A stretch of DNA of 64,000 nt from Tsukamurella paurometabola (GTDB lineage: Bacteria; Actinomycetota; Actinomycetes; Mycobacteriales; Mycobacteriaceae): positions 1,054,001 through 1,118,000 of the forward strand of contig NZ_LR131273.1 of NCBI RefSeq assembly GCF_900631615.1. Reading direction: 5' to 3'. Under the pieces are notes generated by a model, which had not been told where the DNA came from, did not search any database, and saw nothing but the letters and a program-made list of their open reading frames with translations. The stretch's first letter is position 1, and every line of letters starts with the position of its first letter. Shown piece by piece: positions 1 to 64,000 of the stretch. A program made the position numbers and the translations under genes.

Positions 1-1902
1 GATGAAGACCACCGGCCCCATCGGCATGCCGAGGAAGGTGACGATCACCAGGAAGACGACGACGCCGAGCGCGGCGATGAGGTTCTGCCGGATGATGCGA
101 CTGGTCTGCCGGCTCAACCGCACGGCGAAGGGCAGGCGGCCGAGGTCGTCACTCATCAGCGCGACGTCGGCGGTCTCCAGCGCGACCGCGGAGCCGGCGG
201 CACCCATCGCGATGCCCACGTCGGCCTGCGCCATGGCGGGCGCGTCGTTGACCCCGTCCCCGACCATCGCGCACCGTCGGGCTTCGGTGCCCGCGCCGGC
301 CCCGGAGAGGTCCCGGACCTGCGTGACCTTGTCCTCGGGCAGCAGCCCGCCGAGCGCCCGGTCGACGCCCACGTCGCGGCCCACGGCCTCGGCCACCTGC
401 TGGTGGTCGCCGGAGATCATCACGATGTCGGTCATCCCGGACTCGCGCAGCCGGTCGAGCACCTGCCCGGCCTCCCGGCGGGGCGTGTCCATCACGCCGA
501 TCACGCCGAGGAAGCGGCCGCCGCGGCGCACGATCATCAGGGTGCGGCCGCTGGACTGGAGCCGCTCGACGTCGGCGGCGACGGCACCGTCGAGCGCGAT
601 GCCGGCGTCGCTGAAGAGCCGCTCGTTGCCGATCTCGACGGTCTCCCCGTCGACGACGGCGCGGACGCCGCGCCCCGTGACGGATTGCAGGTCGGAGGCG
701 GTCAGCACCGTCGACGTCCGCGCGGCGACCGCCTCGGCGACGGCCGCCGCGAGGGGGTGATCCGAGAGTTTCTCGACGGCCAGGGTGGTCGCGAGCAACT
801 CGTCGAGCTCGACGCCGGGCGCGGCGACGGTGTCGGTGACCCGCGGCTCACCCCAGGTGAGCGTGCCGGTCTTGTCGAAGGCGATGGACGTGACGCGGCC
901 CAGCGTCTCGAGCGGGGCGCCGCCCTTGACGAGGACGCCGGCGCGGGCGGCGCGGGCCACGCCGGCGAGCACGGCCGACGGGGTGGCGAGCGCCAGCGCG
1001 CACGGGCTCGCGGCGACGAGGACGGCCATCGCGAGGTAGAAGGCGTCGTCGAACGGATTGCCCAGCGCGAAGTACCCGACGAGGAAGACGCCGATGACGA
1101 AGGCGATCACGGCCGGCACGTAGATGCGCTGGAACCTGTCGAGGAAGCGCTGCGTGGGCGACTTGGCCTGGTCGGTGGAGGCGACGAGCTCGACGACCTT
1201 GCTCAGCGTCGAGTCCTTCGCCAGCGCGGTGACCCGCACGACCAGGGCGCCGGAGCCGTTGACGGTGCCCGCGAAGACCTTGTTCTCGTCGGCGACACGA
1301 CCGGCCCGAGCGGGGTCGAGCGGCTCCTTCTCGACGGGCATGGACTCGCCGGTGACGGCGCTCTGATCGATCGCGGACCGGCCGTCGACGACCACGCCGT
1401 CGGAGCTGACGCGGGCGTTGGGGCGGATCAGCACGAGATCGCCGACGGCCACGTCCTCGACCTGTCGGTCGACGAACTCGCCCGCCGTGGTCGACGGTCC
1501 GCCGACGTGCACCAGCGCGGTGCGGGGCGCGAGGCCGGCGAGCGCCTCGATCGACTTGGACGCCCGGGCCAGCGCGAACTCCTCGAGCGCGTGGCCGAGG
1601 CTGAACAGGAAGAGCAGCACCGCGCCCTCGGCGAACCGGCCGATGGAGGCGGCGCCGATCGCCGCGACCAGCATGAGGAAGTCGACCTCGAACTTCCCGG
1701 CCAGGGTGGACTTGATGGCGGAGCGGATGGTGAAGAAGCCGCCGAAGAAGTAGGTGGCGAGGAAGAAGGCGGTGCCGACGTCGGGCAGCTTCAGTGCGTA
1801 CTCGGCGATCATGCCCGCGGTGTACGTGACGCCCGAGGCGATGGCGAAGCCGATCTCCCACCGCGCCGAGTGGCCGGATTCGTGGTCGTGTTCTGCGCTC
1901 AT
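1..1902 (-). CDS. P1B-type heavy-metal translocating ATPase (CtpD-like, P1B-4 group), 3' end cut by window edge
   Basis: Membrane pump that couples ATP hydrolysis to metal export. The 634 visible residues run from a short His-containing N-terminus (no CxxC metal-binding domain) through paired N-terminal helices, the actuator loop (TGES), the transport helix motif SPCALA, the phosphorylation site DKTGT, the HP dipeptide of the nucleotide-binding domain and the GDGVNDAP hinge. SPC instead of CPC is typical of the P1B-4 group, which moves cobalt, iron or zinc. The window ends within the last helices, just where the HEGxT ligand motif would follow. The ATG at 1902 gives the usual short tail before the first helix. 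It is divergent from the CrtI-like gene. The family is secure; the metal is inference. Confidence 0.9.
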   Translation of the reverse strand, partial: MSAEHDHESGHSARWEIGFAIASGVTYTAGMIAEYALKLPDVGTAFFLATYFFGGFFTIRSAIKSTLAGKFEVDFLMLVAAIGAASIGRFAEGAVLLFLFSLGHALEEFALARASKSIEALAGLAPRTALVHVGGPSTTAGEFVDRQVEDVAVGDLVLIRPNARVSSDGVVVDGRSAIDQSAVTGESMPVEKEPLDPARAGRVADENKVFAGTVNGSGALVVRVTALAKDSTLSKVVELVASTDQAKSPTQRFLDRFQRIYVPAVIAFVIGVFLVGYFALGNPFDDAFYLAMAVLVAASPCALALATPSAVLAGVARAARAGVLVKGGAPLETLGRVTSIAFDKTGTLTWGEPRVTDTVAAPGVELDELLATTLAVEKLSDHPLAAAVAEAVAARTSTVLTASDLQSVTGRGVRAVVDGETVEIGNERLFSDAGIALDGAVAADVERLQSSGRTLMIVRRGGRFLGVIGVMDTPRREAGQVLDRLRESGMTDIVMISGDHQQVAEAVGRDVGVDRALGGLLPEDKVTQVRDLSGAGAGTEARRCAMVGDGVNDAPAMAQADVGIAMGAAGSAVALETADVALMSDDLGRLPFAVRLSRQTSRIIRQNLIAALGVVVFLVIVTFLGMPMGPVVFI

Positions 1903-1921
1903 GAGCCCGAGCGTATGTCAC

Positions 1922-1941
1922 ATATGCATACATTGCAATAT
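1922..1941. promoter_or_regulatory. Candidate metal-sensor operator upstream of the P1B ATPase
   Basis: An AT-rich imperfect inverted repeat, ATATGCATAC next to ATTGCAATAT, stands out in the 69-bp divergent gap between the ATPase and the CrtI-like gene. Both half-sites contain ATAT followed by GCA. ArsR/SmtB-type sensors that control metal ATPases in mycobacteria bind AT-rich repeats of this kind. No regulator gene is adjacent, so assignment to that family is inference. Confidence 0.4.
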
Positions 1942-1971
1942 ATTTCTCGGAGTCCTTCCTAGACTCGTCCC

Positions 1972-3459
1972 GTGCACATCGGAATCATCGGGGCGGGGCT
2001 GTCCGGGCTGTCGGCGGCGCTGCACCTGCTCGGGGCGGGTCACCAGGTCACCGTCGTGGAGCGGTCGCCGCAGGTCGGCGGGCGCGCCGGGACCGAACGC
2101 GTGCGCGGGCACGTCATCGATCCGGGCGCGAGCGTGCTGACCATGCCGGAACTCGTCTTCGACGCACTCGCCGCGGGCGGCCTCGACCGGCCCGCCGCCG
2201 AGGACGAGCTGGACCTGCTTCCGGTCGTGCCCGCGTACGCGGGCCGCTTCCCGGCGCTCGACGCCGGGAGCGGAGCGAGCGGGTCGAATCGACGCGGCGC
2301 CGGACTGCCGCCGAGCGTCCTGCACGTGCCCGGCGACCTCGCGGTCGACGAGCACATGCGCTGGCAGGAGGCGATGTTCGACGCCGCCTACGAGCGCTTC
2401 ATCGGCGGCGACGCCGCCTGGTCCTCGTACGCGAATCCGCGCGACCTGGCCGCCCTCGGCCGGCTGGTGAAGCTGGGTGCGCTGCGATCGATGCAGCACC
2501 AGGTGGACCGCCGCGTGGCCGACCCGCGCGCCCGCCGGATGCTCACGTTCCAGGCGCTCTACGCCGGGGTCGCGCCGTCGGCGGCGCGGGCGGTGTACGC
2601 CGTGATCTCGCACATGGACGTCGGCCTGGGCGTCTGGTACCCGCGGGCCGGGATGGGTCGGGTCGCGTCCGTGATGGCGGACCAGGTGCGGCGCGCCGGC
2701 GGCGCGCTCCTCCTCGGGCACGAGGTGATCGGTCTCGACGGCCGGCGCGGCCTGGTCACGGGCCTGCGGGCCCGGACGTCGGCGCGCGTGCACCAACTGT
2801 CGTTCGACGGGGTGGTGCTCACGGCCGACGCGCCCGTCACCGACCGGCTCATCGCGCCGCTCGGCGGGCGGGCGCCGCGGCGGGTGCGGCTGTCGCCGTC
2901 GGCGGTGGTGGCGCACCTGGACGTGGATCCGGACCTGCAGGACCACTGGCCGACGCAGGCGCACCACACACTCGACTTCGGCGCGGCGTGGGAGCAGACC
3001 TTCGCCGAGATCACCGCGACGCGGGGCCGCGGGCGGCTCATGAGCGACCCGTCGTTCCTCATCACCCGGCCGTCGGTCACGACGGGCGAACCCGGCCCGG
3101 TGAGCGTGCTCGCGCCGTGCCCGAACCTGGAATCGGCGCCGCTCGAATGGGATTCGATCGGCCCCGACTACGTGCGCGACGTGCTGCGGACGCTGGCGGG
3201 CCGCGGCTACCGCGGCATCGATTCCGCGGAGATCCTCCGCGTGGACACGCCCGCCGACTGGGCGCGGCAGGGCATGTCCGCGGGCACCCCGTTCGCCGCG
3301 GCGCACACCCTCACCCAGACCGGCCCGCTACGCCGCCCGCAGCGCGTCCCCGGCATCGCGAACGCCGTGCTCGCCGGGTCCATGACGCACCCCGGTGTCG
3401 GCGTGCCGCCAGCACTGATCTCCGGACGGCTCGCCGCGCAGGCGCTCGGTTCCTCGTGA
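1972..3459 (+). CDS. crtI: FAD-dependent phytoene desaturase-like oxidoreductase (CrtI family)
   Basis: 495 residues. It starts with the dinucleotide-binding motif GIIGAGLSGLSAALHL followed by the acidic end of the second strand (VVER) and GGRAGT, as in carotenoid desaturases and other amine-oxidase-fold enzymes. The C-terminus has the family's terminal FAD-contact block, GSMTHPGVGVPPALISG. The start is a GTG at 1972. CrtI enzymes introduce double bonds into phytoene at the membrane. A phytoene synthase gene lies 11 kb away at 14798, which supports a carotenoid role, but the two are not in one operon. It could also act on another polyene or be a related saturase; the substrate is not shown by the sequence. 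Confidence 0.75.
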   Translation: MHIGIIGAGLSGLSAALHLLGAGHQVTVVERSPQVGGRAGTERVRGHVIDPGASVLTMPELVFDALAAGGLDRPAAEDELDLLPVVPAYAGRFPALDAGSGASGSNRRGAGLPPSVLHVPGDLAVDEHMRWQEAMFDAAYERFIGGDAAWSSYANPRDLAALGRLVKLGALRSMQHQVDRRVADPRARRMLTFQALYAGVAPSAARAVYAVISHMDVGLGVWYPRAGMGRVASVMADQVRRAGGALLLGHEVIGLDGRRGLVTGLRARTSARVHQLSFDGVVLTADAPVTDRLIAPLGGRAPRRVRLSPSAVVAHLDVDPDLQDHWPTQAHHTLDFGAAWEQTFAEITATRGRGRLMSDPSFLITRPSVTTGEPGPVSVLAPCPNLESAPLEWDSIGPDYVRDVLRTLAGRGYRGIDSAEILRVDTPADWARQGMSAGTPFAAAHTLTQTGPLRRPQRVPGIANAVLAGSMTHPGVGVPPALISGRLAAQALGSS

Positions 3460-3534
3460 AACCGGCCGAATCCGCGACGGGAACGCTCAGGGCGATCGCC
3501 GACGCGGAATCGGCCGATTCGTCGCGAGCGGCGC

Positions 3535-6030
3535 CTACAGCCGCGGGTCCACCGGCGCCGACTCCTGCGCCAACACCGCGAACACCGACTGGTGCACGCG
3601 CCAGAGCGGCTCGCCGGCCACGAACGCCGCCAGGGCGTCGCGGCCGAGGGCGTGCTCCGCGAGCGCCATCGTCCGCTTGCGGCCGAGGTTCCGCTCGCGC
3701 AGCACCTCGAGCGAGTCCGGGTAGTCGGGGCCGTAGATGATGCGCAGGTACTCGCGGCCGCGAACCTTCAGGCCCGGCTGCACCTTCCGGCCCACATCGC
3801 CCAGCGGCTTGACCACCATGCCCTCGCCGCCGGCGTCCGTCAGCCCGGTCCACCACCGGCACGCCTCCGCGCGATCCGTCTCCGATCCCAGCTCGACGAC
3901 GCGGTGCCGCGTCGGCGTCAGGAACGGGTCGTCCAGCTCGCCGAGCACCGCCATGTGCCACTCGTGCGACTCCTCGGCGAGTACCCGTCCCTCCGCGGCC
4001 AGCACCTGGAACGGCGCGACGGTGACCCCGTCGAGCCCGTCCGTCGGCCGGTAGTAGCGCGCGTACGCGTCCCGGAAGGCGTTCGCGTTCACGGCCCGCC
4101 GCGCGGTGCGCGCCCGGAGCGCCGCGACGTCGAGTCCCCGCGCCGCGGCGGCGTCGAGGCCCGCGAGCGCGGCCGGGAACACCTCGCGCGCCGCCGCGCC
4201 CACGGACGCGTACTGCGCGCGGATCAGCTCGCCCGCCTTCGCGGACCACGGCAGCAGCTCGCAGTCCAGCGCGAGCCAATCGGTCTCGAGGCGGTCGAAC
4301 AGCGGGGCCACGGCCCGCCGGAGGCGGTCCACGAGCGGCTCGCCGTCGTCGAAGAACGCGCGGCCCGTGCGGGTGTACACCGCGCCGGTGCTGCCGTCGG
4401 CGATGCCGAACCGCCGTGCGGCAGTGGCGGAATCACGCGCGATCACGGCGATCGCCCGCGAGCCCATGTGTTTCTCCTCGCAGACGACCCGCTCCACGCC
4501 CCAGCCCGCGAAGTCGTCGAACGCGCGTGCCGGGTGCTCGAGGAAGCCGCCCTCGCGCGCCACCGACGCCGGCGACATGGTGGGCGGCAGGTACACCAAC
4601 CAGCGCGGGTCCACCGCGAACCGGCTCATCACCTCGAGCGCCGCCGCAGCGTTGTCGCCCTCGATCTTCACCCGTCCCGCCGTGCGGGTCGAGAGCCAGC
4701 GGGTGCCTGCCACGTCGTCGTACCGCAGGACGGAGGCGGCCCGGTCGTCCGACGGTGCCTCCACCGCTGGACGGGCGGGCGCGTACCACTCCTGCTCCGC
4801 CGGGACGGAGACGATCTCGCGCTCCGGGTAGCGCAGGGCGGTCAGGGCGCCGCCGAACACCGCACCGGTATCGATGCACAGTGTGTTGTTGACCCATTGC
4901 GGTTCGGTGACCGGCGTGTGGCCGTACACCACCGCCGCGCGGCCGCGGTAGTCCCGCGCCCACGGGTAGCGCACCGGCAGGCCCATCTCGTCGGTCTCGC
5001 CGCTGGTGTCGCCGTACAGCGCGAACGCGCGCACGCGCCGCGACGCGCGGCCGTGGTACTCCTCCTTGAGCCCGGCGTGGGCCACGACGAGCCGGCCGCC
5101 GTCGAGGACGTAGTGGCTGAGCAGCCCGTCCATGAACGCCAGTGCGGCGCCGCGGAACTCCTCCGGCTCGGCGGCCAACTGGTCCAGCGACTCCTGCAGC
5201 CCGTGCGCAACGGTGACCGCGTTCCCCTTGAGCGCGCGCACCAGCTTGTTCTCGTGGTTCCCGCTGACGCACAGCGCGTTCCCCGCGGCGACCATGCCCA
5301 TGACGAGCCGCAGCACGCCCGGGGTGTCCGGGCCGCGGTCCACCAGGTCGCCGACGAAGACCGCCGTCCGCCCCTCCGGGTGATCCGCGCCGTCGGCACG
5401 CACGCGCCAGCCGAGTTCGGTGAGCAGTGACCGCAACTCGGCGGCGCAGCCGTGCACGTCGCCGATCACGTCGAACGGGCCGGTGAGGTCCGTGCGGTCG
5501 TTCCACGGCCGCTCGCGGACGATGGAGGCACCGTCGACCTGCGCGGCGTCGCGGAGCACGTGGACGCGGCGGAAGCCCTCCTTCTTGATGCCCTTGAGCG
5601 ACCGGCGCAGCTCCCGCGCCTGGCGCGTGATCACCTGCGGGCCGAACGTGCGGTCGCTGCGCCGCCGGTTCCGTTCGACGGCGATCTCGTCCGGGAGGTC
5701 GAAGACGATCACGTCGACGAGGACGTCGTGCTCGCGGGCGAGCGCCACGAGCGAGGCCCGGGACGACCGCTGCACGTTGGTCGCGTCGACGACGGTGAGC
5801 AGGCCGCGGCGCAGGCGGATGCCGACCAGGTGGTGCAGCAGGTCGAACGCGTCGGACGTGGCCGCCTGATCGTTCTCGTCGTCGGCGACGAGGCCGCGGC
5901 ACACATCGCTGGAGACGACCTCCGTCGGCCGGAAGTGCTTGCGCGCGAACGTCGATTTGCCGCTGCCCGAGGCGCCGGCCAGCAGGATCAGGCCGCGCAT
6001 CGGGACGGTGATGACGGTGTCGGCGTTCAT
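3535..6030 (-). CDS. pnkp: Polynucleotide kinase-phosphatase-ligase (bacterial Pnkp), RNA end healing and sealing
   Basis: 831 residues in the three-domain order of bacterial Pnkp. The N-terminal 5'-OH kinase has a P-loop at 19-27 (Lys25). A metallophosphoesterase follows, with GDVHG at 190-194, GDLVDRG at 227-233 and GNHE at 257-260, and removes 2'/3' phosphates. A C-terminal adenylyltransferase/ligase-like domain has motif I KHMG (Lys520), EGMVVK and KVRG. Known Pnkp enzymes repair RNA cut by ribotoxins, but need Hen1 to seal. The true ATG at 6030 overlaps the hen1 stop codon (ATGA); the open frame continues upstream only as a shadow of hen1. The gene is convergent with crtI. Length is close to the Clostridium enzyme (about 870). 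Assignment is secure. Confidence 0.95.
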   Translation of the reverse strand: MNADTVITVPMRGLILLAGASGSGKSTFARKHFRPTEVVSSDVCRGLVADDENDQAATSDAFDLLHHLVGIRLRRGLLTVVDATNVQRSSRASLVALAREHDVLVDVIVFDLPDEIAVERNRRRSDRTFGPQVITRQARELRRSLKGIKKEGFRRVHVLRDAAQVDGASIVRERPWNDRTDLTGPFDVIGDVHGCAAELRSLLTELGWRVRADGADHPEGRTAVFVGDLVDRGPDTPGVLRLVMGMVAAGNALCVSGNHENKLVRALKGNAVTVAHGLQESLDQLAAEPEEFRGAALAFMDGLLSHYVLDGGRLVVAHAGLKEEYHGRASRRVRAFALYGDTSGETDEMGLPVRYPWARDYRGRAAVVYGHTPVTEPQWVNNTLCIDTGAVFGGALTALRYPEREIVSVPAEQEWYAPARPAVEAPSDDRAASVLRYDDVAGTRWLSTRTAGRVKIEGDNAAAALEVMSRFAVDPRWLVYLPPTMSPASVAREGGFLEHPARAFDDFAGWGVERVVCEEKHMGSRAIAVIARDSATAARRFGIADGSTGAVYTRTGRAFFDDGEPLVDRLRRAVAPLFDRLETDWLALDCELLPWSAKAGELIRAQYASVGAAAREVFPAALAGLDAAAARGLDVAALRARTARRAVNANAFRDAYARYYRPTDGLDGVTVAPFQVLAAEGRVLAEESHEWHMAVLGELDDPFLTPTRHRVVELGSETDRAEACRWWTGLTDAGGEGMVVKPLGDVGRKVQPGLKVRGREYLRIIYGPDYPDSLEVLRERNLGRKRTMALAEHALGRDALAAFVAGEPLWRVHQSVFAVLAQESAPVDPRL

Positions 6031-7415
6031 CGGGCGGACTCCTTCCGGGTGAGAACGGCCATCTGGGTGGGGGTTCCGCGCTCGGGATCGGCGTCGCCGA
6101 TGCCCTCGTGACGCACGACGTAGCCGTGCCGGTCCGCGACCCCGGCGGTCCACGCGGCGAACTGCGCGCGATCCCACTCGAACCGGTGGTCGGCGTGCCG
6201 CATCCCGGCGAGCTCGGGGTAGAGCGCGTTGTACTCGCTGTTGGGCGTCGTGACCACGACGGTGCCGGGCCGGGCCGCTCCGAACACGACGTGCTCGAGC
6301 GCGCCGAGTCGCGACGGATCGACGTGCTCGATCACCTCCATGAGCACCGCCGCCTCGAACCCGGCGAGCCGGTCGTCCTCGTACGTGAGCGCGGCCTGGA
6401 ACAGGTCGATCCGCGCGCGCTGGCGCTCGGTCATGTCGTCGAGGTGCAGCCGCTGGGCGGCGCGCTGCAACGAGCGCACCGAGGCGTCGCACCCCGCGAC
6501 GCGGTCGATCCCGCCGGTCGCGAGCAGGCGGCCGAGGAACTGCCCCGGCCCGCAACCGAGGTCGATGACCGAGGTCGCGCCGCTCGCCACGATCTCCGCC
6601 AGCACGGCGTCGTGGCGCACCGTGTTCAGCGGCTTCGGCGCGTCGTCGGCGGCACCGTCGTCCTGCGCCTCGCCGGGCAGGTCGTCGATCTCCGCGAGCC
6701 GTTCGAGCGCCCGCGCCGCAAGGCCCGGCCCGCGGCCGAGGTAGCGGCGGGTGATCAGCTCCCGGTCCGGGTGCGTCTCGAGCCAGCCGGCGCCGGAGCG
6801 CAGGAGCTTGTCCACCTCGTCGGTGCCCTGCCAGTAGTGCTTCGACTCGTCGAGCGCCGGCAGCAGGACGTAGAGGTGGTTCAGCGCGTCGGCGAGCCGA
6901 ACCTCGCCCGTGAGACGGAGGCGCAGGTAGCGCGAATCGCCCCACTCGGCGATCGCCGCGTCGAGCGGGACGGTCTCGGCGTGCACCACCCAGCCGAGCG
7001 GACCGAAGAGCCGCCGCGCCAGCTCCGGGCCGCCGCGGCACGGCAGCACCGGCACGGCGATCTCCAGCGGGATCGGCCCGTCGGCGACGTCCTGGCGGCT
7101 GCCGCCGCGGCCGCCCCGCGCACTGCGGAAGACGTCCGCCAGCGCGGCCGCGAGCAGCGACGAGGCCGCGTACGGGCGGTCGTTGACGTACTGGGCGAGC
7201 GCGAAGTCGGGCGTGGACCGGCGCCGCCGGGCGAGCGCGATCGGATCCACCTCGAGCAGCAGCGCCGCGGTGCACCGGGCCTCCGTCGCCTCCGGGTAGA
7301 ACACCGTGGCCGTGCCGAAGGGCTGGGCGAACTCCTGCACCCGATCGGGGTGCTTGTGCAGGAGGAAGCCGAGGTCGGTGGCCGGTACGTGCGTGGTGGA
7401 GACGGTCAGATACAC
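6027..7415 (-). CDS. hen1: Hen1-type 3'-terminal RNA ribose 2'-O-methyltransferase
   Basis: 462 residues. The N-terminal half (about 1-240) matches the Hen1 N-terminal domain that activates the Pnkp ligase. The C-terminal half is a class I methyltransferase with DLGCGPG at 285-291. The metal-binding residues of Hen1 are all present: Glu360, Glu363, His364 (EVIEH) and His410 (DHRFEW). The enzyme methylates the 2'-OH of the damaged RNA 3' end before ligation, so a repaired RNA resists a second cut by the same toxin. It is the first gene of the pair and overlaps pnkp by four bases, so translation is probably coupled. A 17-bp palindrome lies between it and rlaP. Confidence 0.95.
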   Translation of the reverse strand: MYLTVSTTHVPATDLGFLLHKHPDRVQEFAQPFGTATVFYPEATEARCTAALLLEVDPIALARRRRSTPDFALAQYVNDRPYAASSLLAAALADVFRSARGGRGGSRQDVADGPIPLEIAVPVLPCRGGPELARRLFGPLGWVVHAETVPLDAAIAEWGDSRYLRLRLTGEVRLADALNHLYVLLPALDESKHYWQGTDEVDKLLRSGAGWLETHPDRELITRRYLGRGPGLAARALERLAEIDDLPGEAQDDGAADDAPKPLNTVRHDAVLAEIVASGATSVIDLGCGPGQFLGRLLATGGIDRVAGCDASVRSLQRAAQRLHLDDMTERQRARIDLFQAALTYEDDRLAGFEAAVLMEVIEHVDPSRLGALEHVVFGAARPGTVVVTTPNSEYNALYPELAGMRHADHRFEWDRAQFAAWTAGVADRHGYVVRHEGIGDADPERGTPTQMAVLTRKESAR

Positions 7416-7463
7416 CCCGTCATTGTGCAGGGAAGCGCATCACCGGCCAACCGAAATTCACTT

Positions 7464-7480
7464 GAGTGGACGGTCCACTC
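7464..7480. promoter_or_regulatory. 17-bp perfect palindrome in the hen1/rlaP divergent promoter
   Basis: GAGTGGACGGTCCACTC, two 8-bp arms around one G, sits 20 bp upstream of rlaP and 49 bp upstream of hen1. It is the only clear palindrome in the 84-bp gap. Its shape fits a dimeric repressor such as a TetR-family protein, but no candidate regulator gene is adjacent. It would let one protein control both halves of the RNA repair locus. Confidence 0.6.
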
Positions 7481-7499
7481 GCGCCTACCGTCACCGACC

Positions 7500-8282
7500 A
7501 TGAGTGATCGACAGAACGTCGAGTACGGCGACCGCGACACGGCACTGCGAGGCGAGATCCTCCGCACCGTCGTGGGTTCCGGCGTGCACGGCATCGCGAT
7601 CGCGGGCACCGACGACCACGACGAACTCGGCGTCTACCTCGAGCCCCCGGTGTACCTGCTCGGCGTGGAACCGCGCCGCGAGGACTACATCTGGCGGACG
7701 CAGCCCGAGGGCGTCCGCAGCGGCCCCGGCGACACCGACCTGGTGATGTACGGCCTGCGGAAGTACCTCCGGCTCGCCGTCAAGGGCAACCCGACGGTGC
7801 TGCTGCCCCTGTACGCGCCGCAGGAGTCCGTGATCACCGAGACCGCAGCGGGTCGGTCGCTGCGGGCGATGCGCTCGGCGTTCCTGTCGCGGCGGGCCGT
7901 GGAACGGTTCCTCGGCTACATGCACTCGCAGCACGAACGCATGCTGGGCCGCGCGAGCGGCGTGCCGAACCGGCCGGAGCTGGTCAGCCGCTACGGCTGG
8001 GACGTCAAGTACGGGAGCCACGCGCTGCGACTCGCGTACCAGGGGCACGAGATCGCCGCGCGCGGCACGCTGACGCTGCCGATGCCCGCGGCGGAACGCG
8101 AGCACGTGCTCGCCGTCAAGCGCGGCGAGATCCCCCGTGACGACGTCTCCATGGAGATCGCGCGCCTCGAGTCCGCGGTCCGGACGCTGCTGGCGGGCGG
8201 ATGCGCGCTTCCCGAACGCGCCGACGTGGAGCGGATCGACGCCTGGGCCGTCGCCGCGCAGCGCACGTTCTGGGGCTGGTGA
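7500..8282 (+). CDS. rlaP: RlaP-like nucleotidyltransferase (YcgL/COG3541 family) of the RNA repair locus
   Basis: 260 residues with a minimal polymerase-beta-type nucleotidyltransferase core near the N-terminus. GSGVHGIAIAGTDDHDELGVY has the glycine pair and the Asp-x-Asp-type metal ligands of this fold. A helical C-terminal half follows, with the conserved block RYGWDVKYGSHALRL. The RlaP family was named by computational work for its repeated linkage to RNA ligase and Pnkp operons, and is thought to add nucleotides to damaged RNA ends. Here it is divergent from hen1-pnkp, 84 bp away, which supports that role. The ATG at 7500 was chosen because the longer open frame upstream only mirrors hen1. 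The substrate is unproven. Confidence 0.85.
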   Translation: MSDRQNVEYGDRDTALRGEILRTVVGSGVHGIAIAGTDDHDELGVYLEPPVYLLGVEPRREDYIWRTQPEGVRSGPGDTDLVMYGLRKYLRLAVKGNPTVLLPLYAPQESVITETAAGRSLRAMRSAFLSRRAVERFLGYMHSQHERMLGRASGVPNRPELVSRYGWDVKYGSHALRLAYQGHEIAARGTLTLPMPAAEREHVLAVKRGEIPRDDVSMEIARLESAVRTLLAGGCALPERADVERIDAWAVAAQRTFWGW

Positions 8283-8300
8283 CCCTTCCGGGGTCGCCGT

Positions 8301-8339
8301 GCGGTGGATGGTGCCCGCTGGGCGGGCACCATCCACCGC
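8301..8339. terminator. Bidirectional terminator between rlaP and the AHSA1-domain gene
   Basis: Two perfectly complementary 18-base arms (GCGGTGGATGGTGCCCGC and its complement) are separated by three bases. The hairpin fills the 62-bp gap between the convergent stops at 8282 and 8345. There is no T-run, as is common in actinobacteria. Confidence 0.8.
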
Positions 8340-8344
8340 ACCGC

Positions 8345-8824
8345 TCAGAGCAGGGCGTCGATCTGGTTCATCGCCTCGGTCATGCCCTCCTCCATGCCCA
8401 TCTCGAGAACGCGCTCGAGCTGGTCGAGCGACCGGTGGGTGGCGGTGAGCGTCATGCGGGTGGCGGCGCCGACGGGGGTGAGCACGACGGTGGTCGTCGA
8501 GTAGTCCTCGGGGTCGACGGGCTCGCCGTCCTCCCCCGCGAAGCCGTCGCGGAACGTGAAGGTCGACGGGGCGTCGGTGGACACCGTCGCGAACCAGCCG
8601 CCGGCCCGCGTGCCGTCCGGGCCGGTCATGTAGTACCGGGACTCGCCGCCCGGCCGCAGCTCGTGGCGGACGAACGTGGCGGGCCATCCGGGCGGACCCC
8701 ACCACTTCTCCAGCAGCCGCGGGTCCTCCCACAGCTGCCAGACGCGCTCGGGAGGGGCCGCGAACTCGGCCTCGAGGGTGAAGGTGAGCGCCTCGCGATC
8801 GGCGCCGGTGGTGAGCACGGGCAT
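8345..8824 (-). CDS. SRPBCC/AHSA1-domain protein
   Basis: 159 residues forming a START-like helix-grip fold. The family opening is clear (FTLEAEFAAPPERVWQLWEDP then KWWGPPG), and the C-terminal long helix holds GMEEGMTEAMNQID. Proteins of this type bind small hydrophobic ligands; the ligand here is unknown. The ATG at 8824 was chosen because upstream residues overlap the ArsR gene. It lies 11 bp downstream of an ArsR-type regulator in the same direction. That pairing is very common for AHSA1 proteins and implies one transcript. Confidence 0.85.
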   Translation of the reverse strand: MPVLTTGADREALTFTLEAEFAAPPERVWQLWEDPRLLEKWWGPPGWPATFVRHELRPGGESRYYMTGPDGTRAGGWFATVSTDAPSTFTFRDGFAGEDGEPVDPEDYSTTTVVLTPVGAATRMTLTATHRSLDQLERVLEMGMEEGMTEAMNQIDALL

Positions 8825-8835
8825 GACGGAACTCC

Positions 8836-9174
8836 TCACTCGGTCGGCGGATCGAGCAGCGCGTCCATGCGCGCCACTCGCCCCCGCCACAGGTCCTCGT
8901 AGCCGCGCAGCAATCGGGTGCCGCGCGCGATGGTCTCGATGTCCGGCCCGACCAGGACCTCGCGGCCCCGTCGGGTCTTGACGACCAGGCCTGCCTTCTC
9001 GAGCACCGCCACGTGTTTCTGCACCGCCGCGAAACTCATCTCGTAGCCGCGGGCGAGCTCCGAGACGGAGCTCTCCCGTTCGATCACCCGGACGACGATG
9101 TCACGCCGGGTGCGGACCGCGAGGGCGTGGAAGAGGCGGTCCGCCTCGTCCGGCGCCAGTTCATCTACAACCAT
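8836..9174 (-). CDS. ArsR-family winged-helix transcriptional regulator
   Basis: 112 residues from the ATG at 9174 (MVVDELAPDEADRLFHAL). The winged-helix region reads HALAVRTRRDIVVRVIERESSVSELARGYEMSFAAVQKHVAVLEKAGLV, split here only by description: recognition helix SFAAVQKHV, then the wing TRRGREV. No cysteine metal-site motif is present, so it is likely a ligand- or redox-responsive type rather than a metal sensor. It is co-transcribed with the AHSA1 gene and divergent from the diiron-protein operon, so it could influence either. Confidence 0.88.
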   Translation of the reverse strand: MVVDELAPDEADRLFHALAVRTRRDIVVRVIERESSVSELARGYEMSFAAVQKHVAVLEKAGLVVKTRRGREVLVGPDIETIARGTRLLRGYEDLWRGRVARMDALLDPPTE

Positions 9175-9331
9175 CAGGTTGTACGTTACCGCCGTCACAT
9201 CCGCCCGGCAAGAGCTTCGGCGCGACCACCTGCGAGTGATAGGTTTCGTGCCGAGTGCTCTCACCGCCGGTAGCGCTCACTGGACATCAGGGTGTTGAAT
9301 GTCAAGACACCCACGTGGAAGGAGTCGGACG

Positions 9332-10228
9332 ATGAGTTCGCGCACATCGGCTCAGCAGCACGAGCCCGCTGAGGTCGAGATCCACGCCCGGAACGTGGAG
9401 TTCGACTGGGACGACGTGCCGCTGGAGTGGATCCCCGGCGAGCCCGTGGCCAGCGACATCATCAGCAGCATCCTGCACTCCGTACTCCCCGAGGGCGAGC
9501 GCTGGTTCTGCGAGGTCTACACCGAGGCGCTGCCGTACGTGAAGGACGAGGACCTCGCCCGCACGATGCGCGGCTTCATCGGCCAGGAGGCCATGCACGC
9601 CGAGTCGCACGACCGCGCCCTCTCCGAGTACCTGCAGCGGTGCGGCATCGACACCGAGCCCGTGGCCCGGCAGTTCGAGTACGTCTTCCGCAAGGTCCTC
9701 GCGCCGCGGACCTACCACTCCGACCGCGCGCAGTACAACGACATGGTGCAGCGCCTCTGGCTCATCGCGGCCGTCGAGCACTACACGGCCATCCTCGGTG
9801 TCTTCGCACTCAACAACGCCTGGGACGAGTACGACGTCGACCCGACCATGGCGGACATCTGTCGCTGGCACGGCGCCGAGGAGGTCGAGCACCGGTCCGT
9901 CGCGCACGACGTGGCGAACTACTTCGACCCCAGCTACTTCCACCGCTGCCGCGCGATGATCGTGGGCGTCGTCTTCCTCGTCCTGGCGCTGCACCGCACG
10001 TCGGGTTACATGCTGCGCAAGGACCCCAACTTCAGCTACTCCTACCCGCGCCTGTGGTGGGAGTACCTCAAGGGCTCGCACAAGAACATCCTGCCGAAGC
10101 TGCGGGACGTCGTGAAGTTCACGCTCATCTACTTCAAGCCGAACTTCGACCCGGCGTCGATCGGCTCGACCGCACAGGCCGTGGCCTACCTCGCCACCTC
10201 GCCCGCAGCTCGGGCGGCGAACGGATGA
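9332..10228 (+). CDS. Ferritin-like diiron-type protein of the 'metal-dependent hydrolase' family (PF10118-like), probable oxygenase component
   Basis: 298 residues. Databases call this family a predicted metal-dependent hydrolase, but the ligand spacing looks like a four-helix diiron carboxylate site: a Glu in helix 1 (Glu61 or Glu65), ExxH at 86-89 (EAMH), Glu149 (AVEH) and ExxH at 184-187 (EVEH). The next gene, overlapping by four bases, encodes a flavin/[2Fe-2S] reductase, which is what a diiron oxygenase needs. I therefore infer an oxygenase or desaturase rather than a hydrolase. The start at 9332 has a good GGAAGGA Shine-Dalgarno; an in-frame ATG at 9299 is a weaker alternative. Confidence 0.8.
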   Translation: MSSRTSAQQHEPAEVEIHARNVEFDWDDVPLEWIPGEPVASDIISSILHSVLPEGERWFCEVYTEALPYVKDEDLARTMRGFIGQEAMHAESHDRALSEYLQRCGIDTEPVARQFEYVFRKVLAPRTYHSDRAQYNDMVQRLWLIAAVEHYTAILGVFALNNAWDEYDVDPTMADICRWHGAEEVEHRSVAHDVANYFDPSYFHRCRAMIVGVVFLVLALHRTSGYMLRKDPNFSYSYPRLWWEYLKGSHKNILPKLRDVVKFTLIYFKPNFDPASIGSTAQAVAYLATSPAARAANG

Positions 10229-11361
10229 CCGGCGAGCGCAAGTCACCGTCGGTCTTCCGCCCCTGGGGCGAGCCCGTCACCGAGATCCCCCCGCACCTGT
10301 ACGGCCGGTGGAAGCGGGATCCGCTGCTGCGCTTCGCCAACGCCTTCTTCGGCACGACGATTCCCGCGTTCGCGCACCTGATGAAGCCGCGGAACCTGGC
10401 CGAGCCCAGCACCAGCCGCGACCTGCGGGTGGTATCGCGCGAGATCGTCGCGCACGACAAGGACGTGGTCGCGCTGACCTTCGTCTCGGCGGACGACAGC
10501 CCGCTCCCCCGGTGGACCCCGGGCGCACACCTGGATCTGCTGCTGCCGTCCGGGCGCATGCGCGAGTACTCGCTGTGCGGCGACCCCGCGGACTCCGACA
10601 CCTACCGGATCGCCGTCCGCAGGATCCCCGGCGGCGGAGGCGGTTCCGTCGAGGTGCACGAGACCCTGCACGTCGGGTCGACGGTGACCGTCAAGGGCCC
10701 GCGCAACGGCATGCCGATGGCGGTGCCGGGACACGGCTCCTCCGCCGAGCACCTCCGGTTCGTCGCCGGCGGTATCGGGATCACGCCGATCCTGCCGATG
10801 ATGATCGCCGCGGAGCGCCTGGGCCTGAGCTGGTCGATGCTCTACACCGGCCGCTCCACCGACACCATCCCGTTCATCGCCGAGGTGGCGCGCTTCGGCG
10901 ACAAGGTGGAGGTCCGCACCGACGACGTGCACGGCATCCCCACCGCCGAGGTCCTCATCGGCGACACCCCCGGCCCGACGGCGCTGTACGCGTGCGGCCC
11001 CATCCCGATGCTCGAATCGCTCCGCGTGGGCCTCATCGGCCGCACGGACGTCGAGCTGCATTACGAGCGCTTCTCCGCGCCGCCGGTGGTCGACGGTAAG
11101 CCGTTCACCGCCACCCTGGCCAAGTCCGGACAGACCCTGGACGTGGCCGCCGACGAGACCCTGCTGGCCGCGATCCTCAAGGCCAAGCCGGACGCCCCGT
11201 ACTCCTGCAAGCAGGGCTTCTGCGGTACCTGCCGGATGACGGTGACCGAGGGCACCGTCGACCACCGGGACAAGACCCTGACCCCCTTCGAGCGGGAGCA
11301 GGGCCAGATGCTGACCTGCGTCTCGCGCGCGAAGGGCTCGCATCTGACCATCGATCTGTAA
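10225..11361 (+). CDS. Ferredoxin-NADP reductase-like flavoprotein with C-terminal [2Fe-2S] domain
   Basis: 378 residues in phthalate-dioxygenase-reductase order: an N-terminal extension of about 65 residues, the FAD/FMN barrel (motif REYSLCG), the NAD-binding domain (GGIGITPILPM and YACGPIPML) and a plant-type [2Fe-2S] domain near the C-terminus. The cluster cysteines are C-x4-C-x2-C (CKQGFCGTC) plus a distal Cys in LTCVS. It moves electrons from NAD(P)H to an oxygenase or desaturase. Its start overlaps the diiron-protein stop (ATGA), so that protein is the probable partner. The N-terminal extension contains a hydrophobic stretch that may touch the membrane. Confidence 0.92.
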   Translation: MTGERKSPSVFRPWGEPVTEIPPHLYGRWKRDPLLRFANAFFGTTIPAFAHLMKPRNLAEPSTSRDLRVVSREIVAHDKDVVALTFVSADDSPLPRWTPGAHLDLLLPSGRMREYSLCGDPADSDTYRIAVRRIPGGGGGSVEVHETLHVGSTVTVKGPRNGMPMAVPGHGSSAEHLRFVAGGIGITPILPMMIAAERLGLSWSMLYTGRSTDTIPFIAEVARFGDKVEVRTDDVHGIPTAEVLIGDTPGPTALYACGPIPMLESLRVGLIGRTDVELHYERFSAPPVVDGKPFTATLAKSGQTLDVAADETLLAAILKAKPDAPYSCKQGFCGTCRMTVTEGTVDHRDKTLTPFEREQGQMLTCVSRAKGSHLTIDL

Positions 11362-11371
11362 GGCGCACACC

Positions 11372-12268
11372 ATGACTGAGCAGCACCGGTTCGACGTGAC
11401 CACGTCGGACGGCCTCACCCTGGCGGGCTTCCGCTACGGCACCCACGACGCGGCCCGCCCCACGGTGCTCGCGATCCACGGGTACCCCGACAACCATCAC
11501 GTGTGGGACGGCGTGGCCGCGGCCCTCGAGGGTCGCGCGAACGTCTACACGTTCGACGTGCGCGGCGCGGGCGAGTCGGAGGCCCCCGCGGGCAAGGCCG
11601 GATACCGGTTCGACCGCCTCATCTCGGACATCTCGCGGGTGATCGACGCGGTGCGCGAGGTCAGCGGCGACCGCTCGAAGCTGCATCTCATCGGCCACGA
11701 CTGGGGCTCGATCCAGGGCTGGCACGCCGTCGTCGATCCCGCGGTGGCGGACAAGACCGCCTCGTACACCTCCGTCTCCGGGCCGAACCTGAACCACGCG
11801 GGCGAGTACCTGCAGGGCGTTCGCAGCGCGAAGGACCTCCCGGCGCGCCTGCGCCAGGCGGCGGGCTCGACGTACATCCCGTTCTTCCTCGTCCCCGGGC
11901 TGGCCGACTCGCTGTACAAGCGCGGCTGGGGCCAGAAGCTGATCGAGACGCTCGAGAAGCGCGGCACCGGCGGCAAGGTGGCCGAGGGGTACACGCGCAG
12001 CGACCGCGACTTCACCAACGGCCTGAACCTGTACCGCGCCAACATGCCCGCCCCGTTCCTCAAGCCGGCGGACGCCACGACCTCCGTGCCGGTGCAGGTG
12101 ATCACGCCCGAGGGCGATCTGTTCGTGACGCCGCCGTTGCAGCTGGCGGGCCTGGACAAGTCGCCGAAGTCGCGGCACGTCTCGGTGCCCGGCGGGCACT
12201 GGGTGGTCGCGCAGAACCCCGGCCCGCTGGCCGACGCGACCTTCGAGTGGGTCGAGGCCAACCGATGA
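11372..12268 (+). CDS. Alpha/beta hydrolase, epoxide-hydrolase type (EphD N-terminal-like)
   Basis: 298 residues. The nucleophile is Asp110 in GHDWGS, preceded by the oxyanion HGYPD at 36-40; the C-terminal His lies in PGGHWV. Asp at the elbow rather than Ser marks the epoxide hydrolase/dehalogenase branch. It resembles the hydrolase half of mycobacterial EphD, which acts on oxidised lipids, but lacks the fused SDR domain. It follows the reductase by 10 bp and overlaps the next hydrolase by four bases. In the operon it could open an epoxide made by the diiron enzyme; that is inference from context. Confidence 0.82.
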   Translation: MTEQHRFDVTTSDGLTLAGFRYGTHDAARPTVLAIHGYPDNHHVWDGVAAALEGRANVYTFDVRGAGESEAPAGKAGYRFDRLISDISRVIDAVREVSGDRSKLHLIGHDWGSIQGWHAVVDPAVADKTASYTSVSGPNLNHAGEYLQGVRSAKDLPARLRQAAGSTYIPFFLVPGLADSLYKRGWGQKLIETLEKRGTGGKVAEGYTRSDRDFTNGLNLYRANMPAPFLKPADATTSVPVQVITPEGDLFVTPPLQLAGLDKSPKSRHVSVPGGHWVVAQNPGPLADATFEWVEANR

Positions 12269-13137
12269 TCCGCCGCATCCCCGTCCGCGGCCGGTGGGTG
12301 CGCGTGCGCGAATCCGGCGCAGCGTCGCTGCCGACTCTGCTTCTGCTGCACGGCATCACGCGCAGTCTGGAGGACTGGGACCCGACGTTCGAGGCACTCG
12401 AGGGCGAGTACCGGCTCATCGCGCCCGACCTGGCCGGGTACGGCTGGTCCGCACCCCATCCCGACGGTGCCGGCCTCGCCGCGCTCGCCGACGGCGTGGC
12501 GGAGACGCTCGCCGCGCTCGGGGTCTCCGGTCCCGTGCACGTCGCGGGCAATTCGCTGGGCGGGGCGGTCACGATGACGCTGCTCGCGCGGCACCCGGAG
12601 CTGGTCGCGTCGATGACGCTCGTCGATCCCGCCGGTTTCGGCAAGGAGGTGACGCCGCTGCTGCGCCTGCTCGGGCTTCCCGTGCTGGGCAAGCTGATCG
12701 CGACCACGCCGAGCCGTCCGGGCGCCATCGTGCAGGAGCGGCTGATCTTCGCCGACAAGTCCTACGCCACCCGCGCACGGATCGACCACGCCATGGCCAT
12801 CGCCCGTGAGACCGACGCCGGTCTCACCGCGTGGAAGACGGCCGACGCGCTCGGCTCCGTGCTGGGCGGCGTGCGCCAGGACTGGCGCGACGAGCTGCAC
12901 CGGACCATCGCGCTGACGCCGCGGCCCACGATGGTGCTGTGGGGTGACCGCGACAAGGTGCTTCCGCCCGCGCACCTGGACGCCGCGCGGAGGCTGATCC
13001 CGCACGCCGAGACGCACCTGATTCCGGGCGTCGGCCACATGCCGCAGCTCGAGTGCACCCGCGAGTTCGTCGCGCTGCTCACCGCTTTCCTGCAGCGGAA
13101 TCCCGTCGCCGAGTTGCCGCGGGCCGCGTCGCAGTAG
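12265..13137 (+). CDS. Alpha/beta hydrolase, serine type
   Basis: 290 residues. The nucleophile is Ser97 in GNSLGG, the oxyanion motif is LLLHGI at 26-31, the acid Asp is in the LWGDRDKVLP loop and the His is in IPGVGHMPQLE. This pattern fits the esterase/C-C hydrolase group, such as MhpC-like enzymes; the substrate is not evident. It is the last gene of the four-gene operon starting at 9332 and overlaps its upstream neighbour (ATGA). It is convergent with PadR, with a hairpin repeat in the 155-bp gap. Confidence 0.82.
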   Translation: MIRRIPVRGRWVRVRESGAASLPTLLLLHGITRSLEDWDPTFEALEGEYRLIAPDLAGYGWSAPHPDGAGLAALADGVAETLAALGVSGPVHVAGNSLGGAVTMTLLARHPELVASMTLVDPAGFGKEVTPLLRLLGLPVLGKLIATTPSRPGAIVQERLIFADKSYATRARIDHAMAIARETDAGLTAWKTADALGSVLGGVRQDWRDELHRTIALTPRPTMVLWGDRDKVLPPAHLDAARRLIPHAETHLIPGVGHMPQLECTREFVALLTAFLQRNPVAELPRAASQ

Positions 13138-13165
13138 CTCCGCCCCGCGCGGTGGCTTCTCGTTC

Positions 13166-13256
13166 ACGGAGGGTATGCGTTCAGCGCATACCCTCCGTTT
13201 TCGCAGTTCAGAAGCGTTTCCACGGGACCGGGGCATGCGTCGCGCGCATACCCCGG
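13166..13256. repeat. Paired-hairpin intergenic repeat, copy A
   Basis: Two hairpins share the core ATGCG-N5-CGCAT. The first (13166-13198) has perfect 14-bp arms around TTCAG. The second (13228-13256) has 12-bp arms with one mismatch around TCGCG. The centres are 60 bp apart. The unit lies between convergent genes and may also end transcription. Its linker aligns with copies C (reversed) and E. Confidence 0.8.
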
Positions 13257-13292
13257 CCGCCGGACGGCAGCACGCCGCGATCAGCGACCGGG

Positions 13293-13619
13293 TCAGCGTG
13301 CCGGCGCCGCGCCGAGGCTCGCGGCGGCGGCGGTGAAGGCGCGCCACTCCTCGCGCAGGCGGGCCAGTTCGGTGCGTCCGGCGTCCGTGAGTTCGTAGAC
13401 CTTCCGGGCGGGACCGGATTCGCTCTGCTCCCACTCCGCGGCGATGTAGCCGTCGTTCTCCAGCTTCACCAGAGCCGGGTACAGCTGCGCACCCTTGATC
13501 GGCTGCAGCCCCACCTCCACCAGCGCCGCCGACACCCCGTACCCGTGCCTCGGCGCCGCCTCCAATACCCCGAGGATGAGCAACGGCAGTGTCGCCCGCT
13601 GCCACGCCGCCGTGCTCAT
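13293..13619 (-). CDS. PadR-family transcriptional regulator
   Basis: 108 residues, a winged-helix protein with the PadR opening LPLLILGVLEAAPRHGYGV, the Q-L-Y-P-A-L recognition helix (GAQLYPALVKLENDGYI) and the wing-to-helix segment RKVYELTDAGR. The C-terminal dimer helix is short. Its start overlaps the stop of the membrane protein upstream by four bases. PadR repressors commonly sit with HAAS/DUF1700-type membrane partners and control their own operon; a 10-bp palindrome upstream of the pair is a plausible operator. Confidence 0.92.
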   Translation of the reverse strand: MSTAAWQRATLPLLILGVLEAAPRHGYGVSAALVEVGLQPIKGAQLYPALVKLENDGYIAAEWEQSESGPARKVYELTDAGRTELARLREEWRAFTAAAASLGAAPAR

Positions 13620-14617
13620 GCCGGAGTCTTCGACGACGATGCCGGCCGTGCCCGCCGCGCGCGTAGGGCGCTCCGGATCGACAACCAGAGCAGGCCACCG
13701 ACCACCACGACACGGAGCACGAGCCAGAAGCCCGAACTGTCAGGAAGGAACGAGGCGTGGAGCAGCGCGAAACCGAACCACCCAGCCGCGCCCCACCACA
13801 GTCGCCTGCTCGGCGTCGCGGGATCGTCCGCCACGAGCCTGAGCGCAAGAGCATCGGGCCGGCCGTACTCGTCGAAGGCTCTGGTACTCAGCCCTTCCCG
13901 CAGCGTGCGTTCGTGCTCGCGCACGACGGCGCGCGGCGTGCCCTTCGCCAGCAGCACGCCGCGGAACCTGGAGAACCATTCCTCGTCGTCGAACGTCGTG
14001 CGCGGTACCCGCGCAGGTACGGCCCGCGCCACCACGAGCACGACCACCCCCGGGAGGAGGAGACCGATCGCGGCCGCCCACGCCGGGAGGCCGCCGATCA
14101 GCACCGTGCTCCGGCCGGACCACTCGACCTGCGATCCGCCGACGCCCACCGCCAGTACGGCGAGCGCGGCCAGTAGCCCCGCAACCTTGAGGCGTCCGGC
14201 CATGAACTGCATCGATGCGGCACCGCCCAGCACCACCGCCGCCGCGATGGCGGACACCAACGCGACCCGCCCCACCGTGACGTCGACCCGTCCGCCGCCC
14301 AGCAGGACCATGACCGCCGCGATCAACCCCACGAAGATCAGCGACACTCCGCCGAACTCGAGCGCGTCGCGCACCCCGGCGCTCTCCGTGGCCATCGCCT
14401 CCGCATCGGAGACCGCGAGTTCGGCAGCATCCTCCGCCGCGAGGACATCGGGGTTCCCGAACAACTCGGCCGCCGGTTCCTCAGCTGCTTCGACGGCCGT
14501 GATGAGTTCCTCCTGCCGGCTGCTGCTGACGTCCAACGAGACGCCGGCCTTCGCCAGACCCAGGATGTACCGCGCCGCCCAAGGCCGGTCCCCCTCGGGC
14601 CAGTCGTCGACGGCCAT
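13616..14617 (-). CDS. Membrane protein with HAAS-like N-terminal domain, PadR partner
   Basis: 333 residues. The N-terminal 75 are acidic and helical (including VEAAEEPAAELFGNPDVLA) and resemble the HAAS signalling domain found beside PadR regulators. About six hydrophobic segments follow: four in the middle, and two near the end that flank a soluble loop (TFDDEEWFSRFRGVLLAKG). The C-terminal tail is basic. The ATG at 14617 has TAGGAG five bases upstream; a GTG at 14620 is too close to it. It is the first gene of the PadR pair. The function is unknown; a membrane stress or ligand signal passed to PadR would be inference. Confidence 0.75.
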   Translation of the reverse strand: MAVDDWPEGDRPWAARYILGLAKAGVSLDVSSSRQEELITAVEAAEEPAAELFGNPDVLAAEDAAELAVSDAEAMATESAGVRDALEFGGVSLIFVGLIAAVMVLLGGGRVDVTVGRVALVSAIAAAVVLGGAASMQFMAGRLKVAGLLAALAVLAVGVGGSQVEWSGRSTVLIGGLPAWAAAIGLLLPGVVVLVVARAVPARVPRTTFDDEEWFSRFRGVLLAKGTPRAVVREHERTLREGLSTRAFDEYGRPDALALRLVADDPATPSRRLWWGAAGWFGFALLHASFLPDSSGFWLVLRVVVVGGLLWLSIRSALRARRARPASSSKTPA

Positions 14618-14643
14618 CACTACTCCTACCTAGATCGGATTTG

Positions 14644-14653
14644 TATCTAGATA
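14644..14653. promoter_or_regulatory. Candidate PadR operator
   Basis: TATCTAGATA, a 10-bp perfect palindrome in an AT-rich patch that is unusual for this window, lies 27 bp upstream of the membrane protein start. A related CCTAGATC lies closer to the gene. The position fits autoregulation by the PadR encoded in the same operon. Confidence 0.5.
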
Positions 14654-14690
14654 TAGCCAGTGGAGGCGCGCGCAGGCAACGGGCCGACGC

Positions 14691-14777
14691 CGCGGGGTAT
14701 GCGCGGGACGCATACCCCGCGCGTCTTTCGCGGCGCTCCTACCTGCAGTTTTCCGAGGTATGCGCGGCGCGCATGGC
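14691..14777. repeat. Paired-hairpin intergenic repeat, copy B
   Basis: The first hairpin (14691-14721) has perfect 13-bp arms around CGGGA. The second core (14757-14777) is GGTATGCG-CGGCG-CGCATGGC, with imperfect outer pairs. The centres are 61 bp apart. It lies between the crtB 3' end and the upstream region of the HAAS-like gene. Confidence 0.75.
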
Positions 14778-14797
14778 TGTCGCGCGCGACGACCGCT

Positions 14798-15616
14798 TCA
14801 CCGCGAGGCCACGAGCGAGCGGGCGAGGACCGTCGCCTTCCGCGGCGCCGGGACGCGGACGCGGCCGGACCGCGCACCGTCGAGCCCGGCGGCGCGGAGG
14901 CGCTGCAGGAGCTCGCCGTAGAGGTCGGCGGCGGCCCGTACGCCGCGCTGGACGTCCCGCGGGAGTCGCGCGATGCCGGCGCGGCCGGCGGCGAGGTCGG
15001 AGGCGGCGTCATCGAGGGCATCGTCGAAGGCGCGCTGCGTGAGCTCCGGCAGGTAGGCGCGCCCGAGCCGCAGCTCGTCGTCGGTGAGGTCGCGGAGGAA
15101 GTTCACCTTCTGGAAGGCAGCGCCGAGACGCAGGGCGTCGGGGGCGAGCCGGTCGTAGTCCGACGGCGCGACCCCCACCAGGTAGGCGCGCAGACACATC
15201 AGCCCGACGACCTCGGCCGAGCCGTGGATATAGGCGGCGAGCGACTCTGCCGTGTGCGGCGCCGGCGTCAGATCCGCACGCATGGAGGCGAAGAAGGGCC
15301 TGGTCAGTTCGGCGCCGAAGCCGGTCGCGCGGGCGGTGCGGGCGAAGGCGTGCACCACGAGGTTCGCGCTGAAACCCTCGTCGATCGCGCGTTCCACGGC
15401 CTCCTCCAGCGCGTCGAGATGCGCTCGGGGGTCGGTGGGGCAGGCACCGTCGACCACCTCGTCCGCGACCCGCACCAGGCCGTAGATCGACGTGATGTGC
15501 TCGCGCACGCGACGCGGCATCAGGCGCGCGGCCAGGGAGAACGAGGTGGAATAGTCGCGGATCACCACCGCGGAGGCCGCCACGGCGGCGCGGCTGTACC
15601 GCTCACTCGAATCCAT
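14798..15616 (-). CDS. crtB: Phytoene/squalene synthase family protein
   Basis: 272 residues. The trans-isoprenyl head-to-head synthase motifs are present: the SFSLAARLMP entry helix, a first Asp-rich site ADEVVDG and a second site in NFLRDLTDDE. The family joins two prenyl diphosphates, usually geranylgeranyl diphosphate, to give phytoene. It is slightly shorter than typical CrtB (about 300). The CrtI-like gene is 11 kb away and no cyclase or prenyltransferase is nearby, so the pathway is split. The ATG at 15616 fits the family N-terminus. It is divergent from xthA by 59 bp. Confidence 0.88.
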   Translation of the reverse strand: MDSSERYSRAAVAASAVVIRDYSTSFSLAARLMPRRVREHITSIYGLVRVADEVVDGACPTDPRAHLDALEEAVERAIDEGFSANLVVHAFARTARATGFGAELTRPFFASMRADLTPAPHTAESLAAYIHGSAEVVGLMCLRAYLVGVAPSDYDRLAPDALRLGAAFQKVNFLRDLTDDELRLGRAYLPELTQRAFDDALDDAASDLAAGRAGIARLPRDVQRGVRAAADLYGELLQRLRAAGLDGARSGRVRVPAPRKATVLARSLVASR

Positions 15617-15675
15617 GCCACCAGTGTCCCGACCGCGAGAACCGACCCGTCAGGGCACCCCGATACGGTGGGTGC

Positions 15676-16545
15676 ATGCGCGTCGCCACCTGGAATGTGA
15701 ACTCGGTCAAGCAGCGGCACGGCAGGCTGCTCGAGTGGCTGGACTCGCGCCGGCCGGACGTCGTCTGCCTGCAGGAACTCAAGCTGACGGACGACGCCTT
15801 CGCCACGTTGATCGGTCCGGACCTGGAGGAGCGCGGCTACGAGTTCGCCACCGCGGGCCAGCCGCAGTGGAACGGCTCCGCACTGCTCTCCAAGGTCGGC
15901 CTCGAGGACGTGGTCGTCGGCATCCCCGGCGCCCCGGCGTTCGACGGGATCGTGGAGGGCCGGGCCATCTCGGGCGTCTGCGACGGAATCCGGGTGCACT
16001 CGCTGTACACCCCGAACGGTCGCGAGATCGACTCCGACCACTACGCGTACAAACTGGAGTGGCTCGCCGCCCTCGCCGCGCAGGTGCGGGCCGACACCGT
16101 GCCCCAACTGGTCTGCGGCGACATGAACATCGCCCCGACGGACGAGGACGTCTTCGACCCCGCGGCCTTCGTCGGGCACACCCACGTCACCGCGCCCGAA
16201 CGCGGGGCGATCGCCGCCCTCGAAGCGCTCGGCCTCCGCGACGTGGTGCGCGAGCACTGGCCGCACGAGCAGGTGTTCTCGTACTGGGACTACCGCGCCG
16301 GCATGTTCAACAAGAACCTCGGCATGCGGATCGATCTCATCCTGGCCAGCGGCGAGGTCGCCGACCGCACGGCCGCAGCGTGGATCGACCGGCAGGCGCG
16401 GAAGGGCAAGGGCCCGTCCGACCACGCGCCCGTCATGCTCGATCTGGACACGGCGCCCGACGGGGACGTCGGCCCGATGGTGCCGCCGCCCTCGGCCGGC
16501 CGCGTCTCGCCGAGGGGCGCGAAGCTCCCCCAGGCCAAGGACTGA
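15676..16545 (+). CDS. xthA: Exodeoxyribonuclease III / AP endonuclease
   Basis: 289 residues of the endonuclease/exonuclease/phosphatase fold. The motifs are TWNVNSVKQR at the start, LQELKL (metal Glu), YTPNGREID, CGDMNIAP, the YWDYR loop and SDHAPV near the end with the catalytic Asp-His. The enzyme cuts DNA 5' of abasic sites and trims 3' blocked ends in base excision repair. The C-terminus has about 25 extra Pro-rich residues. A second AP endonuclease, nfo, is at 47283. Confidence 0.95.
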   Translation: MRVATWNVNSVKQRHGRLLEWLDSRRPDVVCLQELKLTDDAFATLIGPDLEERGYEFATAGQPQWNGSALLSKVGLEDVVVGIPGAPAFDGIVEGRAISGVCDGIRVHSLYTPNGREIDSDHYAYKLEWLAALAAQVRADTVPQLVCGDMNIAPTDEDVFDPAAFVGHTHVTAPERGAIAALEALGLRDVVREHWPHEQVFSYWDYRAGMFNKNLGMRIDLILASGEVADRTAAAWIDRQARKGKGPSDHAPVMLDLDTAPDGDVGPMVPPPSAGRVSPRGAKLPQAKD

Positions 16546-16556
16546 CCACCCGATGT

Positions 16557-16586
16557 TGCAATAGCAAGACAGTGCTCGCTACTCTT
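16557..16586 (+). promoter_or_regulatory. Candidate promoter of the Lcp-like gene
   Basis: TTGCAA, an 18-base spacer and TACTCT look like a housekeeping -35/-10 pair 30 bp ahead of the GTG start. The -35 box is part of TTGC-AATA-GCAA, a small inverted repeat that a repressor might use. Confidence 0.4.
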
Positions 16587-16615
16587 CGCCGAGATCATGG
16601 GCAAGAGGAGCGGGC

Positions 16616-17872
16616 GTGGGCAGCAGGATCGCTGAGCAGGACATCAGCCGGCGGGGCGTACTCCGCGCCGCGGGCATGGGAGCGGCGGGCGCCGGAATCG
16701 CGGCACTGGCCGGCACCCTGGGCACGGGCCTCGCCTCGGCGGCGCCCGGAGTCCGCACCCCGGACACCCCGGACTCGAAGAACCGGTGGGACCCGGAGTG
16801 CGATGCGCTGATGAAGTCGGTGCTCGAGCGGGGCGACGCCGGACGGATCAATCGCGCCCTCGCGCAGTGGGAGACGAACGCGCAGCCGGTGCCGGTGGGC
16901 GTACCGTCGGACGTGCGCGACTTCATCGAGGAGGCCCGCAGACTCCCCGACTGGCTCGACCCGCGCCTGATGAAGGGCGCCGACAAGTTCTACACCACCC
17001 GCAGCTTCTACCTGTCGGTGATCATCGGCTTCACGGGCGGCGTCATGATGTCCGTGATCCCGCGCGAATCGCGGGCGGTCTACTGGTCCGCGGGCGGCGC
17101 GAACATGAAGGACCGCATCGCCAAGACGTACCGGCTGGTCTACGACCAGATCGCCGTCGGCGCCTACGGCCCGCACGGCCGGGCCGCGACGACCGCGGTC
17201 AAGGTCCGGCTCACGCACGGTGCCGTCCGGCACCTGCTCCCGCAGTCGCCGCACTGGAAGAAGGTCGCCGACCAGCCCAAGCCCATCTCGCAGGCCGACA
17301 TGATGGTCACGTGGCACACGCTCGCCACGATGGGCATGCGGATCATGCGGAACTGGGGCGTGCACCTCCCCCAGGACGAGATCGACGGCCTGCTGCACTC
17401 CTGGCAGGTCAACGGGTACATGCTGGGCATCGACGAGGCGTACATCCCGTCGAGCTGGGAGCAGGCGGAGCAGCAGGCGCAGGTGGACCTCGACACCATC
17501 ATGGGGCCCACCCCCGAGGGGGTGAAGATCGCGAACATGCTCATGGACCTCGGACGCTCCGCGGACGGCACGCTGCTGTCGCGCCCCGTACTCGAGGCGT
17601 TCACGCGGTACTCGTTGGGCGACAAGCTGACCGATTGGATGCAGCTTCCCCGTCAACCGCTGTGGCAACCGCTGATCGAGGCCTCGTGGCCGACGGCGGT
17701 CGCGATCCGGGAGGGCGCCCTCACGCAGAACGCCCTCCCGCCGGACCTCTACCACCTGACCGATTCCATCGCGAAGACACTGGAACTGGTCTACCTCGGC
17801 GAGTTCCGGCCGATCAACATCGAGATCCCCACGGGCAACAACCCGAACTACGGCAAGCCCGCCTACCGCTGA
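16616..17872 (+). CDS. lcp: Secreted DUF2236 oxygenase, latex-clearing-protein (Lcp) type
   Basis: 418 residues with a Tat signal (SRRGVLRAAG, twin Arg at 12-13, followed by a hydrophobic Ala/Gly stretch ending about residue 43). The DUF2236 core contains TTAVKVRLTHGAVRHLLPQS. His201 is at the position of the haem-ligating histidine of Streptomyces Lcp, and the upstream IPRESRAVYWS and KTYRLVYD blocks also match that family. Lcp enzymes are b-type haem dioxygenases that cleave poly(cis-1,4-isoprene). The start is GTG 16616 with GAGGAG five bases upstream. It is convergent with the FBP gene (stops adjacent). Rubber as substrate is inference; other polyisoprenoids are possible. Confidence 0.8.
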   Translation: MGSRIAEQDISRRGVLRAAGMGAAGAGIAALAGTLGTGLASAAPGVRTPDTPDSKNRWDPECDALMKSVLERGDAGRINRALAQWETNAQPVPVGVPSDVRDFIEEARRLPDWLDPRLMKGADKFYTTRSFYLSVIIGFTGGVMMSVIPRESRAVYWSAGGANMKDRIAKTYRLVYDQIAVGAYGPHGRAATTAVKVRLTHGAVRHLLPQSPHWKKVADQPKPISQADMMVTWHTLATMGMRIMRNWGVHLPQDEIDGLLHSWQVNGYMLGIDEAYIPSSWEQAEQQAQVDLDTIMGPTPEGVKIANMLMDLGRSADGTLLSRPVLEAFTRYSLGDKLTDWMQLPRQPLWQPLIEASWPTAVAIREGALTQNALPPDLYHLTDSIAKTLELVYLGEFRPINIEIPTGNNPNYGKPAYR

Positions 17873-18367
17873 TCAGTCCTCGGTGCTGAGCACCTCGGCC
17901 ACGAACCCCGTCACCCTGCGTCGCAGGTCGGCGAGATTCTGCTCGCGGATCAGGTCGGTGTCCGTGCCCTTGTGGAACGCCGGCGGCAGTTTCCGGGCGT
18001 TCGCGGCGCAGCTGAAATCCTCGCAGATGAGCACGCCGATGGTGTCGCCCTTGCGCCCGGCCGAGCCGCCCCGTCGGACCGTGTACAGGACGGCCTGGCT
18101 GGAGAGGTTGACGTCGCGGCACCAGGTGCAAATCGCCTTCGCCTTGGGCTTGGACTCGGCCTGGGTGAGCAGGAGGGTGACCAGCCCGTCGTCGGTGGGG
18201 ACGCTGACGTAGGCGCGACGCGGGATCTTCTTGTCGCGCCAGCCGACGAATTCGAGCTTGGCGAAGTCGAGTTCGTCGAAGTCCGCCGGGAACGTGACGC
18301 GCTTGACCTCGCTCTTGGTGGCGCCGCGGAAGGCGTCGATGACCTGCTGCTGGGATACGGAATCCAT
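17873..18367 (-). CDS. FBP-domain protein, FusB-like treble-clef zinc finger (probable EF-G binding)
   Basis: 164 residues. The C-terminal half carries a four-cysteine zinc site, CTWC about residues 79-82 and C-x4-C in ICEDFSC, in the layout of the FBP C-terminal treble-clef domain (FusB family). FusB proteins bind elongation factor G and free it from ribosomes stalled by fusidic acid; housekeeping relatives are widespread in actinobacteria. Its stop abuts the lcp stop (17872/17873). The ribosome role is inferred from the family. Confidence 0.82.
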   Translation of the reverse strand: MDSVSQQQVIDAFRGATKSEVKRVTFPADFDELDFAKLEFVGWRDKKIPRRAYVSVPTDDGLVTLLLTQAESKPKAKAICTWCRDVNLSSQAVLYTVRRGGSAGRKGDTIGVLICEDFSCAANARKLPPAFHKGTDTDLIREQNLADLRRRVTGFVAEVLSTED

Positions 18368-18593
18368 GAGTGAACCGTTCTGTTGCTCCCCGGGCTCGGG
18401 CGCCGGGGAGAGGAGTGTGTGGGCAGAGCTGCGCAGCCGGTCCGGTGGATCGGCTGCGGGGCGGGGTCATCTGCCGTGGCGCAGGGCGCCGGACACTCCT
18501 CCTCGGTTCATGCGCCTCACCCTACGCTCCGGGGCGCTCGCGGAACCAGCCGATTTTCGGGCCCCGATCGATCCGTGACGGCGCGGGCGATCG

Positions 18594-19121
18594 TCAGCCG
18601 AGGGTGAAACGCCGCGCGAGCTCGGCCCAGGTGGCATCCGGCGCGGTGCCGGTGGGGAACCGCCCGTCGATCTCCAGGATCGCCATACCGTGCGCGGCGG
18701 CCCACAGTGCCTGCGCGGCGTGCGGATCACCGGTGACCTCGAAGAACGGGCGCCCCGACCACTCCTCCAGGCCCTCCGGAAGGGCCTGCCGGTCGAGCGG
18801 CCCGACGGTGGCGAGCCGGTACAGGTTCGGGCTTCGCCGCGCGACCTCCCGGTAGTCCCGGAGCAGCGCCGCGACATCCGTCACGGGCCGCAACGCGGCG
18901 CCGGACTCGGCGAGCGCCGCCCCGACGAGGGCCGCCTTCACCGCGTCCTTGCTGGCGAAGTGTTTGTAGAGCGACGGTGCGCGGATGCCCACCTCGTCGG
19001 CGAGGTCGCGCATCGTGATCCGCTCCCAGCCCTCGCGTTCCAGTAGCGTGCGGGCGGTCTCCACGATCTGGCGCGCACGCGGCGTCGCCGCACGCAGGGG
19101 GTCCAGCTCCTCGGGGATCAC
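18594..19121 (-). CDS. TetR-family regulator of the SRPBCC operon
   Basis: 175 residues. The N-terminal helix-turn-helix reads TMRDLADEVGIRAPSLYKHFASKDA at about 37-61, and the C-terminal ligand domain is short (TetR_C-type WAAAHGMAILEIDG). It overlaps the SRPBCC gene by four bases and is transcribed after it. Two palindromic operators (19642-19682) lie upstream of the pair, so autorepression is likely. The 226-bp gap upstream of the FBP gene has only a small GC hairpin (CTCCCCGG...CCGGGGAG near 18390) and no gene that I can support. Confidence 0.9.
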   Translation of the reverse strand: MIPEELDPLRAATPRARQIVETARTLLEREGWERITMRDLADEVGIRAPSLYKHFASKDAVKAALVGAALAESGAALRPVTDVAALLRDYREVARRSPNLYRLATVGPLDRQALPEGLEEWSGRPFFEVTGDPHAAQALWAAAHGMAILEIDGRFPTGTAPDATWAELARRFTLG

Positions 19122-19630
19122 CGGCCGATCGTAGCCAGCACCCGGTCGCGCAGCGCCGCGTTCATCGCGTCGAAACCGTCCGCCACGTCGATCGACGCCC
19201 CGGCCGGCAGGACCAGGACGCCGCGGAACCGCTCGCTCTGCGTGAACAGCGTGCCTCCGGCGACGGCCTCGAGCCGGAACGAGTGCTCACCGTCCAGCAG
19301 GCCCGGGACGAGCACCCGACCCACCCAGCGCAGCTCGCGTTCCGGCTCCACCGCCAGCACCTCGGGCCGGAAGGCCGTCTCGGAGCCGCCGCTACTGATC
19401 CGCACATCGAGGTCGCGCCCCACCGTCACTCCGTCGGGCGCTGCCGCGCGGATCACGAACGGATTCCACTGCGGGTACGCCGCGAAGTCGACGAGCACGC
19501 GCCAGACCTCGCCGGGCGGCGCGGCGATCTCGATCGATCGCTCCACCGTGCGTTCGCGATGAAGCACCACCAGCGAGCCCACGACCAGCGCGATCACCGC
19601 CGCTACGGACAGGATCAGATTCCGCCTCAC
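19118..19630 (-). CDS. SRPBCC-family protein with N-terminal membrane anchor
   Basis: 170 residues from GTG 19630, which has AAGGAGG four bases upstream. A hydrophobic segment at about 5-22 (LILSVAAVIALVVGSLVVL) is followed by a polyketide-cyclase/START-like domain (SIEIAAPPGEVWRVLVDFAAYPQWNPF). The ligand is unknown. It heads a two-gene operon with the TetR gene, under two operators of that type, so its expression is probably induced by the TetR ligand. Confidence 0.85.
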   Translation of the reverse strand: MRRNLILSVAAVIALVVGSLVVLHRERTVERSIEIAAPPGEVWRVLVDFAAYPQWNPFVIRAAAPDGVTVGRDLDVRISSGGSETAFRPEVLAVEPERELRWVGRVLVPGLLDGEHSFRLEAVAGGTLFTQSERFRGVLVLPAGASIDVADGFDAMNAALRDRVLATIGR

Positions 19631-19641
19631 ACACCCTCCTT

Positions 19642-19682
19642 GGCTAACACTGTTAGCCACAGCGTAAGCTAACAATGTTAGC
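19642..19682. promoter_or_regulatory. Two TetR operators upstream of the SRPBCC-TetR operon
   Basis: GGCTAACACTGTTAGCC (19642-19658, perfect 17-bp palindrome) and GCTAACAATGTTAGC (19668-19682) share the site GCTAACA-N-TGTTAGC, with centres 25 bp apart. The proximal site begins 12 bp from the GTG, next to the Shine-Dalgarno. Two equal sites beside a TetR operon strongly suggest that TetR's own binding sites. Confidence 0.85.
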
Positions 19683-19701
19683 CCCGCAATCGGGCGGAGA
19701 T

Positions 19702-20046
19702 TCAGCGAGCGCCGCCGCAGGACGCGTCGAAGGACGACGCGCTCCACCACTGCATCAGCGCCAGGACCACGACGAGAAGAAGGAACGGCACCAGGGCGGC
19801 GACACGGTGGCGGCGGGTCTCCCCGTAGACGAGGAGGCCACCCACTGCGCCGCCCAGGACCACCGACGCCCCCATCCCGAGGAGCCCCAGGAAGTTGACG
19901 GCCATCCGGCCACCCGCGTCGACGGCCATGCCACAGATGTCGATCGCGGCCAGATGCATCCACACCCACGCGCCGTACCCGATCGCCCCGCACCCCACGA
20001 GCACCGACGAGAAGGACACGATCTGCAGCGCGTTCCGCAGAATCAC
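19702..20046 (-). CDS. Small membrane protein of unknown function
   Basis: 114 residues from GTG 20046, with about three hydrophobic segments (VSFSSVLVGCGAIGYGAWVW, FLGLLGMGASVVLGGAVGGLLVY, VAALVPFLLLVVVLALMQWW). The loop with CGMAVDAG and the C-terminal Cys are unusual. I recognise no domain. The region between it and the DUF218 gene holds only a 33-residue ORF. Codon use fits the genome; the start is less certain than the frame. Confidence 0.55.
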   Translation of the reverse strand: MILRNALQIVSFSSVLVGCGAIGYGAWVWMHLAAIDICGMAVDAGGRMAVNFLGLLGMGASVVLGGAVGGLLVYGETRRHRVAALVPFLLLVVVLALMQWWSASSFDASCGGAR

Positions 20047-20099
20047 ACCGCGGCTCGTGTAACCGTTACCGCCGTGATGTCGCCCGCCGGCCGAGTCCG

Positions 20100-20201
20100 T
20101 CACGCCGGGCGCCGGCCGACGACGGCGTCCCGGACCGTGGCGACGAAGCGCTCGGGTCCGACGAAGACGAGGGCCGCGAGCCCCACCGCGGCGCCGATCA
20201 C
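20100..20201 (-). CDS. Possible 33-residue membrane peptide coupled to the DUF218 gene
   Basis: A GTG at 20201 overlaps the DUF218 stop (GTGA) and opens a 33-codon frame with one hydrophobic segment (VIGAAVGLAALVFVG) and a basic end. The overlap geometry is like genuine coupled genes in this window, but the product is too short to recognise and may be chance. Confidence 0.3.
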   Translation of the reverse strand: MIGAAVGLAALVFVGPERFVATVRDAVVGRRPA

Positions 20202-20773
20202 CGCGCACGGGCGATGTCGAGAGCGGCCTTGGGGCGTGAGAGGAAGTACTCGCGGGCGAGGTTGCGGACCCACGCGCGCCTGGTGCATCCGCACGACGCG
20301 CGGACGGCGTCCGCGTCGAGGCCGAGGTGCCGGGCGAGGGCGGCGGCCCGTCGGGCATGGAAGAACTGCGAGACGAGCAGGACGCGACCCAGCCCGAACT
20401 CATCACGCGCCCTCCGGCACGCGAGGAAGGTGTCGAGCCCGGCACCGTCGGTGAGCAGCGCCGACTCCGGGACGCCCCGGTCTCGGAGCCATCCCGTCAT
20501 GACGGCGATCTCGTCACCGGACTCGCCGCCGGCATTGCCGGAGACCAGGATCTTCTCCACCGTGCCCAGCCGCAGGAGCTGCAGCGATGCCTCCAGCCGG
20601 CCCTCCACGAACGAGCCCGGACGCCCACCCCGAACTGACGCCCCGAAGGCGATCGCGACGGGCGCGGACGGCGCCGCCTCCGGCGCGTACAGGGGACCGA
20701 TTCCCGTGATGCCGGTCACGACGGAGCGCACCCGCCCGGCCGGACGTGCGCTCGATGACGCGACGGAACTCAT
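20198..20773 (-). CDS. YdcF/SanA-like DUF218 protein
   Basis: 191 residues. The DUF218 core is clear: IAFGASVRGGRPGSFVEGRL at the front, ILVSGNAGGESGDEIAVMTGWL in the middle with the usual SGN and E, and LVSQFFHARRAAALARH with the conserved SQxFH-x-R. Family members (ElyC, SanA, YdcF) are linked to envelope carbon-lipid metabolism or vancomycin sensitivity, but the reaction is unknown. A weak hydrophobic N-terminus is present. It is divergent from etfD; the shared 147-bp gap holds a fatty-acid-type operator. Confidence 0.85.
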   Translation of the reverse strand: MSSVASSSARPAGRVRSVVTGITGIGPLYAPEAAPSAPVAIAFGASVRGGRPGSFVEGRLEASLQLLRLGTVEKILVSGNAGGESGDEIAVMTGWLRDRGVPESALLTDGAGLDTFLACRRARDEFGLGRVLLVSQFFHARRAAALARHLGLDADAVRASCGCTRRAWVRNLAREYFLSRPKAALDIARAR

Positions 20774-20866
20774 GAGTACATCTTACTGAGCAGGTAGTTA
20801 GGTGAACCTTCGCGCAAAGGCCTGCTGGTCCGCGATCTACCGTTAGGCCAGACGCAGTGGTTTCGC

Positions 20867-20894
20867 ACTCATGTTACTGACGAGTAACATGAGT
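20867..20894. promoter_or_regulatory. Operator of the TTACY-N4-RGTAA type upstream of etfD
   Basis: Twelve-base perfect arms, ACTCATGTTACT and AGTAACATGAGT, around GACG. The core TTACT-GACG-AGTAA (20874-20887) has the same form as sites at fadE5, fadA2/fabG4 and the TetR gene at 60251. A weaker match, TTACT-GAGC-AGGTA, is at 20783-20796. Confidence 0.75.
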
Positions 20895-20920
20895 GGCTAC
20901 CCAGCCCGCGAGGCAGAAAG

Positions 20921-24208
<3,288 letters not shown>

Positions 24209-24253
24209 TCGAAGCTCCCCGACTGACTATCGCATCTGCGGCAGGATGTACGC

Positions 24254-24919
24254 GTGCCTGAGTACGTGACTTACGAGGAGTTCGGGCGGCGGTTCTTCGA
24301 GATCGCCGTGAACGAGGAGCGTGTGGGCTCCGCGTTCTCCGACATCGCCGGCGGCGATTTCACCGTGGGCCCGATCCCGTCGGGCCCCGGTGGAATGGCC
24401 AAGGTGTGGGCGCAGGTCGAGATCGACGAGCCGCAGCTCACCCGCCAGGTGGGCGAGCTCATCACGTTCACGGTGAAGATCCCGCTGCGCATCGGCCTGC
24501 TGATCGACCTCAAGGTCGACCGGATCCGCTACGACGTCGCCGGCCTCATCACGCTGCCGCTCACGGTCCGCGCCGCGGCCCCGCTGGAGCTGCGCATCGA
24601 GGTGGACCCGCCGCGGCCCAGGGACGTGTGGGTCGACGTCGAATCGCGCACGATCCGCGGGTCGATCGTGCGTGTGGTCGCCAGCGTCGATTCGGAGATC
24701 CGGCGCTTCATCGCGCAGTACGTGGCCGAGGAGATCGACAAGCCCGAGGTGAAGAAGGCGCGGATCATCAACGTCTCCGAGGAGCTGGGGCGCGCGTTCC
24801 ACAACCTCGGCGACGGGGACGACCCGCAGGCCGCCACCCCCGCGGCCGCGCCCTCCGCCCCGGCAGCCGAGGCCATCGAGCCGACCGAGGTCCTGCCCGC
24901 GCCGGGCGACCGGCTCTAG
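24254..24919 (+). CDS. Conserved actinobacterial hypothetical protein
   Basis: 221 residues from GTG 24254. No signal peptide or membrane helix. A beta-rich middle (ITFTVKIPLRIGLLIDLKVDRIRYDVAG, then LPLTVRAAAPLELRIEVDPP) leads into a helical region with EIRRFIAQYVAEEIDKPEVKKAR, and an Ala/Pro/Glu tail closes the protein. The alternating pattern suggests a lipid- or membrane-facing beta domain, but I recognise no named function. It lies 45 bp after etfD, so it may be co-transcribed with it. Confidence 0.7.
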   Translation: MPEYVTYEEFGRRFFEIAVNEERVGSAFSDIAGGDFTVGPIPSGPGGMAKVWAQVEIDEPQLTRQVGELITFTVKIPLRIGLLIDLKVDRIRYDVAGLITLPLTVRAAAPLELRIEVDPPRPRDVWVDVESRTIRGSIVRVVASVDSEIRRFIAQYVAEEIDKPEVKKARIINVSEELGRAFHNLGDGDDPQAATPAAAPSAPAAEAIEPTEVLPAPGDRL

Positions 24920-24991
24920 AAACCGGCCGATTCCCGGCTCAGGCGCTGTACATCGATCGCCGGCCCGAATCCGGCGGGGTTTCGCGACGCG

Positions 24992-25573
24992 TCAGCCGGC
25001 GTCGCCGTCGACGACGCGCTGGATCGCGGCGCCGTACGTCGCCACCAACTCCTCGACCGACGGCTCGAGGAACAGCGGCGCCCCGATCAGGTACCGCATG
25101 AAGGCCAGCCCGAACATCGTGCTGGCGACGACGCGCGCCGTCTCGATCGAGATCCCCGACCGCGCCGTCAGCGTCGGGATCATCACCGACGAGAGGAACT
25201 CGCCGAAGGTCTTCGACGCGCCCTCGTCCGCATCGACAGCGGCGCGGAGCAGCGCGCGGAACGCCTCCGAGGTCTCCGGCCCTTCCCACACCGTGAGCGC
25301 CGCCCGCACCAGCCGCTCGCCCACGCCCTCGCGCGGCCCGTCGAGCGCGGCGGAGAAGATCTCCTCCGGGTCGACCGGCATGCTCATCACGCCCCGGAAC
25401 AACCCCTTCTTGTTGCCGTAGTAGTACGACACCAGCGCCACGTCGACGCCCGCACGGGCCGCGATGGCGCGGATCGTCGCGCGGTCGTACCCGACCTCGG
25501 CGAACAGCTCGCGCGCCGCCTCGAGGATGTCCGCCTTCGCGGTGCTGGTACCCGCCCGCCTGCCCGTAGCCAT
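24992..25573 (-). CDS. TetR-family regulator, divergent from an ABC-2-like membrane protein
   Basis: 193 residues. The helix-turn-helix is TIRAIAARAGVDVALVSYYYGNKKGLF at about 33-59. The C-terminal domain has the pattern of the TetR_C group with FLSSVMIPTLTARSGI and a final helix ending EELVATYGAAIQRVV. Two operators with the sequence TTCAWCACMCGTTGA lie in the divergent gap, covering the region where the neighbour's apparent TTG start would be. It probably represses that membrane protein gene and itself. Confidence 0.9.
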   Translation of the reverse strand: MATGRRAGTSTAKADILEAARELFAEVGYDRATIRAIAARAGVDVALVSYYYGNKKGLFRGVMSMPVDPEEIFSAALDGPREGVGERLVRAALTVWEGPETSEAFRALLRAAVDADEGASKTFGEFLSSVMIPTLTARSGISIETARVVASTMFGLAFMRYLIGAPLFLEPSVEELVATYGAAIQRVVDGDAG

Positions 25574-25592
25574 GGGTCCGATCCTACCTTAT

Positions 25593-25651
25593 TTCAACAC
25601 CCGTTGACTTCTCTCGGCACCGGTCGTAGCCTGGGTTCATCACACGTTGAA
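25593..25651. promoter_or_regulatory. Pair of TetR operators in the divergent gap
   Basis: TTCAACACCCGTTGA (25593-25607) and TTCATCACACGTTGAA (25636-25651) are two copies of one inverted repeat, half-site TCAAC, 43 bp apart. They lie between the TetR start (25573) and the membrane protein Shine-Dalgarno (about 25657). Confidence 0.7.
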
Positions 25652-25669
25652 TTCCCTGGAGGTGCTCCC

Positions 25670-26701
25670 ACGAGCAAGTCCCACGCCCGGCTCGCTGCGG
25701 CCTTCGCCGGGCTCGCGATCGCCATCCCCCTGATCGTCCTGCTGTTCACCGGCCCCGCCTCGCACGGCGAGCCGCACGACCTGCCGATCGGCGTCGTCGG
25801 CCCGGCCGCCGCGGCGCAGCAGGTCGAGCAGCGGCTCGACGCGCAGCAACCCGGCGGCTTCGCCGTGCACGCCTACGAGTCCGAGGCAGCACTGGTCCAG
25901 GCGGCGAAGGACCGCGAGGTCTACGGCGGCATCGTCCCCGCGAGTACCGCCACGCCGGGCGTACAGACCAGGGCCGTCGTCGCCAGCGGCGCCTCCCCCG
26001 CCGTCGCACCGATGATCACGCAGATGGCGACCGCGCTCGCGCAGGGCCAGAAGGTGCAGACCGTCGAGGTCGCGCCGCTGTCCGCCGACGATCCTCGCGG
26101 CGCCGGCTTCGGCTCGATCGTGATGCCCGTCTTCCTCTCCGGCATGGTGCTGGCGCTGGCCACCGTGATGATCGGCGGCCACCCGAGGATCGTCGCCGTG
26201 GCCCTGCCGGTCGGCGCCGCGATCGTCGGCGCCGCGGCCGTGGGCGCGGCCATGTGGGTCGGCGTCCTGCCCGGCGGCTTCTGGGGCCAGTGGCTCGCGA
26301 TGAGCGCGGGCATGCTCGCGATCGGCGCGACGGTCGCGGGACTGGTGCAGCTGGCGGGGACGAAGGGCATCGGGCCGGCGGCGCTGCTGTTCATGCTGGT
26401 CGGGATGCCGCTCGCCGGCATCGCGATGCCGCCGGAGTTCCTGCCCCACGTGTGGGCCGTCCTCGGCCAGAGCCTGCCCATCGGCGCGACGGGCACGGCG
26501 CTGCGCAGCGCGGCCTTCTTCGCCGACGGTTCCCTGATCGGTGCCGGAGCCGGCGCGGCCTACGCGGTGCTCGGGGCCTGGATCGTGGTGGGCTACGGCC
26601 TCCTCGTGATCGGCGCGGCCAAGCACCGGGCGGAGCGGACCGCACCGTCGGACACGGGCGAGGTGAGCGAAAAGGATTTGCTGCGGCCTGCGACGATATA
26701 G
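25670..26701 (+). CDS. ABC-2/YhgE-like membrane protein, TetR-controlled, non-standard start
   Basis: About 343 residues. One N-terminal helix (AAFAGLAIAIPLIVLLF) leads to an extracytoplasmic domain of about 120 residues. Five or six helices follow (IVMPVFLSGMVLALATVMIGG onward), the layout of YhgE/Pip and ABC-2 permeases. No ATPase gene is next to it. The longer open frame begins at a TTG (25604) inside an operator. The best Shine-Dalgarno (CTGGAGG, 25656-25662) is seven bases before an ACG at 25670, with no ATG, GTG or TTG in frame. I place the start there with low certainty. It ends three bases before alaA. Confidence 0.75.
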   Translation, partial: TSKSHARLAAAFAGLAIAIPLIVLLFTGPASHGEPHDLPIGVVGPAAAAQQVEQRLDAQQPGGFAVHAYESEAALVQAAKDREVYGGIVPASTATPGVQTRAVVASGASPAVAPMITQMATALAQGQKVQTVEVAPLSADDPRGAGFGSIVMPVFLSGMVLALATVMIGGHPRIVAVALPVGAAIVGAAAVGAAMWVGVLPGGFWGQWLAMSAGMLAIGATVAGLVQLAGTKGIGPAALLFMLVGMPLAGIAMPPEFLPHVWAVLGQSLPIGATGTALRSAAFFADGSLIGAGAGAAYAVLGAWIVVGYGLLVIGAAKHRAERTAPSDTGEVSEKDLLRPATI

Positions 26702-26704
26702 CCC

Positions 26705-27961
26705 ATGAGCCGACCGCACGTGCCCCACATCCGCACTGAACTCAAGCCGCTCCCGCAGTCCGCCAAGCTGCAGAACGTGCTGTACGAGATCCGTGGACCC
26801 GTGGTGGCACAGGCGGCTCGGCTGGAGGCGCAGGGGCACCGCATCCTCAAGCTGAACATCGGCAACCCGGCGACCTTCGGCTTCGAGGCGCCGGACTCCA
26901 TCGTCCGCGACATGATCCACGCGCTGCCCACCTCGCAGGGCTACAGCGAGTCGCAGGGCATCGCCTCCGCGCGACGGGCCGTGGTGACCCGCTACGAGGA
27001 GGTCGCGGACTTCCCGTACTTCGACATCGGCGACGTGTACCTGGGCAACGGCGTCTCCGAGCTCATCACCATGACGCTGCAGGCGCTGCTCAACAACGGC
27101 GACGAGGTGCTCATCCCCGCGCCCGACTACCCGCTGTGGACCGCCATGACGTCGCTGTCCGGCGGCACGCCCGTGCACTACCTGTGCGACGAGGACAACG
27201 GCTGGAACCCGTCCGTCGAGGACATCGAGGCGAAGATCACACCGCGCACCAAGGCGATCGTCGTGATCAACCCGAACAACCCGACGGGCGCGGTCTACTC
27301 GCGCGAGACGCTGCAGCAGATCGTCGAGGTCGCGCGCAAGCACTCGCTGCTCGTGCTCGCCGACGAGATCTACGACCGCATCCTCTACGACGATGCGCAG
27401 CACATCTCCATCGCCGAGCTCGCCCCCGACCTGCTGGTGTGCACGTTCAACGGCCTGTCCAAGGCCTACCGCGTGTGCGGCTACCGCGCCGGCTGGATGG
27501 TGCTCACCGGCCCCAAGGACCACGCCTCCGGCTTCATCGAGGGCCTCACGCTCCTGGCGTCGACGCGCCTGTGCCCCAACGTCCCCGCGCAGCACGCGAT
27601 CCAGGTGGCGCTCGGCGGCTACCAGTCGATCAACGACCTGATCCTGCCCGGCGGGCGGCTGCTGGAGCAGCGCGACGTGGCCTACGAGAAGCTCAACGCG
27701 ATCGACGGGGTGAGCTGCGTGAAGCCGAAGGGCGCGCTGTACGCCTTCCCCAAGCTCGACCGGGACGTGCACGAGATCCGCGACGACGAGCAGATGGTGC
27801 TGGACCTGCTCAACCAGGAGAAGATCCTCCTGGTCCAGGGCACCGGCTTCAACTGGCCCACGCCCGACCACCTCCGCGTGGTCACCCTGCCGTGGGCGCG
27901 CGACCTCGCGGAGGCTCTCGATCGTTTCGGCAACTTCCTGAGTTCCTACAAGCAGAAGTAG
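26705..27961 (+). CDS. alaA: Alanine/aspartate aminotransferase, class I PLP enzyme (AlaA/AspC)
   Basis: 418 residues. The PLP lysine is in FNGLSKAYRVCGYRAGW. Other fold-type I marks are NPNNPTGAVYS, LADEIYDRILYD and the N-terminal LNIGNPATFGF. It is closest in pattern to enterobacterial AlaA and M. tuberculosis Rv0337c (called AspC), next to etfD/Rv0338c there as here, but with a TetR/membrane pair inserted between. It transfers amino groups between alanine or glutamate and 2-oxoacids in the cytoplasm. Confidence 0.9.
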   Translation: MSRPHVPHIRTELKPLPQSAKLQNVLYEIRGPVVAQAARLEAQGHRILKLNIGNPATFGFEAPDSIVRDMIHALPTSQGYSESQGIASARRAVVTRYEEVADFPYFDIGDVYLGNGVSELITMTLQALLNNGDEVLIPAPDYPLWTAMTSLSGGTPVHYLCDEDNGWNPSVEDIEAKITPRTKAIVVINPNNPTGAVYSRETLQQIVEVARKHSLLVLADEIYDRILYDDAQHISIAELAPDLLVCTFNGLSKAYRVCGYRAGWMVLTGPKDHASGFIEGLTLLASTRLCPNVPAQHAIQVALGGYQSINDLILPGGRLLEQRDVAYEKLNAIDGVSCVKPKGALYAFPKLDRDVHEIRDDEQMVLDLLNQEKILLVQGTGFNWPTPDHLRVVTLPWARDLAEALDRFGNFLSSYKQK

Positions 27962-27970
27962 GGTGTCGGC

Positions 27971-29803
27971 GTGACAGCCGACCACGACCACGACGTGCAC
28001 GACGACGCCGCAGCGCACGTGCACAGCCACTCGCTGACCTCCATCTCCCTCGGTAGATGGGCGTCGCGGGTCGTGGTCGGCCTGCTCGCCGTGATCGGAG
28101 TCCTGGTCGTGGCGGGCGTGATCCTGCTGTGGCCGTCCCAGATCCGCGTGAGCGTGCCCTCGGGGCCGCCGACGCCGACGCTGGCGAAGGGCGAGGTCTC
28201 CGAGCAGCTGGTCGGCGACTGCAACTTCTCCCCGTCGGGGAACGGCCAGCTCAGCGATACCGAGCCGCACCCGGTGCTCAATCCCGACGGTGGCTGCCTC
28301 AACAGTTCCGTGAAGATCACGAGCGGCCCCGACGCCGGCAAGTGGACGATGTTCTCCATCGGCACGCAGCGGATGAACGTCTCCGCCGTGCCCGGGAAGA
28401 CCTCGCCGGACGCGGCACCGTCGGGCATCGACGTCTCGCGCCCCGCCACCCCCGGCACCGGGCAGCCGGATCTCTCGCCCGGCACCAAGATCATGATGAG
28501 CTGGAACGGCGGCGGCGTGGCCGGCTCGCCGTCGAACTACGCCTTCTACGACTACGCGCGCGGCGTCTCGCTGTGGGTGTGGGGCCTGGTGTTCGCGGCC
28601 GTCGTGATCGCGGTGGCGCAGTGGCGCGGCCTGCGGGCGCTGCTCGGCCTGGCGCTCTCCGGCGTGGTGATCGTGTTCTTCGCGCTGCCGTCCATCCTCG
28701 ACGGGCACTCGGCCGTCTGGGTGGCGCTGGTGGCCTCGGCGGTGATCCTGTACCTCGTGCTGTACCTGGCGCACGGCGTCTCGCTGCGCACGTCGGCGGC
28801 GCTGCTGGGCACGCTGTGCTCGCTGGCGGTGTGCGCCGCGCTGGCCTGGCTCGCGACGATCACCACGCAGGTCACGGGCCTGAGCAGCGAGGACACCACC
28901 AACCTGCAGGCCTACGCATCCACGGTCTCCACCTCGGGTGTGCTCCTCGCGGGCTTCGTCATCGGCGCGCTCGGCGTCCTCAACGACGTGACGATCACGC
29001 AGTCGTCGGCGACCTTCGAGCTGGCGAAGCTCTCCCCGAAGTCGTCGCGGCGCCGCACCTTCCTCTCGGCGATGCGCGTGGGCCGCGACCACATCGCGTC
29101 GACGGTCTACACCCTGGTCTTCGCCTACGTGGGCACCGCGCTGCCGCTGCTGCTGCTGTTCTCCATCGCGGGCCGGCCGCTGGGGCAGGTGCTCACGTCG
29201 GACTCGGTGGCGATCGAGCTGGTCCGCGCCTTCGTCGGCGGCATCGGCCTCGCCCTGTCCGTGCCGCTGACCACCGCCATCGCGACGCTGCTCGCCAAGC
29301 CCAAGCGGGTGGCCGTGAGCGCCGAGGCCGCCAAGCGGTACACGCAGAGCCATCCCGACGCCGACCCGTCGGAGATCCGGGTGCGGGAACGTCGCGCGAC
29401 GGCCCGGGCGGCGGCGTCCGCGTCGTCGTCCGACGGTGCCGCCGGTTCGGCACCCGTGCGCCGGGCCGCGGCGGAGCGTCGCGCCGAGGGCGAGCCCCAG
29501 CCCGCGACTCCGGCGGAGCCGCAGCCCGCGACCGGGCAGCTGCCCGTCGCGCCGCCGACGGGCCAGTTCCCCGTCGCATCGCGCCCCGCGGCGCCCCGGT
29601 CCGAGGGCCGATCCGAGCCCCGGCCGGTCGCGCCGCCGGCGGCCCCGTCTTCGCCGTCGACCCCGGCTCCGCGGCCGGGTCGCCGGCGCCTGCCGGACGA
29701 GCCGACCCCCGCGCCCCCGCGGCCACAGCCGCGCCCGCCGGTGCTGCCGGATCCGCCGGTGCAGGACCCGCCGCCGCGGCGGGGCCGGCATTCGGCCGAT
29801 TAG
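27971..29803 (+). CDS. YibE/F-family multi-pass membrane protein
   Basis: 610 residues from GTG 27971. A His/Asp-rich N-terminus (DHDHDVHDDAAAHVHSHS) that could hold metal precedes the first helix. An extracytoplasmic domain of about 130 residues is followed by seven or more helices carrying the YibE/F signature (GVLNDVTITQSSATFEL). The last 150 residues are Pro/Ala/Arg-rich with two copies of a TGQxPVA unit. The function of YibE/F is not established. It starts ten bases after alaA, so they probably share a transcript. Confidence 0.88.
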   Translation: MTADHDHDVHDDAAAHVHSHSLTSISLGRWASRVVVGLLAVIGVLVVAGVILLWPSQIRVSVPSGPPTPTLAKGEVSEQLVGDCNFSPSGNGQLSDTEPHPVLNPDGGCLNSSVKITSGPDAGKWTMFSIGTQRMNVSAVPGKTSPDAAPSGIDVSRPATPGTGQPDLSPGTKIMMSWNGGGVAGSPSNYAFYDYARGVSLWVWGLVFAAVVIAVAQWRGLRALLGLALSGVVIVFFALPSILDGHSAVWVALVASAVILYLVLYLAHGVSLRTSAALLGTLCSLAVCAALAWLATITTQVTGLSSEDTTNLQAYASTVSTSGVLLAGFVIGALGVLNDVTITQSSATFELAKLSPKSSRRRTFLSAMRVGRDHIASTVYTLVFAYVGTALPLLLLFSIAGRPLGQVLTSDSVAIELVRAFVGGIGLALSVPLTTAIATLLAKPKRVAVSAEAAKRYTQSHPDADPSEIRVRERRATARAAASASSSDGAAGSAPVRRAAAERRAEGEPQPATPAEPQPATGQLPVAPPTGQFPVASRPAAPRSEGRSEPRPVAPPAAPSSPSTPAPRPGRRRLPDEPTPAPPRPQPRPPVLPDPPVQDPPPRRGRHSAD

Positions 29804-29843
29804 GACGACGGAGGGCGACGCCCGCGGCGATGGCGGCGTGCGG

Positions 29844-30410
29844 TCAGTTCTGGAAGTTGAGGTACGCCTTCGAGGGCGTCGGGCCGCGCTGGCCCTGGTA
29901 CTTCGACCCCACCGATGAGCTGCCGTAGGGGTTCTCCGCCGGGCTGGTGAGCCGGAACAGGCACAGCTGGCCGATCTTCATGCCCGGCCACAACGTGATC
30001 GGCAGGTTGGCGACGTTCGACAGCTCCAGCGTGATGTGCCCGGAGAAGCCCGGATCGATGAAGCCGGCGGTCGAGTGCGTCAGCAGGCCGAGTCGGCCCA
30101 GCGAGGACTTGCCCTCGAGGCGGCCCGCCAGGTCGTCGGGCAGCGTGCACACCTCGAGCGTGGAGCCGAGTACGAATTCGCCGGGGTGCAGCACGAACGG
30201 CTCCCCCTCGGCGGGTTCGACCAGCGAGGTCAGCTCGTCCTGCCGCTGCTTCGGGTCGATGTGCGTGTAGCGGGTGTTGTTGAACACCCGGAACAGGCCG
30301 TCGAGCCGCACGTCCACGCTGGACGGCTGCACCATCTGCGGGTCGAAGGGATCGATCCCCAGGCGGCCGGATTCCACGTGGGCGCGGATGTCGCGATCGG
30401 AGAGCAGCAC
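29844..30410 (-). CDS. dcd: dCTP deaminase (probably bifunctional dCTP deaminase/dUTPase)
   Basis: 188 residues from GTG 30410 ([22 protein letters not shown]). It is highly conserved with mycobacterial Dcd: [43 protein letters not shown] (split by the substrate loop) and [12 protein letters not shown]. The M. tuberculosis enzyme converts dCTP to dUMP in one step, and the near-identical active-site blocks suggest the same here. A tRNA-Gly lies about 0.75 kb away, as in mycobacteria. Confidence 0.96.
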
Positions 30411-30490
30411 GGGTTCAGCGTAAGGCAGGCCATCCGGGCCGCGAGCGTTGCCACGGGTAACGATCTGCGGGCGCGCGGCGACCACAGGGC

Positions 30491-31081
30491 ATGAAGCCCG
30501 CGCGGATCGTGCTCCCCGCCCTCCTGGCCGTCGTCGTGTCCGCCTGCGGTTCCGGGGCCGACGGTCCGCCCACGGCCACCGTGCCACCACCGGTCACGGA
30601 CCCCGGAATCACGACATCGGCGCCGGTCACGGCATCGGACCCGGTCGACCCGCCGCGGTCGGCGGCACCGTCCCCGGCCGCGACCGTGGCGGACCCGCCC
30701 GACCGGTATCGGCCGGCCAACGGCGACGGCGTGTACTTCTTCACCCCGAGCCGCAACATCGCGTGCGGCCTCGATGCCGGGACGGTGGGCTGCCAGGTCT
30801 TCACGACCTCCGTGATCCCGCCCGGCGCCGACTGCGACCGCGGCACGATGCCGCGGGATCGGCTGTCGAAGGGGTACTTCTCGCTGCAGGGCGGCCCGTT
30901 CGAGCCGTCGTGCTTCAACCAGGGCCTGTTCTTCATGGTGATCCCGGAGCAGAAGACGCTAGAGTACGGGCACAGCGTGACCGCGGGCGGCATGACCTGC
31001 GTGTCGGAGAGTCGCGGTGTGACCTGCGATCGGGGCCGGCACGGCTTCTTCGTCTCGGCGCAGCGTTTCGATCGGTGGTGA
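30491..31081 (+). CDS. Lipoprotein with Cys-rich domain, unknown function
   Basis: 196 residues. The lipobox VVSAC (Cys19) follows a short basic start and hydrophobic core, so it should be a secreted lipoprotein. A Thr/Pro/Ala-rich linker (about 25-75) leads to a compact domain with at least five Cys (NIACGLD, VGCQV, DCDRG, SCFNQG, MTCVSE, VTCDRG) that likely form disulfides outside the cell. The pattern resembles small actinobacterial secreted domains of unknown role. It is divergent from dcd. Confidence 0.82.
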
Positions 31082-31157
31082 CGGCCCGTCGGCGCCGACG
31101 ACGCCCGTGCTACTGTTGCCGGTACGCGCGACGCCGTCGATGACGGTGCCGCGACTG

Positions 31158-31231
31158 CCGATGTAGTTCAATGGTAGAACTCCTGCTTCCCAAGCAGGTA
31201 GCGCGGGTTCGATTCCCGTCATCGGCTCCAC
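31158..31231 (+). tRNA. tRNA-Gly (anticodon CCC), CCA encoded
   Basis: The acceptor GCCGATG pairs with CATCGGC. The anticodon stem CCTGC/GCAGG closes the loop TTCCCAA, with anticodon CCC at 31190-31192. The T arm has GGTTCGATTCC and the 3' end reads T-CCA. All four arms fold by eye. Confidence 0.95.
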
Positions 31232-31298
31232 CCGCCCCGCGCGACGCGGGGTCCGCCGCATCCCGCCTGCGTATGGACCGCAGCCCACCGCCCCGCCG

Positions 31299-32165
31299 TC
31301 AGGCCGCCGCGGGCTCCGGATTCGCACTCCGCGCGACCTGATCGAGGTACAGCTGCGCGTTGGTGACGATGAGGAACGGGAGGACGGCGAGCTGCCCGAC
31401 GACCCATCCGACGGTCGCGAGCACGAGGCTGGCGAGGGTCTGGGAGGCGATGTCGTCTCCCGGTCGCGCGGCGATCGCGGCGAGGCTGAACGGCAGCCCC
31501 ACGACCGTGGAGACCACGGTCACCAGCACATAGGTGCAGATCACCCGGCCCAACAGCCGCCAGTAGCCGCGCCGCTGCAGTGCCAGCGCGCGCCACAGCG
31601 CGTCGACGGGCCGCATCTTCTCGAGGACGAGCATCGGGCCGGCGATGGCGAGTGTGGGCAGGGCGGCGAGTACCGCCGCGGCGGCGAGGGTGAGGAGCAC
31701 CGTCGCGGTGAGGCGGGCGGACTCCGGCGCGGCGCGCACGGCGAGCGCGATCGCGAGCGCGGCCGCCGTGACGACCGGCACCACGACCACCGCCACGTCC
31801 AGGCAGCCGAGCCCCACGGCGGCCGGCAGGCGCGGCTTGGCCTCCCGCCACGCGGCGCGCAGCGGGGTGTGTTCGCCGGCGAGGTGGCGGTACGCGACGA
31901 CGGAGCCGATCGCCGTCACGGCCACGCTGACGAGCATCCACACGAGCGTCACCAGGATCGTGCCGGCGGGGTAGAAGCCCAGTGTCACGACGACCTGCAG
32001 GCTGTCGCGGTCGACCATGGGGGTCCAGCGCGGGTTCCGGATCAGCGGCAGTCGCGCGAGTACCCCCAGCACCGCGATGGTGGCGATGAGCACGGCGGCG
32101 ATTCCCAGCGTGGAGCCGGGGTTCGCGCGAAGGACCGCGACGGAGGACCGGTAGATGCCGATCAA
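31299..32165 (-). CDS. Multi-pass membrane protein (glycerophosphodiesterase membrane-domain-like)
   Basis: About 288 residues with roughly six helices, for example STLGIAAVLIATIAVLGVLA and LDVAVVVVPVVTAAALAIAL. The pattern AWREAKPRLPAAVGLGCLDV and RALALQRRGYWRLLGRVICTYVL resembles actinobacterial proteins with a glycerophosphoryl diester phosphodiesterase membrane domain, but no catalytic domain is attached. The start is uncertain. TTG 32165 is the only standard codon in the right place, yet a CTG at 32189 overlapping the upstream stop, with GAGGA nearby, would give eight more conserved-looking residues. It forms an operon with the PLDc_N gene. Confidence 0.75.
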   Translation of the reverse strand: MIGIYRSSVAVLRANPGSTLGIAAVLIATIAVLGVLARLPLIRNPRWTPMVDRDSLQVVVTLGFYPAGTILVTLVWMLVSVAVTAIGSVVAYRHLAGEHTPLRAAWREAKPRLPAAVGLGCLDVAVVVVPVVTAAALAIALAVRAAPESARLTATVLLTLAAAAVLAALPTLAIAGPMLVLEKMRPVDALWRALALQRRGYWRLLGRVICTYVLVTVVSTVVGLPFSLAAIAARPGDDIASQTLASLVLATVGWVVGQLAVLPFLIVTNAQLYLDQVARSANPEPAAA

Positions 32166-32185
32166 CGTGCGCGGCGGGGTGGTGC

Positions 32186-32557
32186 TCAGTCCTTGTCCTC
32201 GGGCGAGTCGGCGCGGTTGCGGGCGTCGAGCTCCTTGGCGCGGCGCCGCTGCTCCTCGGCCCGCGCACGGCACTGCCGCAAGAATTCGTCGTCGTCGTCC
32301 GGGTACTGGGCGATGTGCCGGCCCGGGCGCTCGTACTCGGGGAATCCCGTGGTGCGCGACGGTGCGCCGCCGCCCGCGACGGACCCGACGGGCCGGCCGA
32401 GGAGGAACCAGATGAGGGAGCCCGCGAGGGGGATGAGAATGACGATGATGAGCCAGCCGCCCTTGGGCAGGTGGCGCACCCGGTATTCGTCCGAGACGAT
32501 CACGTCGATGAGCGCGGCGACCCACAGCAGCATCACTATCGCACCGAAATACGGCAT
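32186..32557 (-). CDS. Small membrane protein with PLDc_N domain
   Basis: 123 residues. Two helices (GAIVMLLWVAALIDVIV and WLIIVILIPLAGSLIWFLLGRP) form the phospholipase-D N-terminal-like domain that is common as a stand-alone protein in actinobacteria. A charged helical tail rich in Arg, Glu and Asp follows and probably faces the cytoplasm. The ATG at 32557 is preferred over a GTG at 32569. Its stop region overlaps the possible start of the next gene. Confidence 0.82.
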   Translation of the reverse strand: MPYFGAIVMLLWVAALIDVIVSDEYRVRHLPKGGWLIIVILIPLAGSLIWFLLGRPVGSVAGGGAPSRTTGFPEYERPGRHIAQYPDDDDEFLRQCRARAEEQRRRAKELDARNRADSPEDKD

Positions 32558-32633
32558 ATTGACCCCCACCCTTAGGAAAACGGATAGCCGATGCTACCGC
32601 GAACCCGTTTCCGAATCGACCTATTGTGGCAGC

Positions 32634-32957
32634 GTGAGTGATCTCAGCTGGCCGGCCACCCGTGTTCTCAGCATCGGGAAGCGCTCCGGCGCCGTCCCCG
32701 GGCACCTGGAGCTGACCGATACGCACCTGCGATTCCGCCCGGCGGGCATCGCGGCGAAGGTGCAGGGAACGCCCTTCGCGGTCCAGCTCAAGCACGTCGC
32801 GGGCGCCGGGATCACCGAGGTGACGGCCGGCCTGTTCAAGCGCACCCGGCAGCGGCTGTGCATCACCCTCGGCGACGGTTCCGAGCAGTTCTTCGAGGTG
32901 GGGCGGCCCGATGACGTCGCCGAGGCCGTGCGCGTCAGGCTCGGAGGCGCCGCGTGA
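32634..32957 (+). CDS. PH/GRAM-like domain protein
   Basis: 107 residues from GTG 32634. The short beta-strand pattern (GHLELTDTHLRFRP, VQLKHVAGAGITEV, RLCITLGDGSEQFFEVGRPDDV) and closing helix (AEAVRVRL) fit a single bacterial PH/GRAM-like domain. The partner is unknown. It overlaps mtnP by four bases (GTGA), so the two are translated together. That link to methylthioadenosine salvage is not explained by any known function. Confidence 0.7.
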   Translation: MSDLSWPATRVLSIGKRSGAVPGHLELTDTHLRFRPAGIAAKVQGTPFAVQLKHVAGAGITEVTAGLFKRTRQRLCITLGDGSEQFFEVGRPDDVAEAVRVRLGGAA

Positions 32958-33739
32958 TCGGCGTGATCGGCGGGACCGGCCTGTACCGGTTCCTGCCGGG
33001 CGGGAGCGAGGAGCGCACCGTCGACACCCCCTACGGGCGGCCGAGCGCGCCGATCACCGTCGGCAAGGTCGCGGGGCGCGAGGTGGCCTTCCTCCCCCGG
33101 CACGGCCTGGGCCACGAGTTCTCGCCGCACACCGTGCCCTACCGGGCGAACCTCTGGGCGCTGCGCAGCCTCGGGGTGCGCAAGGTGCTCGCGCCGTGCG
33201 CCGTCGGAAGCCTCGACGGTGCCGCGGGCCCCGGCACCATCGCCGTCCCGGAGCAGCTCGTGGACCGGACGTTCTCCCGCCCGTCCACGTACTTCGACGG
33301 TGGCGGGGTGCACGTGAGCTTCGCGGACCCCTACTGCCCCGTCCTGCGCGCCGCGGCGGCCCCGCACGCCGACCGCGCCGATTCGACGATGGTCGTCATC
33401 GAGGGCCCGCGATTCTCGACCCGCGCCGAGAGCCGGTGGTACGCCGCGCAGGGCTGGGACCTGGTGAACATGACCGGTCTGCCCGAGGCGACTCTGGCCC
33501 GCGAGCTCAAGCTCTGCTACGCCTCGATCGCGCTGGTCACCGACCTGGACGCGGGTATCGAGGCGGGCGAGGGCGTACGCACCGAAGACGTGCTCGCGCA
33601 GTTCCGCGCGAACCTGCCACGACTGACCGACGTGCTGGCGAAGACGATCGCCGCGACCGATCCCGCCGCGCCGTGCGACTGCGCGGCGGGCGATCACGAC
33701 CTGCCCGGCGGCCTGGACGCCCAACCGGTCTGGGTCTAG
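32954..33739 (+). CDS. mtnP: S-methyl-5'-thioadenosine phosphorylase family
   Basis: 261 residues. The PNP/MTAP motifs are IGVIGGTGLY, PRHGLGHEFSPHTVPYRAN (phosphate and His site), PCAVGSL, the purine pocket EGPRFSTRAESRWY and VNMTGLPEATLAREL. It splits methylthioadenosine into adenine and methylthioribose-1-phosphate, salvage from polyamine and homoserine lactone-type reactions. The M. tuberculosis relative is annotated pnp (Rv0535). The GTG start overlaps the PH-like gene, and the stop overlaps the convergent SHOCT gene. Confidence 0.92.
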   Translation: MIGVIGGTGLYRFLPGGSEERTVDTPYGRPSAPITVGKVAGREVAFLPRHGLGHEFSPHTVPYRANLWALRSLGVRKVLAPCAVGSLDGAAGPGTIAVPEQLVDRTFSRPSTYFDGGGVHVSFADPYCPVLRAAAAPHADRADSTMVVIEGPRFSTRAESRWYAAQGWDLVNMTGLPEATLARELKLCYASIALVTDLDAGIEAGEGVRTEDVLAQFRANLPRLTDVLAKTIAATDPAAPCDCAAGDHDLPGGLDAQPVWV

Positions 33740-34074
33740 CCCTCGGCGAGGATCTTCGCGCGCGCCGCGGCGCGTTCGTCTGCGTCGATGACGCCGCGTT
33801 CTGCGAGGTCGTCGATCTCCGCGAGCCGCTCCTCGATCGACCGCTCCGCGCCGAGCGTGCGACTTTGCAGAGCTTGTACCTGCAGGTCGGTCTCCAGGGT
33901 GAAGTAGTCCTCACCGCGGCTCGCCGCCGCGTTGTAATTGCTCAACCAGATCGCCGCACGCACGACAAGGCTGACCACCGCAATGACGGCGAGCGCGCCG
34001 AAGAAGTACGGAAAGGCCGTCTCCATGAACGATGCGAAGCCGTCCTGCTGAGGCTCGGGCGTGGTCGGGAACAT
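33736..34074 (-). CDS. Small membrane protein with C-terminal SHOCT domain
   Basis: 112 residues: one helix (FFGALAVIAVVSLVVRAAIWL), a linker, then a C-terminal SHOCT motif (SIEERLAEIDDLAERGVIDADERAAARAKIL). SHOCT modules are short oligomerisation domains; the job of the protein is unknown. Its stop overlaps the mtnP stop by four bases on the opposite strand. Confidence 0.85.
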   Translation of the reverse strand: MFPTTPEPQQDGFASFMETAFPYFFGALAVIAVVSLVVRAAIWLSNYNAAASRGEDYFTLETDLQVQALQSRTLGAERSIEERLAEIDDLAERGVIDADERAAARAKILAEG

Positions 34075-34100
34075 GCGCCGAGAATAGCGCAGAATGCAGA

Positions 34101-34131
34101 ATCCGCATGACCTGATTCAGGTCATGCGGAT
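34101..34131. terminator. 31-bp perfect palindrome, probable terminator of the SRPBCC gene
   Basis: Fifteen-base arms (ATCCGCATGACCTGA and its complement) around a single T lie 17 bp after the stop of the SRPBCC gene (34148, minus strand) and upstream of the SHOCT gene. No T-run follows. Absence of a loop makes a cruciform or protein site an alternative. Confidence 0.6.
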
Positions 34132-34147
34132 CCCGTTGTGCGTGCGG

Positions 34148-34639
34148 CTACGCCGAGCCGAGGTAGCGCTCGGTGTCGCGCTGCAGCCACTTGACGATCA
34201 GGCCCACCGGGAGGCCGCTGAGTCCGATCGCCCGGTCGCCGCCGATCGGCTCGATGAGCAGCGTCCACGTGAACACGGAGCCGCCGTCGGGGTGCGCCTC
34301 CACGCGGTACTTCTCCGCGAGCCGGGCCAGGCCGGGGGCGGTGGCGGACTGGACGTAGAAGGCCTTCTCGCACAGCGTCTCCGACTCCTCCCACGAGTAG
34401 AAGAGCTCGTCCGCGCTGATTCCCGGGCCGAGGTGCACCCGCCGGGTGGAGCCGGCGGCGAAGGGCCGCGGGCTGGTCCACTCGATCTTGCGAATCCCCT
34501 TGCACCAGTGCAGGGGCCGGTCCGAGGTCAGCTCACCCCACACCCAGGAGACGGGGCGCGCGGAGCGCACCGAGAACTCGTACACGCCGGGACGCCCGGC
34601 CTGCAGTTCGGCGGGGAGGACGGGCTTGAGTGCGGGCAT
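34148..34639 (-). CDS. SRPBCC-family (polyketide cyclase-like) protein
   Basis: 163 residues of helix-grip fold: FSVRSARPVSWVWGELTSDRPLHWCKGI at the front, an ELFYSWEE strand, a long final helix (GLIVKWLQRDTERYLGSA). The ligand is unknown. It follows the class III aminotransferase by 25 bp in the same direction, so the two probably form an operon. A 31-bp palindrome after it may end the transcript. Confidence 0.85.
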   Translation of the reverse strand: MPALKPVLPAELQAGRPGVYEFSVRSARPVSWVWGELTSDRPLHWCKGIRKIEWTSPRPFAAGSTRRVHLGPGISADELFYSWEESETLCEKAFYVQSATAPGLARLAEKYRVEAHPDGGSVFTWTLLIEPIGGDRAIGLSGLPVGLIVKWLQRDTERYLGSA

Positions 34640-34664
34640 GCTCTTACTCCTGGCGTGGGGAAGG

Positions 34665-36050
34665 TCAGACGGTGTGCGCGTCCGCCACGTTCAGCGCCTC
34701 GTCGATGATGGCGAGGCCCTCGCGGGCCTCCTCGGCGGAGACGTTGCACGGCGGCACGACGTGGATGCGGTTGTAGTTGGCGAAGGGCAGCAGGCCGCCC
34801 TTCTTGAGCGCGGCGACGGTCTCGTTCATCGCGGGGCTGCTGCCGCCGTAGGGCGCCAGCGGCTCGCGGGTCTCCTTGTCGCGGACCAGTTCGATGGCGA
34901 AGAAGACGCCCTCGCCGCGCACGTCGCCGACGGACGGGTGCTTCGCCTTGAAGCCCTCGAGGGTCGGCCGGATGATCTCGTCGCCGATCGTCGCGGCGTT
35001 CTCGACCATGCCCTCCTCGGCCATGGCGTTGATCGTCGCGACCGCGGAGGCGGTGGCCAGCGGGTGACCCGAGTAGGTGAGGCCGCCCGGGTAGGGCTTG
35101 TCGGCGAAGGTCGCCGCGATCTCGGCGCCGATGGCGACGCCGCCGAGCGGCACGTAGCCGCTGTTCACGCCCTTGGCGAAGGTCATCAGGTCGGGCACGA
35201 CGGGACCCGCGGCGGTGGCGGCGTGCTCGATGGCGAACCACTTGCCGGTGCGGCCGAAGCCGGCCATGACCTCGTCGGCGATCATGACGATCCCGTACTT
35301 GGTGCACAGCTCGCGGACGCCGGCGAGGTAGCCGGGCGGCGGCACCATGATGCCGGGGGTGCCGGGGATCGATTCGAGGATGATCGCGGCGATGGTGTTC
35401 GGGCCCTCGAGCACGATGGTGCGCTCGAGGTGCTCGAGGGCGCGCTGGCTCTCCTGCTCCTCGGTCTCCGCATAGAAGGACGAGCGGTAGAGGAAGGGAC
35501 CGTCGAAGTGGGCGACGGACTCGCCGCCGACGTCGCTCGCGAACCGGCGGGTGTCGCCGGTGACGTTGATCGCCAGCTCGGTGCCGCCGTGGTAGCTGCG
35601 GTAGCGGCTGAGCACCTTGCGGCGGCCGGTGTGCACGCGGGCCATGCGGATGGCGTGCTCGACCGCATCGGCGCCGCCGTTGGTGAAGAACACCTTGTCC
35701 AGGTCGCCGGGGGTGCGCTCGGCGATGAGCCGGGCGGCCTCACTACGGGATTCGTTGACGTGCTGCGGCGCGATGGTGCAGATCTTCGCGGCCTGCTCCG
35801 CGATGGCCGCGACGACCTTCGGGTGCTGGTGGCCGATGTTGGTGTTGACCATCTGCGAGCTGAAGTCGAGGAGCTTGCGCCCCTCGCCGTCCCACACGTA
35901 GGAGCCCTCGGACGCGAGGATGGTCATGGGGGTGATCTGCGCCTGCGCCGACCACGAGTGGAAGACATGGGCGCGGTCGAGCTCGTAGGCGCGGGTCCCT
36001 GCGGCGATGGCGTCGTCGAGGGTCCGGCCGTCGGGCAGCGTGTTCGTCAT
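34665..36050 (-). CDS. Class III (omega) aminotransferase
   Basis: 461 residues. The PLP lysine is in TFAKGVNSGYVPLGG, with the other class III marks present: HQHPKVV near the start, FFTNGGADAVEHAIRMAR, SRYRSYHGGT and MIADEVMAGFGRTG. These enzymes move amino groups from beta-alanine, 4-aminobutyrate, putrescine or related amines to a 2-oxoacid. The exact substrate cannot be read. It is followed by the SRPBCC gene. Upstream, 181 bp of intergenic sequence separates it from glsA and holds an 11-bp palindrome (GTCACGGTGAC, 36129-36139) and one GACGGTGC octamer. Confidence 0.9.
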   Translation of the reverse strand: MTNTLPDGRTLDDAIAAGTRAYELDRAHVFHSWSAQAQITPMTILASEGSYVWDGEGRKLLDFSSQMVNTNIGHQHPKVVAAIAEQAAKICTIAPQHVNESRSEAARLIAERTPGDLDKVFFTNGGADAVEHAIRMARVHTGRRKVLSRYRSYHGGTELAINVTGDTRRFASDVGGESVAHFDGPFLYRSSFYAETEEQESQRALEHLERTIVLEGPNTIAAIILESIPGTPGIMVPPPGYLAGVRELCTKYGIVMIADEVMAGFGRTGKWFAIEHAATAAGPVVPDLMTFAKGVNSGYVPLGGVAIGAEIAATFADKPYPGGLTYSGHPLATASAVATINAMAEEGMVENAATIGDEIIRPTLEGFKAKHPSVGDVRGEGVFFAIELVRDKETREPLAPYGGSSPAMNETVAALKKGGLLPFANYNRIHVVPPCNVSAEEAREGLAIIDEALNVADAHTV

Positions 36051-36231
36051 AGCTGTTACTCCAAGAAAAATGTCTGCGGCAATGCTTATCTGGCGATATC
36101 CGCGGGTATGCGCTGCTCACCTGATCACGTCACGGTGACTGCAACGATACTCGCCGGATCGGGGGCTCTTCCGGGGGCTTCCGTGCTCTGCGGCCCCGGC
36201 GGGAGCGGGCACCGTCGGATAGCTTTGCAGT

Positions 36232-37500
36232 ATGAGTGAGACGAGCACGGACCGACAGCCCGGCGGCCTCACCGGGTTCACCGACAACCCCGTCAACGCG
36301 GCGATGGCCCGGGTCCTCGACGACGTGCGGCGCGAGGATCATCCGGGCGCCGTCGCCGACTACATCCCCCAGCTGGCGACGGCCGATCCGGAGGCCTTCG
36401 GCGTGGCCTCGGTGTCGGTGCACGGGCACAGCTACGGCGCCGGCGACTACCGCGTACCGTTCACCATCCAGTCGATGAGCAAGCCCTTCGTGTATGCGCT
36501 GGCGCTGGAGGCGTTGGGAACCGAGGCGGTGCTGGAACGGATCGGCGTCGAGCCCAGCGGCGAGGCCTTCAACGGCATCAGCTTCGACCCGTCGGGCCGG
36601 CCGGAGAACCCGCTCATCAACGCGGGGGCGATCGTCTCGACCTCCCTGATCCCGGGGGCCGACGGTGCGGAACGGTTCGCCGCGATCCGGGAGGGGTTGT
36701 CGCGCTTCGCGGGTCGCGACCTGGAGCTGGACGAGGCGGTCTACCGGTCGGAGTCGGAGACCGGCTTCCGCAATCTCGCCCTCGCCGCGCTCGCCCGCTC
36801 GACCGACGCGCTGCGCGTCCCCATCGAGGACGCGCTCGACCCGTACTTCCGGCAGTGCTCCCTGCTGGTGGACGCGCACGACGTGGCGGTGATGGGCGGC
36901 ACCCTCGCCAACGGCGGCGTCAATCCCGTCACCGGCGAGCGGGTGGTGAGCGCGGCGGTCGCCCAGCACACGCTCTCGGTGATGACGGGGTGCGGCATGT
37001 ACGACCGGTCCGGCGCGTGGATGGTCTCGGTGGGGATCCCCGCCAAGTCGGGCGTGGGCGGTGGCATCGTGGCGGCGACGCCGGGCGAGTACGGCATCTG
37101 CGTGTTCAGCCCACCGCTCGACGAGGCCGGCAACTCCAGTCGCGGCGTGGCCGTGTTGCAGCGGATGAGCAGCGAGTTCGGCCTGCATCTGCTGAACCGG
37201 TCCATCACCCCGGTCAGCGCCGTCGCCTCCGTGACCACGGACCCGTCGACCGGCCGGACGGTGCTGCGGCTGCGCGGCGAGGTGGACTTCGTGGCGGTGG
37301 AGGAGGTCGTGCACGAGGCGCTGAGCCTGGGCCGCGCGCAGTCCGGCAGCACCATCGTCCTCGATCTCACCGACGTCACCCGCATTTCGACGGTGGCGGC
37401 CTACCTGCTGACCCAGCTCGCCTCGGACGTGGGCTACGGGGTGCGCGTGGTGATGGAGGACCCGTCCAGCCTGTGCGCGGTGAACCCCCTGCGGGACTGA
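36232..37500 (+). CDS. glsA: Glutaminase fused to a C-terminal STAS domain
   Basis: 422 residues. Residues 1 to about 310 are a serine-dependent glutaminase with the nucleophile in QSMSKPF (near 80), the NPLINAGAI block, RNLALA and GGTLANGGVNP. It turns glutamine into glutamate and ammonia. Residues about 320-420 form a STAS-type domain (VLRLRGEVDFVAVEEVV, then IVLDLTDVTRISTVAAYLL) like anti-sigma-factor antagonists, probably a regulatory module. The DVTRIS site has Ser where such proteins can be phosphorylated. The fusion is known in actinobacteria. Confidence 0.92.
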   Translation: MSETSTDRQPGGLTGFTDNPVNAAMARVLDDVRREDHPGAVADYIPQLATADPEAFGVASVSVHGHSYGAGDYRVPFTIQSMSKPFVYALALEALGTEAVLERIGVEPSGEAFNGISFDPSGRPENPLINAGAIVSTSLIPGADGAERFAAIREGLSRFAGRDLELDEAVYRSESETGFRNLALAALARSTDALRVPIEDALDPYFRQCSLLVDAHDVAVMGGTLANGGVNPVTGERVVSAAVAQHTLSVMTGCGMYDRSGAWMVSVGIPAKSGVGGGIVAATPGEYGICVFSPPLDEAGNSSRGVAVLQRMSSEFGLHLLNRSITPVSAVASVTTDPSTGRTVLRLRGEVDFVAVEEVVHEALSLGRAQSGSTIVLDLTDVTRISTVAAYLLTQLASDVGYGVRVVMEDPSSLCAVNPLRD

Positions 37501-37513
37501 GAATTCCGCACCA

Positions 37514-39061
37514 TCAGCGAACCGTGACGACGACGCGATGCCACCCGGTGGCACCGTCGGGGGCGGGTGGCGCCTGCGCATCCGTCTGGACCGTCTCGCT
37601 CGCGTCGGTGGCGCGCACTTCGAGGGTGTGCTCGCCGCGGTCGAGCGGAAGGGAGACGCTCCACTGCCGCCAGGTGTCGGGGCCGACGGTCTCGGCGAGC
37701 CGGGCGGGCACCCAGTCGCCGGAGTCAGCCCGGACCTCGACGCCGCCGATGCCGGTGTGCTGCGCCCAGGCGACGCCCGCGACCGTCACCGCCCCGGCGG
37801 GCACGGATCCTCGCGGCACGTCGATGCGCGACTGCACCTTGACCGGTCCAAGTGCCGACCATCCGCGCGGGGTCCAGTAGCCCTGGTCCGCGGCGAAGGT
37901 GGTGACCTTGAGCGAGGTGACCCACTTGGTCGCCGAGACGTAGCCGTACAGGCCCGGCACCACGAGCCGGGCGGGGAAGCCGTGGATCACGGGCAGCGGC
38001 TCGCCGTTCATGCCGATCGCGAGCAGCGACGCGCGGGCGGGATCCCGCAGGACGTCCAGGGGCGTGCCCGCGGTGAAGCCGTCACTGCTGCGCGAGAGCA
38101 CCATGTCGGCACCGGCGCGCGGTCGCGCCCGCTCCAGGAGCGCCCGGATCGGATAACCGAGCCAGCGGGCGTTGCCGATCAGATCGCCGCCCACCTCGTT
38201 GCTGACGCAGGCCAGCGTCGCGTAGTGCTCCTCCAGCGGCAGCGCGAGCAGTTCATCCCAGGTGATGGTGAACGGCGCCTCGACCATGCCGTGCACCTGC
38301 AGGGACCAGTCGGCCGGGTCGAGCTGCGGCACGCGCAGGGCGGTGTCGATGCGGTAGAAGTCCGCCGTCGGCGTGACGTAGGGGGTGAGCCCGGCGATGG
38401 GCGGGTCCGCCGGGGCCGGTGGCGCGACGGTGCGCGGTACGGGCAGGCGGAGCGTCTCCCGCGCCGCCTTCACCGCCGTCGCGCCCGCCGAGAGCAGGCG
38501 GGCGCCGGCGAGGGCGAGCACCGTCGTGCCCGCAGCCGCACCGGCGACGAGAAGGAAGCCGCGCCGGTCCATCCCTGCGTCCTCCTCCCGGACCCCGGGA
38601 GCGGGACGGAGGCGGCGGATCGCCAGGCGCAGGACGAGGATCGCCGCGGCGACGCCGACGACGCTCGGGACCGCCCACAGCGGCGTCGCGTCCGGTCGCA
38701 GGGCCGCCGTCACGGCGCCGACGATCCCGACGACGCCGAACAGCACCGCGCCCCAGGGCGGCCGGCGGAGTTCGAGCAGGCCCGCCGCTGCGGCACCCAG
38801 GGCGAGGACGGCGCCCATCGAGCCGAGGAGGACCGCCTTGTCCGCGGTGCCGAAGGACTCGACGGCGAAGTCCTTGAGCCACGGCGGCGCCGCGTCGATG
38901 ACCGCCGCCCCGCCCGCGAACAGCGTGCTGGCGTCGGGCGCGACGACGGCCGCGACGAGCTCCGCCACCGCGAGCCCCGTTGCGCCGGCGAGCACACCGG
39001 CCAGCGCGGCGGCCCACGCCGGACTGCGCCGCCCCGCCGGTGATGTGGTCTCCTCGGTCAT
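37514..39061 (-). CDS. Membrane-anchored molybdopterin oxidoreductase, sulfite-oxidase type
   Basis: 515 residues. Four or so N-terminal helices (about 12-150) precede a Tat-like second anchor (DRRGFLLVAGAAAGTTVLALAGA). The sulfite-oxidase-fold Moco domain follows, with the molybdenum Cys in ATLACVSNEVGG and the HGFPARLVVPGLYGYVSATKWV block. The C-terminal Mo-co dimerisation domain ends in ATGWHRVVV. It should act outside the membrane on an oxyanion or sulfoxide; the substrate is unknown. It lies tail to tail with glsA. Confidence 0.9.
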   Translation of the reverse strand: MTEETTSPAGRRSPAWAAALAGVLAGATGLAVAELVAAVVAPDASTLFAGGAAVIDAAPPWLKDFAVESFGTADKAVLLGSMGAVLALGAAAAGLLELRRPPWGAVLFGVVGIVGAVTAALRPDATPLWAVPSVVGVAAAILVLRLAIRRLRPAPGVREEDAGMDRRGFLLVAGAAAGTTVLALAGARLLSAGATAVKAARETLRLPVPRTVAPPAPADPPIAGLTPYVTPTADFYRIDTALRVPQLDPADWSLQVHGMVEAPFTITWDELLALPLEEHYATLACVSNEVGGDLIGNARWLGYPIRALLERARPRAGADMVLSRSSDGFTAGTPLDVLRDPARASLLAIGMNGEPLPVIHGFPARLVVPGLYGYVSATKWVTSLKVTTFAADQGYWTPRGWSALGPVKVQSRIDVPRGSVPAGAVTVAGVAWAQHTGIGGVEVRADSGDWVPARLAETVGPDTWRQWSVSLPLDRGEHTLEVRATDASETVQTDAQAPPAPDGATGWHRVVVTVR

Positions 39062-39141
39062 GGGTCCAGCGTGGCACGCGCGACCGCCGATCCGGATCGC
39101 TCACCGGGACAGCTCATCGTTTCGTAAGAACTCCCAAAAGA

Positions 39142-39181
39142 CGACGGGCCGCCGCAGCCTTCCGGCTACGACGGCCCGTCG
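39142..39181 (-). terminator. Terminator after the fadD-like gene
   Basis: CGACGGGCCG pairs with CGGCCCGTCG around a GC-rich loop, 17 bp after the stop at 39198 on the minus strand. It is followed on that strand by CTTTTGGGAG. Confidence 0.7.
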
Positions 39182-39197
39182 AACACATGGGTCCGCG

Positions 39198-40841
39198 TCA
39201 GGCGCGCGAGTCCACCACGGTGTAGGTGCCGTCGGCGTACTCGGCGCGGATGAGCTTCTTATCGAACTTGCCGACCGAGGTCTTGGGCACCTCGGAGACG
39301 AAGGCCCAGCGCTCGGGGATCTGCCACTTGGGCAGCAGGTCGGCGAGGAAGGCGCGCTGCTTCTCGACATCGGCGTCGGCGTCGTCCTTGACCACGGCGA
39401 GCACGAAGGGACGCTCGTCCCACTTCTCGTCGGGCACGCCGACGACGGCGGCCTCCGCGATGGTGGGATTGCTCATGACCGTGTTCTCCAGCTCGACGGA
39501 GCTGATCCACTCGCCGCCGGTCTTGATCATGTCCTTGGTACGGTCGCGGATCGTCATGAAGCCGTCCGGGCTGATCGACGCGACGTCACCCGTGCGGAGC
39601 CAGCCGTCGTGGAACTTCGACTCGTCGGAGACGTTGCCCTCGGGCGAGTAGTACGCGCCGGTGATCCAGGGGCCGCGGACCTCGAGCTCGCCGGAAGCCT
39701 CACCGTCCCAGGGCTGCTCGTTACCCTCGTCGTCGATGAGACGGGCCTGCACCGACGCGGGGAAGCGGCCCTGCGTGACGCGGTAGGCGAACTCCTCGGT
39801 CTCGTCCTCGATGCCGAACGGCGGGCGGGAGACGGAGCCGAGCGGCGAGGTCTCGGTCATGCCCCAGGCGTGCACGATACGGGTGCCGAGCTTGTCGAAC
39901 GTGCGGATCATCGACGGGGGCACCGCGGCGCCGCCGACGACGACCTCGCGCAGGTGGGAGATGTCCTGCGGCTTCGCGGCGAGCTGCGCGGCGACACCGG
40001 CCCAGATGGTGGGCACGGCGGCGGCGAAGGTGGCCTTCGTGGCGTCCAGGATCTGCAGCAGGGGCTCGGGCTGCAGGAAGCGATCGGGCATGATGAGCGT
40101 GATGCCGCCCATCATCGCGGCGTAGGGCAGGCCCCACGACATGACGTGGAACATCGGCACGATCGCCAGCACGGAATCGGCGTTACCGAGCGCCATGCCC
40201 GACGACGAGTTCACCTGCATCGAGTGCAGCCAGATGCTGCGGTGGCTGTAGACGACGCCCTTGGGGTCGCCGGTGGTGCCGGAGGTGTAGCACATGACGG
40301 CGGGGTCGCGCTCCGCGATCTCCGGCCATGCGAACGTGGTGGGCTCGCCCGCGATCAGCTCGTCGAAGGAGTGCACCGTGATGCCCTCGGGCGCCTCAAG
40401 CGCCTCCTTCGGCCCGTTCGCGACGATGACGTGCTGCACGTTCGGCGTCGCGGCCAGGTACTTGCCGAGCAGCGGCGCGACGGAGGCGTCGACGAGGATC
40501 ACCTTGTCGTCGGCCTGGTTGATGATGAACACGGCCTGCTCGGGCGAGAGGCGCAGGTTCAGGGTGTGGAGCACGGCCCCCATCGCGGGAACGCCGGCGT
40601 AGGCCACCTGGTGCTCGTTGTTGTTCCACATGAACGTCGCCACGCGGTCGCCGCGCTGGACGCCCAGCTTGGTGAGGGCGTGGGCCAGCTGCGCGGCCTT
40701 GTCGCCGACCTCGGCGAAGGAGAGGTCACGCAGGCCCTCACCGGTCCACGTGGTGATCTTCGCCTCGGGGAAGACGCGGCGGCTGTACTCGACGAGACGG
40801 GCGATCGTCAGCTCGCCGTCCTGCATCGTGGTCTGAATCAC
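39198..40841 (-). CDS. fadD: Long-chain fatty acyl-CoA ligase (FadD type)
   Basis: 547 residues of the ANL adenylating superfamily. The phosphate loop is CYTSGTTGDPKGV, the A5 motif is AWGMTETSPLG, A7 is GWLRTGDVASI, and the C-terminal catalytic Lys is in TSVGKFDKK. It activates fatty acids to acyl-CoA by way of acyl-AMP. It lies downstream of the SDR gene (stop 40885, start 40841) in the same direction, suggesting an operon. No TTACY-N4-RGTAA site is seen here. Confidence 0.9.
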   Translation of the reverse strand: MIQTTMQDGELTIARLVEYSRRVFPEAKITTWTGEGLRDLSFAEVGDKAAQLAHALTKLGVQRGDRVATFMWNNNEHQVAYAGVPAMGAVLHTLNLRLSPEQAVFIINQADDKVILVDASVAPLLGKYLAATPNVQHVIVANGPKEALEAPEGITVHSFDELIAGEPTTFAWPEIAERDPAVMCYTSGTTGDPKGVVYSHRSIWLHSMQVNSSSGMALGNADSVLAIVPMFHVMSWGLPYAAMMGGITLIMPDRFLQPEPLLQILDATKATFAAAVPTIWAGVAAQLAAKPQDISHLREVVVGGAAVPPSMIRTFDKLGTRIVHAWGMTETSPLGSVSRPPFGIEDETEEFAYRVTQGRFPASVQARLIDDEGNEQPWDGEASGELEVRGPWITGAYYSPEGNVSDESKFHDGWLRTGDVASISPDGFMTIRDRTKDMIKTGGEWISSVELENTVMSNPTIAEAAVVGVPDEKWDERPFVLAVVKDDADADVEKQRAFLADLLPKWQIPERWAFVSEVPKTSVGKFDKKLIRAEYADGTYTVVDSRA

Positions 40842-40884
40842 GGTGGTGGAGACTCCTTCTCGGATGGGGACTGCAGCCGGCGGA

Positions 40885-41655
40885 CTACTGGCTGGTGATC
40901 TGGTTGACCAGGCGCACGACCGACCTCGGAGCGAACTTACTCGAATTGGACAGCAGCGTGGTCAGGGTTCCGACGGAATAGTGGATCCGCGGCAGGAAGG
41001 GCAGCTGGATCCCCGGGTGCACGGAGTTCCACACCTGCTCGGCGACCTCCTCCGGGGTGATGTTCACGCCGAGGGTGCGCGTGCTCTTGGCGTCGGTCTC
41101 GGCGAGCGCCGTCTTGGCCCACAGCGGCCAGATCGCGACGACGCGGACGCCGTGCTTCTCCCACTCCAACTCCAGCGCCTCGGTGAAGCCGGAGACGTAG
41201 AACTTGGCGGCGCTGTACGTGGCGATGCCGGGCTGACCGTAGATCGCCGACGCCGAGCTGATGTTCACCAGGTGCGCGCCCGGCTGCCCCTTGAGGTACG
41301 GCAGGGCGGCCTTGGCACCGTACGTGACGCCGAGGGCGTCGATGTCGATCTGCAGCTTGATCTGCTGCGGCGTGATCTCCTCGAGGTCGCCGCCGAACAG
41401 CACGCCCGCGTTGTTGTCGAGCACCGTCAGGCCCCCGCCGGTGTGCTGCGTGAAGTCGGCGAGCGCGGCCTCCCACTGGTCGTAGTCGGTCACGTCGAGC
41501 GTGCCCGTCACGATCGCGGGATGCTCGGCCTTCAGCTCCTCGAGCGCGGCGGCGTTGACGTCGTAGACGCCCACCGTCCACCCCTCGGACAGAAAACGCA
41601 GGGCGGTGGCCCGGCCGATGCCGGAGGCACCGCCGGAGATGAAGATCGATGGCAT
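40885..41655 (-). CDS. Short-chain dehydrogenase/reductase (classical SDR)
   Basis: 256 residues from the ATG at 41655; a TTG at 41664 would add three. The cofactor loop is SGGASGIGRA, NNAG is present, the catalytic Ser is in NISSASAIYG and YSAAK holds the Tyr-Lys pair. An Asp after the second strand (VYDVN) suggests NAD rather than NADP. The C-terminus has a hydrophobic, basic end (SVVRLVNQITSQ) that may sit on membranes, as in lipid-acting SDRs. It is the first gene of a likely operon with fadD. Confidence 0.88.
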   Translation of the reverse strand: MPSIFISGGASGIGRATALRFLSEGWTVGVYDVNAAALEELKAEHPAIVTGTLDVTDYDQWEAALADFTQHTGGGLTVLDNNAGVLFGGDLEEITPQQIKLQIDIDALGVTYGAKAALPYLKGQPGAHLVNISSASAIYGQPGIATYSAAKFYVSGFTEALELEWEKHGVRVVAIWPLWAKTALAETDAKSTRTLGVNITPEEVAEQVWNSVHPGIQLPFLPRIHYSVGTLTTLLSNSSKFAPRSVVRLVNQITSQ

Positions 41656-41698
41656 GGCGTCCAACCTACCCGCTGGTCAGGCCGGGGTAAAGCCCTAC

Positions 41699-41711
41699 TG
41701 AGCATCACTCA
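41699..41711. promoter_or_regulatory. Candidate operator upstream of the SDR-fadD operon
   Basis: TGAGCATCACTCA, half-site TGAG with five bases between, extends outward to CCTA and TAGG as an imperfect 24-bp repeat. It lies 44 bp upstream of the SDR start. The binding protein is unknown. Confidence 0.35.
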
Positions 41712-41828
41712 ATTAGGGCGTGGCGGCGGCGCCCGGCCCGCGTTCCGGAGGCCCGACGGGGCTGTCGTCGCGCGCGTGAAACCATCGTGGCACCGCAACA
41801 ATCGCCCCGAGGATCGGAGACCCCGCTC

Positions 41829-43277
41829 GTGGACCACGTGAACACCGTCATCGACTGGCTCAGTACGAACCTGTACAACTGGGTGCTGATCTACCTCCTG
41901 CTGGGCGTCGGGGCCTACATGACGATCCGCACCCGGTTCGTCCAGGTCCGCCTGCTCCCCAGCATGATCCGCGCGATCGGCTCCTCCCGCTCCGATGCCG
42001 ACGGCGGCATCTCGTCGTTCCAGGCCTTCTGCGTGGGCCTCGCGTCGCGGGTCGGCACGGGCAACATCGCCGGCGTGAGCGTGGCCCTGGTGCTCGGTGG
42101 TCCCGGCGCGGTGTTCTGGATGTGGGTCGTCGCGCTCGTCGGCATGGCGACGGCCTTCGTCGAGGCGACGCTGGCGCAGATGTTCAAGGTGCGGGGCGCC
42201 GACGGCAGCTTCCGCGGCGGCCCCGCGTACTACATTCAGCGCGGCCTCGGCTCGCGCCGCTGGGGCATGGTCTTCGCCGTGCTGCTGATCTTCGCGTTCG
42301 GCTTCGCCTTCAACATGGTGCAGGCCAACACGATCGGCGGCTCCCTCGCCGCCACCTTCCACATGGACACCGCGTGGATCGCGGTCGGCCTCATGGTGAT
42401 CACCGCCCCGATCCTCTACGGCGGCGTCCGCCGCATCGCGAAGGTGGCCGAGGTGATGTTGCCGGTGATGGCGCTGATCTACGTCGGTGTCGCGCTGATC
42501 ATCATCGCCCTCAACATCACCGCTTTCCCCGAGGTGATCCGGCAGATCGTCGCCGGGGCGTTCGGGCTCGACGAGGCCCTGGCCGGCACCGCGGGCGGCA
42601 TCCTCGCGGCCCTGCTCAACGGCGTGAAGCGCGGCCTGTTCTCCAACGAGGCCGGTATGGGCAGCGCGCCCAACACCGCGGCAACGGCCACCGTCTCCCA
42701 TCCGGTGAAGCAGGGCCTGATCCAGTCGTTCGGCGTCTTCGTCGACACCATCGTCGTGTGCACCGCGACCGCCTTCATCGTGCTGGTCTCCGGCGTCTAC
42801 ACGCCGGGCAGCGAGCCCGCGTCCGGCGGGGCCGTGCTCACGCAGGACTCGATCTCGGCCGTCCTCGGTACGTGGACGACGGTGCCCATGGCCCTGTTGG
42901 TATTCGTCTTCGCGTTCTCGTCGATCATCGGCAACTACTCCTACGCCGAGATCAACCTCAACTTCCTCGGCCTCGAGGGGCAGCGCCTGCGGATCCTGCA
43001 GACCCTCGTGCTCGCCGCGGTCGGCGTCGGCACCCTCGCCGAGCTCGACACCGTCTGGATGCTCGCAGACGTCGCGATGGCGCTCATGGCGACGGTGAAC
43101 CTGGTCGCGGTCGCGCTGCTCGGCACGTGGGCCTTCGGGGCGCTGCGTGATTACGACGCGATGACCAGGCGCGGCGTGGACGAGCGGTTCGTCGGGCGCG
43201 GCAATCCGAACCTCCCCGGCGACCTGCCGGGTGATGTGTGGGACCCCGTCGATGACGGGGCGGTCCGCGCGCGCTGA
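41829..43277 (+). CDS. Alanine/glycine:cation symporter (AGCS family)
   Basis: 482 residues from GTG 41829; an in-frame GTG at 41787 is possible but the Shine-Dalgarno (GGAG, 41814 region) favours the later one. About eleven helices carry the AGCS signatures GVGAYMTIRTRFVQ, GTGNIAGVSVAL and NEAGMGSAPNTAA. It imports alanine or glycine with sodium or protons. The C-terminal tail is short and acidic. Orientation is away from the SDR operon; its 3' neighbour is a convergent TetR gene. Confidence 0.92.
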   Translation: MDHVNTVIDWLSTNLYNWVLIYLLLGVGAYMTIRTRFVQVRLLPSMIRAIGSSRSDADGGISSFQAFCVGLASRVGTGNIAGVSVALVLGGPGAVFWMWVVALVGMATAFVEATLAQMFKVRGADGSFRGGPAYYIQRGLGSRRWGMVFAVLLIFAFGFAFNMVQANTIGGSLAATFHMDTAWIAVGLMVITAPILYGGVRRIAKVAEVMLPVMALIYVGVALIIIALNITAFPEVIRQIVAGAFGLDEALAGTAGGILAALLNGVKRGLFSNEAGMGSAPNTAATATVSHPVKQGLIQSFGVFVDTIVVCTATAFIVLVSGVYTPGSEPASGGAVLTQDSISAVLGTWTTVPMALLVFVFAFSSIIGNYSYAEINLNFLGLEGQRLRILQTLVLAAVGVGTLAELDTVWMLADVAMALMATVNLVAVALLGTWAFGALRDYDAMTRRGVDERFVGRGNPNLPGDLPGDVWDPVDDGAVRAR

Positions 43278-43357
43278 CGTCGACGCGCCATCCATAGGTC
43301 GCCGGCAGCGACCTCCCGTCCGTCGCGGGAAACGAACAGGACGAGGCCGCCGGAGGG

Positions 43358-43909
43358 TCAGGGCGCCCCGTCGACCATGCGGGCGACGACGGAGAGCAGG
43401 CCGGCCATCTGCGCGTCCGTGGCGCGGCGGCGGCCGCCGCTGAGGGCGGCGTCGTAGTAGAGGCCGTCGCCGACGAGGAGGACCGCACGGGCGGTGGCCT
43501 CGTCGGGTACCTGCTCCTGCACCGTCGCGAGGAAGCGGTCCTGCATCGACCGGATCGCACGCTCGGCGCGATCGTCGGCCCCCTGACTCAGCCGCAGCAC
43601 CGCGACGATCGCGCGGTCGAGCGCGGAATCGTCGTAGTTCGACGTGCGCACGTAGTACTCCACCGCCCCCTCGGGCGCGGCGGCCATCAGCTCCACGTCG
43701 GCGGCGACGAGCTCGTCGAGCCAGTCACACAACCCGTCGACCAGGGCCTTCTTCGAGCCGAAGTGGTAGAGCAGGCCGCCCTTGCTGACGCCGGCCTCCG
43801 CGGCGACGGCCTCGAGCGTCGCGGCGCGTTCGCCGTGCTCGATGAGGATCTTCACGAAGGCGTCGAGCAGCTTGGCGCGGGCGGCGGGAGGGGGTGGCAC
43901 ACCTCGCAT
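43358..43909 (-). CDS. TetR-family regulator of the adjacent MFS pump
   Basis: 183 residues. The helix-turn-helix is TLEAVAAEAGVSKGGLLYHFGSKKALV at about 31-57, a form common in regulators of multidrug pumps. The C-terminal domain is typical of the TetR_C group with ALLVGDG-like helices. It is divergent from the MFS gene, with a 22-bp inverted repeat in the 91-bp gap, and so probably represses the pump until a ligand binds. Confidence 0.9.
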   Translation of the reverse strand: MRGVPPPPAARAKLLDAFVKILIEHGERAATLEAVAAEAGVSKGGLLYHFGSKKALVDGLCDWLDELVAADVELMAAAPEGAVEYYVRTSNYDDSALDRAIVAVLRLSQGADDRAERAIRSMQDRFLATVQEQVPDEATARAVLLVGDGLYYDAALSGGRRRATDAQMAGLLSVVARMVDGAP

Positions 43910-43936
43910 CGTAGGGGTGATCGCGGTCTCTCGTTT

Positions 43937-43958
43937 CTATACCGTCCAGCTGGTACAG
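43937..43958. promoter_or_regulatory. Candidate TetR operator in the TetR/MFS gap
   Basis: CTATACC and GGTACAG are inverted half-sites (six of seven positions match) separated by eight bases. The site is 42 bp upstream of the MFS start and 27 bp upstream of the TetR start. Confidence 0.5.
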
Positions 43959-44000
43959 TAACGGAGTCCTCGAATCCACGACTCCTCAGGAAGTGCCGCC

Positions 44001-45551
44001 ATGACCACCACACTCACCACCACGACCGCGTCGTCCGCGCGCGCCACGGTGCGCGACTGGGGTGCGCTCGCGGTCCTGATGCTTCCCGTCCTGCTCGTCT
44101 CGATCGACGGGACCGTGCTCGGCTTCGCGCTGCCCTCCATCGCCGGCACGCTCGGCCCGACGGCGGCGCAGCAGCTGTGGATCATCGACGTCTACCCGCT
44201 GGTGCTGGCCGGCCTGCTCGTCTCCATGGGCAGCCTGGGCGACCGGCTGGGCCGGCGCCGCCTGCTCCTGCTGGGCGCCACCGGCTTCGCGGCGATGTCG
44301 GTCGTCGCGGCGTACGCCCCCACCGCGGGCGCGCTCATCGCGGCCCGCGCGGGCCTCGGATTCTTCGGCGCGATGCTGATGCCGTCCACGCTCTCGTTGC
44401 TGCGCAACATCTTCACCGATCCGCAGCAGCGGCGGCTGGCGATCGCGGTGTGGGCGTCGTGCTTCGCCGCGGGCGCCGCGCTCGGCCCCATCGTGGGCGG
44501 CTTCCTGCTGGAGCACTACTGGTGGGGCTCGGTCTTCCTCATGGCCGTGCCCGTCCTGATCCCGCTCCTCGTGCTGGCGCCGGTCTTCGTGCCCGAGTCG
44601 CGCGACCCGAACCCGGGCCGCATCGACCCGGTGTCGATCGTGCTCTCGCTCCTCGCGCTGACCCCGATCGTCTACGCGGTGAAGACCCTCGCCAAGGGCG
44701 GCGACCTCGTGGTCGTCGCGGCGGCGCTGGCGCTCGGCGTGACGGCGACCGGCCTGTTCCTGCGGCGACAGCTCCGCCGCCCGGACCCGATGCTCGACGT
44801 GCGGCTGTTCACGGATCGCCGGTTCGCCGGCGCCGTCGCGGTGAACCTGCTCAGCGTCTTCTCGCTGGTCGGCTTCATGTTCTTCGTCTCGCAGCACCTC
44901 CAGCTGGTGGTCGGGATGAGCCCGATGGACGCCGGCTGGGCGCTGGTGCCGGGACTGATCACGATGATGGTGGCGGGCCTGTACGTGGTGCGGGTCGTGC
45001 GGTGGATCGCCCCGTCGACCGTGGTGGTGGGCGGCATGCTGGTCTCCGCCGCCGCGTACGGCGTGGTGGCCGCCTTCGCGTCGCCGGACTCGACCCTCGC
45101 CGTGCTCGTCGCCTTCGCGATGCTGGGCGTGGGCATCGGCGCCGCGGAGACGCTGTCGAACGACCTCATCGTCTCGTCGGTACCGGCGGAGAAGGCGGGC
45201 GCGGCCTCGGCGGTCTCGGAGACCGCCTACGAGCTCGGCTCCGTGCTCGGCACCGCCGTCCTCGGCTCGATCCTCGCCGGCGCCTACGCCGCGAAGCTCG
45301 TGCTGCCCGCGGGCCTCACGGGCGAGCAGGCCGCCGACGCCGGCGAGACGCTCGCCGGGGCGCACCACGTCGCGACGCAGCTGCCCGCCGAGGCGGCCGA
45401 CGCCCTGGTCCGGGCCGCTGGTCAGGCGTTCGACGCCGGCGTCTCCGTGACGTCCGCGATCGGCCTGGTGCTCATGCTCGCCGCGGCCTGGATCGCGCAC
45501 CGCACGCTCCGGGCGCCGTCCTCGTCGGACTCCGCGACCGCCGCGCAGTAG
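44001..45551 (+). CDS. MFS drug:H+ antiporter, 14-helix DHA2/QacA-LfrA type
   Basis: 516 residues with about 14 helices. The motifs are GSLGDRLGRRRLLLLG (motif A), LPSIAGTLGPTAAQQLWIIDVYPL at the start and GPIVGGFLLEHYWWGSVF (motif C region, as in QacA, Smr and LfrA). An acidic Asp in the first helix (LVSIDGTVLGFALPS) fits cation export. It probably exports cationic dyes, biocides or fluoroquinolones under the divergent TetR. Its last 130 bp overlap a possible antisense-strand gene. Confidence 0.92.
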   Translation: MTTTLTTTTASSARATVRDWGALAVLMLPVLLVSIDGTVLGFALPSIAGTLGPTAAQQLWIIDVYPLVLAGLLVSMGSLGDRLGRRRLLLLGATGFAAMSVVAAYAPTAGALIAARAGLGFFGAMLMPSTLSLLRNIFTDPQQRRLAIAVWASCFAAGAALGPIVGGFLLEHYWWGSVFLMAVPVLIPLLVLAPVFVPESRDPNPGRIDPVSIVLSLLALTPIVYAVKTLAKGGDLVVVAAALALGVTATGLFLRRQLRRPDPMLDVRLFTDRRFAGAVAVNLLSVFSLVGFMFFVSQHLQLVVGMSPMDAGWALVPGLITMMVAGLYVVRVVRWIAPSTVVVGGMLVSAAAYGVVAAFASPDSTLAVLVAFAMLGVGIGAAETLSNDLIVSSVPAEKAGAASAVSETAYELGSVLGTAVLGSILAGAYAAKLVLPAGLTGEQAADAGETLAGAHHVATQLPAEAADALVRAAGQAFDAGVSVTSAIGLVLMLAAAWIAHRTLRAPSSSDSATAAQ

Positions 45552-45754
45552 TCCCGCAGCCCGCGCGCCGCGGCGCTCGCCGCCTCCGCATGGCCGGTGA
45601 GCGTCGCGGCCGCGCGGGCGGCGAAGGCCAGCACCTCCGGCGGTCCCGTCGCCGCCCGCCACCGCGCGGCCTGCTCGGCGAAGCCCTCGGCCGCGTCCTC
45701 CCAGGTGGCCGCGACGCGCTCCAGTTCCGCGGGATCGACCTCATCGGCGGCCAT
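45422..45754 (-). CDS. Small helical protein, possibly WXG100-like, coupled to the DUF1023 gene
   Basis: 110 residues: ELERVAATWEDAAEGFAEQAARWRAAT and a second helix ending GLRDYCAAVAE, with a Trp-x7-x-Trp pattern. The first 95 residues look like the small helical partners that often sit beside DUF1023 hydrolases. It overlaps the DUF1023 3' end by 14 bp, and its own last 130 bp overlap the MFS gene on the other strand, which is large for this window. Either the frame is real with a long tail, or it is partly a shadow. Confidence 0.5.
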   Translation of the reverse strand: MAADEVDPAELERVAATWEDAAEGFAEQAARWRAATGPPEVLAFAARAAATLTGHAEAASAAARGLRDYCAAVAESDEDGARSVRCAIQAAASMSTRPIADVTETPASNA

Positions 45755-46883
45755 CCGCTCCCCCTCTCGTCAGGATCGCCGCGAACGCGTCCAGCGCCCG
45801 CGAGCCCTCGTCGAAGTACCCCGAATGCGCCCCCATACCGAAGCCGGTGGGTCCCTCGGCGTCCACCGCCGTCGCCCCGAACGACGGTGCCGCCGGATCG
45901 GCCCCGAGCCCCAGCTCCACACCGAACCACCGGCGAAGCCCCTGTGCGGCACCGTCGGTCGCGCCGACCCGCGGGATCGGATCGTCCGAATCGCGCGCGA
46001 CGTACACCGGCATGCCCAGCTCGGCCGCGGAGCGCACCGGGCCGGCGCCCGGGGAGCCGAGCAGAACCATCGCATCGACGGTGCCCGCCAGCGCGCCGCC
46101 CGCGCCCGCCGTCGCCACCGTCGTGGCGCCGTAGCTGTGCCCGTAGACGACGACCCGCGGATCATCGGGTCGCATCCGCGCGAGGTCGGCGAGATCGGCC
46201 CGCAGCTCGGCGGCGCCCCGTCGGGCGTGGGCACCGGTGAGGACCTGCGCGACGGACGCCCGGCCCGACGGGGCGTCGTACCCGATCCATGCCAGGGTCG
46301 CCGTGGGCGTCGTCGGGTCCGCGCGACGGGCCGCGACCTGCAGATTCACGGCGTTGCGGGTGACCGCCCCGATCGACGCCGCCGTGGTGCCCATGCCGGG
46401 GACGACGACGCCGATGGCGCGGGCCGTGTCGAGATCGCCGACGGCGACCGCCACCGCTCCGTCGCCGCCGAAAGCGTCCGGGTCGTACTCGAACAGCTGC
46501 ACCGTCTCGCCGCCGCGGGCCAGTTCCCGCAGCCGCGCGTCGATGGTCTCGAGCATCCGCCGGCGCGGCCCGGGCGGTGTCGCCCGCAGGTCCGCGGCGA
46601 CGCGGGCGCGGTTCTCCCGGTCCCGCTGCGCGGCGGACGCCGGGCGGTCCGGCGCGCGCCCCGGGGTCGACGGTGCCCGGCCCCCGCCGCCGAGCGGCAC
46701 CGCTGCCGGGAGCTCGATCGCGGCGAGGCGGGCCGCGAGCTCGCCTCCCCCGCTGCGGATCTCGGCGCCGGCCCGCTCGAGCGCCGCGTCGAGTTCCTCG
46801 GCCGCGCGGTCCTCGAGCCGCGCCCACCGCTCGTACGCCTCGGCGGTTCCGCCCCGCCACGCCGTCCTCCGCATGACCATCAT
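45741..46883 (-). CDS. DUF1023 alpha/beta hydrolase
   Basis: 380 residues. The N-terminal 130 are helical and charged. The hydrolase core carries GVVVPGMGTT, the nucleophile elbow GHSYGAT and a C-terminal His in GMGAHSGYFDEGSRA, all standard for the DUF1023 (Abhydrolase_8) family of actinobacteria. There is no signal peptide. Family members often accompany WXG100-like proteins, as the small downstream ORF may be. The substrate is unknown. ATGs at 46880 and 46874 are alternative starts. Confidence 0.85.
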   Translation of the reverse strand: MMVMRRTAWRGGTAEAYERWARLEDRAAEELDAALERAGAEIRSGGGELAARLAAIELPAAVPLGGGGRAPSTPGRAPDRPASAAQRDRENRARVAADLRATPPGPRRRMLETIDARLRELARGGETVQLFEYDPDAFGGDGAVAVAVGDLDTARAIGVVVPGMGTTAASIGAVTRNAVNLQVAARRADPTTPTATLAWIGYDAPSGRASVAQVLTGAHARRGAAELRADLADLARMRPDDPRVVVYGHSYGATTVATAGAGGALAGTVDAMVLLGSPGAGPVRSAAELGMPVYVARDSDDPIPRVGATDGAAQGLRRWFGVELGLGADPAAPSFGATAVDAEGPTGFGMGAHSGYFDEGSRALDAFAAILTRGGADGRR

Positions 46884-47043
46884 GGCGTCACGCTAGGCCG
46901 CGGCACTCCCGCGATCGGGCCACGACGGTCCCGAACAGGCGCCGTCATCCACAGGACCGCGGTCCTCCACAGGCACGAAGACAGCAGTCCGCGGGATGGC
47001 GGGCGGAAGGGGCGCCAGGCAGCCCGCCCGACGCCCGCGCCGC

Positions 47044-47109
47044 CACATCTTCCAAAGCGTTCTGCGACTCAGCCGGACCGATTCGTCGCAGAACGCTTCG
47101 GAAGATGTG
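47044..47109. repeat. Long inverted repeat, 25-bp arms
   Basis: Arms 47044-47068 and 47085-47109 are complementary at 24 of 25 positions, with a 16-base loop. The single mismatch is A-C on the plus strand but a G-U wobble on a minus-strand transcript, so a minus-strand RNA would pair fully. It lies about 160 bp upstream of the DUF1023 gene. Confidence 0.8.
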
Positions 47110-47143
47110 CGCACCGTCGGACCACGGAGGTCTAGGACGAAGA

Positions 47144-47223
47144 GCCATGCGCCCGACGCATGACCGACTCCCGTATCCGCGCCTCTGACCAGGGAGAACA
47201 GAGCCATGCGCGCGGCGCATGGC
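47144..47223. repeat. Paired-hairpin intergenic repeat, copy C (reversed)
   Basis: GCCATGCG-CCCGA-CGCATGAC and GCCATGCG-CGCGG-CGCATGGC have centres 59 bp apart. The linker aligns with the reverse complement of copy A (shared TCCCGT...TCTGA...GA-AAC...GAG), so this copy is inverted. Confidence 0.75.
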
Positions 47224-47282
47224 TTTCCCGAACAACACACCGACCCGACGCCTCGCGGGCGCGGACGCACTAGGCTGGGCGC

Positions 47283-48053
47283 ATGCGCATCGGTGCCCAT
47301 GTCCGCAGTGACACCCACCCCGTCGAAACCGCCGAACAGCTGGGGGTCGACGTGATCCAGATGTTCGTCTCCGACCCCCAGAGCTGGAAGAAACCGGAGC
47401 CGCACCCGCAGACGCAGGCGCTCAAGGACTCGCCGCTTGAGATCGTGGTGCACTCGGCGTACGTGATCAACGTCGCGAGCCTGAACAACCGGCTCCGGAT
47501 GCCCAGCCGCAAGGCCGTCGAGCAGCAGGCCGCCGCAGCCGCCGACCTCGGCGCCTTCGGCCTGGTGGTGCACGGCGGGCACCTGCGCGACGGTGAAGAC
47601 CTGCAGGCGGGGATCGATAACTGGCGCAAGTTGTTCACGCGCCAGGAGGAGAAGGGCGGTTTCGGCGTGCCGATCCTCATCGAGAACACCGCGGGCGGCG
47701 ACGGAGCGATCGCGCGGCAGCTGGAGACCATCGACCGGCTGTGGGACGCGGTCGGCGACCAGGGCGCCGGCTTCTGCCTCGACACCTGCCACGCATGGGC
47801 GGGCGGCGAGGAGCTGATGGGCATCGTCGAGCGGGTGCTGGCGATCACCGGCCGCATCGACCTGGTGCACCTGAACAACTCCCGCGACGAGTTCGACTCG
47901 GCCCGCGACCGGCACGCCAACCTCCAGGACGGCACCATCGACCCCGATCTGCTGGCCGATGTGGCCCGCGCCGCGGGGGCGCCGATCATCCTGGAGACCC
48001 CGGCCGAGGGACTCGCCGACGACGTCGCGTACCTCAAGGAGGCCCTGTTGTGA
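47283..48053 (+). CDS. nfo: Endonuclease IV (AP endonuclease)
   Basis: 256 residues of TIM-barrel fold. The metal-ligand blocks of endonuclease IV are all present: IGAHV at the start, VVHSAYVINVAS, VVHGGH, ILIENTAGG, FCLDTCHAWAGG, LVHLNNSRDEFDSARDRHANL and ILETPAEG. It closely follows the M. tuberculosis End (Rv0670) pattern. It cuts DNA at abasic sites and complements xthA. Its stop overlaps the methyltransferase start (TTGTGA). Confidence 0.93.
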   Translation: MRIGAHVRSDTHPVETAEQLGVDVIQMFVSDPQSWKKPEPHPQTQALKDSPLEIVVHSAYVINVASLNNRLRMPSRKAVEQQAAAAADLGAFGLVVHGGHLRDGEDLQAGIDNWRKLFTRQEEKGGFGVPILIENTAGGDGAIARQLETIDRLWDAVGDQGAGFCLDTCHAWAGGEELMGIVERVLAITGRIDLVHLNNSRDEFDSARDRHANLQDGTIDPDLLADVARAAGAPIILETPAEGLADDVAYLKEALL

Positions 48054-48763
48054 GCACGCCCGACACCACCCCCGACGGGATCGACCGGACCGACGAGGAA
48101 CGCGAGGAGGGCGGCATCGGCCCGCTCTCCCCGGCCGAGCTCGCGCACGGGGAGAAGCAGCTCCGAGGCGCGAAGGAGTGGGACGACCGCTACCGTGCCA
48201 CCGAGCTGGTGTGGGGAACGCCACCCGACCCGTGGATCGTCGAGCAGGTGACGATCCTGCCGCCCGGCCGCGCCCTCGACGTGGGCGCCGGCGAGGGCCG
48301 GCACGCGCTGTGGCTCGCCACCCGCGCGTGGGACGTGACGGCCGTCGACTACTCGCGCGTCGGCCTCGACAAGGCGGCGACCGTGGCGGCCCGCTCGCCG
48401 CGCACCGTCCGCGCGCGACTGCACTGGACCCCGCTCGACATCACCGTCGACGAGATCCCCGATCAGCCCTACGACCTGGCCGTCTGGGCGTACGTGCACC
48501 CCGATCCCGAGGACCGGGCGGCGGCGATCGCCAAGGTCGCACGGTCGCTGGCGCCCGGCGGGCTGCTCCTGCTGCTGGCACACGAGAAGGCGGACACCCA
48601 TCCCGGCCTACCGACCTTCGGGGCCGCCGAGGTGTCCGAGGCACTGCCCGAGGACATGGTGGTGGAGCACGTGGAATGGCGTGAGAGTGATCCGTACCAC
48701 GGCACGGGCACTGACCTGGCCGTTCGTGCACGTCGTCGACGGGAACAGGCGATCGCGCCCTAG
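48050..48763 (+). CDS. Class I SAM-dependent methyltransferase
   Basis: 237 residues from GTG 48050. The SAM site is ALDVGAGEGRHALWLA with VDYS after the second strand, and the DLAVWAYVHPDPEDRAAAI and LAPGGLLLLLAHEKADTH blocks resemble the tellurite-resistance/thiopurine-like group. The first 45 residues are acidic and lack order. The substrate is unknown. It overlaps nfo by four bases, so the two are co-translated, though no repair role is evident. Confidence 0.85.
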   Translation: MSTPDTTPDGIDRTDEEREEGGIGPLSPAELAHGEKQLRGAKEWDDRYRATELVWGTPPDPWIVEQVTILPPGRALDVGAGEGRHALWLATRAWDVTAVDYSRVGLDKAATVAARSPRTVRARLHWTPLDITVDEIPDQPYDLAVWAYVHPDPEDRAAAIAKVARSLAPGGLLLLLAHEKADTHPGLPTFGAAEVSEALPEDMVVEHVEWRESDPYHGTGTDLAVRARRRREQAIAP

Positions 48764-48811
48764 GGGTGCTTGCACTTGTTCGCACGGGGCGGGCGCGTTA
48801 TCCTGTCCATA

Positions 48812-48840
48812 TTACCGAGCGGTAACTTACCGGCAGGTAA
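48812..48840. promoter_or_regulatory. Tandem TTACY-N4-RGTAA operators at fadE5
   Basis: TTACCGAGCGGTAA (48812-48825) and TTACCGGCAGGTAA (48827-48840) are two perfect half-site palindromes one base apart, 41 bp upstream of the fadE5 start. Occupied, they would cover the -10 region. Confidence 0.8.
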
Positions 48841-48880
48841 CAGTCCGACAGCTTTCAAATCACGAAGGTGGAACAGCCCC

Positions 48881-50713
48881 ATGGGCCATTACAAGAGCAA
48901 CGTCCGCGACATCGAGTTCAACCTCTTCGAGGACCTCGGCGTCGGCGAGGTGCTGGCTTCCGGTGCGTACGGCGACCTCGACGAGGACACCGCCAAGGAG
49001 ATGCTGCGCGAGGCGGCGCGGCAGGCCGAGGGCCCCATCGCGGAGTCCTTCGCCGAGGCCGACCGCAACCCGCCGGTGTTCAACCCGGAGACCCACGAGG
49101 TGAAGATCAACGAGGCCTTCAAGAAGTCGCAGGCGATCTTCGCCGACGGCGGCTGGGCCTACCTCGGCCTCGACGACGAGCTGGGCGGCACCGACGTGCC
49201 CCGCTCGCTGTACTGGGGCATCGGCGAGCTCTTCCTCGGCGCCAACCCGCCCGTCTTCATGTTCGCCGCGGGCCCCGGCTTCGCGCAGATCCTCTTCGAT
49301 GAGGGCACCGACGAGCAGAAGAAGTGGGCGAAGATCGCCGCCGAGCGCAACTGGAACGCCACCATGGTCCTCACCGAGCCGGACGCCGGCTCGGACGTGG
49401 GCGCGGGCCGCACCAAGGCCATCAAGCAGGAGGACGGCTCCTGGCACATCGAGGGCGTGAAGCGCTTCATCACCTCCGCGGTGATGGACGGCATGTTCGA
49501 GTCCACCTTCCACCTCGTGCTGGCCCGCCCCGAGGGCGGCGCGCCCGGCACCAAGGGCCTGGGCCTGTACTTCGTGCCGAAGCACCACTTCGACGAGGAG
49601 GGCAACCTCGGCGAGGAGAACGGCGTCTACGTCACCGGCGTCGAGCACAAGATGGGCATCAAGACCTCCACCACCTGTGAGGTCACCTTCGGCGGCCACG
49701 GCAAGCCCGCCAAGGGCTGGCTCGTGGGCGAGGAGATCAAGGGCATCGCGCAGATGTTCAAGGTCATCGAGCACGCCCGCATGATGGTCGGCACCAAGGC
49801 CATCGGCACCCTCTCCACCGGCTACCTCAACGCGCTCGACTACGCCAAGCAGCGCGTCCAGGGCGCCGACCTCACCCAGATGGCCGACAAGACCGCGCCG
49901 CGCGTGACCATCACGCACCACCCGGACGTGCGCCGCTCGCTGCTCACGCAGAAGGCCTACGCCGAGGGCCTGCGCGCCGTGTACCTCTACACCGCCGCGC
50001 ACCAGGACGTCCGCACCGCGACCCCCGTCTCCGGTGCCGACGAGGAGATGGCGCACAAGGTCAACGACCTCCTGCTCCCGATCGTCAAGGGCGTCGGCTC
50101 CGAGCGCGCCTTCACGCTGCTCGGCCAGGAGTCGCTGCAGACCTTCGGCGGCTCGGGCTTCCTGCAGGACTACCCGATCGAGCAGTACGTCCGCGACTCG
50201 AAGATCGACTCGCTGTACGAGGGCACCACCGCCATCCAGGCGCAGGACTTCTTCTTCCGCAAGATCCTCCGGGACCGCGGCGCGGCCCTGGGCCACGTGG
50301 CCGGCGAGATCACGAAGTTCATCGAGGCCAACGCCGGCGGCCCGTTCGCCGCGCAGATCGCGCAGCTCAAGACCGCCGCCGAGGACGTGCAGGCCATGGC
50401 CGCCACCCTCACCGGCTTCGCGCTCGCCTCGCAGGAGAAGCCGGAGGAGCTGTACAAGGTGGGCCTCGGCTCGGTGCGCTTCCTCATGGCCTTCGGCGAC
50501 CTGATGGTCGGCTGGCGCCTGCTGCACCAGGCCGTCATCGCGCAGGCCAAGCTCGACGGCGGCGCCACCGGTGCCGACAAGTCGTTCTACGAGGGCAAGG
50601 TGGGCGTCGCGACGTTCTTCGCCGCGAACATGCTGCCGCTGCTCACCGGCACCAAGGACGTCATCGCCGCGATCGACAACCAGGCGATGGACCTCGACGA
50701 GGCCGCGTTCTGA
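48881..50713 (+). CDS. fadE5: Acyl-CoA dehydrogenase FadE5
   Basis: 610 residues, the long form of the acyl-CoA dehydrogenase family with a C-terminal extension. The key blocks are [24 protein letters not shown] and the catalytic [11 protein letters not shown] with Glu447. The opening [17 protein letters not shown] and C-terminal [21 protein letters not shown] match mycobacterial FadE5 (Rv0244c), which oxidises acyl-CoAs over a broad range of chain lengths. It would pass electrons through ETF to EtfD. The ATG at 48881 follows tandem TTACY-N4-RGTAA operators. Confidence 0.95.
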
Positions 50714-50739
50714 TCGTCGGCTCGTAGCCACGAGCACCC

Positions 50740-50824
50740 GAGGGCGCTCCGACCACCGGTCGGGGCGCCCTCACCCGTTCCCGGGCCCGACGGTGCGCCC
50801 GACGTGCGCGCCGCACCGTCGGGC
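50740..50824 (+). terminator. Tandem hairpins after fadE5
   Basis: The first (50740-50772) has 15-base arms (GAGGGCGCTCCGACC) with one G-U pair and a three-base loop. The second (50785-50797 with 50812-50824) has 13-base arms (GCCCGACGGTGCG) containing the GACGGTGC octamer in both orientations. The first is a good terminator. Confidence 0.75.
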
Positions 50825-50877
50825 AGCCACCGTAGGATTGCTACCGACCTGCGCCGACGACCTCCGGAGTGCCCCGC

Positions 50878-51546
50878 ATGGACGAAGACCAGCCGAACGA
50901 CGTACAGCTCACGGCGGTGAATCTCGGCGTCGACGGGGAGCACGGGCCGCTGTTCCAGGGCATCGATCTCGCGTTCGGCCCCGGCCTCCACGCCGTGCAG
51001 ATGCCGGCGGGCCGCGACCAGGACGCCCTGCTCCTCACGCTGGCCGGCCGGCTCAAGCCGAGCCACGGGGCCGTCGACGCCCTGGGCGCGACCACCCCGG
51101 GTGCGATCCGGAAGAAGTGCGCCATCGCCGCCTTCGAGGACATCGACGACCTGGACGAGTCGGTCACCGTCGAGACCGTGCTCGCCGAGCAGCGGCGCTG
51201 GCTGGCGCCCTGGTACTCGATGGTGCCGCTCAGCGCCGGCAGCCTGGAGATGGATCAGGTCTTCGGCGACGTCGACCGGCCCGGGCCGAAGACGCGCATC
51301 GTCGAGCTGAGCGACCTGCAGCTGTTCCTGTTGCGGATCACACTGGCACTGTTGGGAAACCGGCCGATCCTCGTCGTCGGCGACCTCGAGCAGGTCCGCG
51401 ACAATCCCGGACGCGCCGAGGCCGTGCAGCGGCTCGGCGCGATCTCCACCCGCTACACCGTGATCGTCGGGGTCACCAACCCCCTCGGCGGCACCGCCCC
51501 GCAGCACACGCTGCACGACCGCCGCGCCCTGACCCGGAAGGACTGA
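50878..51546 (+). CDS. Degenerate ABC ATPase-like protein paired with YhgE/Pip
   Basis: 222 residues that follow an ABC ATPase outline: an N-terminal strand set, TLAGRLKPSHGAVDALG after the Walker A position, and a late PILVVGDLEQV in place of Walker B. The P-loop itself reads MPAGRDQDALLL, with no GKS/T, and the signature LSGGQ is reduced to ELSDLQ. It therefore probably cannot hydrolyse ATP in the usual way. It is four bases upstream of the YhgE/Pip membrane protein gene, so the pair is likely one complex. ATG 50878 has GGAG upstream. Confidence 0.7.
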   Translation: MDEDQPNDVQLTAVNLGVDGEHGPLFQGIDLAFGPGLHAVQMPAGRDQDALLLTLAGRLKPSHGAVDALGATTPGAIRKKCAIAAFEDIDDLDESVTVETVLAEQRRWLAPWYSMVPLSAGSLEMDQVFGDVDRPGPKTRIVELSDLQLFLLRITLALLGNRPILVVGDLEQVRDNPGRAEAVQRLGAISTRYTVIVGVTNPLGGTAPQHTLHDRRALTRKD

Positions 51547-51550
51547 TCCC

Positions 51551-53539
51551 ATGTCCGAGAAGAAGAGCCGCCTCGTCCCCATCGCCGCCGGCCTCGCCTT
51601 CGGCTCCGAGATCAAGCGCTTCGGCCGCAGCCGGCTCACGCGCGCCGCGATCATCGTGATGATGCTGCTGCCGCTGGTGTACGGCGCGCTGTACCTGTGG
51701 GCCTTCTGGGATCCGTTCGGCCACGTCAACAAGATGCCCGTCGCGCTCGTCAACGCCGACAAGGGAACCGAGGTCAAGGGTCAGAAGATCAACGCCGGCG
51801 CCGAGGTGGAGAAGTCGCTCGCCGAGGACAAGAGCCTCGACTGGAACATCGTCTCCCCCGCCGAGGCCCAGCAGGGCGTCAAGGACGGCACCTACTACTT
51901 CATGCTGGAGCTGCCCGAGAACTTCTCCGCCGCCATCGCCTCCCCCATGAGCGGCAAACCCGAGAAGGCGCAGCTGCGGGCCGTCTACAACGACGCCAAC
52001 AACTACATCAGCTCCACCATCGGGCAGACGGCGATGTCGCAGGTTCTCAACGCCGTCTCCACCCGCATCTCGGGGCAGGCCGTGAACCAGGTGCTGTCGA
52101 TGATGATCACCGCCGGCTCCGGGATCGAACAGGCCGCCGACGGGGCCGGGAAGCTGCACGACGGCCTCGTGACCGCGAACGACGGTGCCGCCCAGCTCGC
52201 CACGGGCCTCGGGACCGCCAAGACCGGCTCGGCGCAGCTGCGCGCCGGCTCACAGCAGCTCTCCGACGGCATCACCCAGGCCACCGACCCGTTGCTCGCC
52301 GTGACGAAGGCGCTCTCCGGGCTCGGCGGGAACACCGCGGAACTGCAGCAGAGCGCGGCCGCGCTGGTCGAGGCCGCCGACAAGGCAGGCGTTTTCGCCA
52401 AGACGCAGGACACCGCGCTCGCCGGCATCGACGCCGCGATCCGGCAGCTCGCCGCCAGCCCCGACCCGGTGGCCCGGCAGTCCGCCGAGGGACTGCGCGC
52501 GGTGCGCGCGCAGCTCGCGCAGGCGTCGGTGACGCCCGCGGCCAAACAGCAGATCATCGCCGCCGCGAACGGCGCCGCGACACTCACCGAGCAGCTCCGC
52601 ACGCCGGGCAGCCCGCTGCAGACCGTGCTCGCGCAGATCGGTGCGACCGGCGGCGACCTCACCGCCAAGCTCACCGAACTCCGCTCCGGCGCGCAGCAAC
52701 TCGCCGCCGGCAATGCCACACTCGACGACGGCATCACGCAGCTGTCCGACGGTGCCACCCGGCTCGCGTCCGGCACGACGGCGCTGCGCGACGGCAGCCA
52801 GGAGCTGGCGACCAAGCTGCACGAGGGCGCGGGCGCCGTGCCCCAGTGGTCGCAGGAACAGACCTCGCAGGTCGCGCAGACCATCGGCGGCCCCGTCCAG
52901 CTGGACGCCCAGCACGAGAACCGTGCCCCCAACTTCGGCACCGGCATGGCGCCGTTCTTCCTCACCCTGGCACTGTTCTTCGGCGCGCTGGTGCTGTGGA
53001 TGGTGTTCCGGCCGTTGCAGAACCGCGCGATCGCGGCCGAGGTGCTGGCGATCCGCGTCGTGATGGCGAGCTACCTGCCGGCGGCGGCGATCGGCCTGTT
53101 CCAGGCCGTGATCCTGTACTGCGTGGTGCGCTTCGCCCTGGGTCTCGAGGTGGCCCATCCGATCGCGATGGTCTTCTTCATGATGGGGGTCTCGCTGTCC
53201 TTCATCGCGTTCACCCAGGCGGTGAACGCCTTCGTCGGGCCGGCGGTGGGCCGCGTGCTCATCATGGCGCTGCTGATGCTGCAGCTGGTGAGCTCCGGCG
53301 GCATGTATCCGGTGGAGACCACCGCCAGACCCTTCCAGATCCTGCACAAGTACGACCCGATGACCTACGGCGTCAACGGCTTGCGGCAGTTGATCCTCGG
53401 CGGCATCGACCATCGCCTGTGGCAGGCGATCGCCGTGCTGCTGTTCCTGTGGGTCGCATCGGTCACCGTGTCGTGCCTGTCCGCGCGGCGGAACCGGCTG
53501 TGGAACCTCGACCGGCTCATCCCCGCGATCAAGATCTGA
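51551..53539 (+). CDS. YhgE/Pip-family membrane protein
   Basis: 662 residues: one N-terminal helix (AAIIVMMLLPLVYGALYLWAF), a large extracytoplasmic region, then five or six C-terminal helices of ABC-2 type. The middle contains tandem Leu/Ala/Gly heptad-like repeats (GAGKLHDGLVTANDGAAQLATGL, then AQLRAGSQQLSDG) typical of YhgE. Relatives include phage-infection protein and type VII-linked EsaA. The partner is probably the degenerate ATPase upstream. Confidence 0.88.
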   Translation: MSEKKSRLVPIAAGLAFGSEIKRFGRSRLTRAAIIVMMLLPLVYGALYLWAFWDPFGHVNKMPVALVNADKGTEVKGQKINAGAEVEKSLAEDKSLDWNIVSPAEAQQGVKDGTYYFMLELPENFSAAIASPMSGKPEKAQLRAVYNDANNYISSTIGQTAMSQVLNAVSTRISGQAVNQVLSMMITAGSGIEQAADGAGKLHDGLVTANDGAAQLATGLGTAKTGSAQLRAGSQQLSDGITQATDPLLAVTKALSGLGGNTAELQQSAAALVEAADKAGVFAKTQDTALAGIDAAIRQLAASPDPVARQSAEGLRAVRAQLAQASVTPAAKQQIIAAANGAATLTEQLRTPGSPLQTVLAQIGATGGDLTAKLTELRSGAQQLAAGNATLDDGITQLSDGATRLASGTTALRDGSQELATKLHEGAGAVPQWSQEQTSQVAQTIGGPVQLDAQHENRAPNFGTGMAPFFLTLALFFGALVLWMVFRPLQNRAIAAEVLAIRVVMASYLPAAAIGLFQAVILYCVVRFALGLEVAHPIAMVFFMMGVSLSFIAFTQAVNAFVGPAVGRVLIMALLMLQLVSSGGMYPVETTARPFQILHKYDPMTYGVNGLRQLILGGIDHRLWQAIAVLLFLWVASVTVSCLSARRNRLWNLDRLIPAIKI

Positions 53540-53545
53540 GGCACC

Positions 53546-54652
53546 ATCGCACCCGCCCAGCGCCCCGGCCACGTCCCCGCCCTCACCGGCCTGCGGGCGC
53601 TGGCGGCGTTCGGGGTGTGCGTCACGCACGCCGCGTTCTGGGGTGGGGACTTCACTCCCGACGCCCTCGGCGCCGCGTACGCGCGGCTCGAGACCGCCGT
53701 ACCGGTGTTCTTCGCGCTCTCGGGATTCCTCCTGGTGCGGCCGTGGGTGCGGGCCCGGGCTTCCGACGGTGCGCGGGCCGAAGGGGCGGTGCCGGACGTG
53801 CGGCGGTACGCCGTCGCGCGGGCGTGGCGGATCCTGCCCGCCTACTGGACGGTGGTCACCGTCGTCTACGCGATCTACCTCTGGCGGCCCGACGGTTCGC
53901 CGCACGGTCACGGTTGGGGCGCCTACCTGCGCCACCTGACCTTCACCCAGATCTACGGGGTGGGCCACGTGCACACCGGGCTGACGCAGATGTGGAGCAT
54001 GTGCGTGGAGGTCGCCGTCTACCTGGTGCTCCCACTGCTGGGGGTGTGGCTCCTGCGGACGCGGCGGCCGTGGATCGTGCCGGCGGCGATGGTCGCGGTC
54101 TCGGTGGTGTGGCTGGTGCCGGCGATCGCCACGGAGGTCTTCGGCAAGACCGCGCGCTCCTGGCCGCCGGGTTTCGCCGCCGCGTTCGCGGCGGGCATGG
54201 CGGTGGCCCTGCTCGTCGACCGGGTGCGGCTGCCGCGATGGCCGCTCCTGCTGGCGGCGGCCGCCGCCTACGGCGTCCTGCTCACGCCCCTCGCCGGACC
54301 GATCGACCTGCGGCTGCCCACCGTCGCGCAGGGCCTGACGAAGTTCCTGCTCGAAGCCCTGATCGGGGGACTTCTGGTGGCGGCCTTCGCGACGGGACCG
54401 TCGCGCGTGCTGGGCTCGCGGCCGATGGTGTGGCTCGGCTCGATCAGTTACGAGTTCTTCCTGATCCACGTGATCGTCATGGAGTTCGTGGTGCTCGACC
54501 TGTTCGGGTGGTCGCTGTTCACCGGTTCGACGTGGCCGATCGTCGTGGTGACCACCGCGATCACCGTCGTGCTGTCGTGGGCACTGCACCGCGCGGTGGA
54601 GCGGTTCCGTGCGGCGGTGAGTCGCCCGCGGGCGGCGGCCATCGGGCGCTGA
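53546..54652 (+). CDS. Acyltransferase 3 (OafA-like) membrane protein, non-standard start
   Basis: About 368 residues with ten or so helices. The family N-terminus PALTGLRALAAFGVCVTHAAFW, which includes the catalytic His of the first helix, lies upstream of the first standard start codon (GTG 53615). Translation must therefore begin earlier. The frame is closed by a TGA at 53537-53539, and the only codon near a Shine-Dalgarno (TGAGG) is ATC at 53546. Such proteins acetylate sugars or lipids at the membrane. Either a rare start codon is used or the gene has lost its start. It follows YhgE by six bases and faces a convergent gene. Confidence 0.75.
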   Translation: MAPAQRPGHVPALTGLRALAAFGVCVTHAAFWGGDFTPDALGAAYARLETAVPVFFALSGFLLVRPWVRARASDGARAEGAVPDVRRYAVARAWRILPAYWTVVTVVYAIYLWRPDGSPHGHGWGAYLRHLTFTQIYGVGHVHTGLTQMWSMCVEVAVYLVLPLLGVWLLRTRRPWIVPAAMVAVSVVWLVPAIATEVFGKTARSWPPGFAAAFAAGMAVALLVDRVRLPRWPLLLAAAAAYGVLLTPLAGPIDLRLPTVAQGLTKFLLEALIGGLLVAAFATGPSRVLGSRPMVWLGSISYEFFLIHVIVMEFVVLDLFGWSLFTGSTWPIVVVTTAITVVLSWALHRAVERFRAAVSRPRAAAIGR

Positions 54653-54665
54653 CAGGGGACGGGGG

Positions 54666-54698
54666 GATGCGCCGGACGCATCGCTGTTCGGAACGACT
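54666..54698. repeat. Single ATGCG-N5-CGCAT hairpin, copy D
   Basis: GATGCG-CCGGA-CGCATC followed by GCTGTTCGGAACGACT. The tail matches copy F (CGCATCGCTG, two bases, CGGA-R-CGACT), so D and F form a subfamily. It lies between convergent genes. Confidence 0.65.
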
Positions 54699-54714
54699 AC
54701 TGCCCCAGAGTCGG

Positions 54715-55215
54715 TCAGCGGAGGAGCGTGGCGGTGGCGGCGTCGAGGATCGGGCGGCGCTGCGCGGACGGGGCCTCCCAGAGCTTCCCGGTGAGGCCTT
54801 CCAGGGCCGCGACCTTGGGTTCCAGCTCGCCCAGCGCCTTCGTCCGCTCTTCGCCCGACAGCTGGGCGGCGGCGATGATGCGGTCGTCGAGCGCGAAGAC
54901 CGCGTCGTCGAGGGCGGCGAGGTCGGACTCGGGCCCGTTGATCGCGGAGTCGGCGGGCGGCGGGACGGCCGGGGCGAAGGCGCCGCGGTGCACGTCGGCG
55001 ATGGCGTAGCGCGTGCGCTGGTGCAGGAGCGCCTCGGTGGAGGTGGCGTTCGCCCACTCGGCGGGCGCGCGGCCCGGGCGGCCGGGGATGAGGTCGCCGG
55101 AGTTGGCGAAGTCCTTGATCCGCTTGTTGGAGTCGCGGAGGAACCACACGACGCCGATGAGCAGGAGCACGGCCACCACCGCGACCACGGCGACGACCAC
55201 GATGCCGAAGGTCAT
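54715..55215 (-). CDS. Membrane-anchored hypothetical protein
   Basis: 166 residues. One N-terminal helix (IVVVAVVAVVAVLLLIGVVWFL) anchors a cytoplasmic or periplasmic helical domain (AALDDAVFALDDRIIAAAQL, LGELEPKVAALEGLTGKLW). No family is recognised beyond actinobacterial hypotheticals. It overlaps the CoA-binding protein gene upstream by four bases (ATGA), so they are co-translated. Confidence 0.72.
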   Translation of the reverse strand: MTFGIVVVAVVAVVAVLLLIGVVWFLRDSNKRIKDFANSGDLIPGRPGRAPAEWANATSTEALLHQRTRYAIADVHRGAFAPAVPPPADSAINGPESDLAALDDAVFALDDRIIAAAQLSGEERTKALGELEPKVAALEGLTGKLWEAPSAQRRPILDAATATLLR

Positions 55216-55634
55216 GCGCCCCTCCTGGAGATCCGCGTGCGGCGCTGTTCGATGATGAGGCAGCGGTCCTCGACGTAGAGCAGCCCGGCGGATTCGGCGA
55301 TCTCGCGCGCCTCCGCGGAACGGATGCCCAGCTGCAGCCAGAGCGCCGTCGCCCCGGCCGCGACGGCCTGCCGCGCGATCTCGGGCGTCTGCTCCGAGGG
55401 CCGGAAGACGTCGACCAGGCCGACCTGTTCCGGCACATCGGCCAGGGTGCGATACACCCGCTCGCCGAGGATCTCGTCGGCGTGCGGGTTGACCGGGATG
55501 ATCCGCCAGCCGCGGTTCTGCATGTACGCGGGCACGTCGTGCGCGGCCTTCGCCGGGTCGGCGCTGGCCCCGACCACCGTGATGGTGTCGTAGTCGCGCA
55601 GGATCTTCTCGATCGTCTGGTCCGTCGCGCTCAT
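55212..55634 (-). CDS. CoA-binding domain protein (YccU type)
   Basis: 140 residues with the CoA-binding Rossmann layout: TITVVGASADPAKAAHDVPAYMQNRGW near the start, IIPVNPHADEILGE, then VDVFRPSEQTPEIARQAVAAGATALWLQLGI. Proteins of this family bind CoA-like ligands without a known reaction. The ATG at 55634 was chosen; the longer frame runs into the intergenic region. It is the first gene of a pair with the anchored hypothetical. Confidence 0.88.
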   Translation of the reverse strand: MSATDQTIEKILRDYDTITVVGASADPAKAAHDVPAYMQNRGWRIIPVNPHADEILGERVYRTLADVPEQVGLVDVFRPSEQTPEIARQAVAAGATALWLQLGIRSAEAREIAESAGLLYVEDRCLIIEQRRTRISRRGA

Positions 55635-55663
55635 GACCTCAGTGTAGGACGGCCGCAACGACG

Positions 55664-55704
55664 TCGGGCCGTCCACGTGCGTTCGCAGCACGTGGACGGC
55701 CCGA
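55664..55704 (-). terminator. Terminator after fadA2
   Basis: Arms of 17 bases (TCGGGCCGTCCACGTGC and its complement) around GTTCGCA lie 16 bp after the fadA2 stop on the minus strand. This separates fadA2 from the CoA-binding gene. Confidence 0.8.
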
Positions 55705-55719
55705 GGTGCCGTTGGGGAA

Positions 55720-57003
55720 TCAGCCCTCGATGATGGCGGTGATGCCCTGCCCGCCGGCGGCGCAGATCGAGATCAGCGCGCGACCGCCGCCGTTCTCCTT
55801 GATCTGCTTCGCGGTCGAGGCCACGATGCGGCCGCCGGTCGCGGCGAACGGATGCCCGGCCGCCAGCGACGAGCCGTTGACGTTGAGCTTGCTCCGGTCG
55901 ATCGACCCGAGCGGCTTGTCCAGGCCCAGCCGGTCCTTGCAGTACTCCGGCGACTCCCACGCCTGCAGGGTGGCGAGGACGACGGAGGCGAAGGCCTCGT
56001 GGATCTCGTAGAAGTCGAAGTCCTGCAGCGTGAGCCCGTTGCGCGCCAGCAGCTTCGGCACGGCGTAGGTCGGCGCCATGAGCAGGCCGTCCTTGCCGCC
56101 CACGTAGTCCACCGCCGCGTACTCGACGTCCTTGAGGTAGGCGAGCACGGGCAGGCCGCGCTCGGCCGCCCACTCGTCCGAGGACAGCAGCACCGTCGAC
56201 GCGCCGTCGGTGAGGGGCGTCGAGTTGCCGGCCGTCATGGTCGCATCGCCCAGCGAGACGCCGAAGACGGGCTTGAGCGTGGCGAGCTTCTCGACCGAGC
56301 TGTTCGGGCGCAGGTTGTCGTCGCGGGTCAGGCCCAGGTACGGGGTGATCAGGTCCTCGAAGAAGCCGCGGTCGTAGGCCGCCGCCATGTTCGTGTGGCT
56401 GAGGTACGCCAGCTCGTCCTGCTCGGCGCGCGAGACACCCATCTCCTTGGCGGTGATGGCGGCGTGCTCGCCCATCGACATGCCGGTGCGGGGCTCCCCG
56501 TTGCGGGGGATGTCGATGCCCAGGTTGGCGGGGAGCTTGCCGACCAGCTTGAGGCGGTCGACGGTGCTCGACGCGCGGTTGAGCTCGAGCATCACCTTGC
56601 GCATGCCCTCCGAGACGCCGATCGGGGCGTCCGAGGTGGTGTCCACGCCGCCGCCGACGGCCGCCTCGTAGCGGCCGAGCTGGATGCCCTGGGCGGCGGC
56701 GTTGATCGCCTGGAGGCCGGTGGCGCAGGCCTGCTGCACGTCGAAGGCCGGGGTGTACGGGCTGAGCGGGCTGCCGAGCACCGACTCACGGATCAGGTTG
56801 AAGTCACGGCTGTGCTTGAGCACGGCGCCACCGACGACGGCGCCCAGCTGCTCACCCTGCAGGTTGAAGCGGCTCACGAGACCATTGAGCGCAGCGGTGA
56901 ACATGTCCTGGTTGCTGGCCTTCGCGTACGCACGGTCCGAACGCGCGAAGGGGATCCGGTTACCGCCGAGGATGGCGACCGGACGGGTTTCGATGTTTGC
57001 CAC
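55720..57003 (-). CDS. fadA2: Acetyl-CoA acyltransferase (thiolase) FadA2
   Basis: 427 residues. The thiolase triad is complete: Cys93 in QQACATG, His in [11 protein letters not shown] near 380 and Cys in SICAAGGQG near 414. The opening [19 protein letters not shown] and length match mycobacterial FadA2 (Rv0243). It cleaves 3-ketoacyl-CoA in beta-oxidation or condenses acetyl-CoA units in reverse. It is divergent from fabG4 across an operator of the fatty-acid type. Confidence 0.94.
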
Positions 57004-57045
57004 GGGTTTCTCCCAGTGATCGAGGGTTGCTACTACCGAGTATTC

Positions 57046-57059
57046 TTACTCTGGAGTAA
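57046..57059. promoter_or_regulatory. TTACY-N4-RGTAA operator between fadA2 and fabG4
   Basis: TTACTCTGGAGTAA, extended by C and G to 16 bp, lies in the 105-bp divergent gap: 43 bp from fadA2 and 50 bp from fabG4. One site could control both directions. Confidence 0.8.
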
Positions 57060-57108
57060 GTTGCTTGTCGATAGCCTATCGGAACCCCACACGGATGAGG
57101 TACCCCAC

Positions 57109-58467
57109 ATGCCTGATGCACCCAGCACGGACTTCTACGCGGCCTTCGTGAAGTCGGGCCCCGGCTCCTTCCTGGCCAGCCGCCTCGGCCTGCCCCAGCC
57201 GCCCGTCCTGCGCCGCTACCAGGCCGGTAAGCCCGCGCTCGCCGGCCCCGTCCTCCTCGGCGGCAAGGGCCGCCTCGTCGAGCCCGTCCGCGAGCTGCTC
57301 GCGGACTACGACCTCGTCGTCAACAACGGCGGCGCCCGCGGCGCCGAGAAGCTGGGCGGCGCGGTCTTCGACGCCACCGGCATCACGTCGATCGACGAGC
57401 TCGTCGGGCTGTACGAGTTCTTCGGCCCGCAGATCCGCTCCCTCGGCAACAGCGCCCGCCTCGTGGTGCTCGGCACCACCCCGGAGCTCATCGAGGACAT
57501 CGACGAGCACATCGTGCAGCGCGCGCTCGAGGGCTTCACCCGCTCCGTCGCCAAGGAGCTCCGCGACGGCGCCACCGCCCAGCTCGTCTACGTGCACCCG
57601 GACGCCGCCACCGGCGCCTCGGGCCTGGCCTCGACGCTGCGCTTCCTCCTGTCGGGCAAGTCGGCCTACGTCGACGCGCAGGTCATCCGCATCACCGACA
57701 AGGACGCCACCGCGCCCGCCGACTGGGACAAGCCGCTCGCCGGCAAGGTCGCGCTGGTCACCGGTGCCGCCCGCGGCATCGGCGCCACCATCGCCGAGGT
57801 CCTCTCGCGCGACGGTGCCCACGTCATCGCCGCCGACATCCCCGCCGCCGGCGAGGCTCTGTCCGCCGTCGCGAACAAGGTCGGCGGCACGGCGCTGCCC
57901 CTCGACGTGACCGCCGAGGACGCCGGCAAGAAGGTCGCCGAGCTGGTGAAGTCGCGCCACAGCGGCCTCGACATCGTCGTCAACAACGCCGGTATCACCC
58001 GCGACAAGCTGCTCGCCAACATGGACGAGGGCCGCTGGAACTCGGTCATGGCCGTCAACCTCAAGGCGCCGAAGCAACTGGTCGACGACCTGCTCGCCGA
58101 AGACGCGCTGAACGAGGGCGGCGCCGTCGTCGACGTCTCGTCGATCGCCGGCATCGCGGGCAACCGCGGCCAGACCAACTACGGCGCGACCAAGGCCGGC
58201 GTCATCGGCATCGTCGACGCCTACACCCCCGTCCTGGCGGAGAAGAACATCACCATCAACGCCGTGGCCCCCGGTTTCATCGAGACCGCCATGACCGCGG
58301 CGATCCCGCTGGCGACCCGCCAGGCCGGCCGTCTCATGAACTCGCTGCAGCAGGGTGGCCAGACGGTCGACGTGGCCGAGACCATCTCCTACTTCGCCTC
58401 GCCCGCCTCTGCGGCCGTGACCGGCAACGTCGTGCGCGTGTGCGGGCAGAGCCTGCTGGGGGCCTGA
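57109..58467 (+). CDS. fabG4: 3-oxoacyl-ACP/CoA reductase FabG4 (two-domain high-molecular-weight FabG)
   Basis: 452 residues. The N-terminal 200 are a degenerate flavodoxin-like domain, as in mycobacterial FabG4. The C-terminal SDR has [16 protein letters not shown] near 222, NNAG and catalytic Tyr358-Lys362 (YGATK), and ends with the GQSLLGA-type tail. It uses NAD(H) on 3-oxoacyl-CoA in mycobacteria. It overlaps the htdX region by only a two-base gap, so the two form an operon, as in Rv0241c-Rv0242c. Confidence 0.93.
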
Positions 58468-58469
58468 TC

Positions 58470-59360
58470 ATGGGCACCAAGACCACCGTGCTGCAGGCGC
58501 CGCCGTCGAGCCTGTCCGTGCTCACGCGCGGGCTGCGCGGCATCCTGCCCGTGATCGGCAAGCAGGGGCCGCTCAAGCCGGAGACCCCGCTGCCGGACCG
58601 GACCGTCGAGCTCACCGTCGACGTGGATCCCGTGCGGGTCGGCGAGTACTGCGACGCCGTCGGACTGAAGAACACCGGCGAGGTGCCCGTGATGTACCTC
58701 TACGTGCTCTCCTTCCCGCTGATCATGGACCTGTTCCTGGCCGACGACTTCCCCGCCGCCGCGGTGGGTTCGGTGCACGTGGAGAACACGATCACGCGGC
58801 GCCGACGGGTGGAGCCGGGCGAGAAGCTCACGCTGCGCACCTCCGTGGGCAACCTGCGCGAGCACCGCAAGGGCATGCTCATCGACTTCACCACCGAGTT
58901 CACCGACGCCTCGGGCGCATCGGTGGCCTCCGAGGTGTCGACGATGCTGATCCAGCAGAAGACGTCGCTCTCGGGCGAGCCGTCGGGCCCCGCGCCGAAG
59001 GAGGGCCGCCCCGGCGCCCCCGACGCGCTGCTCTCGGCCGACGGTGCGCTCATCCGCCGGTACGCCGGGGTGAGCGGCGACCGGAACCCGATCCACATGT
59101 CGCCGCTCGGCGGCAAGGCGTTCGGCTTCCCGTCGTCGATCGCGCACGGCGCGTGGACGGCCGCGGCGATGCTGCGCGTCGTCGAGGGGCACATCCCCGG
59201 CGCGGTCGTGCACCACGTGCGCTTCGGCCGTCCGGTGATCCTGCCGGCGAAGATCGGCCTGTACGTGACGCGCGACGAGGCCACCGGCGGCACCGAGATC
59301 GTCGCCAAGGACCTCAAGAAGGGCTTCCCGCACGTGACGGCCACCGTCACGCCGCTCTAG
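58470..59360 (+). CDS. htdX: MaoC-like 3-hydroxyacyl dehydratase HtdX
   Basis: 296 residues forming a double hot-dog. The hydratase motif is in the C-terminal half: RYAGVSGDRNPIHMSPLGGKAFGFP with the catalytic Asp/His pair, then AHGAWTAA. The N-terminal half holds the degenerate copy. It interconverts 3-hydroxyacyl and enoyl thioesters. ATG 58470 is two bases after the fabG4 stop. A UUCG-capped terminator follows. Confidence 0.9.
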   Translation: MGTKTTVLQAPPSSLSVLTRGLRGILPVIGKQGPLKPETPLPDRTVELTVDVDPVRVGEYCDAVGLKNTGEVPVMYLYVLSFPLIMDLFLADDFPAAAVGSVHVENTITRRRRVEPGEKLTLRTSVGNLREHRKGMLIDFTTEFTDASGASVASEVSTMLIQQKTSLSGEPSGPAPKEGRPGAPDALLSADGALIRRYAGVSGDRNPIHMSPLGGKAFGFPSSIAHGAWTAAAMLRVVEGHIPGAVVHHVRFGRPVILPAKIGLYVTRDEATGGTEIVAKDLKKGFPHVTATVTPL

Positions 59361-59371
59361 TCGCCCCTGTT

Positions 59372-59412
59372 CGACGGTGCCCGCCCGGCTTCGGCCGTGG
59401 CGGGCACCGTCG
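59372..59412 (+). terminator. UUCG-capped terminator after htdX
   Basis: Fourteen-base arms (CGACGGTGCCCGCC) continue into CGGC-TTCG-GCCG with one bulged T. The outer arms contain the GACGGTGC octamer and its complement. It ends the fabG4-htdX operon. Confidence 0.85.
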
Positions 59413-59471
59413 TCTCCGGGCTCGCGCGCCGGCCCCGTCCGGGCGACGAGGGACACTGATCGTTCAGAAGA

Positions 59472-59552
59472 GCCATGCGCGGCACGCATACCCCGCGTCT
59501 TTGCAGGTCAAGGACGTTTTCAACCATACCGGCCATGCGTCACTCACATTTC
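59472..59552. repeat. Paired-hairpin intergenic repeat, copy E
   Basis: GCCATGCG-CGGCA-CGCATACC (59472-59492) and GCCATGCG-TCACT-CACATTTC (59532-59552, right half decayed) have centres 60 bp apart. The linker (TTTGCAGGTCAAGGACGTTTTC) aligns with that of copy A in shorter blocks: GCAG-TCA and CGTTT. Confidence 0.7.
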
Positions 59553-59572
59553 TCTTGCCGTACTCTCAATTC

Positions 59573-60142
59573 ATGTTGATAGATCGAGAGCGCGAACGAC
59601 GCGACTGGACTCAGGTGGGCTACGTCCTGGCACTGTTCGTCCTGGTCGATACCGCGTCGTGGCTGTGGGCGTGGACCTTCCCGGAGAACCTCGGCCTTCT
59701 CGCGTTGTCGTTCGTCGGCGGCGTGGCGCTGATCGTCCTCTGGCTGGCATACCTGGCCGTCTGGTTCCGCAGGGTCCGCCGGTTCACCTGGCAACTCCTG
59801 ATCATCCCGGTCATCGGCCTGTGCGCGGTGGCCCTGCGCCTGACGAACGCGGTGCCGGACGCTCGCTGGGCCTACGACGAACCGCGCCTCAGAGCCGCGG
59901 CGGAGCAGGTGCTCACGGACCCTCGGGCCGAGTTCTACGACAACCGAGATCGGTCGATCGGCACCCAGGAGGTGTACGCCACCTCAAAGGAGGACGGCGT
60001 CGTGCGGTTCTCCATCTATGGCAACACGATCAGCACCACCCGACTCGCCTACCACCCCGAGGGCGCGACCCCGACCGACGCGACTCGGACCAGGGTCACG
60101 CACCTCGCCGGTCGGTGGTGGATGGAGACGTCCAGCGACTAG
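59573..60142 (+). CDS. Membrane protein of unknown function
   Basis: 189 residues. Three helices (VGYVLALFVLVDTASWLWAW, LGLLALSFVGGVALIVLWLA, WQLLIIPVIGLCAVALRL) are followed by a soluble C-terminal domain of about 85 residues with a beta-like pattern ending RVTHLAGRWWMETSSD. No family is recognised. Codon use and AT content are slightly different from neighbours. It lies between htdX and the TetR gene, where mycobacteria carry vapBC, so it may be a later insertion. Confidence 0.65.
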   Translation: MLIDRERERRDWTQVGYVLALFVLVDTASWLWAWTFPENLGLLALSFVGGVALIVLWLAYLAVWFRRVRRFTWQLLIIPVIGLCAVALRLTNAVPDARWAYDEPRLRAAAEQVLTDPRAEFYDNRDRSIGTQEVYATSKEDGVVRFSIYGNTISTTRLAYHPEGATPTDATRTRVTHLAGRWWMETSSD

Positions 60143-60155
60143 CGCGGTGTCGCCA

Positions 60156-60190
60156 GGGCATGCGTCAGACGCATCGCTGCGCGGAGCGAC
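60156..60190. repeat. Single ATGCG-N5-CGCAT hairpin, copy F
   Basis: GCATGCG-TCAGA-CGCATCG then CTGCGCGGAGCGACT. It shares its tail with copy D and lies between convergent genes. Confidence 0.6.
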
Positions 60191-60250
60191 TGCACAGCCC
60201 GCCGCACCCGGGCAGCCGCCCACCCGGTTCGACCGCACACCGTCGGACGA

Positions 60251-60847
60251 CTACTCCGGGCGTTCGCCGCGGATGCCGCCCCAGAGGAACGAGGTCATGA
60301 TCTCGACGGCACGGTCGAGCTCGACCTTGCCGGTGGCCAGACGGTCCGCGATCGCCTCACCGGAGCCGACGAGGGCGACGGCGTACATCTCGAAGTCGGT
60401 GTCCTCGGGCGCGTACTTGGCGGCCTCGCGGAGCAGGATCGCGGTCATCTCGACCACGCGCTCCCGGTTGACCTCCGTCAGGGCCGCGAACGCCGCCTGG
60501 CCGGTCGCCTCGCGGTAGATCACGCGCCAGGCGTCCCGGTTCTGATCGACGTACTTGAGGAACCCGGCGATCACCGAACGCAGGCGCTGCAGGGGCGGCA
60601 ACGTGGGGCTGGCGTCGAATTCGATGCTGCGCATGAACCGGCCGGCCTCCCGCGTGACACAGGCGGCGAACAACTCGTCCTTCGACCCGTAGTACAGGTA
60701 CAGCATCGGCTTGCTGATCTGCGCCTCGCGGGCCACCGCGTCCATCGACGTCTCGTAGAAGCCGTTGCGCGAGAACACCTTGATGGCGGCGTCCAGCATC
60801 TGCTGCTCGCGCACCGCGCGCGGCAAACGCTTCGTCCCACCGGCCAT
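60251..60847 (-). CDS. TetR-family regulator, probable controller of the fatty-acid regulon
   Basis: 198 residues. The helix-turn-helix is SMDAVAREAQISKPMLYLYYGSKDELF at about 34-60. The C-terminal domain has the TetR_C layout with AFAALTEVNRERVVEM. It corresponds to M. tuberculosis Rv0238, next to lpqI there too. Its own promoter holds two TTACY-N4-RGTAA sites, and the same sites stand before etfD, fadE5 and fadA2/fabG4. I infer it is the regulator that binds them, with an acyl-CoA as a likely effector. Confidence 0.9.
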   Translation of the reverse strand: MAGGTKRLPRAVREQQMLDAAIKVFSRNGFYETSMDAVAREAQISKPMLYLYYGSKDELFAACVTREAGRFMRSIEFDASPTLPPLQRLRSVIAGFLKYVDQNRDAWRVIYREATGQAAFAALTEVNRERVVEMTAILLREAAKYAPEDTDFEMYAVALVGSGEAIADRLATGKVELDRAVEIMTSFLWGGIRGERPE

Positions 60848-60858
60848 CTGCGTCCTCC

Positions 60859-60903
60859 TTACTCTCGAGTCAGATCCTAGCCCACGAGGTTACTCGCAAG
60901 TAA
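60859..60903. promoter_or_regulatory. Two TTACY-N4-RGTAA sites upstream of the TetR gene
   Basis: TTACTCTCGAGTCA (60859-60872, one mismatch) and TTACTCGCAAGTAA (60890-60903, perfect half-sites) lie between the lpqI stop and the TetR start. The first begins 12 bp from the ATG. This supports autoregulation. Confidence 0.75.
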
Positions 60904-60926
60904 GTTCCGGTGAAATCCGTTCGGAA

Positions 60927-62090
60927 TCAGCAGCGTACGGCGTGCTTCGCGCGAGCCACACGCAGCACCGAGTCGTCCAGCCGCTGCATCGTGATCCGCT
61001 TCGCCTTCACCGCGGCCTCCACGGCGTCGACGGCCGCGCTCAGCTGATCGGTCGAGATCCACAGGGCCACATCCGCGCCCGCCTCGAGCGACTTCGCGAC
61101 GGCCTGCGGCACGCTGAACCGGTCCGTGACCGCCTTCATCCCGGACAGATCGTCGGTGAAGATCGGCCCGTCGAAGGGCTTCGCGCCGTACCCGCTCCCC
61201 GTGCGCAGCAGCCGCATCGTCGCCGGGCTCAGGCTGGTCGGCAGGCCCGGCTCGGTGAGCCCCGGCACCGTCAGATGCCCCACCATCACGCCCGCGTCCC
61301 CCGCATCCACCGCGGCACGGAACGGCACGAGGTCCTTGGTCTTGAGCGCACTGAGCGGCGGCACGCTCACCCCGCCCCGATGCGAGTCGCCCGACGAGCT
61401 GCCGTGGCCCGGGAAGTGCTTGAACACCGGGTACACGCCACCGTCGCGCAGGCCCGCGGCGAAGGCCTGCGAGTACTTCACCACCACGGCGGGGTCGTCG
61501 GAGTAGGAGCGGTCGCCGATCACGGCGTCGTCGGGCTGGGCGGAGACGTCGGCATCGGGCGCGAAGTCCACGGTGATCCCCATCGACTTCAGCAGCTTCC
61601 CGGTGCGCGCGCCCTCGGCCCGCGCCTGCGGCACCGTCTTCGTGCGGGCCAGATCGCGCGCCGAGACGAGGTTCGCGCCGGGCACGCGGGAGACGCGGCC
61701 ACCCTCCTCGTCGACGGAGACCATCGCCGGGACCTTGCCCGCCTTCGCGACGGCCTGCAGGGTCCCGCCCGAGAACACCGACCTGTCGGTCCAGCTGCCG
61801 ATGAACACGCCGCCCACGCCCTGCTGCACGGCGCGCCGGGCGTCGGCCGCGTCCTTGACGCCGACCATGAGCAGCTGCCCGATCTTCTCCCGCACCGAGA
61901 GCTTCGCGAGGAAGTCCGCGCCGCAGGTCGCGGGGCGCCCGGGACCCGACGACGGTGCCGCCGACACCGCGGAGGACGGGGCCTGCGCCGCGGCCGTGGT
62001 CGAGGGCGGAGCGTCGGGGGTCGACGGGCCGCACGCCGCGACGCCCGCCGCGGCGATCACCAGGATCGTGAGGTTCCGAAACTTCTGCAT
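60927..62090 (-). CDS. lpqI: Lipoprotein LpqI, family 3 beta-N-acetylglucosaminidase
   Basis: 387 residues. The lipobox GVAAC (Cys20) follows a hydrophobic start, then an Ala/Ser/Pro linker. The glycoside hydrolase family 3 domain has the NagZ motifs KHFPGHGSSSGDSH (catalytic His loop) and the nucleophile Asp in FTDDLSGM. It acts outside the membrane on cell-wall fragments, removing GlcNAc during peptidoglycan turnover, as shown for mycobacterial LpqI. It is upstream of the TetR gene in the same direction. Confidence 0.93.
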   Translation of the reverse strand: MQKFRNLTILVIAAAGVAACGPSTPDAPPSTTAAAQAPSSAVSAAPSSGPGRPATCGADFLAKLSVREKIGQLLMVGVKDAADARRAVQQGVGGVFIGSWTDRSVFSGGTLQAVAKAGKVPAMVSVDEEGGRVSRVPGANLVSARDLARTKTVPQARAEGARTGKLLKSMGITVDFAPDADVSAQPDDAVIGDRSYSDDPAVVVKYSQAFAAGLRDGGVYPVFKHFPGHGSSSGDSHRGGVSVPPLSALKTKDLVPFRAAVDAGDAGVMVGHLTVPGLTEPGLPTSLSPATMRLLRTGSGYGAKPFDGPIFTDDLSGMKAVTDRFSVPQAVAKSLEAGADVALWISTDQLSAAVDAVEAAVKAKRITMQRLDDSVLRVARAKHAVRC

Positions 62091-62117
62091 CGGGGCCAGT
62101 CTGTCAGATCGGGTCGG

Positions 62118-63044
62118 CTATCGGGCCAGGCGAAGGAGCTTGCCCGTGAGCGTGGTCGCGTACAGGGCGGCGGCGTCCCAGCCGGGGCCGCGGCCGAACC
62201 GCACGGAGCTCACGCCGCGGTGCCCGGTGGCGATCGTGCACTGCGCGCCGGTCGCCGGGTCCAGCCGCACGACGGTCCCCGGCAGGTCGAGCGCGGCGTA
62301 GACGGCACCGTCGGGCCCGACCGTGAGGTCGTCGGCGAAGTGGCCCGGGCCGAACCCGGGCACCTCGTAGCGCCGCGGCCGGTCGGGGCGCGCGGGGTCG
62401 ATGGCGTAGAGGCCCGTGGTGACGGTGGTCGACGTCGAGGCCCAGAGGCGGCCGGAGGCACCGTCGAACCAGAGGCCGTTGACGGGCTCGCCGCGCAGCG
62501 CGAACGGCACGGGCGCGCCGCCGGGCGCGGTGGCGACGATCCCCTGCCGCGGGCCGAGGACGGTGGACGTCACGGCGCGACCGTCGGGCAGCAGCGCGAG
62601 GCCGTTCGGCATGGTCAGGCCGGACGCGACGGTGCGCGTCGCGCCCGTCGCGGGGTCCGCGACGGTCACCGTGCCATCGGTCTTCCCCAGCAGGCCCGAC
62701 GGCGCGCTGTTCGCCGTCGTGACGTGCACCGATCCGCCCCGCACCACGATCCCGCCCGGGTTCGGCAGGTCCACGACGGTGCGCAGGGCGCCGGGCGCGG
62801 TGCCCGCGAGCAGGCTCCCCTTCCCGGTCACCATGTTCTGCCGGGACAGGTAGACGGTTCCGGCGCCGTCGAAGGCGAGGTTCTCGAGCGTGCCGATGCC
62901 GGACCGGAGGACCGTCGTGCGCCACCCCGCGCAGGCGGTGGTCGACGGTGCCGCCGCCGCGGCCGCCGGGACCGCCGACGCGGCGGCGAGGACGGCGGCG
63001 GCGAACGCGGCGGAGCGGCGGGCGCGGGTGCGGTTTCTTCGCAT
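62118..63044 (-). CDS. Secreted SMP-30/gluconolactonase-like beta-propeller
   Basis: 308 residues with a cleavable signal (basic RRNRTRARRS, Ala-rich core, AAAAAP site). The rest is a six-blade propeller of the ScyD/SMP-30 type: GIGTLENLAFDGAGTVYLSR, GLTMPNGLALLPDGRAV, GPGHFADDLTVGPDGAVYAALD. The metal-site residues Asn and Asp of SMP-30 are at least partly present. The reaction is unknown. It is 27 bp from lpqI and in the same direction, so the two may be co-transcribed. Confidence 0.82.
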   Translation of the reverse strand: MRRNRTRARRSAAFAAAVLAAASAVPAAAAAAPSTTACAGWRTTVLRSGIGTLENLAFDGAGTVYLSRQNMVTGKGSLLAGTAPGALRTVVDLPNPGGIVVRGGSVHVTTANSAPSGLLGKTDGTVTVADPATGATRTVASGLTMPNGLALLPDGRAVTSTVLGPRQGIVATAPGGAPVPFALRGEPVNGLWFDGASGRLWASTSTTVTTGLYAIDPARPDRPRRYEVPGFGPGHFADDLTVGPDGAVYAALDLPGTVVRLDPATGAQCTIATGHRGVSSVRFGRGPGWDAAALYATTLTGKLLRLAR

Positions 63045-63187
63045 GACCGCAGTCTGGCAGGCCCGCGAAAACCAGCCCGGGACCGCCCTTCCGCGGCGCC
63101 GGACACGCCCCGACGTGCATCGTGCAACCGTGGCGTTTCGGCGTAACCTGGAGGCATCAGGTAACCGTGAAGATCGAGGTGATCCGC

Positions 63188-63688
63188 ATGAGTGTCCCCG
63201 TCAAGGTTCTGATCGCGTACGACGGTTCCGAGTCCTCCCAGCGCGCCGTGAAGTACGCCAGCAAGGTCCTCGCGCAGGGGCGCGACGCCGAGGCGATCGT
63301 CGTCACCGCGTGGGAGTCCACCATCCACCAGGCCGCCCGGCTGTCGGCGATGTCCGGGGTCGCGGGCGCCGGCGCCGCGGAGACCGCGCTCACCCGCGAG
63401 AGCGACGTGGTGCACGCCGAGGCGAAGAAGACCAACCAGCAGGGCGTCGACCTGGCGGCCGCCGCGGGCTTCACCGCGCACGGAGAACTGGTCGAAGTGT
63501 CCACCACGGTGTGGACGGCGCTCATCGCCGCGTCGGACACCTTCGACGTGGACGTGATCGTCTCCGGCAGCCGCGGGATCTCGGGCATCAAGGCGCTGTG
63601 GCATTCGTCCGTGTCGGAGCACGTGCTGCGCGGCTGCAAGCGGCCGGTCATGATCGTGCCGTCGGGCTGCGCCGAGCTGGACCTGTAG
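63188..63688 (+). CDS. Universal stress protein (UspA family)
   Basis: 166 residues, a single Usp domain: VLIAYDGSESSQRAVKYASKVL at the start and, at the end, the ATP-type loop GSRGISGIKALWHSSVSEHVL followed by VMIVPSG. The G-x2-G-x9-G(S/T) motif is near complete, which suggests nucleotide binding. ATG 63188 has GAGG eight bases upstream; a GTG nine bases before it is less likely. It is divergent from the SMP-30-like gene. Confidence 0.92.
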   Translation: MSVPVKVLIAYDGSESSQRAVKYASKVLAQGRDAEAIVVTAWESTIHQAARLSAMSGVAGAGAAETALTRESDVVHAEAKKTNQQGVDLAAAAGFTAHGELVEVSTTVWTALIAASDTFDVDVIVSGSRGISGIKALWHSSVSEHVLRGCKRPVMIVPSGCAELDL

Positions 63689-63698
63689 ACTTTCCCGC

Positions 63699-63899
63699 AT
63701 GGACCGCACCTCGATCATCGCCAGCGCCACCGCAGCGCTCGCCGGCATCGTCGTCGCCGTGGCCCTTGCACTGGTGAGCGGCGCGGCCGTCGGTCAGACG
63801 ACCCCGACCTCCGAGGTCTCCTCCGTGAACCCCGACAAGGGCTTCCTGCAGGGCTCGTCGAACTACGGCGAGCGCGACGACTCGGGTGCCAACAAGTAG
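63699..63899 (+). CDS. DUF2613 small membrane/secreted protein
   Basis: 66 residues: one helix (SATAALAGIVVAVALALVSGAAVG) and a short polar tail ending NYGERDDSGANK. The match to DUF2613 (M. tuberculosis Rv0236A) is by length, pattern and position directly before aftD. The function is unknown. Confidence 0.85.
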   Translation: MDRTSIIASATAALAGIVVAVALALVSGAAVGQTTPTSEVSSVNPDKGFLQGSSNYGERDDSGANK

Positions 63900-64000
63900 C
63901 CCGCACTTCTCCGACGAACCCCTGACCCGCCGCGCAGGCGCGTGGGCGTTCGTCGCCCTGCTCGCGCTGAGCTTCCTCAGCGCGCCCGGGAAGGTCGTCG
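63886..64000 (+). CDS. aftD: Start of aftD, arabinofuranosyltransferase, cut by window edge
   Basis: A GTG at 63886 overlaps the DUF2613 end and opens a frame that runs to the window edge (38 codons). It contains a first helix (WAFVALLALSFLSAPGKVV) like the N-terminus of mycobacterial AftD (ALTFAQSPGQV). AftD adds arabinose to cell-wall arabinans. The DUF2613-aftD order is conserved. The exact start is uncertain. Confidence 0.65.
   Translation, partial: MPTSSPHFSDEPLTRRAGAWAFVALLALSFLSAPGKVV

Follow-up and report, generated by a model that had tools for sequence, protein, structure and literature searches.

The window analysed here is a 64-kb stretch (64,000 nucleotides) of the Tsukamurella paurometabola chromosome, in which six gaps between genes contain copies of a short directional unit built around the palindromic box ATGCG-N5-CGCAT. 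Nine exact sites of this pattern were found in the window, compared with a mean of 0.10 and a maximum of 1 in shuffled sequences. The boxes start at 13175 and 13235, 14699 and 14760, 47147 and 47206, 54667, 59475, and 60160, and the box at 59535 is the decayed partner of that at 59475 (ATGCGTCACTCACAT). The features are listed below, where R1 denotes a sequence-only model of the unit with 110 positions.

13151..13255, + strand: copy A, full unit (left arm, box 1 at 13175-13189, linker, box 2 at 13235-13249); R1 69.8 bits; convergent gap
14692..14797, - strand: copy B, full unit (box 1 at 14760-14774, box 2 at 14699-14713); R1 58.8 bits; tandem gap
47045..47108, no strand assigned: solo 64-bp palindromic pair of a different family (ACATCTT..GCGTTCTGCGA / TCGCAGAACGC..AAGATGT), of the type flanking nuclease genes in loci L286 (genome G011) and L296 (G004)
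47142..47245, - strand: copy C, full unit (box 1 at 47206-47220, box 2 at 47147-47161); R1 66.0 bits; divergent gap
54644..54706, - strand: copy D, single-box (left arm and box at 54667-54681; linker and box 2 unrecognisable); R1 28.4 bits, model positions 3-69; convergent gap
59451..59554, + strand: copy E, full unit with decayed box 2 (59535-59549); R1 61.7 bits; tandem gap
60154..60199, - strand: copy F, single-box (left arm and box at 60160-60174); R1 24.6 bits, model positions 3-48; convergent gap

The initial annotation had described four loci with two hairpins of this core each, at spacings of 60, 61, 59, and 60 bp. The spacing holds for all four pairs, while two exact cores are present in copies A, B, and C but not in copy E, because of its decayed second box. 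GC-frame gene calls, from which all gene positions in this work were taken, place the six sites outside genes in convergent, divergent, and tandem gaps, as had been stated, and the linkers can be aligned, that of copy B included once it is reversed. The two remaining sites do have a single box; the different tail ascribed to them, by contrast, is the left arm that is also present in full units, as their R1 matches reveal. For copies A and B, units occupy the corresponding gaps of other species. The gap of copy D contains full units in G004, G003, and G013, and that of copy F in G005 and G003 (G-numbers label the 16 Tsukamurella genomes sampled); the gap of copy E was compared across 13 other genomes.

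The anatomy of the unit was derived from 74 copies whose cores are exact by selection. A total of 77 were found, from which one junction and two near-duplicates were removed, and the same set underlies the counts for covariation, gene placement, and between-box agreement given below. The unit is approximately 105 bp long and directional, consisting of a 25-bp left arm, box 1, a linker of 43-46 bp, and box 2. Conservation starts at position -25 and fades approximately 5 positions past the second box. The consensus of the left arm is approximately GGGnnnGTnGTCGTTCnCRRAAGCC, the GTnGTCG within it being frequent, with n = A in 19 of the 74 units. The box follows ATGCG-Y-NNN-R-CGCAT, the linker combines A/T-rich DNA, a CGCAGGTCAGAGGC core, and a T run, and approximately RCCC is found downstream of the second box. 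Single-box matches mostly cover the left-arm half of the R1 model, the half whose retention is expected from deletion between the boxes.

Further copies are present throughout the genus. The T. paurometabola chromosome (one contig, 4,698,699 bases) carries 38 sites of the single pattern, against 1 of the reversed pattern, and 30 of the 38 fall at 705-1262 kb. Across the 16 Tsukamurella genomes, 3-61 sites per genome were counted, compared with 0-3 for the reversed control; the counts are close to the control in G009 (3 vs 2) and G006 (4 vs 1), whereas G007 lies above it (10 vs 2) and yet contains no unit. Exact pairs with linkers of 43-47 bases occur in 12 of the 16 genomes and, for the reversed pattern, in none of the 16. 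The element is therefore neither restricted to the window nor randomly spaced, the two outcomes which the initial annotation had named as speaking against it. Strong units (best E 4.1e-14 or better) were detected by R1 in 13 of the 16 genomes, with very unequal numbers of matches; the scan yielded no unit in G007 or G009 and one weak match in G006. R1 scoring considered 150 candidates per genome, and its counts (54-56 in G000, 87 in G001) include both strands of each palindromic place and so overstate the units, of which G000 has 28 in a one-strand table. Outside the genus, 25 other genomes of the family and order contain 0-9 sites, with 0-12 for the control, and a scan of an 84,980-species collection returned 62 stretches, of which 49 come from Tsukamurella. 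The remaining 13, together with three viral contigs, were rejected as relatives, being mostly tandem repeats or ATGC-rich DNA in which the left arm is absent by eye. R1 was applied to 11 of the 13 (L168, L184, and the viral contigs were unscored), and 9 gave 15-31 bits, the best being L138 with 30.5 bits over model positions 26-104; a Mycobacterium stretch, L179, gave 17.9 bits over positions 5-104. The scored stretches are probably box matches. Thus, no unit was found outside Tsukamurella in the 25 genomes, the collection, or the viral contigs.

Regarding gene context, 46 of the 74 units are located between convergent genes, 16 in tandem gaps in the same direction as the genes, 2 in tandem gaps in the opposite direction, 7 between divergent genes, and 3 at contig edges. 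As a baseline from the fetched loci of this genome, 44 of 223 adjacent gene pairs and 13 of 79 box-free gaps of at least 60 bases are convergent. In tandem gaps the left arm is situated behind the preceding gene of the same direction, 16 same versus 2 opposite (one-sided binomial, 0.00066). Moreover, among neighbouring units of G000, G013, and G014 that lie within 1.7 kb of one another, 10 of 11 pairs face each other with their left arms outward, and the same arrangement is seen in 23 of 23 further adjacent pairs picked by eye from the genus R1 matches. The units are also concentrated relative to the origin. The region within 1 Mb on the dnaA-downstream side contains 15 of the 21 gap loci of G000, 13 of the 21 of G013, and 10 of the 16 of G014, where 21-23% would be expected by chance. 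The underlying table takes one strand per place; it excludes five weak places of 15.8-18.9 bits (two each in G000 and G013, one in G014) as well as an overlapping match of 23.2 bits, but retains one place of 17.9 bits. Ancestry or host use may explain this one-sided concentration.

Whether the boxes act as hairpins or as double-stranded sites can be judged from their variation. The initial annotation had taken paired changes in the bases flanking the core as a sign of selected structure; such paired change holds in part, at the first flanking base. Here, Watson-Crick combinations number 51 against 29.3 expected at box 1 and 49 against 26.5 at box 2, and the covariation holds within genomes too. 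However, box 1 and box 2 of one unit also tend to have this base in common (48 vs 29.9 and 50 vs 28.4), and the loop-closing Y and R pair at chance (39 vs 35.8 expected; 22 vs 30.3 expected). In the core itself, only 1 of 19 scorable imperfect boxes from 99 units is compensated, which comes close to the absence of compensatory changes that had been named as refuting the element and speaks against the hairpin reading. The remaining changes comprise 6 of G.U type, 9 of A.C type, 2 G.A, and 1 doubly broken (hand count), so that no preference of the RNA strand is seen. RNAalifold returned a covariation term of -0.11 and folded box 1 onto box 2 rather than within the boxes, and Rfam gave no match over the copies in the window. 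An RNA hairpin was therefore rejected, the core changes being mostly single-armed, and the structured RNA proposed in the initial annotation is unsupported. A mild local increase in folding was seen upstream of box 1, at no fixed place. In 30 comparisons of orthologous gaps, placed by neighbouring genes, core identity reached 281/300 (94%) and 255/300 (85%), values favoured by the perfect-core references and by the choice of the best-aligning place per gap, while the left arm reached 544/750, the linker 853/1340 (64%), and the loop middle 99/180. The Y..R class was retained 91 of 100 times in the 25 orthologous comparisons with two boxes. Since the loop-closing positions do not covary and a single box of 19 is compensated, the data agree better with a protein site in double-stranded DNA than with a hairpin in RNA. 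With the bias toward core identity taken into account, the sequence pattern fits boxes that are a double-stranded DNA site under constraint, and the earlier suggestion of a paired protein site is supported as far as the boxes are concerned: orthologous gaps preserve their cores, and their Y..R positions have the character of a degenerate double-stranded palindrome.

Signs of recent movement were sought among the copies. Within-genome identity of the fetched exact units has a median of 0.66 and reaches 0.83 at most, so that no near-identical copies exist among the 364 pairs compared, and units stay in corresponding gaps between species; the family is old. Decayed or truncated units are present in several genomes, for example G001, G011, G005, and G015. 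Neither a target duplication nor a clean empty site was seen in three gaps followed through 14-16 genomes, the boundaries of which are much diverged and some absences in which look deletion-like. The unit was also considered as the terminal repeat of a composite element or MITE and rejected, the interiors being unshared between the 26 inverted pairs compared; two short interior matches were within a genome (36 bases, 83%, in G003; 32 bases, 87.5%, in G000), the others being between genomes. The genes between copies A and B or E and F were likewise rejected as mobile cassettes, as they encode PadR-like (by our own reading), membrane, or unmatched proteins, and some of their absences look deletion-like. 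Furthermore, a Y1 (RAYT) gene was searched for with PF01797; at an E cut-off of 0.001 all 16 genus genomes lacked a match, whereas, as a control, the profile matched in 5 of 14 known genomes.

A second repeat, TTAACAGCGTTAGC, was met in the orthologous unit gap of other species and is present in 11 of the 16 genomes. Of its 92 sites, 50 are in inverted pairs 42-43 bases apart (hand count), and four of the pairs enclose elements of 1054-1083 bp. Among the nuclease proteins of these DUF559-type elements, 7 of 9 pass the Pfam cut-off for DUF559 and 1 of 9 that for REase_MTES_1575. The four that were compared with PADLOC match its AbiEi models weakly (best E 2e-7), NCBIfam gave one weak match, and the solved structure 3HRL matches the nuclease profile with E 0.006. 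Matches to this profile occur in all 16 genus genomes, weakly in G000 (best 5.9e-10). An inverted match (score of at least 14) surrounds the nuclease gene at 27 of 32 distinct places, in a search run without a shuffle control and with the flanks of L287 and L288, which are shorter than the other loci, poorly placed. These palindromes are of several types, none of them ATGCG. An exact ATGCG box was present in 0 of the 37 fetched nuclease loci (the 32 distinct places), and weaker profile matches were checked against unit places by coordinates and eye; no nuclease gene with ATGCG ends was obtained. By eye, the nuclease elements occupy a gene-end niche. The TTAAC type also exists as 57-bp solo pairs, and TTAAC sites in G014 look by eye more spread out than ATGCG units. 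The presence of nuclease genes and units does not coincide, as G000 has many units and weak nuclease homologues, whereas G007 and G009 have strong nuclease matches and no unit.

A possible link between the two kinds of element comes from the linker. A matrix built from 72 ATGCG linkers was applied to the 58 flanks of 29 distinct nuclease loci, which are related to each other and so not independent. It scored at least 10 in 20 of these flanks, compared with 3 of 290 control windows from the same loci; the reversed matrix did so in 3 of 58 flanks and 3 of 290 control windows. Of the 20 matches, 15 are inside a palindromic end, so that 9 of the 29 loci and 15 of the 58 ends carry the motif there, and 13 of these 15 occupy the loop between the arms, the same place as in ATGCG units. 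Arms around a loop with a CGCAGGTC-type core are present in the ATGCG units but, among the nuclease loci, in only those 15 ends, which mostly belong to one family. The other 5 of the 20 are outside the loop and arms, four in host gene-end sequence and one at the outer edge. TTGAAC-type ends score 12-21, where the median of the ATGCG linkers themselves is 17, and account for 11 of the 15 matches, at about two gaps as judged by shared flanks; TTAAC- and ACATCTT-type ends score below 10. With 5 of 20 matches misplaced and 11 of 15 in one family, support for the link is narrower than the raw count, and our confidence in the relationship was lowered accordingly. Judged by this motif, the relationship to nuclease elements appears good for the TTGAAC family and thin for the others.

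Taken together, we regard it as about an even chance (roughly 0.5) that the ATGCG units represent an old family of non-autonomous, REPIN-like repeats, confined to Tsukamurella as far as seen and related to the DUF559-type nuclease elements. Autonomous members of the latter encode an AbiEi-like region and a DUF559/REase_MTES_1575 nuclease, and each of their ends has a pair of palindromic arms enclosing a short loop. Both boxes would be recognised, in double-stranded form, by a sequence-specific protein for which the linker core is an additional signal and which in the past would have placed new copies of the unit in gene-end gaps. The units would now be mostly inherited vertically, box 2 being lost in some by deletion between the boxes, while the box cores may be held under some constraint. 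The anatomy, distribution, orientation, and core conservation of the units, the motif in common with some nuclease-element ends, and the lack of a Y1 gene in 16 genomes are observations; mobility, binding by a nuclease, and loss of the enzyme are proposed. The genomes searched yielded no cognate enzyme for ATGCG. In favour of the preferred reading are the clear edges of conservation, the strong units in 13 of 16 genomes with very unequal match counts, the gene-end niche, the outward left arms of adjacent units, the retention of the left-arm half in single-box forms, the palindromic ends of the nuclease elements together with the TTAAC solo pairs, and the linker motif. Of the readings put forward in the initial annotation, the non-autonomous mobile element is the best supported, by layout, copy number, truncated singles, and the shared linker motif, although the searches above yielded no recent copy, empty site, or enzyme. 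Further observations run against it: the motif support is narrow, the 37 nuclease loci contain no exact ATGCG box, nuclease and unit presence do not coincide, the bias toward the dnaA side is not predicted, and the cores are kept better than those of a neutral relic would be. A wider version is put forward tentatively, in which a REPIN-like system works without a tyrosine transposase: an AbiEi-like/DUF559 restriction-type nuclease would recognise paired palindromes and spread them, in several families with a palindrome each, the ATGCG enzyme would have been lost or be as yet unsequenced, and its boxes would by now have a host role on one origin-flanking side.

The conserved cores leave room for a host function, and a more doubtful reading makes this primary. 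The unit would be a DNA-binding or chromosome-organising site of two 17-bp degenerate palindromes approximately six helical turns apart, which a genus-specific protein bridges or uses to mark the chromosome on one side of the origin; if the unit was ever mobile, that would be secondary. The retention of cores and of the Y..R class in orthologous gaps relative to the linker, the independent variation of the loop-closing Y and R, the agreement between boxes of the base beside the core, and the dnaA-downstream clustering in three genomes are all consistent with such a site. It is opposed by the two genomes without a unit, the one weak match in G006, and the widely varying match counts. Furthermore, a simple palindromic site has no need of the conserved and directional left arm and linker core, and that core is common to some nuclease-element ends. 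That the units are only relics of an early burst, functionless now and surviving where insertion was harmless, is unlikely. Decayed and truncated units in several genomes, the lack of near-identical copies among those fetched, and the gene-end niche agree with it, but the cores diverge far less than the linkers at the same orthologous places (selection bias noted) and the Y..R class has persisted.

That the units act at gene 3' ends as a transcribed RNA element or a terminator is very unlikely, even though the left arm lies behind the preceding gene in tandem gaps and the upstream folding is mildly stronger. Core covariation is almost nil, Rfam is silent over the copies, and 7 of 71 units are in divergent gaps. 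Moreover, a terminator-like hairpin after the MaoC stop codon is conserved in 11 of 14 genomes (by eye), ahead of any unit, and is also found in G014, where no unit is present. A terminator was rejected, the upstream folding moreover being mild and without a fixed place. Least probable is a conventional REPIN family that owes its movement to a Y1 tyrosine (RAYT) transposase: paired palindromes with a fixed spacing, in intergenic positions and with singles as remnants, reproduce the REP doublets as far as described in PMC3116915, whereas the PF01797 search came back empty across the genus.

REPINs are the textbook example of short sequences that persist as populations within bacterial genomes. 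They are described in PMC3116915 and PMC8049555 as intergenic palindrome doublets at a preferred spacing, with remnant singles and long-maintained populations that are tied to Y1 transposases. The ATGCG doublets resemble them in preferred spacing, overrepresentation, intergenic position, remnant singles, and long-lasting populations (PMC3116915, PMC8049555). They differ in the lack of a Y1 gene in the 16 Tsukamurella genomes, in the great diversity of copies, in boxes that are self-palindromic with degenerate Y..R positions, and in the extra directional left arm. REPs tagged GTAG/CGTC, as far as described in PMC3733652, are mostly located between convergent or same-direction genes and form dimers with spacers of 20-100 bp. 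ATGCG units share this placement and spacing and have GTnGTCG in the left arm, but their GTAG is not fixed and is located approximately 17 bases from the box rather than at the stem; Actinobacteria and Tsukamurella are not mentioned in the main text of PMC3733652. The AbiEi-like and DUF559/REase_MTES_1575 elements are alike in their palindromic arms around a loop, in the linker motif of 9 of 29 loci, and, by eye, in the gene-end niche, and unlike in that the palindromes are not ATGCG in 37 of 37 loci and that a left arm and a 43-46-base linker belong to the ATGCG units. The BIME/REP sequences of E. coli, for which a role as gyrase or nucleoid-protein sites has been proposed, are also palindromic repeats of gene-end gaps; their sequence, layout, and host are unrelated. 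If a REPIN-like layout is indeed tied to a DUF559/Vsr-type nuclease, another kind of enzyme would be able to sustain such populations, and DUF559, in Pfam a family of unknown function, would gain a mobile role. The ATGCG units pose the puzzle of box cores that are held while the remainder drifts, concentrated on one side of the origin, and their regional clustering in three genomes is a property shared with chromosome-domain sites of the parS and matS kind.

Genes lie between paired copies of the ATGCG unit, an intergenic repeat of two ATGCG-N5-CGCAT boxes, and a different palindromic pair lies beside copy C, as listed below.

Window features neighboring copies of the ATGCG unit
13293-14620, segment separating copies A and B, with a PadR-like gene and a membrane protein
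59615-60142, protein of 175 aa that matches no Pfam family, in the interval separating copies E and F
47045-47108, solo pair of ACATCTT..AAGATGT-type palindromes, separated from copy C by 33 bases

The PadR-like/membrane-protein segment is missing in several species, where its flanking genes are located close together. Some Tsukamurella have the 175-aa protein and others lack it. No ATGCG unit was seen in the E/F gap of L324 (genome G014) and L327 (G008), where inspection by eye shows other palindromic sequence, so this gap may accommodate several repeat types.

A compound arrangement was observed in L316 (G005:C3:801150-801900), in which two inverted ATGCG units have the second box in common, giving the order arm, box, linker, box, linker, box, arm. 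In G001 (L050), two ATGCG units flank a second solo pair of the ACATCTT..AAGATGT type.

Nuclease elements, approximately 1.05-1.08 kb where measured, were also observed in Tsukamurella genomes (L256-L259, L263-L301), each end bearing palindromic arms and the encoded protein being AbiEi-like plus DUF559/REase_MTES_1575. Their palindromes are of several types, TTAACAGCGTTAGC, TTGAACGACGTTC, ACATCTTTCGAAGCG, GATCTTCGGTGCG and others, of which the TTAAC type is also found as 57-bp solo pairs.
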